DNA of 64,000 nt from Halichondria panicea (taxonomy: Eukaryota; Porifera; Demospongiae; Suberitida; Halichondriidae): the NCBI RefSeq assembly GCF_963675165.1, contig NC_087377.1, positions 14,876,198 to 14,940,197 on the forward strand, read 5' to 3'. The notes under the pieces were generated by a model. That model did no database searches, had not been told where the DNA came from, and was given only the letters and a program-made list of their open reading frames with translations. This document shows positions 1-64,000 of the stretch, one piece after another. Every line of letters begins with the position of its first letter. Within the stretch, counting starts at the first letter, position 1. The translations under genes and the position numbers were made by a program.

Positions 1-30
1 CGCTATGTAGTCGAGCATGGCTACAGAATT

Positions 31-129
31 AACATACAGTTCAAAGGTCAACTTTGAAGTAGCTAAGGTAGTATAGAACTATTAGGTATAGCTAAGGTGA
101 ACTACTAGTAGTGCTCAGGGCCACCGTAT
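31..129 (-). repeat. Dispersed repeat, inverted copy of the 20.3-20.5 kb repeat
   Basis: This stretch reads as the reverse complement of the repeat at about 20300-20530. It contains the same units (GTAGCTAAGGTAG, AAGGTGAACTA) and ends in the same unique edge (CAGGGCCACCGTA here, TACGGTGGCCCTGAG there). Here only two or three units are present. It lies in an intron or upstream of the first visible exon of the partial monooxygenase gene. No gene is seen in it. Confidence 0.6.
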
Positions 130-336
130 ATTATTTTATGATTGATTTCACAGTTTATCGTGAGTTGGTTGCACATGCAATGCCAATGTCATGCTTTGCA
201 TCAATAATATGCTTTATCAGTAATAGATGCATGTACGCAATGGGAGGATGCATTGTCCCATAGAGCTCTTATAGTTGTAGTTTGTAAGCTTATTATAGCT
301 TTAAATGAAAGTTTCTATTTCAATTTATTCATGTAG

Positions 337-2297
337 TATTTTCCAAGTACGGGCATCACAGTATTCAGCAACGTCCTCCACACGCATCTAGCTGGTGAGT
401 TTTGTTGCTACATGCACGGAGATTACAGCTTCTCACGCAAGTCATGTGTCTATGCATTTGTTAAATTACCCCATGCACCTGGGGTCTGTATCATAGCAAC
501 TGCATGATGGGGCTTAACTATCACATTCCTCATGCATAAACTCCCTTAAGAGCGCATAATTATACTAGCCTCACAGCCAATCGGTAGGGGCAGGGCAGAT
601 GGGTGGGGCTCGCTAAACACCATGCATGCAGGAAGGCATGAGATAAGGGTGGGACAAATGGACAAATTAGTGCGTAGCTTTTATATAGAAGCTTATAGCA
701 CTGGCTGGGTCATACGCACAAGCTTGTCATTTGTTTTAATATTATAGCTATAATTATGTGTACAAGGTGAGGTATTAAGCATTTCATTCCAGTGGGTATA
801 TAACAGCTATTATCCACTTCAAATTTATGGTAGTGTAAACATCCTTGGCCAAAAGCGAAGAGCTTTATGCCATAAATTCTGATGTATATATATATATATA
901 GTGGACACATGGACACAAAGAGTATAACATGCAGTCATAACTTTACACAAGGTGTTGGAGTTACTTTGCACCATTATCGGAGACTTGATCAAGACTCCAG
1001 CACTTGCAGTGCATTAGAGGAATTGGCACCAATTGAAGACAACCCTTCGTACGACTTCAACTACCAACAATCCACTCTTCTTCCAAATCCTATCACAGTT
1101 TTGCCCGTGAGTTTCAAACAATGAGTTCCTGACCAGTGAAGTACAATGCTATATAATTATGTCTTATATATACGAATACAGGATAATTATGACAACAATG
1201 ACGATCATATAATTTTTTATCTTGCTTATTTTCAGGGAGATAGTCTTCGTTTGGAATGCAGCTACAACACTGAGAATAGAAACTCTACTACCCTGGTATG
1301 CCAAATATGCATAAATCTTACTTGACATGCATACTGCATATTTTCGAACACTTTTTTAGGGTGGACCAGCAACGATGGACGAAATGTGCCTGTCTTTCAT
1401 TTCCTACTATCCTCGTATGGGCCTTGCTAGCTGCATTAGTGTTCCAAATAGTAACGACCCCACATTTTTGCAAAATTTCTTAAGAGACCATGTTCCCCCG
1501 TAAGTATAATAATACTTTTCTATACAACTCTGTTGCAACTTACCAGGCTATAACAATGCACATGAACTCAACCCATAATTATATATACATTTTACTGAAT
1601 TACAGAAATGTGCTACTGGCACTGTTACAAGCTTCAATACAAGGAAGAAGTGCCCTAACTAATGCTTGGAACATGATAAACTGGAGTTCGGATGCAATTG
1701 ATTCTTTTGAGAGTGACTATCTTAATGGTCCCTTGATTGATGTCTGTATTCCTGTTCTTGTACAGGTATATAAATTAAAGTTCAAGATAATAGCAAGCGG
1801 TATAAAAGGCATGCAACAGCAAAAGAGCAGAGTTCAATCGTGGGCAGATGAATGTGCATGAAAAATAGACATTTCTATTTTTAGCATTTCATGCAAATTC
1901 ACACATTTCTCCGCCCACGTTTGAATTCTGCTAGCTAGTGTACTAGATAGTGAGTTGCATGCCTTCTCTTCTTTTATATGCCCTTGATAATAGCATATAA
2001 AAGTAAAATACAACCATGGTTGTTTTCCCACATACACCTGTAACGATTATAATAGTGTTAGGTTAGAATATTTATAATTATGAGTACTTCTTTTTTCGCT
2101 TGCAGGATAGCACTGACCTTCAGTTCATACGACATGAGGGGTTTGAAGAACCCAACTGTACCTACCAAGCAGCTGACCAGTGCACTGGTTTCATGCCCAT
2201 GGATTGTTGCTCTCGTATAGGTGGTGCTGGTGAAATAATCTCCGGAAGTTTGGTGCTAGTCATACTCTGCCTGGCTGCTGTACTCTCCATGTTTTGA
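337..2297 (+). CDS. Copper type II monooxygenase (DBH/MOXD1-like), 3' half only
   Basis: Proteins of this family hydroxylate a substrate using two copper sites, ascorbate and O2 in the secretory pathway. Only the C-terminal half is visible; the 5' exons lie before the window. Exons read: 337-394 (contains LHTHLAG, the His-x-His ligands of the CuM/CuB site), 952-1106, 1236-1295 (GDSLRLECSYNTE), 1360-1499 (DEMC, the methionine copper ligand), 1606-1765 and 2106-2297. All junctions are GT-AG and phases agree. The last exon ends in a cysteine-rich stretch and a hydrophobic tail (SLVLVILCLAAVLSMF), suggesting a membrane or GPI anchor. It is the only member of this family here on the plus strand; the other three face the opposite way. 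The reading frame is intact in the part seen. The acceptor of the first exon is the least certain border. Confidence 0.8.
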
Positions 2298-2528
2298 AAA
2301 CTAACTTTATAATGACTTCAATTAGTTTATAGTTTGGACACTCGATGGTAACAATAATTTTTAGCTTCTTTTAAGAGTACCATCTTCTTAGACTCGTTTC
2401 CCATATTAATCTGGTATTTATCTGCACGGCAAACAGTATACTATTATATAAAATGCAGATGCAGTGACGGTTACATTTATATATATGGGGGATACATAAT
2501 TATTGTGGAATGATTCACTGTCATTGCC

Positions 2529-2660
2529 TTTAGAAGCAGATCGAGGAGGTACGACATCCGCGTGTCTTAAACACCCACATTCCTTGAACTTTGACCTAAG
2601 GAATGTGTGTCTAAAACATTTCCTTTGACACGTGGATGTTGTACCTCCTCTGCTTTAGAA
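2529..2660. repeat. Long imperfect hairpin
   Basis: The arm around 2529-2570 (AGAAGCAGATCGAGGAGGT and following bases) pairs with 2620-2660 read in reverse complement. The loop holds a second small inverted repeat (ACATTCCTT/AAGGAATGT). It sits just 3' of the partial monooxygenase gene and has the form of a foldback element. No direct repeats were found at its edges. Confidence 0.6.
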
Positions 2661-2762
2661 GAGATTGGATCACTTGTGATACGGCGCAGGACAGAGATAA
2701 TAATATAATAAGGGTCATTTTAGTCGTGTGCATGGTCTCGTGAAAAAGTTTTCACTTTATTA

Positions 2763-3240
2763 GGTCGACACAACTCGTGTGATTTTAATTTCAGCTGGAA
2801 TGATGCAGACCCTGTGGGTGACGATTCCAATCAGGTGATATACTTTGGCAACCAAAACCGAGTTTCGTTCAGCCTCAACCTCTTGGGTAGGCATGTGGCA
2901 AATATTCTGGAATATACTTTTTTGAATATTAATAGGCAGTCTTGTTTACAATTTGAGTATTGAATAGGCACTGTGAACTGATGCATAGCTCAGAAAATGC
3001 CAACATTTCACATGGCAGTAATCTAATTTTAGTCCTATCAATGTTGAAACCACACTTTTTGTGCATGTGCTGTGTATGTTAAATAATTTGAATAATAGGT
3101 GTCATCAATAGGCTGGTCAAGTGAAAGTATATATAGGTGAATATTTGGCACAGCCCTACTCTTGGGTGGTCAACAAGAGCCACCCCCTGATCCTGCATGC
3201 CGACCTGCAAACATTAAGCATTACTGTGTCTGATGTCTGA
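2763..3240 (+). pseudogene. DOMON-exon fragment of a copper monooxygenase, interrupted by a transposon
   Basis: Translated pieces match exon 3 of the three intact monooxygenase genes: SWNDADPVGDD, then LNLLG, then after an insertion GGQQEPPPDP and, in another frame, ADLQTLSITV. The intact genes read SWNDADPIDDD...INLLGGQQEVP...DLQSFDITV. The fragment carries a short insertion before SWNDADP, a 271-bp element at 2888-3158, and a frame break between PDP and DLQ. No other exons of this copy were found around it. It is best explained as the relic of a further tandem copy. Confidence 0.75.
2888..3158. mobile_element. hAT-type MITE with perfect 8-bp target duplication
   Basis: The element starts TAGGCATGTGGCAAATATTC and ends with the approximate reverse complement (GAATATTTGGCACAGCCCTA). 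It is flanked on both sides by CTCTTGGG (2880-2887 and 3159-3166), an exact 8-bp direct repeat that belongs to the host codons for L-L-G. An 8-bp duplication and TIRs starting TAG fit the hAT superfamily. At 271 bp with no ORF, it is non-autonomous. A relative is at 10066-10492. Confidence 0.85.
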
Positions 3241-3314
3241 TGCATATAGTAAGTGCTCTCGTTTACTCCTTATCTATGTTATATGCTATACTGCATGGCA
3301 TGCACGCATGATTG

Positions 3315-3490
3315 TACCGTATTACTAGACGGTGAAAAACCTTTGCGAATGAGCCAAATCAGTTAACCCTTTATGATCTAACTATTGCGTTCTGGCAAGG
3401 ATCATTAGTAATATTTACGGATTTTATTCAGTGTTGCGAATTGATCAACCATTCGCAAAGTTCGCAAATGTTTATTGTTCGCAAAACAGC
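3315..3490. repeat. Copy of the CGTATTACTAG repeat family
   Basis: The sequence shares blocks (TTTGCGAATGAGCCAAATCAG, TCTAACTATTGCGTTCTGG, TTGATCAACCATTCGC) with 9445-9550 and, in the opposite orientation, with 40009-40216. One edge has the shared end motif ACCGTATTACTAG. It is a dispersed, probably non-autonomous inverted-repeat element. Confidence 0.6.
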
Positions 3491-3885
3491 TTGGTATGAT
3501 TATGATTCACACTTCAAGCCTGGAGTTAGTATGTGATGGTAATCTTGTGCTGGCTTGCATCATGCATGCATGATTAGCAGTGCCAATATGCAATGTTTTA
3601 TGCAATCATCGACTCCAACCATAGCATAATAGGATCGGATATCTAATATACACCCAGCAAAATGTGTGTATGTGGAATCTATACTTCTGATTTGTGATCA
3701 CCACAGTATCAACTATCACTTGCAATGCACATAGCTTAGTCTGGCTTCTGTTTCATATTGTGGCCATTGCATCCCACAATGCACTGTACTGCTACATTGT
3801 AAGGCTTCTGTTTCATCTTGTGGCCATTACATCCCATCCATGCACTGTACTGCTAATCAGTTATAGGAATTTATATACGATAGTG

Positions 3886-5440
3886 ATGGCAATCAAAAGG
3901 TTTTTTGTGTTCGCTGTGGTCCTGAGTGTGATGATCATGCTCGTTATATCATGGACCCTACACTCTGAGGGCAGTACCCACATAGCAATAAGACTGACTG
4001 ATCCTATCTTGAACTCCAAGACATACCACAATGCCTCACATGTGGGATACTGGCAGAGCCATGGTGGTGTTACATGCAATGTCAGTGTCAGCTCTGCGCC
4101 ATCACCTAACATCAGTACAGCTCTGGAGAGATGGCGAAAGCAAGTGTTTAGTACGGATACTCAGGATTTGAGCAGTGAAAAGTTTACAATTGTCATGTTG
4201 ACCTATATCAGAGGGTATCGATTCTGGCCAAGATTTTGCGGCACTATACTGTGCAACACCACGATTGGCTAAGTTTGTTGTGATATGGAACGATATTGAG
4301 CGGGACATCCCTAAAGTCGTTCTCATGAGTAACCAATGTCAATTCCACTCGAGTTTATACGAGAGACAGAAAACAAGATCATAACCCGATTCAAGCCGCG
4401 ACCACAAATAGAGACTGACTGTGAGTTACTTGATACCTTCACCACTCACACACACACTCATGCAGTATACTCCTTTCCATGCATGTGTAGGTGTGTTCAT
4501 TCTGGACGATGATCGATGGATCACTGACTTAACTGCATGACCTCACTTTCGCTTTCAACGTTCGGTAATAGTGCTGTATATATATATATATATGATCGAT
4601 GTGTATCTGGAGTAAATCCATCCTTTCACTCACGATACTAGATCATGTCTAATAACTCTTACCCCCCCCTCCCTACAGGAGAATAGATATCGTATTGTCG
4701 GCTTTAATGAATGCAAAAGGTCCCACAGTCGCAACTCTCAGGGGCAGTATACTTACAAATAGCCGGTTACAGAAATGGTGCGTCTATCATGATGACGCGG
4801 CAACAGGATTTCTGCACAGGTAAGCTTTGGCAGATATTTATACCCGCACAATTGAATATACTAAATTCCCCTTGTGATTATACACTATATAAATTCTATT
4901 TCTTAGGGCATACCTCGATATGTACTTTGACCCTGGGGCCTTGCTACCAGCAGGCATGATGGAAGATAAGGATTGGACTATAATGTATTGCGATGACATT
5001 CTCATGAACTGCGTGGTTGAACGTTTCCTGGAACTGGTCTCGTGGCCGCAGCCAAGTCTAGTGGTGGTCAAGGGAAAGAGTGCCATTGGGAGCATAGAAG
5101 GAGAAGCAGGTCGTATGGGTTGTCCTACCTGCATACATAGAAGAGGGCTATATACAACCCACCGTTTGTAAAGCATAATAATCTTGTGTTGTGTACGTAG
5201 AAAGACTAATTTTATCCCCTTCCCGAAAAAATAAAGCAAAATAATTGTAGCATTATAATTTATGTGTGTCTGAAGTTAAACTATGATTTTACCCCCCGGC
5301 CCCCTCTCCCCACACACAGCCAGGGCAGGAGATCACCCTGGGCTGCATACGCTACGACCTGACCACCACAAACAAAGATACCAAGGAGATAATTAACATC
5401 AGTATATACTTCCGTCAGCCCTATACAAGTTTAAATTAAA
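3886..5440 (+). pseudogene. Exostosin-like (GT64) glycosyltransferase, decayed
   Basis: The GT64 domain of EXT/EXTL proteins adds GlcNAc in heparan sulfate synthesis in the ER/Golgi. An ATG at 3886 begins a type II anchor (MAIKRFFVFAVVLSVMIMLV) and a stem, followed by FTIVMLTYIRG. After a frame break come LAKFVVIWNDIE, then the DDD metal-binding motif in FILDDDRW (exon from about 4491 after a donor at 4420), RIVGF, RSHSRNSQGQYTY, a TGFLHRAYLDMY segment, and a C-terminal part (CDDILMNCVVERF, VVVKGKSAI). A final exon begins about 5322. The order matches GT64 proteins. The frame changes near 4215 and again in the middle region, and a stop interrupts after GQYTYK, so no intact protein can be made. 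A second copy of the 3' end lies at 17440-17842. Confidence 0.7.
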
Positions 5441-6592
5441 CCATGAATATATATATATATATATAGATCTCAAAATTGTACATGCATGATGCTGTTTGGA
5501 ATGTGGGATAGTTCCTCTTGTTTCAACCTACATTCTATATAAGCACCACTCTATAAATCACTGTGGTGTTCTTCGGTGTATGCTATAGGTTGTGCTCTTT
5601 ATAATAATTATATAGACATCACCATATATATGCACTATTAATCTCGCGCTTTTATTCTCAGTATAAACCACACAAATTTAACATACTACTGACTCGAACC
5701 ATTATAATATATTATTATACCTATAATAAATGAAAGCACCGCTCACGCGGGTTACTATCAAGTGATGCATGATGCAGTACAATATCATTCAAAGTTGCAT
5801 ATAAAAGAAGAGAGGGCACATAACATGCAGCAAAACAGCAGAATTTAAACGTGCATATGATTATATACTATAAGTTCAGCACAGCCACTCTTGTACCCTC
5901 ATGCATGCATTCATGCACTGCCTTGGCACTACATTTCCTTTGATCTCAAATGTTAAAAGGCAACAATACCTATAGGCATTGCATTGAATGCCATTGTAAC
6001 GATGCCACTGTTAAAAGTTGTGCTGTGTCCAAGCGTCGCTAAGTTTCTAAAGTGCATTATAACCGTTAGGTAAGTCAACACTGCATGTACTATTATTATT
6101 ATAGCTATAAGATTATCGATTATCTTAGGTGCACTCATTTCTGAAGTAATTTATTGCTCGTATATATGGCATGAATCCTTGTGATCTTATAGTTACGTAC
6201 GTCAATCCGTCACAACGTCATTCACATGCAGGTCTATTATATGCATGCATTAGATAATTCAAGATATTGTACAGTAGAACCTCCATAAAACGGACACCAT
6301 TGGGGAACAGCCTTTTGGCCGTTATATATGTATATTGAGAGGTAGCCTCAAGACAAACGATTGTCTTACTGCCAATATAAAAACTGCTGCTGAACTTACA
6401 CTTCATTTCCATACTTGAGGACATAATTATGTATATGTAATCCAGGACACTATATACTTAGCTAGATTGTGCAAAATAATGCTATAATTTTCTGCTAATT
6501 CTGGGTGAGGAGTCCACTCTGCCTGATGCATGCTATCCATTGTAGCTATACTGGATATTTTGCAACACGATCATGCAGAGGATGTAATTGTT

Positions 6593-6663
6593 GACACCCT
6601 CTTAAGCATGCCAACTATAATAATTTTATAAGCTATGTAGTTGGCATGCTTTAAGAGGGTGTC
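6593..6663. repeat. Hairpin, left copy of a duplicated pair
   Basis: GACACCCTCTTAAGCATGCC (with the next bases AACT) pairs with its reverse complement ending at 6663, with a loop of about 22 bases. The corresponding hairpin in the right-hand duplicate is at 20101-20161, where the arms have diverged and an additional palindrome has been added just upstream. Confidence 0.7.
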
Positions 6664-7138
6664 TATACAGTATTGTCTCATATATAGCTTAATTGCATGG
6701 GTGTTGGTGGGGATGAAGGAATTGGAGAAATTTGCTAGCAAAATGGGCTGTAAAAAATTTAACAAGCTTTATGCATTCCGTTGCAGATATACGATTGATG
6801 CCACATTTATGTTATACTTGTGAATTCGCTGTAAAGGTGTATATGTATCGAGTTAGAATGAATTCACAAGTTTAATCTAACCATGCATATACATGAGTAA
6901 CACCGGCTCTTCAAAATGTGTATATAATTATGAAAATGGGTATAGTGGCTGCAATAGCATGTAGCAGAAAAGGGGGGAGGCCCGGGAAAGCTGATAGCAG
7001 AGCAGGCATTATGGGATAGTGCATGGGCACCGCTGCAGGCAGTATATAGGGTTGGTATAATTATAGATTATAATTATATGCTGGCATAATTTTGAGCACA
7101 ATAATATAATAGGCACATTTTTTGGGTGAGAATTATGC

Positions 7139-7197
7139 TAGCTTCGAGACCAGGCCGATTAAAATACGTATTTTAATCGGCCTGGATTCGAGGCTAG
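7139..7197. mobile_element. Palindromic mini-element, family TAGCCTCGA, copy 1
   Basis: TAGCTTCGAGACCAGGCCG at the left pairs with CGGCCTGGATTCGAGGCTA at the right; the centre is also palindromic (AAAATACGTATTTT). It is flanked by AATTATGC at 7131-7138 and 7198-7205, a perfect 8-bp direct repeat. Total length is 59 bp. Other copies with their own 8-bp repeats are at 32798, 50836 and 61315. Confidence 0.85.
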
Positions 7198-8286
7198 AAT
7201 TATGCTGGCATAATAGGTACCTTTAACAGAATAATAGGCAGGTTTTGGAAATACTGGTCAACGAATTAAACATTAATTTTGTATAGGGCTGGTGGAAGTA
7301 TAGTATACTGATGTTAATTTATTATTTCCTTGGTAAAAATTATTATGGTGTTTAGAGATAGAGTCATGTGGCTATATATTGCATGTGCAACGACGTGGGG
7401 TCTGTGTTGTGCTTAAAGATAGATGAAAGAAGGAATAACGTGGGAATAATTAATAGGCGATTTGAAAAGAAATTTGAAAAGAAAATTTGAATTTATAGCA
7501 TAAAAGAATAGCATATTAGTAACATCTCGAGCATAATCTACCAACTCCTAGCAGGCAGACATAATTATAAGGAAAGTGAGAGAGGGTGGGTGGACAAAGG
7601 GTATATATAATATAGGACGGGTATACTGGAGGGCAGGGCTAACCTCGTTCTCAGGCCGAAACTGAGGATATATACTTGATGGTTTTCTACAGTCACGAAG
7701 TATACTCGTGAAACGTTAACTGCGACATCTATATATAAAAAAATTATATCAGAACATGACGATGTTGGTACCAAACCGTACAGTGCACATGTACCCTCCT
7801 CAGGTACATGTGCATTATACACCGATATATTGGGAGTACTGAAATCATGAAAGTGCTGGTGCAAGGACCGGCCGGGGAGGGGCAGGTAAAATTCACCTAT
7901 AAACCACGATTATAAGGGGGGATTTCGCGCTACCCATGCAGCACAGTCCGATCATTATTTGCAAAAGGGCCGGGACGAGAGTATTGCTGGTTGGGTGGTC
8001 TGCATGTGAATCATGATCATGCATGAGATTGAAATGTGTGCTAGAATAACTTGGCAGGTAAAATTAATGGTTAACCACGCAGTTGCACCTCATGGCTATA
8101 CACATGTCTCAATTGTATTGCTATTTTTCATGAGAATTAGCCAAAAAATTAACACAACTTAAGCACACAGTTATTTGCATGGTCACTGACTATAATTAGT
8201 TTGACTGGAGATCATGTGACAGCACTAATAGAGATGATACACTTTTTATTCCTTTGCAGATATAACTGTATACCAGTTGTGGGATA

Positions 8287-9397
8287 ATGAAAGTAAGGCA
8301 CCCCTGGTTTTGCATAAAGGTTGCCATCATCCTTTCAGCACTGATCATCACTATTAGTATTGAAGAGTTGTTTAAAATTTCTCTTCAAGGAAAGAATGCA
8401 CAACATTCCGATCCATCTACTCTGATGGGATTAATGACAACATCGTGGAATAACTTCAGCCAAAACCAGTCACATGATGTTCCTTTGAAATTAGGCACCT
8501 TATCCATAACTCCACCACTTTCCCTTATAGGAGGAGAGAGAAAATTGTTGTTTTATCTCATTTTCACCACAAATGCTACTGTCGGATCAGATAAAAGGTT
8601 ACATGGAAAGTTCAATTGGCGCCACCTACGTACTGTTGAATCCATTTTCTATCACCATCCGACTGCTGAAGTCAATATGTACAGTAACACCTTACCCAAT
8701 AACACTTTCAATGCCTTGACTGAACTTGGTTACTCAATTCAGATTCACAGGTACGATTTAAAAAGAATGCTCATTGGTACTCCAGCCGAGGGTTTCATAA
8801 TGAAGTTGGAAAAGGCTAGAAAACACAAAAACTGGTATTCTAATGAATCTAATCTTGTTCGTATGCTCCTTTTGTACAAATTTGGTGGCATTTACATGGA
8901 TACAGATATTATTGTGGTGAGACCACTATATTCCCTGGGAAGGAACATTGCAGGGTGGCAGACACAAAACAGAACGATAAATAATGCTTTTTTGAAGTTT
9001 GAGAAAGGGAATGCATTTATAAAAGTTTGCCTAAAAGAATTTTCACAACACTATGAGCAGAAATGGGGTTTTAATGGACCACAACTCATCACCAGGATTT
9101 ATTTCAGATCAAATTGGAGCAGTTATGATGTAGAAATCGTTGACCGCAACTTATTCTACATGATTCACTGCAGTAATAATAACCATTCACTGTTTCGAGG
9201 ACACAGAAGGAAATACTTTTGACATCAATATGAAAGTGCTTAAAACTGAGGCTTTTGTTGTGCACACAAACACAAAGATCACAGAATACCAAGGAATAAA
9301 CGGCCCTCTGAAAAATGGCACAATTTGTAAGTACCTCTATAATTCATTTTGTGTCCTTTGTGATAAAGTTTACCTGGACTATAAAGTGAACAGCTAA
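8287..9397 (+). CDS. A4GALT/A4GNT-like glycosyltransferase, copy 1, frameshift near the 3' end
   Basis: This is a Golgi sugar transferase of the DXD-motif family that includes lactosylceramide alpha-1,4-galactosyltransferase and alpha-1,4-GlcNAc transferase. The ATG at 8287 follows a likely 5'-UTR acceptor (TTTGCAG ending at 8259). The protein has a type II membrane anchor at residues 8-28 (FCIKVAIILSALIITIS), a stem with N-glycosylation sites, then a catalytic domain with LVRMLLLYKFGGIYMDTD (DTD is the metal-binding DXD), followed by FNGPQLITRIY. The frame reads to 9222 (311 aa). Compared with copy 2 at 21262, one extra base near 9175-9190 shifts the frame; the matching C-terminus (TEAFVVHTNTKITEYQG and on) continues in another frame to a stop at 9397. 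The coding part appears to be one exon. It may be a recent pseudogene, a truncated protein or a sequence error. Confidence 0.75.
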
Positions 9398-9444
9398 CTG
9401 TAGCTAACTGTAGCTATAATTATTATCTGCATCATGTATATATC

Positions 9445-9550
9445 GTATTACTAGAATATTTTGCGTGTGAAAAACCTTTGCGAATGAGCCAAATCAGCAA
9501 GAAATTTGACCCTTTGCGATCTAACTATTGCGTTCTGGAAAGGATCATGT
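9445..9550. repeat. Partial copy of the CGTATTACTAG repeat family
   Basis: CGTATTACTAGAATATTTTG is followed by TGAAAAACCTTTGCGAATGA and TCTAACTATTGCGTTCTGG, shared with 3315-3490 and 40009-40216. It is located just 3' of glycosyltransferase copy 1 and is absent at the equivalent place after copy 2, so it inserted after or outside the duplication. Confidence 0.6.
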
Positions 9551-9661
9551 ATATTTACTAACTGATGCATGACTATATTTGTATAGCGGAACTCTTTAGC
9601 TATAATTATGTAGCTGGAGCTGACCAAAAATCAATAAAAACACATCTGTATAATTATGCAT

Positions 9662-10053
9662 ACCATATATGCTTGATCAGGAGCCGCGGCTACTAAATGT
9701 TTCATTTTGCTGGAAGAGGAGGCTACAATTCAAGAGGGGCCACAGTTCAAGAGCGGCGTTTATTAGCTCCAAATAATTTAGTTTGTCATCAAAAGTTGTT
9801 TTCACCTGCATAAACTTGAACTCTGCCATGAGAAGTCTTTGTGAAGCACTAACAAGCTGCTACTCATAGCTACGTACATGTAGCTAGCTGCTAGTAATAA
9901 TTTTTTTGGCTGCCACATGCAGAAATGCTAGAGTCAAAGTTCACTGAGGCTACTATTTGAGAGCGGCTACTAAATGTTTCATTTTGCTGGCAAGGGAGGC
10001 TACTATTTGAGTGCGGCCTTTATACAAGAGCGGCCTCTGATCAAGCATATACG
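9662..10053. mobile_element. Inverted-repeat element, about 390 bp
   Basis: The left end CCATATATGCTTGATCAG is matched in reverse complement by CTGATCAAGCATATACGG at the right end. The interior has two related blocks (CGGCTACTAAATGTTTCATT near 9690 and 9965) and several AAGAGCGGC-type motifs. No ORF of note. Superfamily not assigned. Confidence 0.6.
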
Positions 10054-10065
10054 GTACATGGTAAT

Positions 10066-10492
10066 TAGGCCTGTGCCAAATACACAGTATTCAAATTTTT
10101 TCACCTATTATTCAAATTATTTATTCACACTTGATCAGCCTAATATTCAACTTCATCAGCCTATTATTCAAATTGATGACACCTATTATTCAACATACAC
10201 AGCAGCGAAATAAACACCTATAAATTATATAGCACCAAAAAATAGGATTAAGATTAAGTCACTTTCAGCAGCGAAATAACAAACTTTAGCCACAAAAATG
10301 TGATCTCAACTCTCAACATTGATTTGGACTAACAATCATAGTTTACTGCCATGTAAAATGTGGGTGTGTTCTGAGCTAAGCTACTGCGCATATGCAACTC
10401 AATGAATATCGTTAAACTGTTTTCACAGTGCCTATTATTCAAAGACTGCCTATTATTCAAAAAATTATTCTGGAATATTTGGCACAGGCCTA
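10066..10492. mobile_element. hAT-type MITE, relative of the 2888-3158 element
   Basis: The ends are TAGGCCTGTGCCAAATAC and the near-perfect reverse complement GGAATATTTGGCACAGGCCTA. The flanks ATGGTAAT (10058-10065) and ATGGCTAT (10493-10500) match at 6 of 8 positions, consistent with a decayed 8-bp duplication. The interior is filled with the unit CCTATTATTCAAA in both orientations. There is no transposase gene. Confidence 0.7.
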
Positions 10493-10670
10493 ATGGCTAT
10501 TATATAATTATACATATCCGCTATAATTTTTATTGTATCAATAATTATATAGGGGTTTATATAGGTCTAATTATATCGACTAATTATATAAATAGACTAA
10601 GTACAAATTAACTAATCTAGTATACAAGTATAAAAACGTCTAAAACAGATTACATGCAGTTTTGTTCACT

Positions 10671-13600
10671 TCACATGAAGAGAGCCATGACAGAAACCAT
10701 AATGGTTATGGAGATGCTAGCGACAATCACAGACGCACTGTTGCCTCCAGGGTTGCCTCCAGGGTTACACGGGTCATTGGCTTGATACTGGCACTGGGCA
10801 TCAGCCTCTTGGAGTCCATTGGAAAATATCTCGCTACTCGTCTATAACAAAGAAAACAGGAAATAAGGGAGTGTCACCGTGATACTTATTGAATAGCCCC
10901 CAGAAATTAAATAAGCTGCTGGCTCCCAAATATAATATATCGTTGTGGCGGGCAGTACATGTGGTGATTTTTTTGTACATGCAGGTGCATCAGATTATCA
11001 ATCGACATGCACTGCATGTGAACTTACATCTTGCACAGTAAAGCACGAATCTCTAAAAGGTCCGTTGATAATGCTGCTTTGGAATGACTCAACCGCTTCA
11101 GGGCTCCATGGGATAACATTTAGAGCATTTAGGTACTCTGCATCAGATCTGGCAGTAAGAATAGCATTGATCTGCTGGCTGCAGGAAAATTTAGTAGGTA
11201 TATAATTATAATTATAGCTGCATGCATGTATAATATTATGATCATCAATTGTATAAGTTTATTAGAGTTGAATAAGCATATGATTATAACTTAAATGCTT
11301 TAAATGGGTTTAGGTACCAAGATTACGCCCACCCCCGCTTTGAGTGAAAGTTCCTGGGTAATTTGCCTCGAGAATACGCCCACCATGCAGGAAGTGATGC
11401 ATGCATACATGTATTTGTCAGTGAGCATGCATGCAGTTCAAGAAACGGTTGTGTTTTATCCGTTCGATTATCTGGCATATTCAGTACGTTATATCTGGCC
11501 TGCATGCCTCTGGAACCAAGGTGTCCAAATAATCTACATGTATACATTATAGGTTCTATATACAGTATATATATGTGCATGCATGATATTCTCACTCACG
11601 CAGTCACATGATTGGTGAGGAAAGGCTGATAGACATTCTGTACAAGAGGAATGTTGGTCAGACAGGCAGTTAGATCATTTCTTGGGTAGTAGTTTAAGAA
11701 CGAGAGACACATCTCTTCAGTTGTACTCTCCCCTCCCTGCGATGATAGAAATATAGTCGTGAAAATTCTGCATTCATAGAGGAGAAACTGACGGAAATAT
11801 TGAAACAGATAGGGTATAGCGTAAGTCTTGCACATTTAAAAAAAATCATGAGTATGGACATTAAAATTACCACTGACACTCCAGCTCTCCCCTCAGTGCT
11901 GTACTGACACTCCAAACGAATTATGTCACCCTGAAATTAGTAAGAAAATTGTAATACACATAATCATAATAATATTATTAATAGACCATAAAATAGAATC
12001 TATATAATTATACAGTATATAGACATTACGAAGGAGCTACTATATCACCGTGACGATATACGTATACTTACGGGCTGAACGTTAACTACTCTTGTAAGAT
12101 AGTTAGCCTGCTGGAAGTTAAAGTCATATCGGAGATTTTGATCAATTGGTTCCAGCTCACGATAGCCATTACCACAAGAGCTATCAGGTCTCAAGTGATG
12201 AAGAATTAATGCAAATCCTGCAAAATAACACATGAAGTTCATGTTAATTGTACACGTATAATGGGTAGAAAATTAATTATATAGTAGACTCTCGCTAATT
12301 CAGCTCTCTGAAGTACGGTCACCTCGATAATTATACTGGTCATTTCGTTCGGCACGGATTGCTAGCTTGATTTTTACAGCACAAAACTCACCCTGAAATG
12401 CGGCCACTCGCTATTCCATATACTATAGTCAGTTCTGACTGCCCCAAACTAGGTTTTTAATGTACGTTTATTTTTTGGCTGGATGTGACGTTTTGGATTT
12501 GGCAGATAAAATTGGTTACACTGTACACTTATAAAATAATGATTCATTATCCAGAGACATAACTGCATTGGATTCGAGGCAGGGTCGCTTTTTAGCCGCG
12601 GCTATGTTCTGAAATGTAGTCACCTCATCTTGCATATTATAATTCACTTACCGGCTAGATGAGTGTGCAAAGTGTTGGCGAAGACATTTATGCCAGTTGA
12701 AGGAATCTACATGTGTAGAGAAGAATATAGTATTCATGACATATTTGTAATGTGGAATTAAGTATAGCTATAGTTGGGTTATCCAAATAAAATTTTACTG
12801 ACAGATTTTCGACTGTAAATTATGTTTATATGCATTCGTATACCATAATGATCTTGTTATTAGGTGCTTACATTTGTGTTAGTACACCCGCTACTACACT
12901 CTCCAAACAGTTTGAACTGGGAGGCTCCAGGCGGTATGATCATTTGGCGATTGACCGTCTGTCCAACTTGCAGAATACCAGAATCGTAGGTACGCGGAGT
13001 GGCAGTGTACGAGAATCTCATCCCAGAGTTGTCCACAATATCTGCGAGGAAACATCTGAATGAGCGGTATGAACCAGATACATGTACATACAGTCTATTC
13101 ATCTGTACGTAGGTGCATGTGAGTACGCAGGAAGATTTGGATTATACAGGAGTGGGTGACACGATTAAAAACGTTACATATTGAAGTGGAATTTGGCATT
13201 AAAATTTGGGAGGCCATAATGAGTTTTGATTCTTCAATATAAAGCAAGATATAAAAAAATTCAAAAGCTTATAGGGATCTCCATCACATGGCATGCTTCT
13301 TTATTGTCACAGCTGTATTATAGGACAACATCTTTTGACGAAACAGATACTATAATACTGTAACTGCATGTGGGAGGCTCATTTACTCAACTAGCTAGCA
13401 AACCTGTTTCTTATACTGACTTGAGGCTTGATTAGGGTTGTCATAGTGAGTTTCCATGACAAGATAGCGAGGACCACCTCCACCCACTGGGTAAGCTACA
13501 TCAGCAGGGAACACAAAATCCTGTGGCAAACAGTATAGAACATATAATAATATAAGCACATCCTAATAGCATGGTTGTTTTAGGGCAATGTATCTTTTTT

Positions 13601-16016
13601 AGTTACTGCATGTATGCATGGTACTATGATTGTATAGTTGTGTTAAAACAATATAACGTTGTTACTAGTTTCCTATCAAAAATCAGCTGTATAATTATTA
13701 TAGTATAAATTATAGTAAGCGCGCTGTACACACAATAATAATTATACTGGAATATTGTTAAATAATAAGTTAAAGCGCGGAACATTATAAAAAAAGCTGG
13801 CTATATACTTTTCGGTAAACCAACTATGTTGTTTGCACGATACATTATTTAATGATAGAGAATCAGACTTTCAGTCAGCTGCCTTTTCTATGGATGCAAA
13901 CAAAAGAAATCGATGCATACAGGACAATTGCCATATACAAGGAACATCAATCCCAATCATAAATGCATGACCCTCCCTAAAAAGGCTTATCCAATAATTG
14001 TATTCATGGTTTGAGTATTCATTGTTGAGAGACTCACTCCTCCTCCCACAGCCCATCCCACTATCAGAGTGCCTTGTCTGCATTGTGATACCATGATCCC
14101 AGTTGGCCCACCACCATTACAGGGGGCACTGAAGCCGACATGCGTAGCATTGAGATTTTCGCACTCGTAGATCAGAATGTGGTGGACGTGCAACTCGTTT
14201 CCAGGGGTGATGACAGGCGATATCTGCAGTAATGATCACATGCATGCAATGAATGCTATTACCACTATTGTGTTTGTACTAATTAAATTAGGCTTATCAC
14301 AGCCCAACTTGCTAACTAAAGCCATGCATGCTTCATTTGTATCAAGTGCGATAATTATATGAGCTATATAGCTCAATAATTTAATAAGGGCACGACTGAC
14401 TTTATACACCAACAGTAATTTTACAGATTATCTCACGAGGAATTTTGACCATGTCATTCAACAAATAGCTAACTGACTTACCTTCGTCACATAATGAGTC
14501 ATGGCTCTGATATCTTGCGGAAACTCTTCCACATAGCACCAGTAGGTGGTACTTTCACTGGGAACGGCGACCTGTATACATAATTATGGGCAAGTCAACA
14601 ACATTCATATACATTACACATTATAGGATACAATAGATGATGGATGGTAAATGAATATGACAATAGATAGTTCCAAAATGTCACATGCATAGTTATGCCT
14701 CTACTATCAGATGACACTATAATTATGATAGTTCCAAAATGTCACATGGTATTGCATTTCAATACACCACCCACACCATCTTCTTTGCTAAAGATGGTCT
14801 CACATAATTACGATCATAAAATGCATACATTCCAGCTGCTATATTTGACAAACTTCAACAATTTATCCAGAGAAAAACTTACGATGTTCATATGCTTAGA
14901 AGGTCTTTGCATATACAAAGGATAGCTATAATTCAGTAGTAAAGACATAAAGACATATGCATGAGGTACATATGGAGTGATAAATAGCAAAAAAGTACAC
15001 AGAGTTTGACTTACAGCATTAACAGCAACGTCAAAGGTCTGCAGATCATCCGAGTCAGGAGGCACTTGTTGTTGTCCTCCCAGAAGGTTGATACTCAATG
15101 TACCACGGTTTTGACGCCCGTGATACGTAGCTGAAGTGGGGTCATCGCTAACTGGGTCCACATCATTCCAGCTAAATATGATACGAGCTGTGTCTGTCTG
15201 TGTATTGAAGTGGGCTTAACTGAAAGTAGTGACATTCTAAAATAAACGAGTTAATGCGTGCATGAGTACTGCTGAAACAAGTATAACAGTTAGTATAGTC
15301 TTGCCCACACTAAAAGATAGCTTACATTAATATCTCTGTCTTGCTGATCACAAGTGGTCCAGTTTCTTCTAAAGGCAAGAACAGTGAATCCATTCTCTTG
15401 TTCTCCTGCCTCTAGGATCCAGTCTTGCTGTTTATCAACTGGTGGGAGGCTTTGTGCAGTAGCAAAGCGATCCTGTAAATAGGCAAATATAAAGGTGGCT
15501 ATAATATAATAGTATCTAGTTTTTACAACGAGCTATTTAGAAATATACGCAGTAGATAGGCAAAGCACATGTATACATGAGGTATAGCCAAAGATTACTG
15601 GAACCTTTGCAACCAGTAAAAGCGTAGACCGTTACACGTTCCTTATATGGATTATGGTCTGTTTTACTACTTAAATGTATGAGCATTTCCCATTATAAAC
15701 ACTCTTTTATTCATGTGTTGCAAAGATTCTGCAAACTCCAGTAACTCACATCCAAAAAGGCTTGTCCTTGATCGTTGACCCATCCAATGACAATGTCAGA
15801 GTTAGGCATTCCTCCAGTGGGAGATAGTCCCAGTCCAATCCATCCAGTGGTGCTCACATTCACTGCAAACCTTATGCTCTGCTCCTCAACATTAAAGCTC
15901 CAGTGCAGCCTGTAGCTCCCTGGTCTCAGGTCAGCGGTCAGAGGGTAGGTGGAGAGGTCAATATTGGCTGCCAGGACAGCAGGGAGGAGAAGAGCAAGAA
16001 AAAATACACACTTCAT
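10671..16016 (-). CDS. Copper type II monooxygenase, DBH/MOXD1-like, gene A (13 exons, 620 aa)
   Basis: A secreted or membrane-held ascorbate-dependent hydroxylase; the true substrate is unknown. Exons: 16016-15750, 15472-15326, 15197-15015, 14571-14482, 14223-14038, 13520-13421, 13041-12872, 12706-12652, 12217-12072, 11930-11871, 11736-11600, 11178-11028, 10841-10671. Phases agree throughout and give 620 aa; human DBH and MOXD1 are about 615. A signal peptide (MKCVFFLALLLPAVLA) precedes a DOMON domain (about 20-195) and the two copper domains (about 200-515). Copper ligands are all present: HH 243/244, H316 in THYDNP, H395/H397 in HTHL, and M477 in EEMC. The last exon has two GGNPGG-type repeats and a hydrophobic tail. 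The start at 16016 matches the signal peptide of genes B and C; an upstream in-frame ATG is less likely. This gene diverges most from B and C except in exon 1. Confidence 0.9.
12283..12640. repeat. pogo/Tc1-like MITE copy in intron 8 of gene A
   Basis: It begins GTAGACTCTCGCTAATTCAG and contains GAAGTACGGTCACCTCG and TGCGGCCACTCGCTATTCC. Related copies are at about 23965-24340 (gene B) and 38367-38761 (gene C). The right end is degraded here. The three copies occupy non-equivalent introns, so they inserted separately. Confidence 0.6.
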
Positions 16017-16295
16017 TATTCCAATCTCTGATATATATACCATGTACCAGTAATGGAACAGCTAGCTAGCTAGCTATAATATTTCGGCAGCTGTATCATA
16101 CTATCTATGGCTGTATAGACTACTTGTTTATACAGTCAGCATTTTCATAGAGCAGCAGCCACTCCCATATTTTGCAGCAAGGTGCTACGCCCACTTATCA
16201 TCTTTGTGCAAATAATTATTATGAGTGGGTGGCTGTTTTGTTGCATGCAGCACACAACTGACCATGATCTGTATTCATATTCACCTTCCTTCTGC

Positions 16296-17338
16296 CATGA
16301 GGAACATTGTTATGCAAAACTTAATGTAATGCCGATATTTACCAAAAATGAATGTATTATTGTAGTAATGTGCATAGTGTTTACTTTTAATTAACTCATT
16401 TCCTGTGGTTAACTTTACTTCCTGTATTGTACTTTTCTGTTATTGTGGTTTCTGTTCGTTAGTAGGTTCTTTCTGTATAGTTGTTCTTTGTTCCCTTTGT
16501 GCCTAGCTATAGGGGCCGCTCCAGGCGGCTCTTTGTGTAGGGGAGCCTCTGCTCCACTGCCTTTTGTCTTGTACATACTTATACCTTTGTTCTTGTGCAT
16601 TTTATCAGTTGTTGAATACTAAACTCAAATGTCTGCATGAACCTGCGACATAACAATTATTATTATTCCCAAGAGCATAATCGATCGTAGCCTCGATCCC
16701 AGGCCGCACTTCCCACTTCACTTATATAGACTGGTCAAACTCGGTGTAGAGACTTGTGTAACGTTTGCCACGATATTTATATGGCAACTATAACCGCATG
16801 CGGTTACCACAACAGAGTTTGACAAGTCTACTGTTTGCCTGCAACAGTGACGGCTTGCGAGTCTATACTCCAGTACAGGGTTTTGCAGAATGCGAGGCAC
16901 TGGAGTTGCAACACACGAAGAAAAGTGTTGAGCACTGTGGTGTGCCTTGTATATACGGGAAATGCTCATAGTAAACAGACCACAGTGCATGTGCATGTAT
17001 ATACACAAAATCCATATAAGGTAAGCGTATAACGCTCTAAAGTATACGCTTTTACTGCATGCATGGTGCATGTGCATGTTGCAAAAATTCTGCAATTTCC
17101 AGTGCTACTGCATGACGCATTGTAGCGCTGCATAAATTGCTAGAAAGTAAACTAGATCTATACCTCTATATATAGTCACTCAGAATTTTTTCAAATAATT
17201 TTATAGTGACAAGTAGGCCCTGATAAATTATGCTCAGAATAATTTTAGCATAATAGGTGTCTAAAGAATAATTGGGAATCAATGTCCATTTTTGGTAAAG
17301 ATCATTACATTAAGTTTTGCATAACGATGTTTTCATGA
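16296..17338. repeat. Inverted-repeat bounded segment between gene A and the exostosin tail fragment
   Basis: GTTATGCAAAACTTAATGTA at 16309 recurs in reverse complement ending at 17325. The similarity extends over arms of roughly 50 bases (about 16296-16352 and 17284-17338). The 930-bp interior includes a left end of the TAGCCTCGA family near 16688 and no recognisable gene. It could be a non-autonomous element or a small inverted duplication. Confidence 0.5.
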
Positions 17339-17439
17339 CAAAAAATGCTGAGCTTGAGGTTGAGGGATCAATTCAAGTCAGCAAGATAACACTGCATGAG
17401 AATCAATGCATGATTATATTAATTATGTCGTGTAGAGGG

Positions 17440-17842
17440 AGAAGCATGCAGGTCAGGGGTATAGAGTTTAATGTTATCTTAGTATATATGGGTTGTCCTA
17501 TACCTCCATACATATATAGAAGAGGGCTACAATCCACCGTTTGTAAAGCATAATAATGTTGTGTACGTAGAAAGACTAATTTATTTGATTTTATCCCCTT
17601 CCCGAAAAAGTTAAGTAAAATAATTGTAGCATTATAATTTATGTGTGTCTGAAGTTAAACTATGATTTCCCCCCGGCCCCCCTCTCCCCACACACAGCCA
17701 GGGCAGGAGATCACCCTGGGCTGCATACGCTACGATCTGACCACCATGCACAAACGAAGATGTGCGTGCGTCAACAAACTAGCCACCTCCCTCTCCAAGT
17801 CACCATGCAAGATCATTGTCAGTCAAAGAACCATAATTTAAT
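17440..17842 (+). pseudogene. Second copy of the exostosin-like 3' end
   Basis: Bases about 17445-17760 repeat 5110-5400 closely (ATGGGTTGTCCTA, AAGCATAATAAT, CCACACACAGCCAGGGCAGG). After the acceptor the reading GCIRYDLTTMHKRR and CVNKLATSL resembles the C-terminal end of GT64 domains. The catalytic exons are missing. A TIR-bounded element begins within a few bases of where the similarity stops, so the copy is a truncated by-product of the segmental duplication. Confidence 0.65.
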
Positions 17843-17847
17843 CATAT

Positions 17848-18726
17848 AGATATAAGAAGGGAGAGGGATGGGAAACGGAGCACGTGCGCACAATCACTTC
17901 TGTGTAATGCCAAAAGGTTGATCCGCGTTGCGGCTCTAGACACCCCGCCAACCCAGCGGGAAATGTTATTACTATCATTCACAGCTCCCCACTGGGACTC
18001 TTATAGTACTGTGCTGAGCATCCACACCTACTGTGCATCATATAGAAGCGTTGTGTATCTCACCAAGAGCTTGAAAACTTTCAAAGGCAGTTTTTTTAGT
18101 GTTGTATTATCGTTTCGGCTCTATCTAGTGGCTTTGTGTACCTTCTACAAGGAGAGGCTGTGACTACAGCCCAAAATATTAATGATTCCCTCTTTCTTAA
18201 GTAGCTGGGCATTGTATGCAAGTAAAATCAAAGCCACTCGGCTTTAGGTTGGTAAGTAATGTTCATTTTTGTCTTAGTAAGCTGGTTTTTAAAAGCAGAC
18301 TTTTTGTGTACCCATTTAGAAAGTTACATCAATGATTGAATGTAAGTAAATGTCTCTTTGTATTCATTGATAGTTGGTTCATCGTATCGGCACAGTAATT
18401 TACGACAGAACTTTGCTACATTTCTATAATTCTCTATCATGTCTGTGACTGTACTGGAATACTCAACGGTACAGACAGAGCTCCTCTCAAGAATTTGCCT
18501 GTCCAAGCTGCTTTTTACTGCTTGGAGGGTCTCACTAACTATTGCTGCTACCTTGTTGTGACTGTTCCACTAGCCATTGCTAATACATGGAGCTCAATAG
18601 CTAGTTTATAGCCTAGTACTAGCTAAAAGCATGGGTTGGAGGAAATAAAGAAGAAAACATTGACCGAAACGCAGATCGTCAATGCTATTTACGTAACGTT
18701 TCCCATCCCTCTCCCTTCTTATATCT
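17848..18726. mobile_element. TIR-bounded element of about 880 bp, unclassified
   Basis: A perfect 30-base inverted repeat, starting AGATATAAGAAGGGAGAGGG at 17848-17877, recurs in reverse complement at 18697-18726. Further in, TTGATCCGCGTTGCGG near 17910 imperfectly matches the reverse complement of bases around 18665. The outer flanks share TTAATCAT-like sequence. Two open stretches lie inside: 81 codons on plus from 17918, and on minus 18506-18324 a lysine/glutamate-rich reading. I recognise neither. It abuts the exostosin fragment. Confidence 0.7.
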
Positions 18727-19985
18727 ATGATTTAATGCAATCACATAACTTTTTGTGTAGTGTTATGGATCAATTCAACATGGTATGGCAAGTCTCTTGC
18801 TTTCACTCACTGCCCTTTGTGATGGACTACAAACTAGTATAGGTAGGACCAACACTGCCGGCCCTTGTCGACAGGTGTGTTGTTCTTGCAAATGTCTCTG
18901 CTTCTTGTTTTTGGTTCCTAACCACGCCCAGATACACGCCCAGATACAATCAACACCAGGCCTAGTTGGCGGCCTAGCTAGAAACAACTCGGCCTGGAAT
19001 CGAGGCTACAAACATGGAATGGCATTCAGATTGAATGTAGTTTAATGCAATTAAACGTAGTTAACGCCAAGTATGAGCCGCGAAGTCGAGTGTTGAGCAT
19101 GCGCGTGGTGGACCACGTGGTAGTATCAGTCGCATGTGTCAGAAAAGAAGGCAAACTGATATTTCCCGCCCACCCGCCCCTTTAGTTGAGTGTTTATAGT
19201 GTGCTTTAAGTTTTCCTCCGGCTAGGTCTCCTAGCCGTGATCAGCGTTCTTCCGCAGGGGCTCAAAACCCCTCTCGTGACCCATGACTAATTAGTTAGGG
19301 GTCGCGGGATGGGGTCAACCCCCCTCCCCTCGGGGAACGCCTTTGCCAAAATCTCTACACAATGGCCATGTCTTAACTTGGTTGCTGTGGCTTATTTTAC
19401 AGTGTATAAGGTAAGTTGTTAATGGTTAATTAGGTGGTTAATTGGTGTTGAGAAAATATGAAGGCGTTAAATGCCATTGCAACTATGCCACTGTTAAAAG
19501 TTGTGTTGTGTCCAAGCACTGCCAAATTTCTAATACTAAAAAGTACATTACAACCGTTAGGTAAGTCAACACTGTGCTATTATTATAGCTATAAGATTAT
19601 CGATTATCTTAGGTGCACTCATTTCTGAAGAAAGTATATTAATTTATTATGGCATGAATCCTTGTGATCTTATAGTTACGTACGTCGATCCGTCACAACG
19701 TCATTCACAGGTATATTATAATTCAGTATGTATGCATTATAATTATGTATACTAAATTATAGAACAAGATGTTATAGTGCATGGAACCTCCATAAAACGG
19801 ACACCATTGCATAGGGAACAGCCTTTTGGCTGTTATAGAGAGGTAGCCACAGCTAAGATTGTGCAAAATAATGCTAGCACGGCAATAATGTCTTGCTAAT
19901 TCTGGGTGTGCATGGCTGTCCATTCTGCTATCAGGAGAGTGCTATACATTGTATAATACTGGATATTTTGCAACACGATCATGCA

Positions 19986-20084
19986 GAGGATGTAATGTTC
20001 TCATCTGTAATGACTGCATGCCTGTGTGGTATATGTGTTGGCTGGCATGCAGTCATGCATTACAGATGAGAACATTACATCCTC
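19986..20084. repeat. Near-perfect palindrome present only in the right duplicate
   Basis: The arm 19986-20022 (GAGGATGTAATGTTCTCATC...) pairs with 20044-20084. The corresponding site of the left duplicate (near 6577, GCAGAGGATGTAATTGTTG) lacks it. The arms are built from the single-copy sequence found there, so this looks like a local inverted duplication formed after the segmental duplication. Confidence 0.75.
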
Positions 20085-20100
20085 GATCTGCTGAGCATTT

Positions 20101-20161
20101 TGACACCCTCCTATACTTATATAGGCTAAGTATAGTTGGCATGCTTTATAAGAGGGTGTCT
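20101..20161. repeat. Hairpin, right copy of the 6593-6663 hairpin
   Basis: GACACCCTCCTATACTTATA pairs with AGTATAGTTGGCATGC...AGAGGGTGTC. The left arm has lost the GCATGCCAACT part kept in the left duplicate, so pairing is now partial. Confidence 0.6.
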
Positions 20162-20330
20162 ATATAGTATTGTCTCATTTGATCTATATAATAATTATAG
20201 CTATAATATGGGTGTTGGTGCATGGGGATGAAACAAAATAAGGGAATTGGAGAAATTTGCTAGCAAAAATGGACTGTAAAAAATTAGCAAAAATTAAGGC
20301 TTTATTACGGTGGCCCTGAGCGTTACTATT

Positions 20331-20520
20331 AGTTCACCCATATGGTTCACCTTATAGCTACTTGATAGTTCACCTACCTTAGCTACTTGATAGTTCGCCT
20401 ACCTTAGCTATACTTGATAGTTCAACTACCAAGTTTAACAACCTTAGCTACTTGATAGTTGACCTACCTTCGCTGCTTGATAGTTGACCTACCTTAGCTA
20501 CTTCGCAGTTGACCTTTGAA
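20331..20520. repeat. Tandem repeat, unit about 25 bp
   Basis: Six to seven copies of a unit close to TAGCTACTTGATAGTTCACC, with substitutions (TTCACC, TTCGCC, TTCAAC, TTGACC). It is preceded by the edge TACGGTGGCCCTGAG. The same repeat occurs inverted at the start of the window (31-129). Confidence 0.75.
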
Positions 20521-21261
20521 CTGTATGTTAATGCTGTTGTAGCCATACTGTACATAGTGACTAGAGATCAATAATAAGAAGTGTAATCTAACCATGCATA
20601 TACATGAGTAACACTGGCTCTTCAAAATGTGTGTATGTAATACTGCGCCCTCGGGGAATATAAAATTATACAACTGCACGACGTAGAACAATAACAATAT
20701 ACACACGCAGATATCCACAGTACAGGTAGCTTGTACTGTGAACACCTATTGATTAGAAGCTGTTATCCAACTCATTTACAACTGAGTAGTAGTAAACACT
20801 CTTTGATCCCTACTGTGTATGCACTGTGCACATGCTGTGCATGTGCTTGCACTTGACAAACTACATTTACAAATGCAAAAGGGCCGGGACGAGAGTATTG
20901 CTGGTTGGGTGGTTTGCATGTGAATCGGGTGAGGTATATAGCATGCGCATGAGATTGAAATGTGTGCTAGAATAACTCGGCAGATAAAATTAATGATTAC
21001 ACGCAGTTGCACCCTGTTACTTTGTGCACAGTAGTTCCACACTCTTCTCTTCTTATGCACTCTTGATTGTATTGCTATTTTTCATGAAAATTATAGTCAA
21101 AAAATTAAGCACATGCACTGTTATTTGCATGGTCACTGCATGACTATATGCTTTTAGATAAGCTAGTTTACTGGAGATCATGTGACAGCACTAATTAAGG
21201 TTAAAGAGATGATACACTGTTTATTCCTTTGCAGATATAACTGTATACCAGTTGTGGGATA

Positions 21262-22370
21262 ATGAAAGTAAGGCAACCCTGGTTTTGCATAAAGGTTGCC
21301 ATCATCCTTTCAGCACTGATCATCACTATTAGTATTGAAGAGTTGTTTAAAATTTCTCTTCAAGGAAAGAATGCACAACATTCCGATCCATCTACTCTGA
21401 TGGGATTAATGACAACATCGTGGAATAACGCCAAAACCAGTCACATGATGTTCCTTTGAAATTAGGCACCTTATCCATAACTCCACCACTTTCCCTTATA
21501 GGAGGAGAGAGAAAATTGTTGTTTTATCTCATTTTCACCACAAATGCTACTGTCGGATCAGATAAAAGGTTACATGGAAAGTTCAATTGGCGCCACCTAC
21601 GTACTGTTGAATCCATTTTCTATCACCATCCGACTGCTGAAGTCAATATGTACAGTAACACCTTACCCAATAACACTTTCAATGCCTTGACTGAACTTGG
21701 TTACTCAATTCAGATTCACAGGTACGATTTAAAAAGAATGCTCATTGGTACTCCAGCCGAGGGTTTCATAATGAAGTTGGAAAAGGCTAGAAAAAACAAA
21801 TACTGGTATTCTAATGAATCTAATCTTGTTCGTATGCTCCTTTTGTACAAATTTGGTGGCATTTACATGGATACAGATATTATTGTGGTGAGACCACTAT
21901 ATTCCCTGGGAAGGAACATTGCAGGGTGGGAGACACAAAATAGAACGATAAATATGGCTTTTTCGAAGTTTGAGAAGGGGAATCTATTTATAGAAGCTTG
22001 CCTAAAAGAATTTTCACAGCACTATGATGGTCGGTTTTGGGGTCTTAATGGACCAGAACTCATCACCAGGATTTATTTCAGATCAAATTGGAGCAGTTAT
22101 GATGTAGAAATCGTTGACCGCAACTTATTCTACATGATTCTCTGGAGTAATATAAACAGTCACTGTTTCGAGGACACAGAAGGAAATACTTTTGACATCA
22201 ACATGAAAGTGCTTAAAACTGAGGCTTTTGTTGTGCACACAAACACAAAGATCACAGAATACCAAGGAATGAACGGCCCTCTGAAAAATGGCACAATTTG
22301 TAAGTACCTCTATAATTCATTTTGTGTCCTTTGTGATAAAGTTTACCTGGACTATAAAATGAACATCTAA
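21262..22370 (+). CDS. A4GALT/A4GNT-like glycosyltransferase, copy 2, frameshift in the stem
   Basis: A close duplicate of the gene at 8287, with the same ATG context, membrane anchor and a catalytic domain with MDTD, LNGPELITRIY and FYMILWSN. The first frame reads 21262-21459 (65 aa) and stops after TSWNNAKTSHMMFL. Copy 1 reads TSWNNFSQNQSHDVPL at the same place, so copy 2 lacks four bases near 21429. The remaining catalytic region is open from 21456 (MKLGTLSIT) to the stop at 22370 and keeps the C-terminus that copy 1 has lost. Translation from 21456 would give a 304-aa protein without a membrane anchor. One substitution pair (FLKFEKGNAF versus FSKFEKGNLF) shows the copies are diverging. 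Either a recent pseudogene or a sequence error is possible. Confidence 0.75.
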
Positions 22371-23345
22371 CTGTAGCTATAATTATTATCTGCATCATGT
22401 ATATAATTATAATAACTATATTTAAAGCTATAACAGTTATGTGACAATTTTGCTTGCTGTTTTGACTAATGAGTATAATTATTGCCGTTACAATAATAAA
22501 ATTATTACGGAACAAACACCCCATGCATGCATGCACATCAGCAATTTGTTCGCATGCATGCATGAGTACGTAGTGGCAGGGGAATAATACTGTATACATG
22601 AACTATATATATAGGGGTGGGGGCCCTGGCCCAGAGGGACATATTGCACCGTTTTTTCGGATGGTGGAAATTTTCGTATTTCTTGTATCAGTATAATTAT
22701 AGAGCACCTACGAAAATGTTCATTTTTCTTGCACAAAGATTCAAGTTCACTATAATTATAACATTATATACTGAGCTGCATACGAAATATTTAAATGGAC
22801 ATAATTATAGTTTACACAAAATTTTGTGCAAAGTAAATCTACCCGCTATATACGAGAATTTTACCCCGTTGACAGTATTCTCTGTACATAATTACGGAAG
22901 CCGGGAATGGTCAACTCGAGCGGCAGAAAGAGCATGTGCTAGACGTCATCATAATTTAATATGTCGGACGCTGATATCTTCAAAACTACAGGCTGAAGAT
23001 ATATATACAGACACCATTCATCAACCGTTTTAAAGCTACTGTTTAGCCTATTGTAATATCTATATTCTCCAAGTATTGTAGCTAGACAGCCCGGTATATG
23101 CATTATAGATCTATAAACTCTTATGATATCATGCATGCATTGGGTTAGAGCGGATATCGATCCTCTATTCAGAACTTAATAATTATAGCAAGTATATAAC
23201 AGAAATATTATAGCTATAGAAAAATATAGTTATTCAGGAATTATTGCCGGTGTTTTTACTTGAAAGATTCTAGGTCTAGCTAATAATTATATAGTTATAC
23301 AACATATATGAATTGTCAGATTGTTCTTTTATATAGCAACTTCAG
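22371..23345. other. Intergenic, no gene seen
   Basis: Between the convergent 3' ends of glycosyltransferase copy 2 and gene B. It contains a repeat block at about 22640-22800 (TTGTATCAGTATAATTAT, CACCTACGAAAATG, GAGCTGCATACGAAA) also seen at about 50655-50755, and GCATGCATGC-type runs. No supported exon. Confidence 0.5.
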
Positions 23346-26300
23346 TTATACCATCAGAGTCATCAGTCCCATTGTGATAGCTACCACCATAAGTACATTA
23401 GCGACCACATTTCCAGCTCCACTAAAAATAGTGGTAGTAGCAGTAGTACTGTCACAGATACCAGCCCGAGGGTCAGGAGCTTGGTACTCACACTCTACTG
23501 CTAGGAGGCCATTGGGGAAAGTTTCCGCAAAACCCTGCAGATCGAGAAATAGAGACAGGAACATAATATATAGTTGAGCCAGTAAATATTATGTATCGCT
23601 GTTGTAACTATAATATTATATTGAAACAGAGAAGAGACAATACAATTTTAATATGCATGCGCATGAAGCATGCTTTCATCAATTGAACTATGATTATTAT
23701 CATTATAATTATATATATAGATAAGCAAATTTCCTTCTTACCATTGGTGAGATACACAAATCTTGTACTGGTCCATTGACAACACTAGATTTCAGGGAAG
23801 CAACTTCATCGGATGTCCAACTGACGTTACTTAGAGCATTCTTCACAGTAGCTACTCCAAAGTTTCCAGAACTTGCTCCATCCAGCAAAGCTTCCTGCTG
23901 CTCTCTATAGGATTGGCCAGAAACACATAATTATGGAGAAAGACAATTGCACCATACTATATATATACGTAGACTCTCGCTATTCCGACTCTCTGAAGTA
24001 CGGCCACCTCGATATATAATTATATCGGCCATTTGGTTTGGCACGGAATGCTAGCTATATATGTTTACTACACACACACTCGCTATTCCGTATACCGGCC
24101 AGTGCTGGCTGTTGTCCCAAACAAGGTTTCAATGTAACGTGTATTACTGCCGGATATGACGTTTTGGGTGTGGTTTAGCAAATAAAATTGGATTACACTT
24201 AAATAGAGAACAGAATGATTCATTATCCTTCATTATCCTCGAGACAAGAAGCAAAATTAGTCATTAGATTCGAGGTAAGGTCGTTTTTAAGCGGGGGCTA
24301 ATTTCCTGAAATACAGCCACCTCGCTATTCCGGCCAAGCTGCATGCAGTGGCGTAGGCAGAGAGGGGCTGACGGGGCTAGAGCCCCCCCCCCCTTTTGTG
24401 CTCCATCAACTCCAACTCAGCTTGAATCACTGTGATCTGACAATCTACTCTGCACTGTACTGTATGCACAGTTACTAGAATGATGTCATTCAATGGAAAT
24501 GTGGGCAGGGCCATCTAATGCGCATGCTGACTGCTGAGTGATGACCTTTTCTTTAGGTAAAATTTCATGTTATTCAGCGCCTGCTCTGGCTCTGCTCAAC
24601 CGTCAAAAGTCTTTCCCACAATTGTATGAATTTACTAAGATGACTAAAACTTACGGAGTCAGTGAGTCATTCAAGAAGGGTTGCAAGACCTGAGGATCTC
24701 TGAGTGCAGGCTTTGAAACACAAGTCGTTAGATCCATCCTTGGATAGTACTGTAAGAATACCAGACACATCTCCTCCATTGTGCTCTCACCACCCTGTAC
24801 AGAATCGGCAGTATAACTGTCATGCTTCAAAATATTTAATTGCCTATAATTATATTGATATAGGGACAGCAATATGCATTGTTAGTATACGATATTCTTG
24901 AATTCTTCGACTTAATTATTTTCTTAATGAACACATGAATTAAGTCATTACAACAAGATATAGCATCGATCGTCACATGCAAGGACATATTGGATTTTCA
25001 TTGCTGTATACTGATAGCCGTGTTATATTGTATACCTACCAAAGTGACAAGATCTCTGTCCGTAGTATTGTAGATGCATTCCAGTCGCAGGATATCTCCC
25101 TAAACAAAAAAATCAAGTCATTACCGCTATTCTGGAAATTATTATGACAAACTCCAGCAGGGTTTCACAAAGATAGGGGCACCCCTGCATATGGTACTTC
25201 CCCCTAGAAATAATTATGAAAATATGGTGCCACAAAAAGTTGGTGTTTAAAAAAGAAGAACTAATGCAACAAAATTGCAGCTAGGCAAAAGGATTCCCAA
25301 AAAGGACAATAATAATTATGACCATGCAAGGGGCCGGAAGGGGGGTAGTCCGTATGTAAAGGCATAAACATCTGGCTTACTGGCTTGACATTAATGATCT
25401 CTGGAAGATGAACTGTTTGTTGAAAGTTAAAATCGTACTGCAGATTCTGATCGATTGGCTTTAGCTGTTCCCATCCATTATCACCACAAGTCTCACTTCT
25501 CCTTATGTGATGAACGACCAACCCCACACCTGCAATGATTATCACAATTATATACAGCATATACGTTCATTTCAGTTCCAGAAAACGCATCAGTTCACAG
25601 CTATATATAGCTGAATAATTAACGCTTTCTCAAATTATAATGTGACAATCATGCATATAAATTATAAGATATGGCGATTTGGCAAGACTAGTGCATGTAT
25701 ACCCTAGGAGGGGGGGGGGCTATAGTGTATATATACATTGTGTGGTTGAAAACAGATGGCTCAAAGTATACACTTCTCCTTATTGAAGTGGAGGTTCTGT
25801 ATAGATATATACAGTGCATGCACAGTTGTATAGCCTATAGCCCATGCATGCAATTTACTTACCAGCAAGATGGGTGTGCAGAGTGCTGGAAAAAACAGAG
25901 ATACCCTCCTCTGGAATCTGTGCACAAAAAAACAAAAATGCTGCATGCATGGTTGTGAGATGTAAAACAGCCAAGGGTATATCAGTGCTCTATATATCAG
26001 TTCCTCATGAAAGATAGAATGAGAAATAAGAATGAGCCAGGATTTCATACATGTAGTTAAATCCGCTCATGATGTTGAGGGGTGTGTTTTGAAGCTAGCT
26101 ACAGAGCAATTAACCACCCGCTATAAAACAGCTAAGAACTCAGGTTCGGATTGAACTTACAATGACTTCAACAAAGCAACCTCTCAATAACTACCACCTC
26201 TCTACTCTGTACAACGAGCAGCTTTCTAGTCTCCAATAAATTTTAGCAATGGAAAATAACCTCCCAGAATGGACAGCCACACCCAGAATTATAGCAGTGA

Positions 26301-29300
26301 AAAACTAGCTGTATAGTCCCAAAGCCTTTTCAAAGCTTGCATGTATGAACTAGAGAAGCATGCAGTTACAGCAAAGCTCCAAAATCCACTTGTATATTAT
26401 AGCATATAGAGCATACATGTGAATGCATTATATAATTATAGTTCCCCAGTGGTGTTCGTTTTATGGAGATTCCATGCACTCACTGTATATTTACTAATTA
26501 CTATAGAGATCGAAACAATTAATATCAGAATTTAACCTAACAATTAACAATTAACATCAGAAACAAATGATTATTATAATTATACTGTCATATATAAGAG
26601 TGACTCACATGTGCACTAGTACAGTCAGAGCTGCACTCTCCAAACACTCTGTAGTCTTGCACCCCAGGGGGTATAATCATGGATGGATGGACATCATGCC
26701 CCAAAAATAGAAAACCCGAACTAAAAGTACGCTCTGTACTTGTGTAGAAGAATTTCATGCCAGAGCTATCCGAGATATCTGCATGTATTGAGGAAATATC
26801 AGTTACCATGCATTATGGTATATAGCTATAGAAGCTGGTGTCTAATATTACATCCTCATAACCAGAATGTTAATTGTTGTATCATATGATTATTGAAAAC
26901 CAGATAGTGAAATGCGATGGTAACTGTACATAGCATGTATACTGTACTGCACATAGCATGCCTCAAACTAAAACCGTATTATTTATAGTAGTATTCCATC
27001 ACGTGAATCACTAGCTTGTTATGATCAGGTCAAAGATGCGTTTCGCTAGCAAAACATTACATGCATGCATGCAATAGTATAATAAAAATTATGGGAGCTC
27101 TATCACTTAGTATATGCTTTTTATGCCTGGTGTGCATGCATGCGTAAATGAGGTACATGGTATATAGCTGCAAGTATGCTCAAACCAATTGATACAATGC
27201 CTGTAGATAACAGCTCTATCCTTTGACAAGAGGTTATACACATTATATTTGCTAACTAGCTATTTCTTACTGGAGCGTAGATCAGGGTTGTCGTAGTGAG
27301 TTTCCATGACAAGAAAGTGAGGATTACCATCTCCACCCACCGGATAGGCCACATCAGCGGGGTATACAAATTTCTAAAATAGTAGATTCGGACATCATAA
27401 TAAAATTATACATGCATGCACAGCTAGTACAGTAGGAAGAGGAGGGACCCCAACATTATAGACCAATTTCTATAATATTATAGTTAAGGAAATATACATC
27501 ATGGCTAAATTAATCCTCTTTTTTCCACTAGCATCTATACAATGTATATGCATTTGCATTATAATTAATGCACCATAGCGCATATAAGTTCAACGGCCCC
27601 CCAAATTTCGAAAATTACTCCCGTTAATTATTGAGGGGTAGATGTGGCGAGCCTAGCTAATAATTATTATTTTAGCGAATGAGGCAAAATTGAAAGGTAA
27701 ATTTGACGATCATGCTGCATGATCTCGTACAATTAAGCTGAAACATTAATTGGGGACTCTCACCTTGAATCGAAAAATTGCCAAAATTTATTCGTCGCCA
27801 AATTATGAAGGTAATCAAAGAAATGCAATTCCTAATTGTCATCATGCAATCATGGCAATAGAGTAAGTATAAGTATTATTATGCCAATAAAAAGAACTGT
27901 TGTTGACAAGTATACAGTTATGTACACAAACTTACATCTCCTCCAACAGCCCATCCAGCAATTAGAGGGTTGCCACCACGACGGCAACTAGACACGGCAG
28001 CATCTCTACTATTTCCAAAAGCATTACAGGGAGCACTGTAGCCAATGTGGTTGCTATTGAGGTTTGTGCACTCGTAGATCAGGAAATGATGAACATTCAG
28101 CTCATTGTCAGCTTGAATAACAGGTGTCACCTATTGGAGTATAGCAAAAATGATTTTGCTGAGTCTCAGACTACACAGGGGTGTAACTAAAAATTTACGG
28201 GAAGGAGGTAACACCCCGGCAAAATATTTAACCGGAAACCACACCCACTAATTATCGGGTAGAAGTGCATGCAAATGGCAGTAAACTGCTATTTACCTGC
28301 TCTTCTTCTTTTTCTACAGTGATAGAGCACATTTTTTGCTCATTCTATATACCTATAGATCATGTTTTCCATAAATACTGCAATCTGATTGGCTAAAGGA
28401 AGTGTTCTATCCAACTTAGAAAATCATGTACTTACTTAGAAAATCATGTACTTCACTTTAGAAAATCATGTAGCAAAGAACATTAAAATCTGATTGGCTA
28501 AATACTCATAGTTGCTATGAGATCTAAAATGCTTAGACACTGTTTAGGAAGTTTCCACATGATTTAGAAGTCCTCAGGGCTAGTAGAACCCTCACTGCGT
28601 TCGGGATACTACAACCAGCTTCTAAGTCATGTAGAAACTTCCTAAACAGTGTCTAAGTATTATTTAGAACACACCTAGCCAAGATTAAGTGTTTTAATCT
28701 GCATGCCGAGGATATGGCCTCGAGGTTAACGTGGTGCTCGAGGCGCAGCCGAGTGCATTACGTAACCGAGAGGCCATCCGAGTGCACCAGCATTAAAACA
28801 CGTGACTTGGCTAGGTGTGTTCTAGTGCTGTCACGTGAGCTCTAGCCTCGTGGCAGCTAGATCTAGCTACATTTTAAATCAGTTGCTGGTGGCTAGCTAG
28901 CTAGCTAGACGTAATAGCAAGTTTTAGTAGGTTTGTAGATCCAGTAACTGATGCAAAGGAGAAGGAGATACGATCTAAAGCTATCTGGACTGACTGGGCA
29001 TATTCTCGACTTATTTCTCCTGCTGACCAACAGTCCCGATCCCACTACTGGATATGCCTCCAGCTGATCTGGCTTACTGGATGGGAAACTTTGTGCGCAA
29101 ACTATATGGCAATGAGTATCTGGTTTGCTCTTTTGGAAAGCTATGATATTCGAAGCACCTTTGTTGAAACGATTATATGGATCTGGCTTAGGTACAGGTA
29201 TGTACATCTTCGAAGCAAGCTGAGCCTATTTCTCCAGACGAAAAAGCGATGCTATGATCAAGTCAGCAATTTGGTATATACACATGAAACAAGTCGAAAC

Positions 29301-32088
29301 AATAACATTCAACTTTATAATACTTTTCAGCTTTGCTTGTGTACGTGTACATATTCCATCTGCTTGTATTATTATTATAATTATGATGACATTCAGATTC
29401 AATCTGCTTGTATTATGATTGTTTGATAAAAAGTGTGCATTAACAAACCAACTTAAAGCACACTTAAGTGTGGATTAAGTTATTTAATCCATGGTCACCT
29501 GACTACTTTCAGATAAGCTGATTGGCTGGAGATCATGTGACAGCACTAACTCATTATAGTTGGCAGAAGTTAGCTAGCCAGAGCTATTAAAAGCTAGTGA
29601 TGTGAGTCACATGACACTTGATGTTCAATAGTACAGGAGGCAAGGGCCTACTCTGCCTCATTGCTAGTTACGCCCCTGCTATAATAATGTACCCTCGTGA
29701 TAATACGCCCATTCCCTGTTTTGCTATAAACTTCCTGTATACGAGGTTATTTTGACTCGAAAATACGCTCAATAGCTAAAACATCACGTGTGTGGTTTAG
29801 TGAGTACTTCTTCTAAAAAGGCACCGCTTTTTCCTTTTCGAGACTATCATATGAAATAGCTATTAGCCTAATGAATTTATATGGTGCCTTCAGGCTTATG
29901 GGATAAATCTCCAGGTAGAAGGAGGCCTTTTAAAAGAAGTGCGGTAGCTCACCAGCTTGCCCTCGATGTATAATTATTAGCTATAATTTTTATGAAGGGA
30001 ATAACTACATCCCATTATATAGTATATACAGTAGAGTCTCGATATCCGACTTGCGACTTGGCTGATCATTAAGCAACAGTTCAAAATAAGCTCTAACCTT
30101 TGTGATGTAGCGTGTTTTGTTTTTCAATTCTGCAGGTAGCTCGAATGCAGAACACCAGTAGGTAGTTCTTTCACTTGGAAGAGTGATCTGAGGAGGAGAA
30201 AACCATGTCTATATATTATACATGTTTTGTACATTGACATATCGATCTATATTGAGACCGATGATTATGATTACCTTAATTATTGTGTAATAATATAACA
30301 TGTATATACTTGTACCACACTGCTAGGGTGTTTTATTGCCAAGCATGTAAATCACATCCCCTTCAAGTGTTTCAGCACTCATGATGACTGTGTGCCAGTT
30401 AGACTACTGATCGAGTATTAACCATCACACTAGCTTCCACTTTAACATTCAAGTGTTTCAGCCCACTCGCTACTCACCATGAATATCATTAACAGACAGC
30501 ACCTACACATAGTAGGAAGTGCATGTCTAATAGTTCCCACCACACCAATTCAAGGTTATGGCTATACCTATATAATTATAGCAAAAATTATAGCCAAAGG
30601 AAAATACTGCAAATCAAATACCTGGTGAATATAGACTGGACACCGTGCAGCCACTAATGTTTGGCACGCAACTCGAGAAAAATTCAAGATTTACCAAGAT
30701 TTTTTTTTTATAATAATTCAACTAATGTTTAGCATGCAGTGTTGTCAAAGGATTTCAATCGATGATTACATAATGCTCATGCATGCTCAGCCCTATACAT
30801 GTAACACAGCGCCATTTAGACTGAAATTAAGTATTAACTTCCAGCTAACCACAGAGTTTCAGCCCCACTCACTTACTTGCATGAATAATTAACAGACAAT
30901 ATTAGCCGCTACATACTAGGAAGTGCATGTCATATTAATTGTTCCCACCACACCAATATGAATTCAGGCTAACTATAGCAATAACTATAGCCAAAGAATA
31001 AGCAAACAGCTGTAAACAATTTGACACCGTGCAACCATTTTAATGCTTGGCACGTAATTCGAGAAAAGCTCAAGATTTATCAAAGCAAACCTATGCATGT
31101 ATTATTATGAGTTTAACTTACATTAACAGTGATATCAAAGGATTGCAGATCAGCCGGATCAGGAGGCACTTCTTGTTGTCCTCCCAACAGGTTAACACTG
31201 GATGCTCCACGGTTTGTCTCATGGTACATCACTTGATTAGGGTCGTCATCAACAGGGTCAGCGTTATTCCAACTGAAGATCATACGAGCTGTGTCACTCT
31301 GCATGATGCATGTAGAATCAATAATTAGCAATGAAGTGTTTTTCCTACTACTATTATTATAGTATAGCTATAATAATTTGTACTCAAACAAACACAACAA
31401 AGCAGCAGTGTCTGTTAATTCCGTAGAAGTGAATACGATATTAATAATAGTAATATAATTATTCACAAATGAGGAACAATTTTTGAACCTGGATGTCTTT
31501 GTCAAATTGTTCATCACAAGTAACCAAATTTCTTCTGAAGGCAAGAATAGTGAATCCATTCTCTTGCTCTCCACCCTCAAGGATCCAGTCTTGCATGGCA
31601 TCAACTGGTGGGAGGCTTCTTCCAGTGGCAAAGCGATCCTGAAATCAAGCAATATACACGTGATAGCATGCATATTAACTTAATATAGCTATAGCTATAA
31701 TTATGTATCTAATGTCTAGTATAGAGATGTCACAAGCAACTGCAGATACGTCCTATATACTGCATGTATTATAGACACCATTAAATTAATAGCACTTTTT
31801 TGTAGAATTGAATATTCTCACATGCAAAAAGGCTTGTCCTTGATCGTTGACCCATCCAATGACGATGTCAGAGTTACGCATTCCTCCAGTGGGAGACAGT
31901 CCCAGTCCAACCCATCCAGTGGTGCTCACATTCACTGCAAACCTTATACTTTGCCCCTCAACGCTCCAGTGCAGCCTATAGCTCCCTGTAGCTGGTCTCA
32001 GGTCAGCGGTCAGAGGGTAGGTGGAGAGGTCAATATGGGCTGCCAGGACAGCAGGGAGGAGAAGAGCGAGTAAAGCAAATGTCTTCAT
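23346..32088 (-). CDS. Copper type II monooxygenase, DBH/MOXD1-like, gene B (13 exons, 635 aa)
   Basis: Same family and architecture as genes A and C. Exons: 32088-31822, 31638-31489, 31298-31122, 30187-30098, 28130-27936, 27373-27271, 26778-26609, 25917-25863, 25529-25381, 25099-25040, 24794-24655, 23904-23742, 23534-23346. All phases agree. The signal peptide MKTFALLALLLPAVLAA is followed by DOMON (exons 1-3), a copper domain with NVHHFLIYEC and METHYDNP, a second copper domain with LHTHLAG and GGESTMEEMC, then a region of short helices and an exon ending in CEYQAPDPRAGICDS and a hydrophobic tail. All five histidine ligands and the methionine are kept, so activity is plausible. The donor of exon 2 (CAG|GTTCAA) is weak but shared with gene C. 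Intron 4 is nearly 2 kb and transposon-filled. The B-C coding similarity is higher than either has to A. Confidence 0.9.
23965..24340. repeat. pogo/Tc1-like MITE copy in intron 11 of gene B
   Basis: GTAGACTCTCGCTATTCCGA at the left, GAAGTACGGCCACCTCG inside and CCACCTCGCTATTCCGGCCA at the right match the copies at 12283 and 38367. It is in a different intron from those copies. Confidence 0.65.
24398..24600. repeat. Dispersed repeat, inverted relative to 35420-35630
   Basis: GTGCTCCATCAACTCCAACT, TTGAATCACTGTGATCTG and TCAGCGCCTGCT match the reverse complement of the copy in gene C. Both copies are in intron 11 of their genes but in opposite orientation. Confidence 0.65.
26100..26480. repeat. 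Remnant of the CAGTGGAACCTCC (pogo-like) element in intron 7 of gene B
   Basis: Shares CAGGTTCGGATTGAA, AGCAGCTTTCTAGT, TTTAGCAATGGAA and GTTTTATGGAGATTCCA with the complete copy at 36914-37341. The ends are not intact. Confidence 0.55.
28176..29678. mobile_element. Putative hAT-like element remnant with CAGGGGTGTAACTA ends, intron 4 of gene B
   Basis: The left end CAGGGGTGTAACTA is matched by the inverted right end CTAGTTACGCCCCTG, 1.5 kb apart. CAGGGGCGTAACTAG-type termini are common in hAT elements. The 8-bp flanks (AGACTACA, CTATAATA) do not match convincingly, so the two ends could belong to separate insertions. Inside are two nested foldbacks (28532-28657 and 28665-28824) and an open stretch 29091-29426 with no recognised similarity. 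Confidence 0.45.
28532..28824. repeat. Two adjacent foldbacks
   Basis: Arms 28532-28570 and 28619-28657 (CTTAGACACTGTTTAGGAAG and on) form a long hairpin. Immediately after, 28665-28697 (TAGAACACACCTAGCCAAG) pairs with 28792-28824, with a third, smaller inverted repeat (GATATGGCCTCGAGG / CCGAGAGGCCATCC) in its loop. Confidence 0.7.
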
Positions 32089-33797
32089 GTCTAAAGTACT
32101 TTAACAGCAATGTATAATAGAAAAAACTACAACTGAAAATCTTGTGCTGAAACATGATTTTATAATAATTATCTGGGAGCTAGAGGAGGGAGTGGCTGAA
32201 TTCCTTGGATGAGGTATAGGTTCCCCCTATAATTTGAAACATGCATGTAAGCATAAAGTATAGGGCCGGATATGTGGTGACTAACTACCTATCACGAACT
32301 TTCTTGGAAGGGGCTGTTGAACTTTCTTGGAAGGGGCTGTTACATAACTGTACTTGCTTACCCTCTGATTGGATATAGTACACTCATGCATACACACAAT
32401 GACTGGATTACAGGTATCATGTGATGACCCCTAACTACCTATATCCAAGACCTTTCAACTATAACATCCTTATATTTACATCCTGTATGTACTTTTACAG
32501 TTTGAGCAGCTGTGTCACTGCATGTATTATATATAGCCAGAGGAAGCTTATCCTTTTCTGTGCATCCTGTTTATTTACCCTATAATTATACATTTCCTGT
32601 CTTAGATCATTTTCTTACTTTTGGTTTAGCCCTATATATAGCTTGTCAAATTATACTGTACTTGCAAGCTATATACGAATGTGCTGATCTAGCTTGTTAC
32701 CGAACAATTGGTTCTTTTTTCACTCATAATTACATATTTGGTTTCCGCACAAGATAAGTATTTTATACGGCATATATATATAGAGCAGCTATACATGTAG
32801 CCTCGATCCCAGGCCGATCCATCTCTAATTGAACGCTAGGTCGCCTCCAGGCCGATCCATCTCTAATTGAACGCTAGGTAGGCGACCTAGCGTTCAATTA
32901 GAGATGGATCGGCCTGGGATCGAGGCTACTATACATGTAGATCTAGCTACAATTATTCAACCAGATAAATAGAGCAAAGATAGCACTGTTGCCACAAATA
33001 ACAGATATTATTTAAAGTATAGCTTTAGCTAAGGTTATATCCCTGTACAAGCAGTGCCATATACCTTACACTGCATGCTATAGTATAATTATACACTATT
33101 TTCAAATTTCACAGCTATAGCCTAAGGGTATATATATAGGTATGCACGAGGCCTGACGAGGTACCAGGTTTGTCTCGGGTATATGCATGCAGGCCGAACA
33201 TTTGATGAGTACAAAAAGAATGTCTGGTCAAATCAGTTCCTAATACGTATCATAATTATGTTTCATGCAGAGTTCCAGGAATTAGAGCTAATTAACCACA
33301 TACACCGGATGCCCGCCCACGACCATGCAGTCATGAATATAATTATGTGGGATTATTACTAGCTGGGTCCACATTGATCTGTGTCCATCTGAGTATTGAA
33401 AAGTGAAACAGGCATAATTTAAAAGTACATAGAAAAAATGGTGTTGTGCATGCACGTCATATTCACTGCATGCACCTGATTCCTATAGTCTCAGGTCAAT
33501 ATGCAGGAGAGGAATTATGAAGATCAGCTGAGATTCAAACCCAGAATAGCCACTACACCCCCACATTAATTGGTATATACGCCCACTCATAATGATTCAA
33601 TTAATAGTGTCACTATAATTATCCCAATCAGTATACATGCAGATCAATATTAAAAATAATGTGTAAAAATTACTTCTGGAAATTAAAAGAACTTCTTATC
33701 AGTTCCTATAGTTAATCAGATCGAATTATCGTGTTTTTTAAGGTTCTAAGATTCTAGTCGCAACATGTTCTAAACTGTTCTTTATATACACTTCAGT
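32089..33797. other. Intergenic between genes B and C
   Basis: Upstream of gene B and downstream of gene C. No supported exon. A direct repeat of AACTTTCTTGGAAGGGGCTG lies at about 32296-32341. A palindromic mini-element is at 32798-32929. The rest is AT-rich with TATAATTAT-type motifs. The promoter of gene B should lie near 32090-32300. Confidence 0.5.
32798..32929. mobile_element. Palindromic mini-element, family TAGCCTCGA, copy 2 (long form)
   Basis: TAGCCTCGATCCCAGGCCGA pairs with TCGGCCTGGGATCGAGGCTA. The 132-bp form has a partly duplicated arm (AGGCCGATCCATCTC occurs twice on the left). It is flanked by TATACATG at 32790-32797 and 32930-32937, a perfect 8-bp direct repeat. Confidence 0.85.
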
Positions 33798-36700
33798 TTA
33801 CATCATTATTCCTATGGTTATAGCGACCACTAGAAGCATCATGTTAGCCACCACATTTCCGGCACCGCTGTCACAGATACCAGCCCGAGGGTCGGGAGCT
33901 TGGTACTCACACTCTATTGGTTGGAGGCCATTGGGGAAAGACTCAGACATTACCTATACAGAGAAATAACGAATTCAGTAAAACAGTATGGCGGTGAAAC
34001 TTTATACATTCTACATTTAACTTCTGCTAACTGCTAACTGATAATTATTTGCTGCAGTTAATTTTATTGCTAGTGTTTTGTCATAGTGTGTCTTATTTAC
34101 ACTCGTTGGCTATAGTGTAGTGCAACCCAGTTGTGTACATACTCGTCATTGGCTTGCATGTTAAAATATAACTTGAAACTAAAGCACTGAAGTGCTATCC
34201 TGCATGGCCCTCGGCTGTTGGCAAACTGCAAACAGACCTGACTCAGGCTATATACTATAACCCCATGAATCCGCTGGCCGCAGCACAGCCAGCGGGTTAA
34301 TAATGGACTTCTGCCGCTTGCACTGTCGGCTGCTTCATCAAATTGCATGGATGGTAAATCTATGTATAATTATATACCTTAAGGTGACATATTTTCGCGT
34401 GTATTAATTTCTGCTATTTCTGCGAATGAGAGTAAATCGCAAAAATTAGTACTCGCAAATAATTGGCCGCCCTCTTGTTTAATGTATCCAGCTCGACATT
34501 TCGCAAAATTATACCGCAAAATGTACAAAACTGTAAAAACGCAAACAAATCTACCTGTGAAAATATGTCACCTTAAGGGTAAGAGAACACATTTCCTGAC
34601 TTACATTTTCCCTTCGAGGATTTTGTGGGACACAAAAATCAATAACTGGCCCATTGACAACACTAGATTGCAGTGAGGCAACCGCATCGGATGTCCAACT
34701 GATGTCGTTTAGAGCATTCTCAACTGCAGTTGTACTACCACTTATGGCTGCAGTCTGCAAAGCTACCCTCTGCTCTCTGTATATGATAATAATATTATAC
34801 GTATAGACAAACACAAACTTACATGCATGTGTGCGAAATGTATACATGCACATGCACTTATACTGTATGCGGTTCACACAAATATAGGTGGCTATGCATA
34901 CACATGCACACACCAGTCCTGTATGTATAATAGTTGTTGATTTGATGTGTTGCATGGACTGTTGGGTGGAGGATGCATGGGCTCTGGTCTCAAAAAGGTC
35001 ACTTTGCCCCAGTGCAACATGCCCTATATTGGCCCTACAATATGCCATATATACTGGCATGCATGCACTAGCCTGCTATTTCTTTAATCTCAGAGGTCAA
35101 AAGGCAACAAATTACTATACACGTTGCAAAGCATGTGTCACACAGGAATTTTGAAAAAGGAGGGTTCTAAAAGCATTACTGCAGATTGTTGCAAAAAGGT
35201 GAATGGCCGGTTTTTTATTACCTGTTAGTTACACCTGATAGCTATACTGTAACAATACTTTCGTGGTTGTCTGAGAGACGAGGGGTTGCTCAAGCCCCCA
35301 AAGCCCTCCCTCGTTAGATGTGCCACTGTCTAGATCACCACAGCCATGCATGCATGTAGTGCAAATCAGTGGCGTAGCTAGGATTTTGGGAAGGGCATGC
35401 AAGGCTCAAATCAGTTGAACAGGGCCAAAGCAGGCGCTGAATAACTTGGAATTTTACCTAAGAAAAGGTCATCACTTTTCCTCAGCAGTCAGCATGCGCA
35501 TTAGATGGCCCTGCCCACATTTCCATTAAATGACATCATTCGCATGCATGCAGTACATGTACAGTGTAGAATAGATTGACAGATCACAGTGATTCAAGCT
35601 AAGTTGGAGTTGATTGAGCACAAAAGCATACCTGCATGCCAACTATATCCCGGTCTTACCGGGAATATCCCTTAAAATTGTCTCTCTTCCCGGTATCCGG
35701 CTAAGGGGTCTAATTTCAAGCACAAAACATTTTTTTAGATCTAAATACTGCATATGTAAACATTCCAACTAAAGGTGCAAATGGAAGTAATATCAATGAG
35801 CCATGTGGCAGAAAGTACACAAAACCCACAAAAATCCAAAACAGGAAATTTAATAATGATGTCAGCTGTACCAGAATTTTTGTATATTGGAAGAGTTTTT
35901 TAATTGATTTCAAGGCACAATCTTTGATGTCAATAAAAAAGCCTCACTCAACAAATTAATTCCAAGCTTATAGCCTCGACTCCAATGTGTGTAAATGCAT
36001 GTTTTACAACTTACGGAGTTAGTGAATCACTCAGGAAGGGTTGAAAGGCCCTAGGATCGGTGGATGAAATAAACGAAAAACAAGAAGACAGATCAATTCT
36101 TGGATAAAACTGCAAGAATGTCAGACACATCTCTTCCAATGTGCTCTCACCACCCTGCACGTGTAGATATAATGTAGATTATAATAATAATTCAAAATAA
36201 GCTATATCATACTAATGAGAATACCATATGGCATTATTGCTCCTGTATGGACAGGCACATTATCACATTATATACTTTTTGTGATTGTGACATAATTTTT
36301 TCGCGTGTATTAATTTCTGTTATTTCAGTAAATGCAGTGGCGGATCCAGAGGAGGGTCCATGAGGTCCCTTGACCCCCCCTTTTGAAGTTAACTTTAGAA
36401 GGCTTAATGACACCAGCTAGCAGTTTTTGTATCTATTGTAATTTGATTCAATGATTGTACCTATTGTTTTTATGTATCAACTGCCAAAGGAGTGTTCAGG
36501 TTAGCCTAGGCTAGCTAGTTGACTGTTCGTGGCAGCTAGCTAGCTCTACGCAAGTCTATTATGGGACTTCCCATGGCTGAGTATGGGATTTTCCCTAGTC
36601 ACGTGTGACCGGAAGTGGGAGTAACCCCAAAATTCGCGCTGCACCGACTTTTGACTACTCGGGCTGTGCGCTCGTTAGCTTGGAACCCCCCCTTTCATTT

Positions 36701-39700
36701 TTCCTGGATCCGCCACTGAAATGAGAGTAAAATCGCAAAAATATGTACTCGGAAAATGCAATGAACTCATTAAAACCACTTACCAGTAATTAAAAACGCC
36801 ATAAATAACACTAATTTCACAACTTGAGCAGAATTTTGCAGAATATACCAACAAAATGCGCTAAACAGTGAAATCACAGACAAATCTACCTGTGAAATAT
36901 ATCACCTATGGTACAGTGGAACCTCCATTAACAACCACCTCCAAAGAGCAACCACACACTATATAATGGCCAAGAGCTCAGGTCCGGATTGAAACTACGT
37001 ATATACAGATAATGTAAAGCAACCTCTCAGGGGGAACCACCTTTCTACTCCGTATAACAAGCAGCTTTCTAGTCCCTGATCAGCTTTAGCAATGGAAGAT
37101 AACCTACCAGAACGAACAGCCACACCCAGAATTTGCAGAAAATTATCAAAATTGTGAAAATCTAGCTGTAGCTTGTCCCTACAGCCTTTTTATATTATGA
37201 GGCAGTTAGCAAAGCTTGCAGCAAGAAATGACTCATAGATCATACATGCTGGCAATCTAAACCTCCCAAAGAAGACTACCTCTCCGGCTATAACGGCCAA
37301 CACCCCACCCCAATGGTGTCCGTTTTATGGAAGTTCCACTGTAATACATTCTAGAATTCCTTCCCAATGGTGGGAAATTATGGGATAATGTTCTTATATA
37401 CAAAACAGATAGCGTAACAAGGACAATTTCTTTCAGCCATCAGGTTTTTGTACATAATTATACCTACCAAAGTAACACCATCTTTGTCTTCAGTGTTATA
37501 GATGCACTCCAGTCGCAAGATATCTCCCTATATAAGCAAAAAATCAATTATGCTGTTCGAAATATTTTTTAGTGTATGCATGCATGCATGGGGAATCACG
37601 ATATAGTAATCACTAATGGACACTTCCCTCAATCAAAGGACAGACACCATGCATGAATGCACGTATGAAGGAGGAGAAACATGCAGATCCGTGTGTATGC
37701 ATGCATCTGTATTCTGACTTACTGGCTTAACATTAATAAGCTCTGGAAGATGAACCGTTTGTTGGAAGTTGAAATCGTACTGCAAATTCTGATCGATTGG
37801 CTCGAGCTCTTTCCATCCATTATCACCACAAGTCTCATTTCTCCGTATGTGATGAACAGTCAACCCCACACCTGCAAAATAATAATCATGACTATAAACG
37901 TTTTCTAGCCAAATGCGACAATGATAATTATTTTAAGATCTGGCTCATCTACAGCATTGACACAAGTATGTACTATCTCATGGTGCATGGGCCTGTATTG
38001 TTAATTTACTCACCAACAAGATGGGTGTGTAGAGTATTGGCAAAGATAAAGATACCATCCTCCGGAATCTGTGTAGAAAATAGTTATATATGCACATATA
38101 ACACAGACAATAATTATGTGAATTCTATACCGTTAATTATTACTAGACGTGACTTGAATAGAGGGGGGGAGTCAAGGGAGTGAGTGCATGTCTGGATAGC
38201 TAGGAAGCCGCCTTCGGTATTATAGCTCTATTACATCTAGATCAGTTTAACTGTCGTGTATCGTTCAGTTTTTTGTTTTAGTGGAAAAAATTATTACAAT
38301 AACGAGTGGTGCAAGCTGTGCTATGCTAAGCCTCTCTTTATGCTTTGCTTTTGTTCAAAAATGTTTACTGTAGAATCTCGCTATATATACCGGCTCTCTG
38401 AAGTACGGCCACCTCGATAATTATACCGGCCATTAAATTTGGTTTGGCACGGATTGCTAAATAGGTTTACTGCACAAAACTCGTTCTGAAATGCGGCCAC
38501 TTGTTATCCGTATACTGGCCAGTACTGCATGGCTGCCCCAACAAAGTAATTACTTACAGCCAGATAAATGTTTTGGGTGTGGTTTAGCAGATAAAATTGG
38601 ATTGTCTCGAATCAATTTGCGGTTCTGCCTCGAGGATAATACATTGTGTAGGGTAGTTTTTTTAGCCACGGCTATATTTTCCGAAATGCAGCCACCTCGC
38701 TATTCCGGCCAAGCTGCACCGTCCCAATTAAGGGTGGCCAGATTAACGAGAGTCTATAACTGTGGACTCTTATAATAATTATAGCAGAGGTATAAGTAGT
38801 TTGCTTTGTAATTATGTTATTACGCAATTGTTGGCAATGAACCACATGCAGTCATTTATAGAAGGAGCTTATAATGGAAACAGAATGGATTGATAAATGG
38901 TCTTCAAGGATAGAGGCATGCACGTAGATCTATATACAATAATAAGTATTTTGCATTTCCTATCAACGAATTAAAAAAGGGGGTGGGATCTGCAATGAGG
39001 TCGAAAATCACAAGAGCTGCTGGCAGTGTACATGCACGCAGCTTTGCAGATCTTTTTCTGGCGCTTATACATATAGCAAACAAACAGCTATAATAATATC
39101 GCTTTAAATTAGTGCAAGGCTAACCATGGCGAACTATAAGTTGAATAGAAAGTTTGTGCAAACAGATGATGCTATGATTCGAAGAGTGTGAGTAAAATTA
39201 ACCTTAACTCAAGAAAGAAGTTTTAGTTTGCAAATCCACAAATCAAAATCCAAGAGAACATGGCGAGAAGCCTATATATATATAGAAGCTGTTAGTTTTT
39301 GTCGTATTGCGACAATCGTTGAGCAGTTAACTGGAATACACACACAGTCAGCTTTTATTACCGTATCCCTCGTGCGGCTATATACGCCTCAGAGCATAAT
39401 GACTAATTTTGATACTGTCATGAGTGACTCACATGTGCACTAGTACAGGCAGAGCTGCACTCCCCAAACACTCTGTAGTCTTGAGCTCCAGGGGGTATGA
39501 TCATGGATGAAGAAACAGCATGCCCCAATTGCAAAGTCCCTGCACTGAAAGTACGCTCTGTACTTGTGTAGAAGAAACTCATACCAGAGCTATCCACAAT
39601 ATCTGCATGTATTGCGGAGAAAAGATCAGATAATTATAATTATTGCGGACAATAATGAATGCATGCATGCATTTATGGTGTCTTCCATCACATGCTAGTA

Positions 39701-42700
39701 TGCACGTGCATAAGGTAAAAGATCTGTTTTGTTAGCAAATTTAAGGAGGCTATAATTATATACACTTGACTTTTGATTGCTTGGAAAGATGACCTTATGA
39801 AATTACTACCTGTTTTACTGACCTGAGCGTTGATTAGGGTTGTCGTAGTGAGTTTGCATGACAACAAAGCGAGGATTACCATCTCCACCCACCGGATATG
39901 CCACGTCAGCAGGGTATACAAATTTCTATTAATAAAGGTAACAATTTATATTCACTGTTAATTACAGTGACCGAATAATATAATTATTCATGCATGCATA
40001 TAATTATTACGTATTACTAGAATTTTTTGCAGGCATCAAACATTTGCGAACTTTGCGATGGTTGATCAATTCGCAACAATAAAATCCGCAAAACCTACTA
40101 GTAAATACACACGATCCTTGCCAGAACGCAATAGTTAGATCACAAAAGGTCAAAATTTCTGCTGATTTGGCTCATTCGCAAAGGTTTTTCATTCGCAAAA
40201 TATTATAGTAATACGGTAGTGAACATGCACTCGTCTTAGATAATTATACTAGCTTACCCCTCCTCCTACAGCCCATGCAGCCAATAAAATACCCCTGGAT
40301 ATGCAAGCAGCCACCATTTCACCAGTCACTCCACGCCCGGGACCACTACACGGAGCACTGTAGCCAGTGAGGGTGCTGTTGAGGTTTGTGCACTCGTAGA
40401 TCAGGAAATGATGAACATTCTGCATATTTACTTCATCAATAATAGGTGCCACCTGTATTGGAAGAATTAATTAAATGTACAAAAACCCGAGGCCATGCAT
40501 AAATTGCTGGAGTTTCAGTATACCATAATACTAGAAATAATTATGTATACAAGTATAAACTAATGCTATTTGGCCATGCAGCTTCTATATGCAATACTAT
40601 AATTATGCGATTAAATTACTTCCTCGAGAGCCATGCAGTAAGCAGCTCAACTTATTGCCACCTCCAAGAGCCTACAAAGTGAAATTCAACTCATAATTAT
40701 ATATACGCTGCGATTTCGATGAGGCCTTTCATTGTAAGTCGAATAAGTATGCGATGTATGAAAGCTGCTCGCATTAATAGCATCATGCATTAATTTCTAG
40801 CACTACAGTAGGTACTAGTTGACTGCATGTATATGAATGAATGGTGCAATCAGGGTATAATGCATGCATGGCATAGGTGGTGCTTTAACCCTTTAACCGT
40901 CACGGGCCACGATCGTGGCCCGCAATAAGTGACTTTTTTTGCGAAATTCTAACTCTGCGATACTTAGGAAGTAGCTCGAACTACGCACATCCCTGTATAG
41001 AGGAAGAGCTGTAGAATCACGTGTAGAATTTTCCAAGCCACGTTGCTATGTTAAAATTTCATTAGCATCTTACCGCACGAAGTTTATAGCTATGGCTAGA
41101 TTGTTTACTTGTGCCGATGTGCTTGAACAGCTTGAGGACAGCAATGGCGATGTCTCCTCTGGTAATGACAGTGCCTATGAAGGAGAGGGGATAGTAGGAT
41201 ACCTCCCAAAGGCTACCAGCTTTATGCCAGACGCTGATGAACTGTCTGGTACTGAGGACATGCATGACATGGACCTAGACGCTAGCGCTATGGACCAGGA
41301 CGGTGAAAGACCAGGAGAGGGCTCATTGTGTGACTCTGGCAAGTAGTATAGTATAGCTAGAATATCAGTAGTGTAAGTATAGTATAGCTAAAATAGAATT
41401 AGCAGTAATGAACAGTCTTTATGTGAGCTTGTAAATTTCATAGATCGTTCACCGATATAGTAATACATGTACGTATTGTACTTCAAATTGATATATCTTA
41501 GCACTGTTACATTCATATGATGTGAAAATCAAGCTTAGTCAAGCCTTTATACCATAATTTATGATAGGCTGATCCATAAAAAAATTTTTTTTGATTTTAT
41601 CTCACCGCTGGCCGAGCATTTAAAATGATAAAAACAGGTGAGCGTAATAACCGTGGTTGTTATGGCAACACATGTTGCACCATTTTATTCCTTGTTGTAT
41701 GGGCATTCTATTGGTATATGGTTGCTAGGCATTTTATTGCTCTGGAAACCCGATAGAGAATTTACAGACATTTCACTTCACTGTTAATTAAGAATCCGAC
41801 GGTTAAAGGGTTAAACACCACATCCTGGGCCGATAATATCAATATCACCTTGACCACATCCTCAATAATATCACCCCCTGCAATGACCACATGCATCCTG
41901 GGTAATATCAAGAGACCATAATAAAATTAAGAGAGAGAGTATAATTATATTGAACGCATGCATGCATATTCTGTGCATCAGATGTATTCGTGCATGAATT
42001 CCTGTCTGAAACGCGTGATCAATAACGACAATTTAGGAATAACTGCATGTCTCGAGGCAAGTGCATGGTGCATGGCTCCAGGCGCTCGGATTGGTCAGTT
42101 ACCAAGCAGTAATGCTTCGTTCGATACTCTCTCTTTTTTATTATGGACTCTAGGTAATATCAATCAGGCATGTCCTGGATTTACGATTATACTACTCTCC
42201 TTTGATGTCTGACCATAATCAGGAATAAAGAGATAGCTATATACGTATAGGGAATCTATTTTATCATGAATCTTGATTATAATTTATTATACAAGTTAAC
42301 TACAGCAAGAGTGCATATAATTAACTGAAGAAGCTCTAACCTTTGTGATAAAACGTGTTTGGTTCTGAACATTTGCAGGTAGCTCGAATGCAGAGCACCA
42401 GTAGGTAGTGCTATCGCTGGGAACACTAATCTGCAGAGGGAATGAGGAGGCCATGTGATGCATGTCTATATACATGCATTTAATTATTGCACACATGAGT
42501 GACAGAAAGACTCTAGAGTCTTGCATGGGTAAATATCATTATATAACACCTATATCTGGGTGCTAAATTACTAAAAACGGTGACCCAATTTACCAACATT
42601 AACAGCTACAAAAAGCTTTGGCCTTGACACTGCATGCATGTGCAGCGTCCTCTGAATTATCTTTACATGCACATACAAACATAATAATTATTTCTATGTA

Positions 42701-44134
42701 GTTTAGATTTTGAGTATAACTATTGTTCTGAGCTATAATTATACTAAGCTGAGGGCGTTGTTTGCCTGCTGCTGACAACAACAAATTAATAACAATTAAG
42801 ACAATTATTACTAATTGAATGCTGTTGAATGCTGTGAAATAATAAATAGCCACTGTGATTATACTAATACAGTGGAACCTCTGTACGTTAACAACTATAT
42901 ATACCTCCGAATAAAGGCCAGTTGTTATAATTATAACGGCCAGGCACCCACAGGTCCCAAATGAACAGTTTGTGTACAAAACAACCTCTCAACAAAGCCA
43001 AACCCCAATGGTTTCTGTTATAGAGGGGTTCCACTGTAGTATACACATGAAGGAAACCTCTCAACTACACACACTAAGTAAGTCTTAACTTTAACCTATA
43101 TACAATTTTATTTTAGGCCAAAATTGAATGCACAAAATGTGCACATTCTGAGCTTGACATTATTATATACGTACAGCATCAACAGTGATGTCAAAGGATT
43201 GCAGATCAGTCGGATCAGTCGGCACTTCTTGTTGTCCTCCCAGCAGGTTAATACTGGATGATCCACGGTTTGTCTCATGGTACATCACTTGACTAGGGTC
43301 GTCATCAATAGGGTCAGCATCATTCCAACTGAAGATCATACGAGCTGTGTCACTCTGCATGATGATTGGGCAACGTCTTATTAACATGCAATTAATCGTC
43401 TCCTGTGCATGCAAATGCAAACAGACACGTGCAGCAGGATTTTTAATTAATTATCAGCCAAAATTGATTATATTGTTATGAGCAAATTTTGAACCTGGAT
43501 TTCTCTGTCAAATTGTTCATCACAAGTAACCAAATTTCTTCTGAAGGCAAGAATAGTGAATCCATCCTCTTGCTCTCCATCCTCAAGGATCCAGTCTTGC
43601 ATGGCATCAACTGGTGGGAGGCTTCTTCCAGTGGCAAAGCGATCCTGCATGTAATCAGGCACAAGCACATGCATGCAGTATATATACTGTATAATACATG
43701 CACATGAGGTATAATTATATGCGTATATATATCATTACTTTACGACGTACAACAAAACATGCTATATAGAGCAACCATTTTAGAATGCAGGGTTTTAATT
43801 ATACAATTATTATAGCTATATATAATTATCAGACTGCATGCATGCTTTACTTATAAACTCGGCTCACATGCAAAAAGGCTTGTCCTTGATCGTTGACCCA
43901 TCCAATGACAATGTCAGAGTTAGGCATTCCTCCAGTGGGAGACAGTCCCAGTCCAACCCATCCAGTGGTGCTCACATTCACTGCAAACCTTATGCTCTGC
44001 TCCTCAACATTAAAGCTCCAGTGCAGCCTGTAGCTCCCTGGTCTCAGGTCAGCAGTCAGAGGGTAGGTGGAGAGGTTAATATTGGCTGCCAGGACAGCAG
44101 GGAGGAGAAGAGCAAGTAAAGCAAATGTCTTCAT
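33798..44134 (-). CDS. Copper type II monooxygenase, DBH/MOXD1-like, gene C (13 exons, 628 aa)
   Basis: Exons: 44134-43868, 43644-43495, 43354-43175, 42430-42341, 40452-40258, 39925-39823, 39602-39433, 38068-38014, 37871-37723, 37527-37468, 36154-36015, 34776-34605, 33953-33798. The phase pattern is the same as in A and B and the frame is open throughout. The signal peptide MKTFALLALLLPAVLAA is identical to that of B. Copper ligands are in NVHHFLIYEC, MQTHYDNP, LHTHLVG and STLEEMC. The second copper domain also holds VFGECSSACTS, as in family members. The C-terminus is CEYQAPDPRAGICDSGAG plus a hydrophobic tail ending AITIGIMM. Exon 1 is almost identical to that of gene A, although the other exons are clearly more like B. 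Introns carry at least seven transposon copies, including a piggyBac-like element in intron 4. Confidence 0.9.
34377..34578. mobile_element. MITE with perfect 20-bp TIRs (CCTTAAGGTGACATA...)
   Basis: CCTTAAGGTGACATATTTTC at the left is exactly repeated in reverse complement at 34559-34578. The interior has ATTTCTGCGAATGAGAG and CGCAAAA motifs on both strands. It lies in intron 12 of gene C, ending just 3' of exon 12. A diverged relative in intron 10 (about 36285-36905) is itself split by another element. Confidence 0.75.
35420..35630. repeat. Dispersed repeat, inverted relative to 24398-24600
   Basis: Contains CAGGCGCTGAATAACTTGGA, GGTCATCAC, ATTAGATGGCCCTGCCCACA and TGGAGTTGATTGAGCACAAA, the reverse complement of the copy in gene B. 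In intron 11 of gene C. Confidence 0.65.
36335..36718. mobile_element. Element with CAGTGGCGGATCCAG TIRs nested in another MITE
   Basis: CAGTGGCGGATCCAG at 36335 and its exact inverse CTGGATCCGCCACTG ending at 36718. AAATG directly repeats at 36330-36334 and 36719-36723. The relative at 34377-34578 shows the uninterrupted sequence (ATTTCTGCGAATGAGAG), so the insertion point is visible by comparison. There is no transposase. Superfamily not assigned because the apparent duplication is about 5 bp. Confidence 0.75.
36914..37341. mobile_element. pogo-like MITE with TA target duplication
   Basis: CAGTGGAACCTCC at the left, GGAAGTTCCACTG at the right, each flanked by TA (36912-36913, 37342-37343). 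TIRs of this kind with a TA duplication suit pogo/Tc1-mariner elements. 428 bp, non-coding, in intron 10 of gene C. Confidence 0.7.
38367..38761. mobile_element. pogo/Tc1-like MITE copy in intron 7 of gene C
   Basis: The left end TACTGTAGAATCTCGCTA and right end AACGAGAGTCTATAACTGTG are approximate inverse copies. Internal motifs GAAGTACGGCCACCTCG and AGCCACCTCGCTATTCCGG are shared with 12283 and 23965. This is the best-preserved of the three copies. Confidence 0.65.
40009..40216. mobile_element. CGTATTACTAG-family MITE, most complete copy
   Basis: ACGTATTACTAGAATTTTTTGC at the left resembles the inverse of GCAAAATATTATAGTAATACGG at the right. The interior has ATTCGCAAAGG and TTTGCGAACTTTGCG. 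Copies are at 3315-3490 and 9445-9550. It lies in intron 5 of gene C, about 40 bp from exon 5. Confidence 0.65.
40889..41810 (+). mobile_element. piggyBac-like element with TTAA target duplication
   Basis: The ends are CCCTTTAACCGTC and its exact inverse GACGGTTAAAGGG, with TTAA on both sides (40885-40888, 41811-41814). TTAA targets and CCC-starting TIRs are diagnostic of piggyBac. A subterminal palindrome GGCCACGATCGTGGCC lies at about 40904. The 922-bp element holds only a short acidic ORF (41092-41346), so it is non-autonomous. It lies in intron 4 of gene C. Confidence 0.85.
41092..41346 (+). CDS. Short acidic ORF in the piggyBac-like element, possible transposase N-terminus
   Basis: 84 codons, starting MARLFTCADVLEQLEDS and rich in Asp/Glu (TEDMHDMDLDASAMDQDGE). 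Acidic, low-complexity N-termini are usual in piggyBac-family transposases. The DDD catalytic core is absent, since the element is too short. Position within the TIRs supports a truncated transposase gene, but there is no motif that proves it. Confidence 0.5.
   Translation: MARLFTCADVLEQLEDSNGDVSSGNDSAYEGEGIVGYLPKATSFMPDADELSGTEDMHDMDLDASAMDQDGERPGEGSLCDSGK
42870..43036. mobile_element. Short pogo-like MITE with TA target duplication
   Basis: CAGTGGAACCTCTG at the left and GAGGGGTTCCACTG at the right, flanked by TA at 42868-42869 and 43037-43038. 167 bp. It has the same terminal motif as 36914-37341. In intron 3 of gene C. Confidence 0.75.
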
Positions 44135-44489
44135 GTTTTTTAGTGCTTAAAGAGCAAATAAAATAATAACTGATGAGACATTGGTGAATGAATCCTAGCT
44201 GCTCTTATAATTACTTGAGGTGGAAGAGGCGTGGCTGAATTATATGATTTCCTTTTCCAAAAGAGGAGGGGAGGAGCTGCTATTTACTTATTTCAGTCAT
44301 AACATGACATTAATTATTGTACACTTGCAGCATAACTACACTTGCAGCATAACTAATTAATGTAGAGATATTCTCATAGATATAGATACATAGTGAAATG
44401 ACAACAACTGTACATACAACAAAGTATATAGTGGCATAGAGATGTACAAGGCGGTATATAATGGCACGAGAATGAATGAGTTAGTGATG
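44135..44489. other. Spacer between gene C start and CHK1 stop
   Basis: Both genes are on the minus strand, so this holds the promoter of gene C and the 3' UTR of CHK1. It includes a direct repeat of ACACTTGCAGCATAACTA near 44320-44353. No exon seen. Confidence 0.5.
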
Positions 44490-45230
44490 TCATTGTATTT
44501 GAGGCGGCTTGCATATCAAGTCCAAACATTGTTCTTTGATTTTCTTGAAGATTTTCTTGAACTCAATTCCATCACCCTACAAGAAAAAGAAACAGAATGC
44601 GTTGACTGCAAGTACATTATGCGGAAAAATCCTACAGGATATACCTTGGACGTATCGATCGCTGTACGTGCATGTAGGCCCTTGAGAATAAAATGTACAT
44701 GACGGTAACTAAAGCAAATACATGGTATAAAACCTCATTACAAAAAACAAGGAACAAGAAACTAGGCTTAAATGTATACATGCATGTAGCTGTGAGACTA
44801 CTAAGTTAACGCTCACCTTTGACCTTCTAAACTCAATGAGCAGCAAATCTGGTCTCAGTTCGTAAATAGAGGCTTTAAACTCGAGAGGTTGTTTGCGACG
44901 ATCCACTGTGAACACGACCAGACTAACCTGAAGAAGGACGGGACAGGGGATAGGGTTAGGATGACAGCTAATAAATACTTATATACACACACACACGCAC
45001 GCACGCACGCACACGCTCACACACGCACACGCACACGCACACACGCACACACACACGCACACGCTCACGCACATACACACACACATGCAGATGCTGTCTT
45101 TACCTTATCTCCACTGCTTCTGTGCTCATAGCCCAGTTTTCTGAGTGCCTGCTGCAGTCTCCCCCACACTCTCACACTGCTCTGATGGGTGTAGAAACGA
45201 GTCATCCTCAGAGTGAGATGTTGGAATGGC

Positions 45231-45295
<65 letters not shown>

Positions 45296-48200
45296 TGTGT
45301 GTGTGTGCGTGTGTGTGTGCGTGCGTGGAGGGGGGGGGGTAGACAGGTACACATACAAGTACACAACTACATGAAGATAAAGTGCAAGTAAGTGTAACTA
45401 AATATTGAAGCATTCTCAGTCCATTATTAATTTGAGAGCATTACTTTTACACTTGAGCATAATTATAATTTCTCAACTATAATTATATAGTGTAAACACA
45501 CACTGCATTTGCATAGAGGTACCTGAGAAGCCCCAGGAGTGCAGGGAATCTGAGTGCCGACGATAAGCTCGTCAAATCGTGACGGTTGAGTGAAGCTCTC
45601 TACTCCTACCACACCATCTACACCCTCACCTCCCTCACGGTGATGAACTGGCTGTGACGCTGTGGCCTCACTGCATGCATGTGTGCGCGTGTGGGAGTGA
45701 GGTGCATACCGATTGGTAAAAACCATGGATAACAATTTTTAGTAGACAATTTACAGACCACAGCAAGGGCTGTACCAAAAAAAGGACTATCGTACATGAT
45801 TATTACAAGTACATGTATATATATACATGCATGTGCCATACCTCCCGGTTCTGTCTGAGTATCGTGGTGAACTGTCAATTTTGATCTTTTTTGAGGGTCG
45901 ATGCGTTGGAGAGACGATAGTTAGTGCGTCCTGAGAGGGCTGGTCCAGCACAGGGTACGTCCTGAGCAAAGGAAGAAGAAGGTGGATAAAGATACCACAT
46001 TTAACATTTCATACACTAGCTTGTATAATTATGTGGATGTATGATATTTATTTAAGCAAGCCCAATGCCTACGCTATATTGGAAGAATCCTGAACAAACT
46101 TGTTAGTAAGTACAATATAGAAAATATTGTTACTGTCAGTGTGTTTAAATATTTTCTGTTTAGGATGCACTTTACATCTAGCTACTAGCTAATCCTATGC
46201 TATATATGCTGAATTATTATAAAATAAAAAAAATAAAAAAAAAACCCTCGGCTTGAGGCGTGATTGTAGATCTATCGCGTGTGTCACAACTATAGAGAAG
46301 TGTTATAAAAGCAGTAGTATTAGCTCCACCAAGAGAGCAAAAGGATTCTGTATTTCAGTTTTTGTGAACACATTAGAGGCAGAAAGAATCCCTAGAAATC
46401 AACCATGCATGTGGTAACATTGTGCATATGTAATGAAGTGACTTGAAGTATAGAGCCATGTAGCTAGCTATACTCTGTACCCAAGTTGAAAATGCAAGGT
46501 ATAAGTTTCTAGCTTTTATTTACTATGTAAACAAAGAAGCCTTTATGTTAATATCATGCTGAGGCTATCCATCCTGCACGTGAGCAGAACCAGAACCACA
46601 ATATAGACAGACACACTGGCAGACCATACTTTAACTCGTGACTGCCAACCCACCTCGGGTTAACAATAGTCTCGTAACATGCAATCTCAACTAAAGGGAT
46701 ATTAAACATACCTTAAGGTTACTGTTATGGGTAGTAATTTTAGCGTTTTCAGAATACTAATTTTGGCGATATTTGTCAAAATAATTATGTATCAGTATGA
46801 GTTTTAAGGTTGAATGAAAAGTTTGAAGAAGTAGATACAAACAAAAAAAGGGCTAGTTTGCTCAAAAGTACATGCTCATTTAGAAAAAGTTTTTTCTTTC
46901 AATGAGTTCATAATTTTTATTAGCGCGGACTTAATTTAGTGTTAATTACAAAATTAGTACTAGTAAAGGTACTCTAAATCGGTAATAGCCTTTTCAACAG
47001 ATATAGCGAGGGACTCACTTTCTGCACCAAATGTTGCTCCTAATCTTTTCCACCGTGCACCTCTTACTCGGGCTGTGACGAAGCATCTTCTTTAGTAGGG
47101 CTACATGAGTACAATATAGGGACATAGAAAACAGTGTAATTTAATTGCGATCTCAGAAATTATTTTCTGCTTCAAAAATCAATGTACATGTACGTGTTGC
47201 ATCATGCAAGCTCTCAGTCTGTAGGCCGCGGAAGTAATTAAGCCGACTTTCTGACTTCCTGCATTAGTGGGAATTTTTTTAATTTGGAGTCTAAACAAGC
47301 TTTCAGTCACTCTATAATAATTATATGGCACATGGAGGTACACTGTAATTGTTATAGCCAACTGAAGCCCTTGGACAGACCAGACAGGGTGCAATAAAGA
47401 AGTGGCTGTTAACACAGTGAAACACATGCTTAGAGGCTTTAGGACCCATTAACCTGGCTGTATTATAGAGGGTAACTTGCTTAACAGGGTGATCACTAAT
47501 ATAGACATGCAGGTGTCACGGTAACAGAAAAGCCCGTAAAGATCACACATCACTATAATATGTCGATAACCCACCGAGTGGCTCGTTGCTGATTTTGTTC
47601 CAAGGTGAAAAAAAATAGTTCTCTTCCTTCCATTCTTTGTACTCGGGACACTCGGACGAGGGGACGTCCCAAGGGAGCTCTGAGGGGGGGGGATGGGGGA
47701 GGGTAAGACTTATGAGGTTTATTGACTTCAAAGCATCTCCTTGTTATGTGATATATTCCATTGAACTTCAATCGAAGTCTAGACATAAACAATCTCTTAT
47801 TATTATTATACCCTCAGCAAATTGCATCAACAACCTAAACTAAGTCACATGTTGTCATAATTAGTTCCACTTGCATGCTAGTAGGAGGACAAGGTGCATG
47901 CTCTAGTCTGGCTTCACTGCATGTGGGGCCACTGCATCCCACAATAATAAGAGTTGTAACATTCACTCCTGACTCTAGAGTCTAGACATAATTTACTCGT
48001 GGTCAAAATGACATGTGAGAGCACCTAGCGTGCGCGCGTGGTTACACCATACTGTGATACATGCACCTATAATCATAGCGAAACATACAAACAGTCTAAT
48101 CGACAAGAGGAACCACAATGTCTTTTGCTAGCTTTATGTGTTATCCTGAAGCGTTGGGTTACATGTGCATGTGTAAGCAGGCCACATCTTTATTACAGCC

Positions 48201-50284
48201 ACTGTCTGCCCAAAAGTGACCAGGATGAATTTGTGCGTAGGAACTGATAACTATACATGTAGATGTGTACACTTAAGTCACATGCCCACCTCCTGCCAGT
48301 AGAGCCACCAGTACTATACCACATGACCAAAGGTCAGCAGGTTCAGCGTGATAGTCCATACCAGCATACACCTATGGATGGGCACAACACAGTAGATCAC
48401 ACTAAACCATAAATACAGCTACCAAACAGCTGATGTGGTACTCGAACATGTACCAAACTGCTAATGATGGCTTTGCAAAACTCTGGTATAAAAACAAAGG
48501 TATAGCCTCCGCATTTATAGGTATAATTTATGTAGTTCAGTGATGTCCCCAAAATATTTGAAGTGGTGAATACTTTCACTCCTCACTTTCAATGCCTTCT
48601 TTATGTAGTGAACAGCAAACTAGGTCTAGAAAGTGGTTTTCTAATGGTGGTTATTTTGTCTGGTTAGCACCAATCACCACCAACTACCAACTAGTGTGGG
48701 CACTCTCAGCCAGGATAGTAGTAGCTCACCTCTGGAGCAATGTAAGGAGGAGTGCCACACCTCCTGCACAGCTTCCTCTCTTTGCCCTGATGTCTGAAGA
48801 CGGTGGATAGACCAAAATCAGATACTTTGAGCCGATCTGAATGGAGGGGGGAGGGGACGAGGTGATAAGTGTATGACAAGTTTGTTACAAAACACAATGA
48901 TAATTATTGAGAAATCAAATTCTGGTTTTGGCTGTAACGAGCGTACAGGTAAAGTTGGTACAGTGTATAGACACAAGCTCAAACTAACCGAATCCATCGA
49001 GCAGAATATTCTCGGGCTTGATGTCACGGTGGGCCACACCCCTTTTGTGCAGGTACTCCTGCAGATGGATAGTGTATAGATTTCAAACAGTACAAATATA
49101 ATGAGGCTTCACTGACTAGGACAAAACCGTAAATACTTACCACTCCTGACATGAGCTGCAAGAAGAAGTGCTGGGCCATTCCCGGTTCCATTCCATGGTC
49201 TGGTTCTGAAATCAAACAGTTTTCAGTGAGTAATATAATTATACGGAAACATATTTTAGAGCTCAAACATAAAGCCGTACAAAAGGAACAGCGAGGGTCC
49301 TAAGAGACAGTAATGTACAGTGGGAACCACTGAACATTTAAACACTAAGGAACGAAGTTTTGGCTATAATTATAACTATTTGCAGATATGTGGTTTTTGT
49401 GTAGGGGTTGGTTTATAAACAAACGGGACCTGGGTGCCTGCATGGTTTCGATATCATAATAGTCGGCAGGATCGAGTGCCATTAAAAGAGGTTCTACTTA
49501 GTTTTAAGAATGAATTGAGACCCACCTATCCTGTCAAATAGTTCACCACCATCAGCGTACTCCAGGAAGAGGTAATGCACACACCCACAAGTCCGCTGAC
49601 CGTAGAACTTGACAATATGGTCATCCTTCAACATCCGCAGTATGCAGATCTGGTGTGAGAATGGAGATTTAGCACTGTATTGGGTATGATACTTCCGTGT
49701 ATCACATGACTGCTTTACCATGGTGGTTGTGTGTGCCACACAGGGCTGCATTGAGGGGGGGGCGAGGGGGGTAATTCGCCCCCCCTGGCCACAGTTTTGC
49801 CCCCCCTAGGATCTGGCAGATTCATCTGTACTGCTATAATTCTGATGACTTCGCCCCTCCTACATTTTTAATTTTCCCAATTTGCCCCCCTGATCCAAAA
49901 TCCTGGATGCAGCCCTATGTGTGTAGTGTAAGTGAGGGTGCGTGGGTTGTGATTGTGGGTGTGTGGGTTTTGAGTGTGAGTGTGTGGGTTGTGGTGAGGG
50001 TGTGTGGGTGTGTGATGACGTACCTCCTTCCTCAAGCACTCGTGAGTGAGCCCCTCTCCATTCTCATCTACGGACATGATCTTCACAGCCACACACTCTT
50101 GAGTCTCCTTATGAACAGCCAGCTTCACTCTAGCAAAAAAGTCAAAATTTAAAATGTGTACTGTCGCAATCATACATGCTGAATTCTCTACTCACTCTCC
50201 ATAAGCACCCTCCCCCAGTGTTTGCATGAACTCCCAGCCATCCACAAACAGTTCCCTCTCTCCTTTATCCCCAGAGGAGCTCAT
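44490..50284 (-). CDS. CHEK1: Serine/threonine checkpoint kinase CHK1 (14 exons, 474 aa)
   Basis: The DNA-damage and replication checkpoint kinase activated by ATR. Exons: 50284-50196, 50129-50024, 49649-49526, 49205-49141, 49058-48989, 48836-48730, 48371-48290, 47679-47575, 47100-47019, 45961-45842, 45670-45523, 45232-45104, 44927-44817, 44576-44490. Phases close exactly. The length matches human CHK1 (476). Visible motifs: GEGAYGE glycine loop, VAVKIM lysine, [47 protein letters not shown] and ELPWD. The regulatory half has SQ sites (PSQD, ASQP, ASQT) that could be ATR targets, then FYTH...[11 protein letters not shown] (conserved motif 1, exon 12) and [20 protein letters not shown] (conserved motif 2, exons 13-14). 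The start at 50284 gives [19 protein letters not shown]; an upstream in-frame ATG would add 56 unlikely residues. Exon 12 is flanked by complementary dinucleotide repeats. Confidence 0.96.
44982..45088. repeat. (CA)n-type microsatellite in CHK1 intron 12
   Basis: Plus-strand CACACGCACGCACACGCTCAC-like repeat; in the CHK1 transcript it reads (GU)n just downstream of exon 12. Confidence 0.9.
45233..45330. repeat. (TG)n microsatellite in CHK1 intron 11
   Basis: Plus-strand TGTGTG over about 95 bases, ending in a G-run near 45331-45341. In the CHK1 transcript it reads (CA)n and runs straight into the 3' splice site of exon 12 (ACACAG|ACG), so this acceptor has no ordinary polypyrimidine tract. 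Confidence 0.9.
49735..49921. repeat. Inverted-repeat element with AGGGCTGCA ends in CHK1 intron 2
   Basis: CACACAGGGCTGCATTGAGG at the left and GGATGCAGCCCTATGTGTG at the right are inverse copies. The interior is rich in GGGGGGCGAGG / TTCGCCCCCCC. A degenerate TGTGTGGGTTG minisatellite follows at 49917-50015. No convincing target duplication. Confidence 0.5.
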
Positions 50285-51342
50285 AATTATACTGTCAGAT
50301 ACACTAACAATACAGCTACAGCGAGAAGAAAGGTCGTCAGAGGAGGAAGTACTAGGTCTACTTGGGCGTGGCCTGCTTAACCTCGATTTTATGGCCGCCC
50401 TCGAAACGAAATCGCGCAACGTGTGTGTCAAATCGCGATGATTAATATGCAAAAAGCAGCACTGCTTTCAGGCAAGGAACAGTGGCCATAACCTTTCAAA
50501 ATATATAATGTTTTTCCTCGGGATTTGTTTGCAGATCCACGAAGGAGATTGCCTTTGCTTGGCTTGTTACTGTTAGTATCCTCGACTGTCTGACACAAAA
50601 CAACCTCTTTGTACGAGTATGTAATATCTGAATAGGGCCGGGCTTGCCTAAATTGTATCAGTATTGAGCATCTACGAAAATTTTACAGTTCCACGTCACT
50701 ATCCCGAGCTGTACGAAAATTAATTATTTAAATGGGTACAGTAGTTCGTACGAAAACTTGCACCAAAGAAAAATACCAGCTATACAGTATTATTCATCAC
50801 TCTGCTTCAGAATGCATTTGCGATAATGTCATTGTTAGCCTCGAGACCAGGCCGACGTATTTTATTCGGCCTGGATTCGAGGCTACGTCATTGTGGGCTG
50901 AGGAATACTTTAGCCAGCTGCTAATATCACAACAAATACATCCCAAAATAACTATGAAGCTGCATGCAGTATATAGACTGAGATGAAATATTAATACAAT
51001 TTTAATGCACGCTGCTATCAACCACTTATGTTCCTTTAAACTTATTATATAAAAGCATATGTTACTATTATAAACAGGCACTAATTTTAACAAATTTGTA
51101 AATTATATCCAGAAAACGCATGAATCTCATTGATTATAAACCTTTTTCTGTACTTTTGATTATACTAAACTATAATAGCCTTTTATCTACATCTGACTCC
51201 AAACTTTCCTATAAAACTCATACTTATAGAAAATTATTACCAACTAAATTTACTGCAAATCCGCCCTAAAAGTAGAGAAAAATCTGAAAAACGCTAATAG
51301 TATAACCTTAAAGGTAATAGGAAGGTACACACTTTATAAGTT
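50285..51342. other. Spacer between CHK1 start and the 3' end of the sushi receptor gene
   Basis: The CHK1 promoter should lie within 50285-50500. A palindromic mini-element is at 50836-50886 and a repeat shared with 22640-22800 at about 50655-50755. No supported exon. Confidence 0.5.
50836..50886. mobile_element. Palindromic mini-element, family TAGCCTCGA, copy 3
   Basis: TAGCCTCGAGACCAGGCCG pairs with CGGCCTGGATTCGAGGCTA across a 10-base centre. Flanked by GTCATTGT at 50828-50835 and 50887-50894, a perfect 8-bp direct repeat. Total 51 bp. Confidence 0.85.
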
Positions 51343-53415
51343 TCACAGTCCAACTGGTCCATATGCCTGGTTAGTGTTGAGTTCAATCTCATCTTTGGGT
51401 GACACCTCTTCATAAACAGGACCAGCTGGTGCAGTGGGTCCTACGTTAACGTGCCCTTTAGCTGCCGGGGAGTACACTGCCTTCTTACAAGAGCAAAGGT
51501 GCATCACTAGGAGTCCAGTGAGAAATCCAATGACTGTGAAAGCAACTGCAGTGACAACCACACTGATAGAAACAGCTGCATCAGTAGATAGAGTGGGTGA
51601 TGGAACTGTGAGTAAGGATGAGAAGGCCAACTTAAAAACGGGTGGGGCATACACAAAAGGATTGAATAAAAGAACACAATGCGCCGTAATTATACGGCCA
51701 ATTCTGACTCTGTGCAATATTACACTGGAGTGATGTAATACCCTCGAGTGCAGATATTGCACACAGTGCTGACTTACATAGTTTACGACTACTCATGCAC
51801 GTTATTGTGTATACGTACAACTTATGTATATACACTGCAATAGAGCAGGATCAGGATACCAGAGACCAGAGTTGTTACAAGTTACAGTCGCTGCACCCAC
51901 CAGTGAGAACCCAGGATCACATTGAAAGGTAATGATTGAGCTCTCGGTTAAGTTAGTGTTCTGAGAGTTGGTGTTGAGTAATGCTCCATTGAATGGAGGG
52001 GCAGGCAGAACACACGAAACTGCTGAGTAAAAAAATGCGTGATAATTATGGTGGGTGATGTACTTAAATTTTTAGATTAATTTTCAGACAATTTGCTCTT
52101 GTCCTACTCACATGGTGGGTGCACGTTATACTCGAATACTAAATAAGTCACTTACTAGGTTCATTTCTGCACATGTTCTCCCCCGGGTTCTTGTCCCACT
52201 CCCCTGTAGCTAGACAGGTGGCAGTCATTATCCCCTCAGGGAACAGTCCATTGTTACACTGAAAGTTGACTTGTGTACCAGGAATAGCTGGTACTGAATG
52301 ATTACTGGTGGTGCCATTTTGTGGTGGGTCCAGTTGATCCGTACACCTCATTGGAGGAGCTGTAAGGTGAGAATTTACAATAATTTCTACAACCAAGATC
52401 TTAACTAACGAGTAGGCTCAGTTGTTGATCTACACTCAATAGCCTCAGGGTATGGACTCCACATCAGCGTACCCTCACATGTCACTACTGTAACAGGAGA
52501 TACATACCCAGCATCACACTGGATGGTTACTGTGGATTCTGGCAATCTGCTGGAGACTGGTCGAAAGGCTCCATTTGTGGGTTTGATCAACACAGGACAA
52601 CCACCTGAGAGATGATGTGTGTTTGACGTATAATATAATTAAGTTGACAACTCACCAATCCTAAAGTTGTACTCAGCGGTTGTACTGTTCCCAGCACAGT
52701 TGGTAGCCACAATACTGACATTGTAGTCCATATTGTATTGAGCAGTCACAGTGACAGAGGTAGATGTCTGGATAGTAGCAGAGAGCTGGGCCGAAAGTGA
52801 GATGGTCACTGTGTAAGTGAGGTCATCTCTACCACCAGTCTCAGTAGGAGGGTCCCAACCAACTATCACACTGACTCTATCGGCTGAACTGCTATCAACA
52901 GAGTGACCGACTCTTTGAGGAAGAGAAGGAGGAACTGTGTTGAGAGAGAGTGTGGCCCGGGCATGAGTTACTCATAAGTGATGGAGTATACCTTACCAGC
53001 CAACTGAATAGTCGCTGATCCAATCTCATTTGAAGGGTTCAGACAAGTCACCATGACTCCATCCTTGGCTATTCTTGAGAGGGTAGATGCTATACTAGTA
53101 TTGTTGAGAGCAACCCGTGTCACAGTATAACCTGGTTGTGGCATCAGAGGTGTGTTGAGGGGAGTGAACTGGTTAACATTGATATTCGAAACATCAGATA
53201 GTGACCATCTCAGGTTAGCTCCAGGAGCAGTGCAGGTAAACGTGACTCTCTCCATTGAACACGGCCTCTCATCACTCACCAGGAAGGTTGCTGATAGAAG
53301 TGCAAACATAATGATATAATGCTATAGCTATACCAAATAAATTATGTATACCATTTATCCGAAGAGTTAAACTTAATGCCAACCAGTAAAAAACAGCAGC
53401 TCCCAATCCTGTCAT
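51343..53415 (-). CDS. Single-pass receptor-like protein: Ig-like, fibronectin III, three sushi domains
   Basis: Predicted cell-surface protein of unknown ligand. Exons: 53415-53352 (signal peptide, MTGLGAAVFYWLALSL), 53290-52997 (Ig-like, CTAPGANLRWS to VMVTCLN), 52934-52656 (FN3, VGWDPPTETGG to YNVSIVATN), 52604-52410, 52359-52156 and 52022-51822 (one sushi/CCP domain each), 51605-51343 (membrane segment VVVTAVAFTVIGFLTGLLV and tail). Every intron is phase 1, as expected for shuffled extracellular modules. The tail has VYEEV and NQAYGPV, candidate phosphotyrosine docking sites. For the sixth exon an alternative donor at 51834 is stronger by sequence but would drop the last cysteine of the third sushi domain; the donor after 51822 keeps it. 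The gene is divergent from the Calx-beta gene at 54681, whose tail has similar motifs. About 460 aa; frame intact. Confidence 0.8.
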
Positions 53416-54680
53416 GATTAAACTTGCTGTTGAGCACTCTTAGCTATACGTAGTTACGTTCTATATTCAGGGATAAAGCTATTAAGGCCACAACAAGAGC
53501 TAGTTTTCTGTTTCTCATCCAGTTGTTTATTCAGCAACAACTTACCTGATGCGCATGCGCAAACCACACTTTGGCTGAGTGGGTGTGGTTTGCACATGCA
53601 AATAATTACACACAGCACCTGTAAGCTGATAATGCGAAAGATGTAATTATGTGGTCTCATTAACCTTTTTGTTTGGCTCAAGCTAGTGCAGGAGGTGACC
53701 TAGCGTTACTTTAGAGATAAATCGCAATGACAGTATTAGCCACCTTGATCCCAGGCCGAGTTTTCGCTTTTATAACGGTTAGGCGAACAACTATCCTAGT
53801 TGCCAAAAGCCTAAAATACCCCTGCCTGTATGTTTATAGATGTTATTTTTGTGCAATTTCATATTGTAAAAGACAAACTGTGAAATATATAAAAAAGTGA
53901 TGACGCTGCAAATATTTGTGGCTCATGCAGTTGCTGTTGTTCACCTCTCCAATACACATGCGCGCTACTTCTCCTTGTATGTAGTAACATTGGCAAGACG
54001 TTCTTTCTCTAAACTGATGACTTTGATCGAAACACTCTCTTTGGCTGCGATGTGCTGGTGTTCCAATAGTCTATATGCTGCTCCCAGTCCAGTCCAATAA
54101 TTACTATACGTACGTTTGTTCTTAAGCAGATTGAACTTCGTGTGTCCCAGGTATCCTGCGCAATGATATAATTATAGTAATAAATCTTTGCATATATACT
54201 ATAACGAGTGCTGCAAGCTGCACTGTGCTAATGCCTCTCGTCGCCGTGTTTGCTTTCGCTCTATAGAATGGAATAGAAGAGGTATTTATAATGTTATGTT
54301 ATTATACAATTTTTGAATTGAATTCCAGGCACTGTCAGTCATTATAGTAGAGGAGCTTAATGGAAATATAGAATTAAGTCTATATAATTATTATGATGGC
54401 TTGATGAGGATTTATAGAAGCATGTAGATCTACTGTGAATATAAAAATCAAGTCCTCTGTTTCCTGACAACTAAAAAAGGGGGTGGATCTGCAACAAGGT
54501 TAGAGAGGTTACAGTGGCTAGGGAATACTTAAATTTGGTAAAGATCATTAACTACACATAAATATGTTGACTGTGTCCTGTGTTGTGCATGTGAATGAAA
54601 TTTTAATTACTTTGCATGAACTATTCTCAATATATATAGCACACACACAAAAATCAGTGAACTATAAAGTAGAAACAAAA
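53416..54680. other. Bidirectional spacer between two divergent receptor genes
   Basis: The 1.27 kb between two start codons facing away from each other should hold both promoters. A degenerate left end of the TAGCCTCGA family lies near 53740 (CCTTGATCCCAGGCCGAG). The open stretch 53897-54100 has no splice or similarity support. Otherwise nothing recognised. Confidence 0.5.
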
Positions 54681-57600
54681 ATGAAGTTACTAGTGCTGTT
54701 TATAGTACTTGTATGGTCAAAGATCAATTTGTGCACTGCTACTGGTGATGCAGAAATGACAGTGAGCTTCACTCAGACCTCTTACACTGTAACAGAGGGA
54801 GAAGCTGTGTCAGTGTGTGTGACAGCCACCCCTGCACTGGTTGGAGAGGCTGTGGTGGTGATAGAACTGATGAGCAGAGAGGGATTCTCTCAAGGTATGC
54901 ATTTAACTAGTATCAATTAAGAGTTCATTCCTAATGAACTCTTAATTGCTAGTATGCATTGTTAGTGCTACTGTTTCCCTGGTGATTATTATATAGATCT
55001 CACTGTTGATCCGACAAGCACACTGACATTGACCAACACCACAACTCAAGTTTGCTGGAATGTTGCTGCTGTAGATGACTCTATATTTGAGAATTCTGAG
55101 ACTTCCACGCTGACACTGTCAGTGACAGCTGCACCGATAATTGCTGGAATGTCTGTGGTGCAGCAAAGTACTGCAATAGTTACTGTAATAGAAAATGATG
55201 GTGAGACTTCGTAACTTGCATTAATTGATGGTTGAATCATAACAATTCTTGTGCAGATGTCACGGTTGCAATGACAGATGATCAGAGGTCAGTCACTGAA
55301 GGAGGGACGGTAATGGTTTGTGTAACCTTGACTGGACAGTTGGGGAGAAGTGTGTTAGTGGGTCTGACCAGCATCATCGGAACTGGTAAAGTTATTGGGT
55401 GCGATGTTATCCTTCATGATCTCTTTCCATTAAAGCTTCGGCAGCAGACTTTGAACCAGTACCGGTTACAATACTATTCTCAGACTCTGCAACTGATACA
55501 GCAGACAATTGTATTCACATTGCAACAAATGGAGACAGTATTTTTGAGGCAAATGAGACGTTCACTGTGTCACTGGAGTCACTGTCATTGAAGGGAGGAG
55601 CCAAACCACAGTTATCACTGTGGATGATGATGGTAAGATTATAATTTATAGTTGCATACTCATATGTTATTTTAATGAGTGGATTGCGAGACTGTATATA
55701 CTGTGAATGAGATAACCATAACAAGAATGTGTTTATCTTTTTCTGCAAACAATATTTCATACCTTGACCTGATGGCGCAGTTCTGTAGACTGTGAAAAGA
55801 AAAAGCTGTGTCATGGTATACAGTTATACAGTGCATGGGTTTCATACAAACATCGATATTACGTATCGACCATCTATAGATCTGCTGCTGAAACGTTGCC
55901 TGCTTTGCAGATAGAATTGTAGGTGCAGCTTTATGCTGTTCTGTGCTGGAGCGCGCTCATATAATATTTGTAAATAATAATAGTTGGGTGCATGTGCAGC
56001 CGTACGAGAGTACTATATGGTTTAGGGGGTTGATAATATTGCTATAGATGCTGTTGTTTCCATGGTCACTCCTACCATGACAACTACCGAGGGTGGTGTG
56101 GCTTATGTGTGTGCTAATCTGGTCAGTCCATCTGGTGGAACAAGTGTACCCATCACTGTTGTGTTTACTTGGAGTGGAGGTGTGTAAACTATACTGTTGT
56201 CTTTGTGTGATTGCTCTAATTACATAGGATCGGACTCTGCAACCTTCTCAGTTAACTCAAACGCAGACACTCAGGCATGTATACAACTGAGAGAAGCAGA
56301 TGATGATATATTCGGGACGTCTCCAATACCAGTGAATACTGTTTTGTTGAGCAGTGTCAACTCAAGAGTGACTGTTGGAACGAATAGTCAAACCACAATA
56401 ACAGTCAGGGATGATGATGGTATATGACGTGTCATGTGTGTGTATGAGTTGCTATCTTATATCCACTGCGCAGATGTCACTATTGAAATGAAGAATGCTA
56501 TTCTGAACCAAAATGAAAGTGATGGTGATGTCATTGTCTGTGCAGTACTCACTGGGCCCTCAGGTGGTCTTGGACAATGTCACTGTCCAGTTCACTGCTC
56601 CAGCAAACCTATCTCCTAATGGACAACTGACACGTATGTTTGTAAATACATCTTGTTATAACTAATACACAGATTATGCTCATTGTACATGCACACATAA
56701 TTATATAGTAACCTTCCCAAGTGGAGCTGCACTTCTCTCTGAACAATGCATTACTTACACTGATCCTGTGAGCGATGATGAACTGTTTGAGACCACAAGT
56801 CCACTTGCATCATTCATTGTGACGTTGAGTGCTAACCAGGATCGTGTTACTGCCACTGGTACCACCACAATCAACGTATACGATGATGATGGTGAGATAA
56901 TATTCTCCATAATAATAAGTATAGGCTTGATTGACGTGATTTATATTATAATGTGCAGATGCTGTGTTGGCTCTACAAAACACATTATACAACTTACAAG
57001 AAGCAACCAACGAGACTGGACAGATATGTGTGATGCGTGTGGGGCCAGCTGGTGGTCTGGCCAATCCAGTACAAGTGTATTTCATCATTAGCACAACTAA
57101 TATTTTAAGTCCAGCAAGTTAGTCAAATTCCATAATTATCAAACAGCACTATTCACTGTATGCACAGCTCGTGGTGTTGACTATACTGTTGATGTTCAGT
57201 TGCAAACTAGTACAAGATTGGACGTTCCTGTTTGTATCACCGTGACAATAGTGGATGACACAATAGCCGACCCTGGAGAATCATTCAGAGTTCAAGTATC
57301 CACTTTGAATGCAGACAGAGTTTCTTTCAGTAATGGCATCTCAGAAGCAACTATCAATATCATCAATGATGATGGTAACCTTGTAACTGTGATTATAATT
57401 ACAATATCCTTTCCTTTTATTTACAGTTTTGGCTGGTCCAACAAACCTAAGAAGTATCAGAACAGCCTCGACTAGTGTCACCTTGCAATGGAATGCTCCT
57501 GACAGCCAGTCATTATCTACAAGCCTGGTTAGCTATACTGTAATGTGGAACAATGAGCAAAGAACATTGACGTCTGTTCAGCTCCAATACACTATACGTC

Positions 57601-59551
57601 AGCTGGTCCTATTTCAAGAGTATCAATTTTCTGTTCATGCCAATTTTGCGGATGGGAGCAGGAGTAACTCTATTTCCATTAACGTTACAACACTGCAGGA
57701 TGGTAAGCTACACAGATATATAAAAGCTTACTTTCATACTTTTTATAGTTCCAGGAGGTCCACCTGCTATGCTGATGGCTTCACCCACGGCAGCCACCCA
57801 CACGGCAACCACCCTCACCCTCTCCTGGGATCCAGCAGCTGAACCTAATGGAGTCATCATCACCTACACACTGTATGTGGACTACCTCAATGGAACCACC
57901 ACAAACATCGCTACTCCATCCACAATTTTCCTATTATCTCCCCTGAGGCCCTATCAAAGTACTATGTCAGTGCAAGTATCAGCCAGTACTTCAGTTGGTG
58001 AGGGACCAAGAACACTCAGTATGAACTTCACTACAGCTGAGGCCAGTGAGTGCAGTGCATACAATGCATGCTGTCTCATGTTACATGTAGTATATATATG
58101 CAAATGTCATGTGATAAATCCTTCCTTCAGAGTCTGGCCCAGTTGGTAGTCTGAGAGTCCTAAGAGTGAATGAAACCACCTTCACTGTCAACTGGATTGC
58201 GCCTGCCGAGGTCAATGGAGTATTACTAACATACACCATCAGCACCAACGAGGAAGGAAGCAGCTCAGTAGTAGAGCACTACAACACTTTAGCTGCTTCG
58301 TTCTCTATACATGAATTAGGTAAACAGATAGTCAATGTCTAGTATAGTGCATCACCTCCCTCCACCTACAGTCCCCTATACTCCATATGTGGTATCAGTG
58401 GCTGCCATCAATGGCGTTGGTTTTGGAGTGGCTGCCAGTGTTGTAGAATTCACTGCTGAAGGAAGTAAGGTTTTCCCCTTCACTGAATGATCCTATCATA
58501 TTGTATACACACAGTTCCTCCATTCCATCCTCGAGATATTGGTTCCACTCGACTGAATGGAACAGCTGTCCGGGTGTCATGGATACCACTCAGTCGCTCA
58601 GAGGCTAGAGGCTTCATCACTAACTATACATCATCACCTACTGGAGAGTTGGCTCTAATGCTGCGAATGCTAGTACCATTACTGTGTCTGGGGAAGACGC
58701 CAGCTCTGCTATAATTATTAATCTCAACTCAAACTCTGATTACTACTTTACAGTGTCAGCTGGTACAGTACAGGGATTGGGAAATGTCAGTGTGTTGCCA
58801 TGGTTATACCCGGACAGTCTATACCCACACAAGTACAGTCACCAGGGAATCAATGTATGCACGTGCAAGGATATTATTATGCCTGCATGTATTCAACCTT
58901 CCGCTTATAAATAATGTTTTTTACAGCAATGGTGGGAGTGATTGCTGGAGCTGTTGTAGGACTGATCGTTGCCGTGGTTCTACTGACAATCATAGTCTGC
59001 ATTGCTTGCATGTAAGTTTCAATAATTTATTTGTCAAAACCTAAGTAAATCTCAGAATTAGGAGAAGACAACATGGTAGGCCTAAACAGGAAAGTGCATG
59101 TAAGTATTGTTTACACTAAGTAGTTACTGACTACATATCACACGCACAGCAAGTAATCCCGCATATGGTATGTCTGTTATACAAGCTCCTAATGATGCAG
59201 TCAACATCCAATCAAATGATGAGCACACATATGAACATGTACAAGGTATAAGGTGCATGATATACTAGTGTCTAATTATTAGCATTATATACATGCATGT
59301 CTGTATTACGTGTCACACTGTATACTGTGTGTGTGTGTGTGTGCGTGTGTGTCACTGTGTGTAGGTCATCATGATTATGGCTATCTTTCAGATATACATG
59401 TAGATGAGGTGCTTTACGAAACTATCGATCCTGACAGAAACAGCGGTGAAGGTTTGTGGGCCAATTAATGTGTGTTATTCCCAGTAATCACTATTATACA
59501 GGTGAAGCAGTTATGGTATCAGGCAATGCAGCTTACAGAGTGAGATTGTGA
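54681..59551 (+). CDS. Single-pass receptor-like protein: five Calx-beta and four fibronectin III domains, three frame breaks
   Basis: Exons: 54681-54894, 54997-55200, 55257-55385, 55445-55632, 56048-56179, 56228-56419, 56474-56633, 56709-56891, 56959-57117, 57168-57374, 57427-57702, 57749-58045, 58131-58319, 58372-58464, 58515-58789, 58927-59011, 59056-59099, 59150-59245, 59365-59451, 59502-59551. Signal peptide (MKLLVLFIVLVWSKINLC), then five Calx-beta domains each on two exons (DDSIFENSE, VDDTIADPGE, ending in DDDG/NDDG), four FN3 domains, a membrane helix (VVGLIVAVVLLTIIVCIAC) and a tail with NPAYG, TYEHV, LYETI and AYRV. Extracellular introns are phase 1. Exons 4, 7 and 15 each carry a net one-base shift (after LSLKGG, near PSGGL, near NYTS), while splice sites and all other exons are intact. 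Either a young pseudogene or base-level assembly errors. Calx-beta domains also occur in sponge aggregation factors. Confidence 0.75.
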
Positions 59552-60430
59552 TGTCATAGAACACAAAATGTAACTGTATATATACGTGTCAATCAGTGCA
59601 TGCTGATAGTATTTTTGCACGGCATTGTAATAGCAGAGAGTTGTGTTCTTTTTAAATGAGAAATTTGACCTCACAAAACTCAAAAACAAAACTTTCTATC
59701 TGTTCATATGACGTCACGCACCCAATTAACCATTAATGCAATACAGCAAATGAAATATTAATAAGCTGTCAATTTACGCGGTGTACTGAGTGGTTGTATA
59801 CTGTTACTTATGCCGGGTGATGGAGAGAGTCACCTGCCACAGCTACCACGTGCATTGCACCTCGCTGACCAGCCAAGTACGTGGCCACCTCGCAAATACT
59901 TTCACTACATTGCGGTAAATGGTTGCAGGTGCCTAAGCAATTATTGTCATGACCTGCAGTGCTTTGTTGTATTATTGCAGGTGACCTTCTCAAGTATCGA
60001 CTTATTTAAAATAATAATAAAAAAATTATGATTATGACAAACTGTGGGTCCATGGCAATTATAGTTGGGCTAGCTCTATAAACATCAATAAGTATTCATT
60101 ATTGCCATGGACTTCTAAGCTTCTACAGCAGGGGGAACTGATTCCCAATAGATCTGGGGGGGGGGCTTAATATTTCAAAGATTTAGCCTGGCTCTTACCA
60201 TAGATATTATAGATCGATGTGATTAAACCTACTGCACTGAGCATTGTCAAACGGAAGTTTTTCTTCACTGAATTTATTAACTAGTTGTTGCTAAAAATAA
60301 ATAATGAGCTCTACAGAATTGCTAGATCTTTGGCATTGACTATAATCACATTTGCAACATCTTGTGATGCCCAAATTACATGCAGGTAAGACGGAATTGT
60401 TGTAGTCTATTGAATTGTCTATTATTCTAG
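59552..60430. other. Intergenic, no gene seen
   Basis: Downstream of the Calx-beta gene. AT-rich; no exon supported. Includes a G-run near 60157-60167 and an inverted pair (GCCATGG near 60051 and 60105). Confidence 0.45.
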
Positions 60431-60831
60431 ATGAGATCTCAAGTGCGGCTGGTAAAAAATTCGTGGTTGTGGTTTCCAAAGAAACTTGCATTTGGGTCTA
60501 ATAGAAGACGAGTTGTTCTTGTCACAAACCCAGAGTCTGAGTGCATGTTAATTTCACAGTCACTCCAATCAGTGTGAACGTTTCTTCCTTTTCAACTAGT
60601 GTGAACGTTCCATTCAGTTTTGAGGTGTTTTCTGTCAATGAAAGGAACAAGGGGATCCTTGTTGAAGCCGACGGAAACATCAATTTGTATGGGATGTCTT
60701 ATAATTTAGAATCTGCAGATACCTTTTTAGCGTTACCATGTTCTAGCTACACTAGTGTGATTTTGTTGGTGGCTTGTGAAAATGGAACTGTTGTCAAATA
60801 TTCAATATTCCTCAACAATGACACTAAATAG
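60431..60831 (+). pseudogene. IgGFc-binding-like domain fragment
   Basis: The longest frame (60541-60831) reads VNFTVTPISVNV, then NERNKGILVEADGNINLYGM and SADTFLALPCSSYT, the pattern of the IgGFc-binding N-terminal domain (a beta-rich extracellular domain found in FCGBP and in many invertebrate surface proteins). Upstream, in other frames, are GKKFVVVV and FGSNRRRVVLVTNPESE, which fit the preceding strands; at least two one-base shifts are needed to join them. The stop after FLNNDTK ends the domain early. No signal peptide or further exons were found, so this is a broken or truncated copy. Confidence 0.6.
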
Positions 60832-61825
60832 TATGGAAACGTATCAGATTGAAAGTGATAATGATGAACAAGAATAACAAGCTCCAAACCTCTGTCTGTG
60901 TTTAGTGGATCTGATTGTGCTTGTCAGTTTTCCTCAACATATGAGGGCTTGTGAACATCTGGTTGAACAAGTGCCTCCGACTGTGACATGGTGTTTAAAA
61001 TTCCTTGTGGCATCTCTTGAGGGTATAGATCTTCTGCATGCATAGACTAACAGGAGACGTATACAAGACAGATAAACGCTCAAGAATGCTTAAGAATGAT
61101 AAAATGCTGACTCAGCGGGTTGGGGTTCCTTCTATGGTTTCTGTGCATTTACTATAGGAATTGGAGATTACAAGAAGATTAATTAACAATCGTGACCAAC
61201 CTCCTCTGAATGAACGGTATTTGCTTCTAGTTGGGCAGAATCCAACTAATTAGCCTCAAGCTAATTGCGAAGACGGGGCTTCAATCTGTGCCTAAAATGC
61301 AAAGTGTACAAACTTAGCCTCGATTCGGCCGATACTATTTTAATCGGCCTTGAATCGAGGCTAGTACAAACTAAACGAGTGCATGCATGGAGACAAGTTG
61401 CACCGTTTGCGATTCCTTCGGTTTGTCAGTTCTCTGTGTCATATTAGTGATTCCTGTCATGCACGCGCAATTGAACCAATGAGATGTATATAGCCATAGT
61501 AACTGCCAGAGAGTGCATACCTTTTCTGTAGTGCACAGAGACATGCATGCAGACCTGAAACAGAACAATAATTCCAACTAATTAAGCTGAGACAGGAAAG
61601 AAGTAGCATCCATCTTTTCAGTCTGCTCATAGCTTTAGTCCTTTTCTTTTTCTTGTTCATGCTTGAAATCAATAAATTAATGTTATAACAAGGCCAAGTT
61701 ATCAGCAGAGTTAGTTTTGCATGTTGTTTTTGTGAGTTTTGGCTCCGCCCTCGAGCATAAACGCATAATTTATTTGCGGTCAACACAATCATCTGGGTGT
61801 GTCTTCTATATCGACCCTGGAAGAC
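60832..61825. other. Intergenic, with a palindromic mini-element
   Basis: No exon supported. Contains the mini-element at 61315-61364. The final 300 bases should include the promoter or 5' UTR of the gene at 61826. Confidence 0.5.
61315..61364. mobile_element. Palindromic mini-element, family TAGCCTCGA, copy 4
   Basis: TAGCCTCGATTCGGCCGAT pairs with ATCGGCCTTGAATCGAGGCTA. Flanked by TACAAACT at 61307-61314 and 61365-61372, a perfect 8-bp direct repeat (9 bp if the next G is counted). Total 50 bp. Confidence 0.85.
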
Positions 61826-62946
61826 ATGAGTTTTGATGCACTGCTTTCTTTTGTGTGCACAGGCCATGGCGATGGCAAGAACACACCTCCTGTTAAAGTG
61901 TCGATTTCTCCAATTCCTGCCTCTGTTGCTGATCTGAAACTAGCTATTCAAGAGAAATTTCAGATACCCAAGTGCCTACAATTCATTTCGATGAACTCGG
62001 GACAAACACCACTGGCTGATTTGCAATTAATCAAAGACCTCTACATTCGATCTGAAGATAGCTTCACTGTGACGTATCTCGATCGAGCCAATGTCAAGAC
62101 GATCGGATACTTTGCAACAGAATGTCTTAAACCTCTAGTAGCGAAACTTAATACCATATCTCTCGAGAACAAACATGATGTCGGCTCTTTCGTTGAAGCA
62201 AACACCAGAAAACTAAGTAACCTATGCCATATGTACAATACTGTCACATATGATAATTTTCTGATGCCATGGAGTGGACTAACAACAGTGGAAGCCAACC
62301 GTCAATTCTTAGTTCAAGAGAAGGCTATCGATAATACAATCAAACTTCTTTCAACTCTACTCGATGTTCCCATGGAAAGCAAGCATGAAATGTTTGATGA
62401 CTTGGTGGAGAGTTGCCTAGGTTTGCTATGGAATTTTGCGGAAACTCGACAATCGAGGTTGCATGTTGTGAAGCGTGGTGGATATCAGTTGATGCTCCGA
62501 ACACTTGAATTGTGCTCCCGTAGTGAAACAGATGGGAAGCGACCTTATGACATGTACGGGCTGTTTGACAGATCTGTTGGATGTGTCTCCAAGTAAGGTT
62601 TCTGTTGTGGTTATAATTATAGACTCCGTACTCATAAAGTTGCAGCTGCACTCGATCCCCTGTATATATAGTGATGCATGTACGTGGTAGTGCCGACCTC
62701 TTGTATAAACTTACAACCTCAATTAATTAAGACATATGGCTCTATGTCCATTTTGCTATTTCTGTATTATAGACTTTAAAAAAGCCTTGTCCCCATAATC
62801 CGAATAGAGCAGGACCAGACCCATCCGAATACCTTAATGTTACTATATGTATGCATGGGTACTAATTTTGGCAGATTTGCAGTACATTTATTAACATAAT
62901 TATTATTATTTAGTCAAAGCCTCAGTCTGTATTCAACATTTAATTT

Positions 62947-62977
<31 letters not shown>

Positions 62978-64000
62978 AGCTATAGTGAGATCTCTCAATG
63001 TCAGATCCCACTGGCCAGCAACAAACGTGTTATGAATAGCCTCCTAGACTTCTGCCTGGAGGGTCCCTCTCTGAATGTAATCACTAAACTGCTCATAGCC
63101 AACTGTCTCTTTCGACTATCGCACAACATTAACACGCACAAGTACTTGCTAGAAGCTGACATACTGAGGAAAGTGCTGCTGTTCTTCTCAAAATTTAAGG
63201 ACAATTTGACGTACAGAACAAGTATGGTTGTTTGGTAAGTATAGATTGCATTTCGAATGTTTTGCGAGCTTAAACTTTTGCGGGTGTGTATGCACTTATC
63301 AAAAATCTCTGCCGGTATTTTTTTTATGACATCACAATTTTTGCTAGTATATTTCGGCTCATTTGCGCACTCACAAAACATTCTAAGGAATACGTACATA
63401 ATTATATAAAGCTGCCTGTATACGTTGTACAGATCTATGACATTATTAATTGACCATTGTACACAGTTGTCTCAAGATCATAATTATTATGCCCCAGTGT
63501 ACTGTGCTTATAAGTATCTATAATTATACACCAAATACAACAGTGTGAGTGCATGGTTTCTATTCTTGTATGATACTTTGTAATTATCATTGCTCTTCCC
63601 ATGCACTGTGCAGCTACGCTCTGGCGGTGACATTGTCTCGTCTGCTCTCATTTTCACCCTCTCAAGTCCCCCATCACTTAATGGTCGAGTCTCTTTCCTC
63701 ACTTAAATTATTCCTCGCTTCCGTAAAAAGAGAAAATATGACGCCAGCTTTGGAAGAATACCAGTGCAATTGGATCACTGTTGCTCCATTTGTGGACGTC
63801 TTTTTTTCGCCAATTCATAATCGTACTAACGAACAGGAGTCTACCCCTTCCCAAGAAGTTGATCTACGTGCACTGTGTATGCAGACTAGCTTGATGGCAC
63901 TGAGTGTGGAGATGAATCGACCTTGCCACAGGAGACTGGCTCTAAACCAAGGCCTACTAGATACTCTGATTTGCTTATCATGGGCGGTGGAAGTCAAGTG
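61826..64000 (+). CDS. Unrecognised protein with possible ubiquitin-like N-terminus and armadillo-like helices, 5' part
   Basis: Exons: 61826-62592, 62980-63234, 63614 to beyond the window end; phases agree. I do not recognise an orthologue. Residues about 15-90 (VKVSISPIPASVADLKLAIQ, then KCLQFISMNSGQTPLADLQL and FTVTYL) have the strand-helix-strand order of a ubiquitin-like fold. Further on are helical segments typical of armadillo/HEAT proteins (VESCLGLLWNFAETRQSRLH, VITKLLIANCLFRLSHN, and, in exon 3, LVTLSRLLSF-like and SLMALSVEMNRP stretches). No signal peptide or membrane helix, so probably cytosolic. The start at 61826 is the first ATG in frame. The second acceptor follows a (TC)n tract at 62949-62977. 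More exons lie past 64000. Confidence 0.7.
62949..62977 (+). repeat. (TC)n tract acting as polypyrimidine tract
   Basis: Uninterrupted TCTCTC directly before the acceptor TCTAG at 62979. It supplies the pyrimidine tract of the first intron of the gene at 61826. Confidence 0.85.

Follow-up and report, generated by a model that had tools for sequence, protein, structure and literature searches.

The genome of the sponge Halichondria panicea contains thousands of traces of very short palindromic mobile DNA. These constitute a well-marked new family of MITEs, which are a known kind of element, and very probably arose as end-to-end fusions of longer elements, some of which have spread as units with the help of a transposase acting in trans. 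We identify the family as MITEs because of this fusion from longer elements and because of the shared termini. The elements have the characters of MITEs: the palindromes are short (36-131 bp), bounded by terminal inverted repeats and non-coding, as all open frames are below 100 aa in the two longer members examined, L019 and L024. They occur in many homogeneous copies, have a fixed-length target duplication of 9 bp and corresponding empty sites, and are derived from longer elements of 606 and 1075 bp.

Abundance in the genome

The initial annotation described four palindromes in the window, a 64,000-nucleotide stretch of contig NC_087377.1, and proposed a genome search with their 20-base terminus. 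With up to two mismatches, this search matched 4281 ends in forward and 4261 in reverse orientation across the 131-Mb genome, while the reversed terminus, used as control, gave no forward and no reverse matches. The 58-bp form has a 36-bp core that includes the end-to-end junction; this core occurs 181 times with up to three mismatches (control 0), and 34 of the 181 are exact copies, located on 16 contigs. With homogenisation of the arms in mind, we looked at the listed one-mismatch copies of the core, in which the changes are one-sided, as single mismatches must be by construction. The term minimal transposable unit, offered earlier for the family, is apt for the 58-bp form given this number of core copies, but the family is not isolated and has longer relatives.

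Searches for bacterial or viral spread gave no matches in viral contigs. Spread in prokaryotes was rejected: 5 matches were found in 257 billion contig bases, against approximately 7 by chance (an estimate for 18 fixed bases and two strands). No known RNA families were found in the window, and a plasmid search with a stretch of the window gave no match.

Palindromic elements in the window

The four near-palindromes are present at about the places first described, but each ends one base earlier (Table 1). They were said to have their own perfect 8-bp duplications; the duplication is perfect in three of the four, but its length is 9 bp, and in the fourth it matches at 8 of 9 positions. The shorter length had been noted because the right-hand duplication already begins with the base written as the final S of TCGAGGCTAS. 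The degenerate ends reported near 16688, 18989 and 53740 are real, but only one-sided: a left end, a right end and, at 53737, a diverged left end.

Table 1. Palindromic elements, their target duplications and isolated ends, in positions of the window
Feature	Position	Strand	Remarks
Palindromic element, 58 bp, subfamily A	7139..7196	.	Termini TAG...CTA; 26/29 arm pairs
9-bp target duplication GAATTATGC	left 7130..7138, right 7197..7205		Exact
Isolated left terminus TAGCCTCGATCCCAGGCCGC	16688..16707	+	Partner end not found
Isolated right terminus	18989..19008	-	Partner end not found
Palindromic element, 131 bp, subfamily C	32798..32928	.	49-bp perfect arms with a 33-bp partial arm repeat between them
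9-bp target duplication CTATACATG	left 32789..32797, right 32929..32937		Exact
Palindromic element, 50 bp	50836..50885	.	The two ends differ (GA/AT) at positions 10-11
Target duplication, left TGTCATTGT, right CGTCATTGT	left 50827..50835, right 50886..50894		8/9 match
Diverged, truncated left end, subfamily B	53737..53792	+	Arm same as in the 1075-bp element (comparison by eye)
Palindromic element, 49 bp	61315..61363	.	Left arm without two bases present in the right arm
9-bp target duplication GTACAAACT	left 61306..61314, right 61364..61372		Exact

The proposed folding into a single hairpin was upheld for all four elements. As single DNA strands they have fold z-scores of -10.1 (58 bp), -20.6 (131 bp), -8.4 (50 bp) and -8.1 (49 bp), and for each of them none of 200 shuffles folded as well. 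Across 19 representatives of the family, arm pairing without gaps ranges from 13 of 23 to 51 of 53 positions.

The core of the 58-bp element is one of the 34 exact copies in the genome (place C1:14883347). When the flanks of each window element were joined and searched against the window, the first element gave a single further match, of 41 bases near 5400, and the others gave none. For three of the four, the two flanks were also searched separately against the other loci fetched, with no match. From these flank searches, the four elements are separate insertions and not segmental copies.

Target duplications and empty sites

We sampled short elements recognised by their ends alone and, after merging similar flanks, obtained 19 flank groups, the window copies included. 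An exact 9-bp duplication is found in 13 of the 19 group representatives and two more match at 8 of 9 positions; two of the 13 are a neighbouring pair in L041, with one duplication common to both. None of the 19 has an exact duplication of a length other than 9 bp, nor an exact 8-bp duplication in register. Four representatives have no duplication in register; one of their groups includes L013, in which the duplication is exact but 10 bp long. In a control with mispaired flanks, 2 of 342 combinations matched exactly, both from the neighbouring pair in L041.

Paralogous empty sites, found for six insertions, confirm insertion. The empty site of a 102-bp insertion is exact and present at two sites (111 of 111 bases), and that of a 100-bp insertion has a 7-base difference beside the duplication. 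Those of the 606- and 1075-bp insertions are 95.6% and 94.4% identical, and those of a 44- and a 105-bp insertion have 7 and 11 bases of nearby difference, respectively. Together with the 9-bp duplications, the empty sites bear out the original view that these sequences were transposed, each with a target duplication of its own.

It is extremely unlikely that the copies spread mainly through segmental duplication of host DNA. Several copies are held by larger shared repeats in the first 2.3 Mb of C1 (L009/L011/L013/L017, L012/L016/L018 and L025/L027), and segmental duplication adds to the copy number locally. As the main route it is ruled out by the existence of empty sites and by the 19 groups that are left once similar flanks are merged, the four window copies among them.

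Origin from longer elements

Longer relatives with the same termini measure 606 bp and about 1080 bp. The terminal repeats of the family begin TAGCCTCGAnnCCAGGCC, and the end pair is written TAGCCTCGA...TCGAGGCTA. Joining the 30 bases at the start of the 606-bp element in L015 to the 31 at its end gives exactly the 59-bp palindrome of L016; the two pieces overlap by 2 bp at the fusion, and 547 bp are missing. The palindrome keeps the difference between the left (GATT) and right (GCATT) ends of its parent. Similarly, a 103-bp element in L032 combines 55 bases from the start of the 1075-bp element in L024 with 49 from its end, here overlapping by 1 bp. The family is thus derived, by exact fusion of both ends, from longer elements that are themselves apparently non-autonomous. 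By eye, the 58-bp form would be a fusion of the ends of L019. The B-type palindromes in L010 and L036 do not correspond exactly to fused ends of the parent copies compared. An element of 1861 bp in L019, considered as a larger family member, was rejected as such: it belongs to the 606-bp type and contains a foreign repeat of approximately 1.26 kb.

We consider it very probable that the long elements, which measure about 606 and 1080 bp and appear to be non-coding, lost their interior by deletion, often leaving little more than the two terminal repeats, fused head to head into palindromes of 36-131 bp. Equally, some of the fusions, the 58-bp form above all, were very probably then copied as units to many sites by a transposase supplied in trans and cutting its target with a 9-bp stagger.

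Alternatively, the copies could have inserted as long elements and been shortened in place, the tiny form itself never having been mobile. This would fit with the 1-2-bp overlaps at the fusions, with the internal-repeat junction of the 131-bp form, which occurs only once in the genome (up to three mismatches), and with the 36-bp form and one 44-bp form with a duplication, each found at one site group only. The 58-bp core with its junction is found at 181 places, however, and the same deletion would have to recur, which makes shortening in place improbable as a general explanation, though it may apply to the 36-, 44- and 131-bp copies specifically. For the family as a whole we prefer the spread of fusions as units. 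Long elements, exact fusions and 181 copies of a fusion core within one genome make this a clear case of MITE birth.

Candidate transposases

Provided that the MITE explanation holds, the movement would be cut-and-paste transposition by a DDE transposase, and we lean moderately towards the Mutator (MULE) superfamily as its likeliest source. Mutator target duplications are 8-11 bp and typically 9 bp, as in the palindromic family, and this length favours a Mutator-type transposase over hAT or P. MULE transposases gave 31 matches in one search of the genome and 26 in another, and a complete MULE in L041, with a confirmed MULE domain, has the 9-bp duplication AATAATTAA. The MULE ends that we read (CGCTGTGAC... 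and those of another MULE family) differ from TAGCCTCGA, and no transposase gene was found between family termini in the stretches around 12 transposase places, which mostly extend 2-3 kb past the domain. A multi-copy MULE family (L029 and L035-L037), which we take to be Rehavkus-like from its repeats, was rejected as parent, as its outer ends and paired terminal repeats of approximately 102 bp are not TAGCCTCGA. Pfam gave no PHD finger in L029 or L031. The sequence TAGTCTCAATC... in L031 was rejected as a MULE terminus, its inverted partner being absent from the genome.

In the listed part of C1, exact termini lie within 6 kb of 4 of 17 transposase places, against a random mean of 2.3 (share 0.19), and are not clearly enriched there. 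Merlin and KDZ transposases are both present in the genome. Around the two KDZ places that we read there are no family termini with a matching duplication, and KDZ was rejected as parent at both, as the nearby palindromic copies have their own duplications.

The target duplication is 8 bp for hAT and 7-8 bp for P elements. The initial annotation attributed the palindromes to a hAT- or P-type transposase; this rested on an 8-bp duplication and is not supported by the measured 9 bp, which agrees with neither. Both kinds are encoded in the genome, so as mover they are disfavoured only, and we consider them unlikely. The hAT dimerisation domain is matched 32 times, and four copies of identical score have a 728-aa open frame; P-type RNase H is matched 46 times, eight copies having identical scores and one of these lying approximately 7 kb left of the window. 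With a limit of 6 kb, one of the five P places (C1:4977667, at 3.8 kb) and one of the four hAT places (C1:6054329, at 4.6 kb) on the listed part of C1 have an exact terminus nearby. On the other side, the multi-copy hAT gene L038 has no matching termini within the 4.8 kb fetched, and no exact terminus lies closer than 6 kb to the identical-score P copy at C1:5068183, a weak point as only exact, mostly forward ends are listed.

Comparison with known elements

Among the matches listed from the open-licence literature we recognised no publication on this palindromic family. Its nearest published analogue found, going by excerpts of the literature, is Made1, which as a mariner element has a TA duplication. 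The excerpt describes Made1 as a human MITE of the mariner Hsmar1, with two 37-bp TIRs around 6 bp and a total length of 80 bp (PMC1784062). In both, the terminal repeats are fused almost directly, giving a nearly perfect palindrome from a longer element (PMC1784062). Unlike Made1, which has one parent in that excerpt, the palindromic family has a 9-bp duplication, mostly shorter lengths and several parent arms.

For Tm1, a Mutator/Foldback element of root-knot nematodes, the part of the source consulted gives duplications of 8-10 bp, most commonly 9 bp, asymmetric 7-bp terminal motifs, tandem repeats of approximately 14 bp in the TIRs and a Phantom-type transposase (PMC3169594). The palindromic family resembles Tm1, as described there, in duplication length, foldback-like inverted repeats and MITE-like members, Tm1 also having a transposase-bearing member. 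It differs in its TAG...CTA ends, and an autonomous member was not found in the stretches fetched. Mutator-like elements are credited with 8-11-bp duplications, and Rehavkus with 9 bp, in the portion of text available (PMC6446971); the family shares this duplication length, and MULEs are present in the same genome, but the MULE termini that we read there are unlike those of the family.

The 58-bp form gives an idea of the smallest element that a transposase with a 9-bp stagger is able to mobilise, and the 36- and 44-bp copies may push the lower size bound further down. The palindrome could itself be functional: elements of up to 60 bp, in which double-stranded DNA would be too short to loop normally, could extrude as a cruciform, the ends meeting at its base and the transposase acting on the folded hairpin. 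We give this little credence; if true, it would be a loop-free mode of DDE transposition, and complementarity of the arms would be under selection. If transcribed, such hairpins would be candidate small-RNA precursors, as the excerpt on Made1 reports for that element. Repetitive hairpin-forming elements of sponge mitochondria also appear in the excerpt of a further source (PMC11572364). Both kinds are short, hairpin-forming and multiplying, but those are mitochondrial and the likeness is one of resemblance only.

Short palindromic elements and their flanking duplications

The four palindromic elements of the window were recovered at the places where the initial annotation had located them. Their right boundary had been called one base too far, and all four end exactly at CTA. 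After this correction, the direct repeats on either side, which had been taken as perfect and 8 bp long, are present as 9-bp repeats; three pairs match (GAATTATGC, CTATACATG and GTACAAACT) and that of element 50836 is mismatched. The observation is sound, and the one-base slip altered its interpretation. Folded as a single DNA strand, each element outperforms 200 of 200 shuffles, as the proposed hairpin predicts. The elements had been read as insertions and not as segmental copies, and their joined flanks, searched in the window, match themselves alone except for a 41-base stretch near 5400.

The genome (131 Mb, 39 contigs) was searched with a 20-base terminus pattern, 18 bases being fixed and up to two mismatches allowed. 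This gave 4281 forward and 4261 reverse matches, and none for the pattern read backwards. We took 20 stretches of 9.9 kb around matches in the first 2.3 Mb of C1, the contig holding the window (C1:14876198-14940197), and, at 12 transposase places, 14 further stretches. This sample is non-random, and the first 2.3 Mb of C1 carries large shared repeats. Short elements (34-160 bp) were defined by their ends alone in the window and stretches L009-L042, leaving out L001-L008 (overlapping) and L043-L047 (prokaryotic). The 28 elements found form 19 groups once similar flanks are merged.

When the flanks were tabulated, most group representatives had the matching duplication, at 9 bp instead of the 8 bp first proposed. 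It is exact in 13 of 19; two of these are not fully independent, since they are a neighbouring pair in L041. Two more match at 8/9 (window 50836 and L025:4163), and four show no in-register duplication (L009:4865, L025:4286, L030:1257 and L032:4711). L032:4711 has an additional TAGCC ahead of its start, with AGCTAGCTT repeated beyond it. At lengths from 5 to 13 bp other than 9, exact duplications are absent from the representatives; L013, which belongs to the L009 group but does not represent it, has an exact 10-bp duplication. Among 342 mispairings of flanks, 2 matched exactly, and both came from the L041 pair.

Two tandem arrays alternate duplication and element, with one and the same 9-mer present three times in each. 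L041:954-1073 (contig C17) has GCAACTTCC and elements of 57 and 36 bp; L033:265-387 (C1) has GTACACCTT and a shortened first element. They could have arisen by repeated insertion into one 9-mer or by slippage between duplications.

In elements 7139, 50836, L033:321 and L025:4545 the two ends differ by GA/AT at positions 10-11, the outer arms being otherwise nearly perfect. This recurring difference may mark left versus right ends.

Longer relatives and probable origin by fusion

Elements of up to 1088 bp share the family ends (Table). An 1861-bp element in L019 was considered as a larger member and rejected, being a 606-bp-type element interrupted by a foreign repeat. Open frames are below 100 aa in the two elements examined, those of L019 and L024, and the L024 copy has perfect terminal repeats of 85 bp.

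Table. Limits, ends, 9-bp duplications and element-free sites of elements in the window and in fetched stretches (L numbers)
Element	Location	Ends	Duplication	Element-free site
58-bp form	window 7139-7196		matched	
131-bp element	window 32798-32928		matched	
Short element	window 50836-50885		8/9, TGTCATTGT vs CGTCATTGT	
Short element	window 61315-61363		matched	
Longer, 606 bp	L015	shared	shared	one, 95.6%
Longer, 1077 bp	L020	shared	8/9	
Longer, 1075 bp	L024	shared	shared	one, 94.4%, one change in 9-mer
Longer, 1088 bp	L026	shared	shared	
Related, 709 bp	L022:6551-7259	TAGCCTCC	exact	
Related, 770 bp	L012:3762-4531	TAGCCTCT	exact	
Related	L028:4456-4523	TAGTCTCGCGAG	exact	
102-bp element	L022			two, 111/111 bases identical
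100-bp element	L010			four, 7-base difference directly left of duplication
105-bp element	L025 (also via L027)			in L026, 11 bases nearby difference
44-bp element	L025 (also via L027)			in L026, 7 bases nearby difference

The 59-bp element of L016 is identical to bases 1-30 of the 606-bp element joined to its final 31 bases, with a 2-base overlap; likewise, bases 1-55 and the final 49 bases of the 1075-bp element, with a 1-base overlap, make up the 103-bp element of L032. From these exact fusions, the differing arms of the short palindromes are the terminal repeats of different parents. The palindromes of L010 and L036, with arms of the 1075-bp type, are close to their parents, and neither is an exact fusion of the three parent copies compared. 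The elements of L028, L022 and L012 combine related ends with exact duplications; the TAG(C/T)CTC group extends beyond the TAGCCTCGA family.

The 58-bp form has a 36-bp core that spans the junction; this core occurs at 181 places genome-wide (up to three mismatches), with 34 exact copies on 16 contigs, window copy 7139 among them. Its arms match the L019 element ends, compared by eye. Since repeated identical deletion is unlikely, the 58-bp form most likely moved as a unit. The internal repeat junction of the 131-bp element is single in the genome (up to three mismatches), so this element may have been altered in place or moved once. Copies of 36 bp (L041) and 44 bp (one site, present in both L025 and L027) are flanked by duplications (exact, exact and 8/9, respectively) and are candidates for insertion at their present length.

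Empty sites

Flanks joined with one duplication copy (28 entries) were searched against the fetched loci, and element-free sites were found for six insertions (Table). Therefore the copies themselves were made by transposition, and segmental duplication multiplied some of them. For L032:4711 there was no more than a rough match, with an inverted copy next to it, and the L036 rows listed fall in a minisatellite and are uninformative. The remaining entries, three window elements included, gave no empty site among the fetched loci.

Candidate transposases and placement

The 9-bp stagger points to a Mutator-type enzyme. No gene enclosed by the family termini was present in the sequence read at the 12 transposase places, and we thus infer the superfamily from the duplication length. 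The genome has 31 matches to MULE genes (26 with a second model), and 53 KDZ, 32 hAT, 24 Merlin-type and 46 P-type domains. In L041, a complete MULE is flanked by the 9-bp duplication AATAATTAA and has ends unlike those of the palindromes. The ends also differ in a MULE family of L029, L035-L037 and other places, with seven terminal-repeat pairs of about 102 bp at distances of 7.6-13.7 kb. Among the C1 entries listed, an exact terminus occurs no more than 6 kb from four of 17 transposase places, namely two KDZ, one hAT and one P, where 2.3 are expected by chance (share 0.19); the copies near the KDZ places are short elements, each flanked by a duplication of its own.

Two copies of the L029/L035-L037 MULE family have an open frame of 809 aa, and the family has minisatellite-like repeats to either side; within these repeats, each of two copies read holds an element of the palindromic family. 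A P-type transposase has eight copies of identical score, one at C1:14868934, about 7 kb to the left of the window, and the rest at seven further places. The identical scores and a 570-aa open frame in five of the eight suggest a recent burst.

We tentatively place the palindromes as a Mutator-like MITE family. MULE duplications are 8-11 bp and that of Rehavkus is 9 bp (PMC6446971). Among the systems compared, the nearest in design is human Made1, a mariner-derived 80-bp palindrome of two fused terminal repeats (PMC1784062); Tm1 of root-knot nematodes is nearest in duplication and foldback character (PMC3169594). We recognised no published description of the family in the open-licence literature searched. 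It is new as a family, not as a kind: its small size, several parents and clean junctions are unusual, and the mechanism itself is familiar.

Genes in the window

Some of the window's genes appear animal-like, namely two glycosyltransferases with Gb3_synth domains, a fibronectin type III domain and a Calx-beta match just below the cut-off. The Gb3_synth-like glycosyltransferase gene is duplicated (8112-9442 vs 21066-22405, 94% identical). The stretch holding element 7139 lies beside the first copy (6925-7960) and, in shorter form (20636-20874), beside the second.
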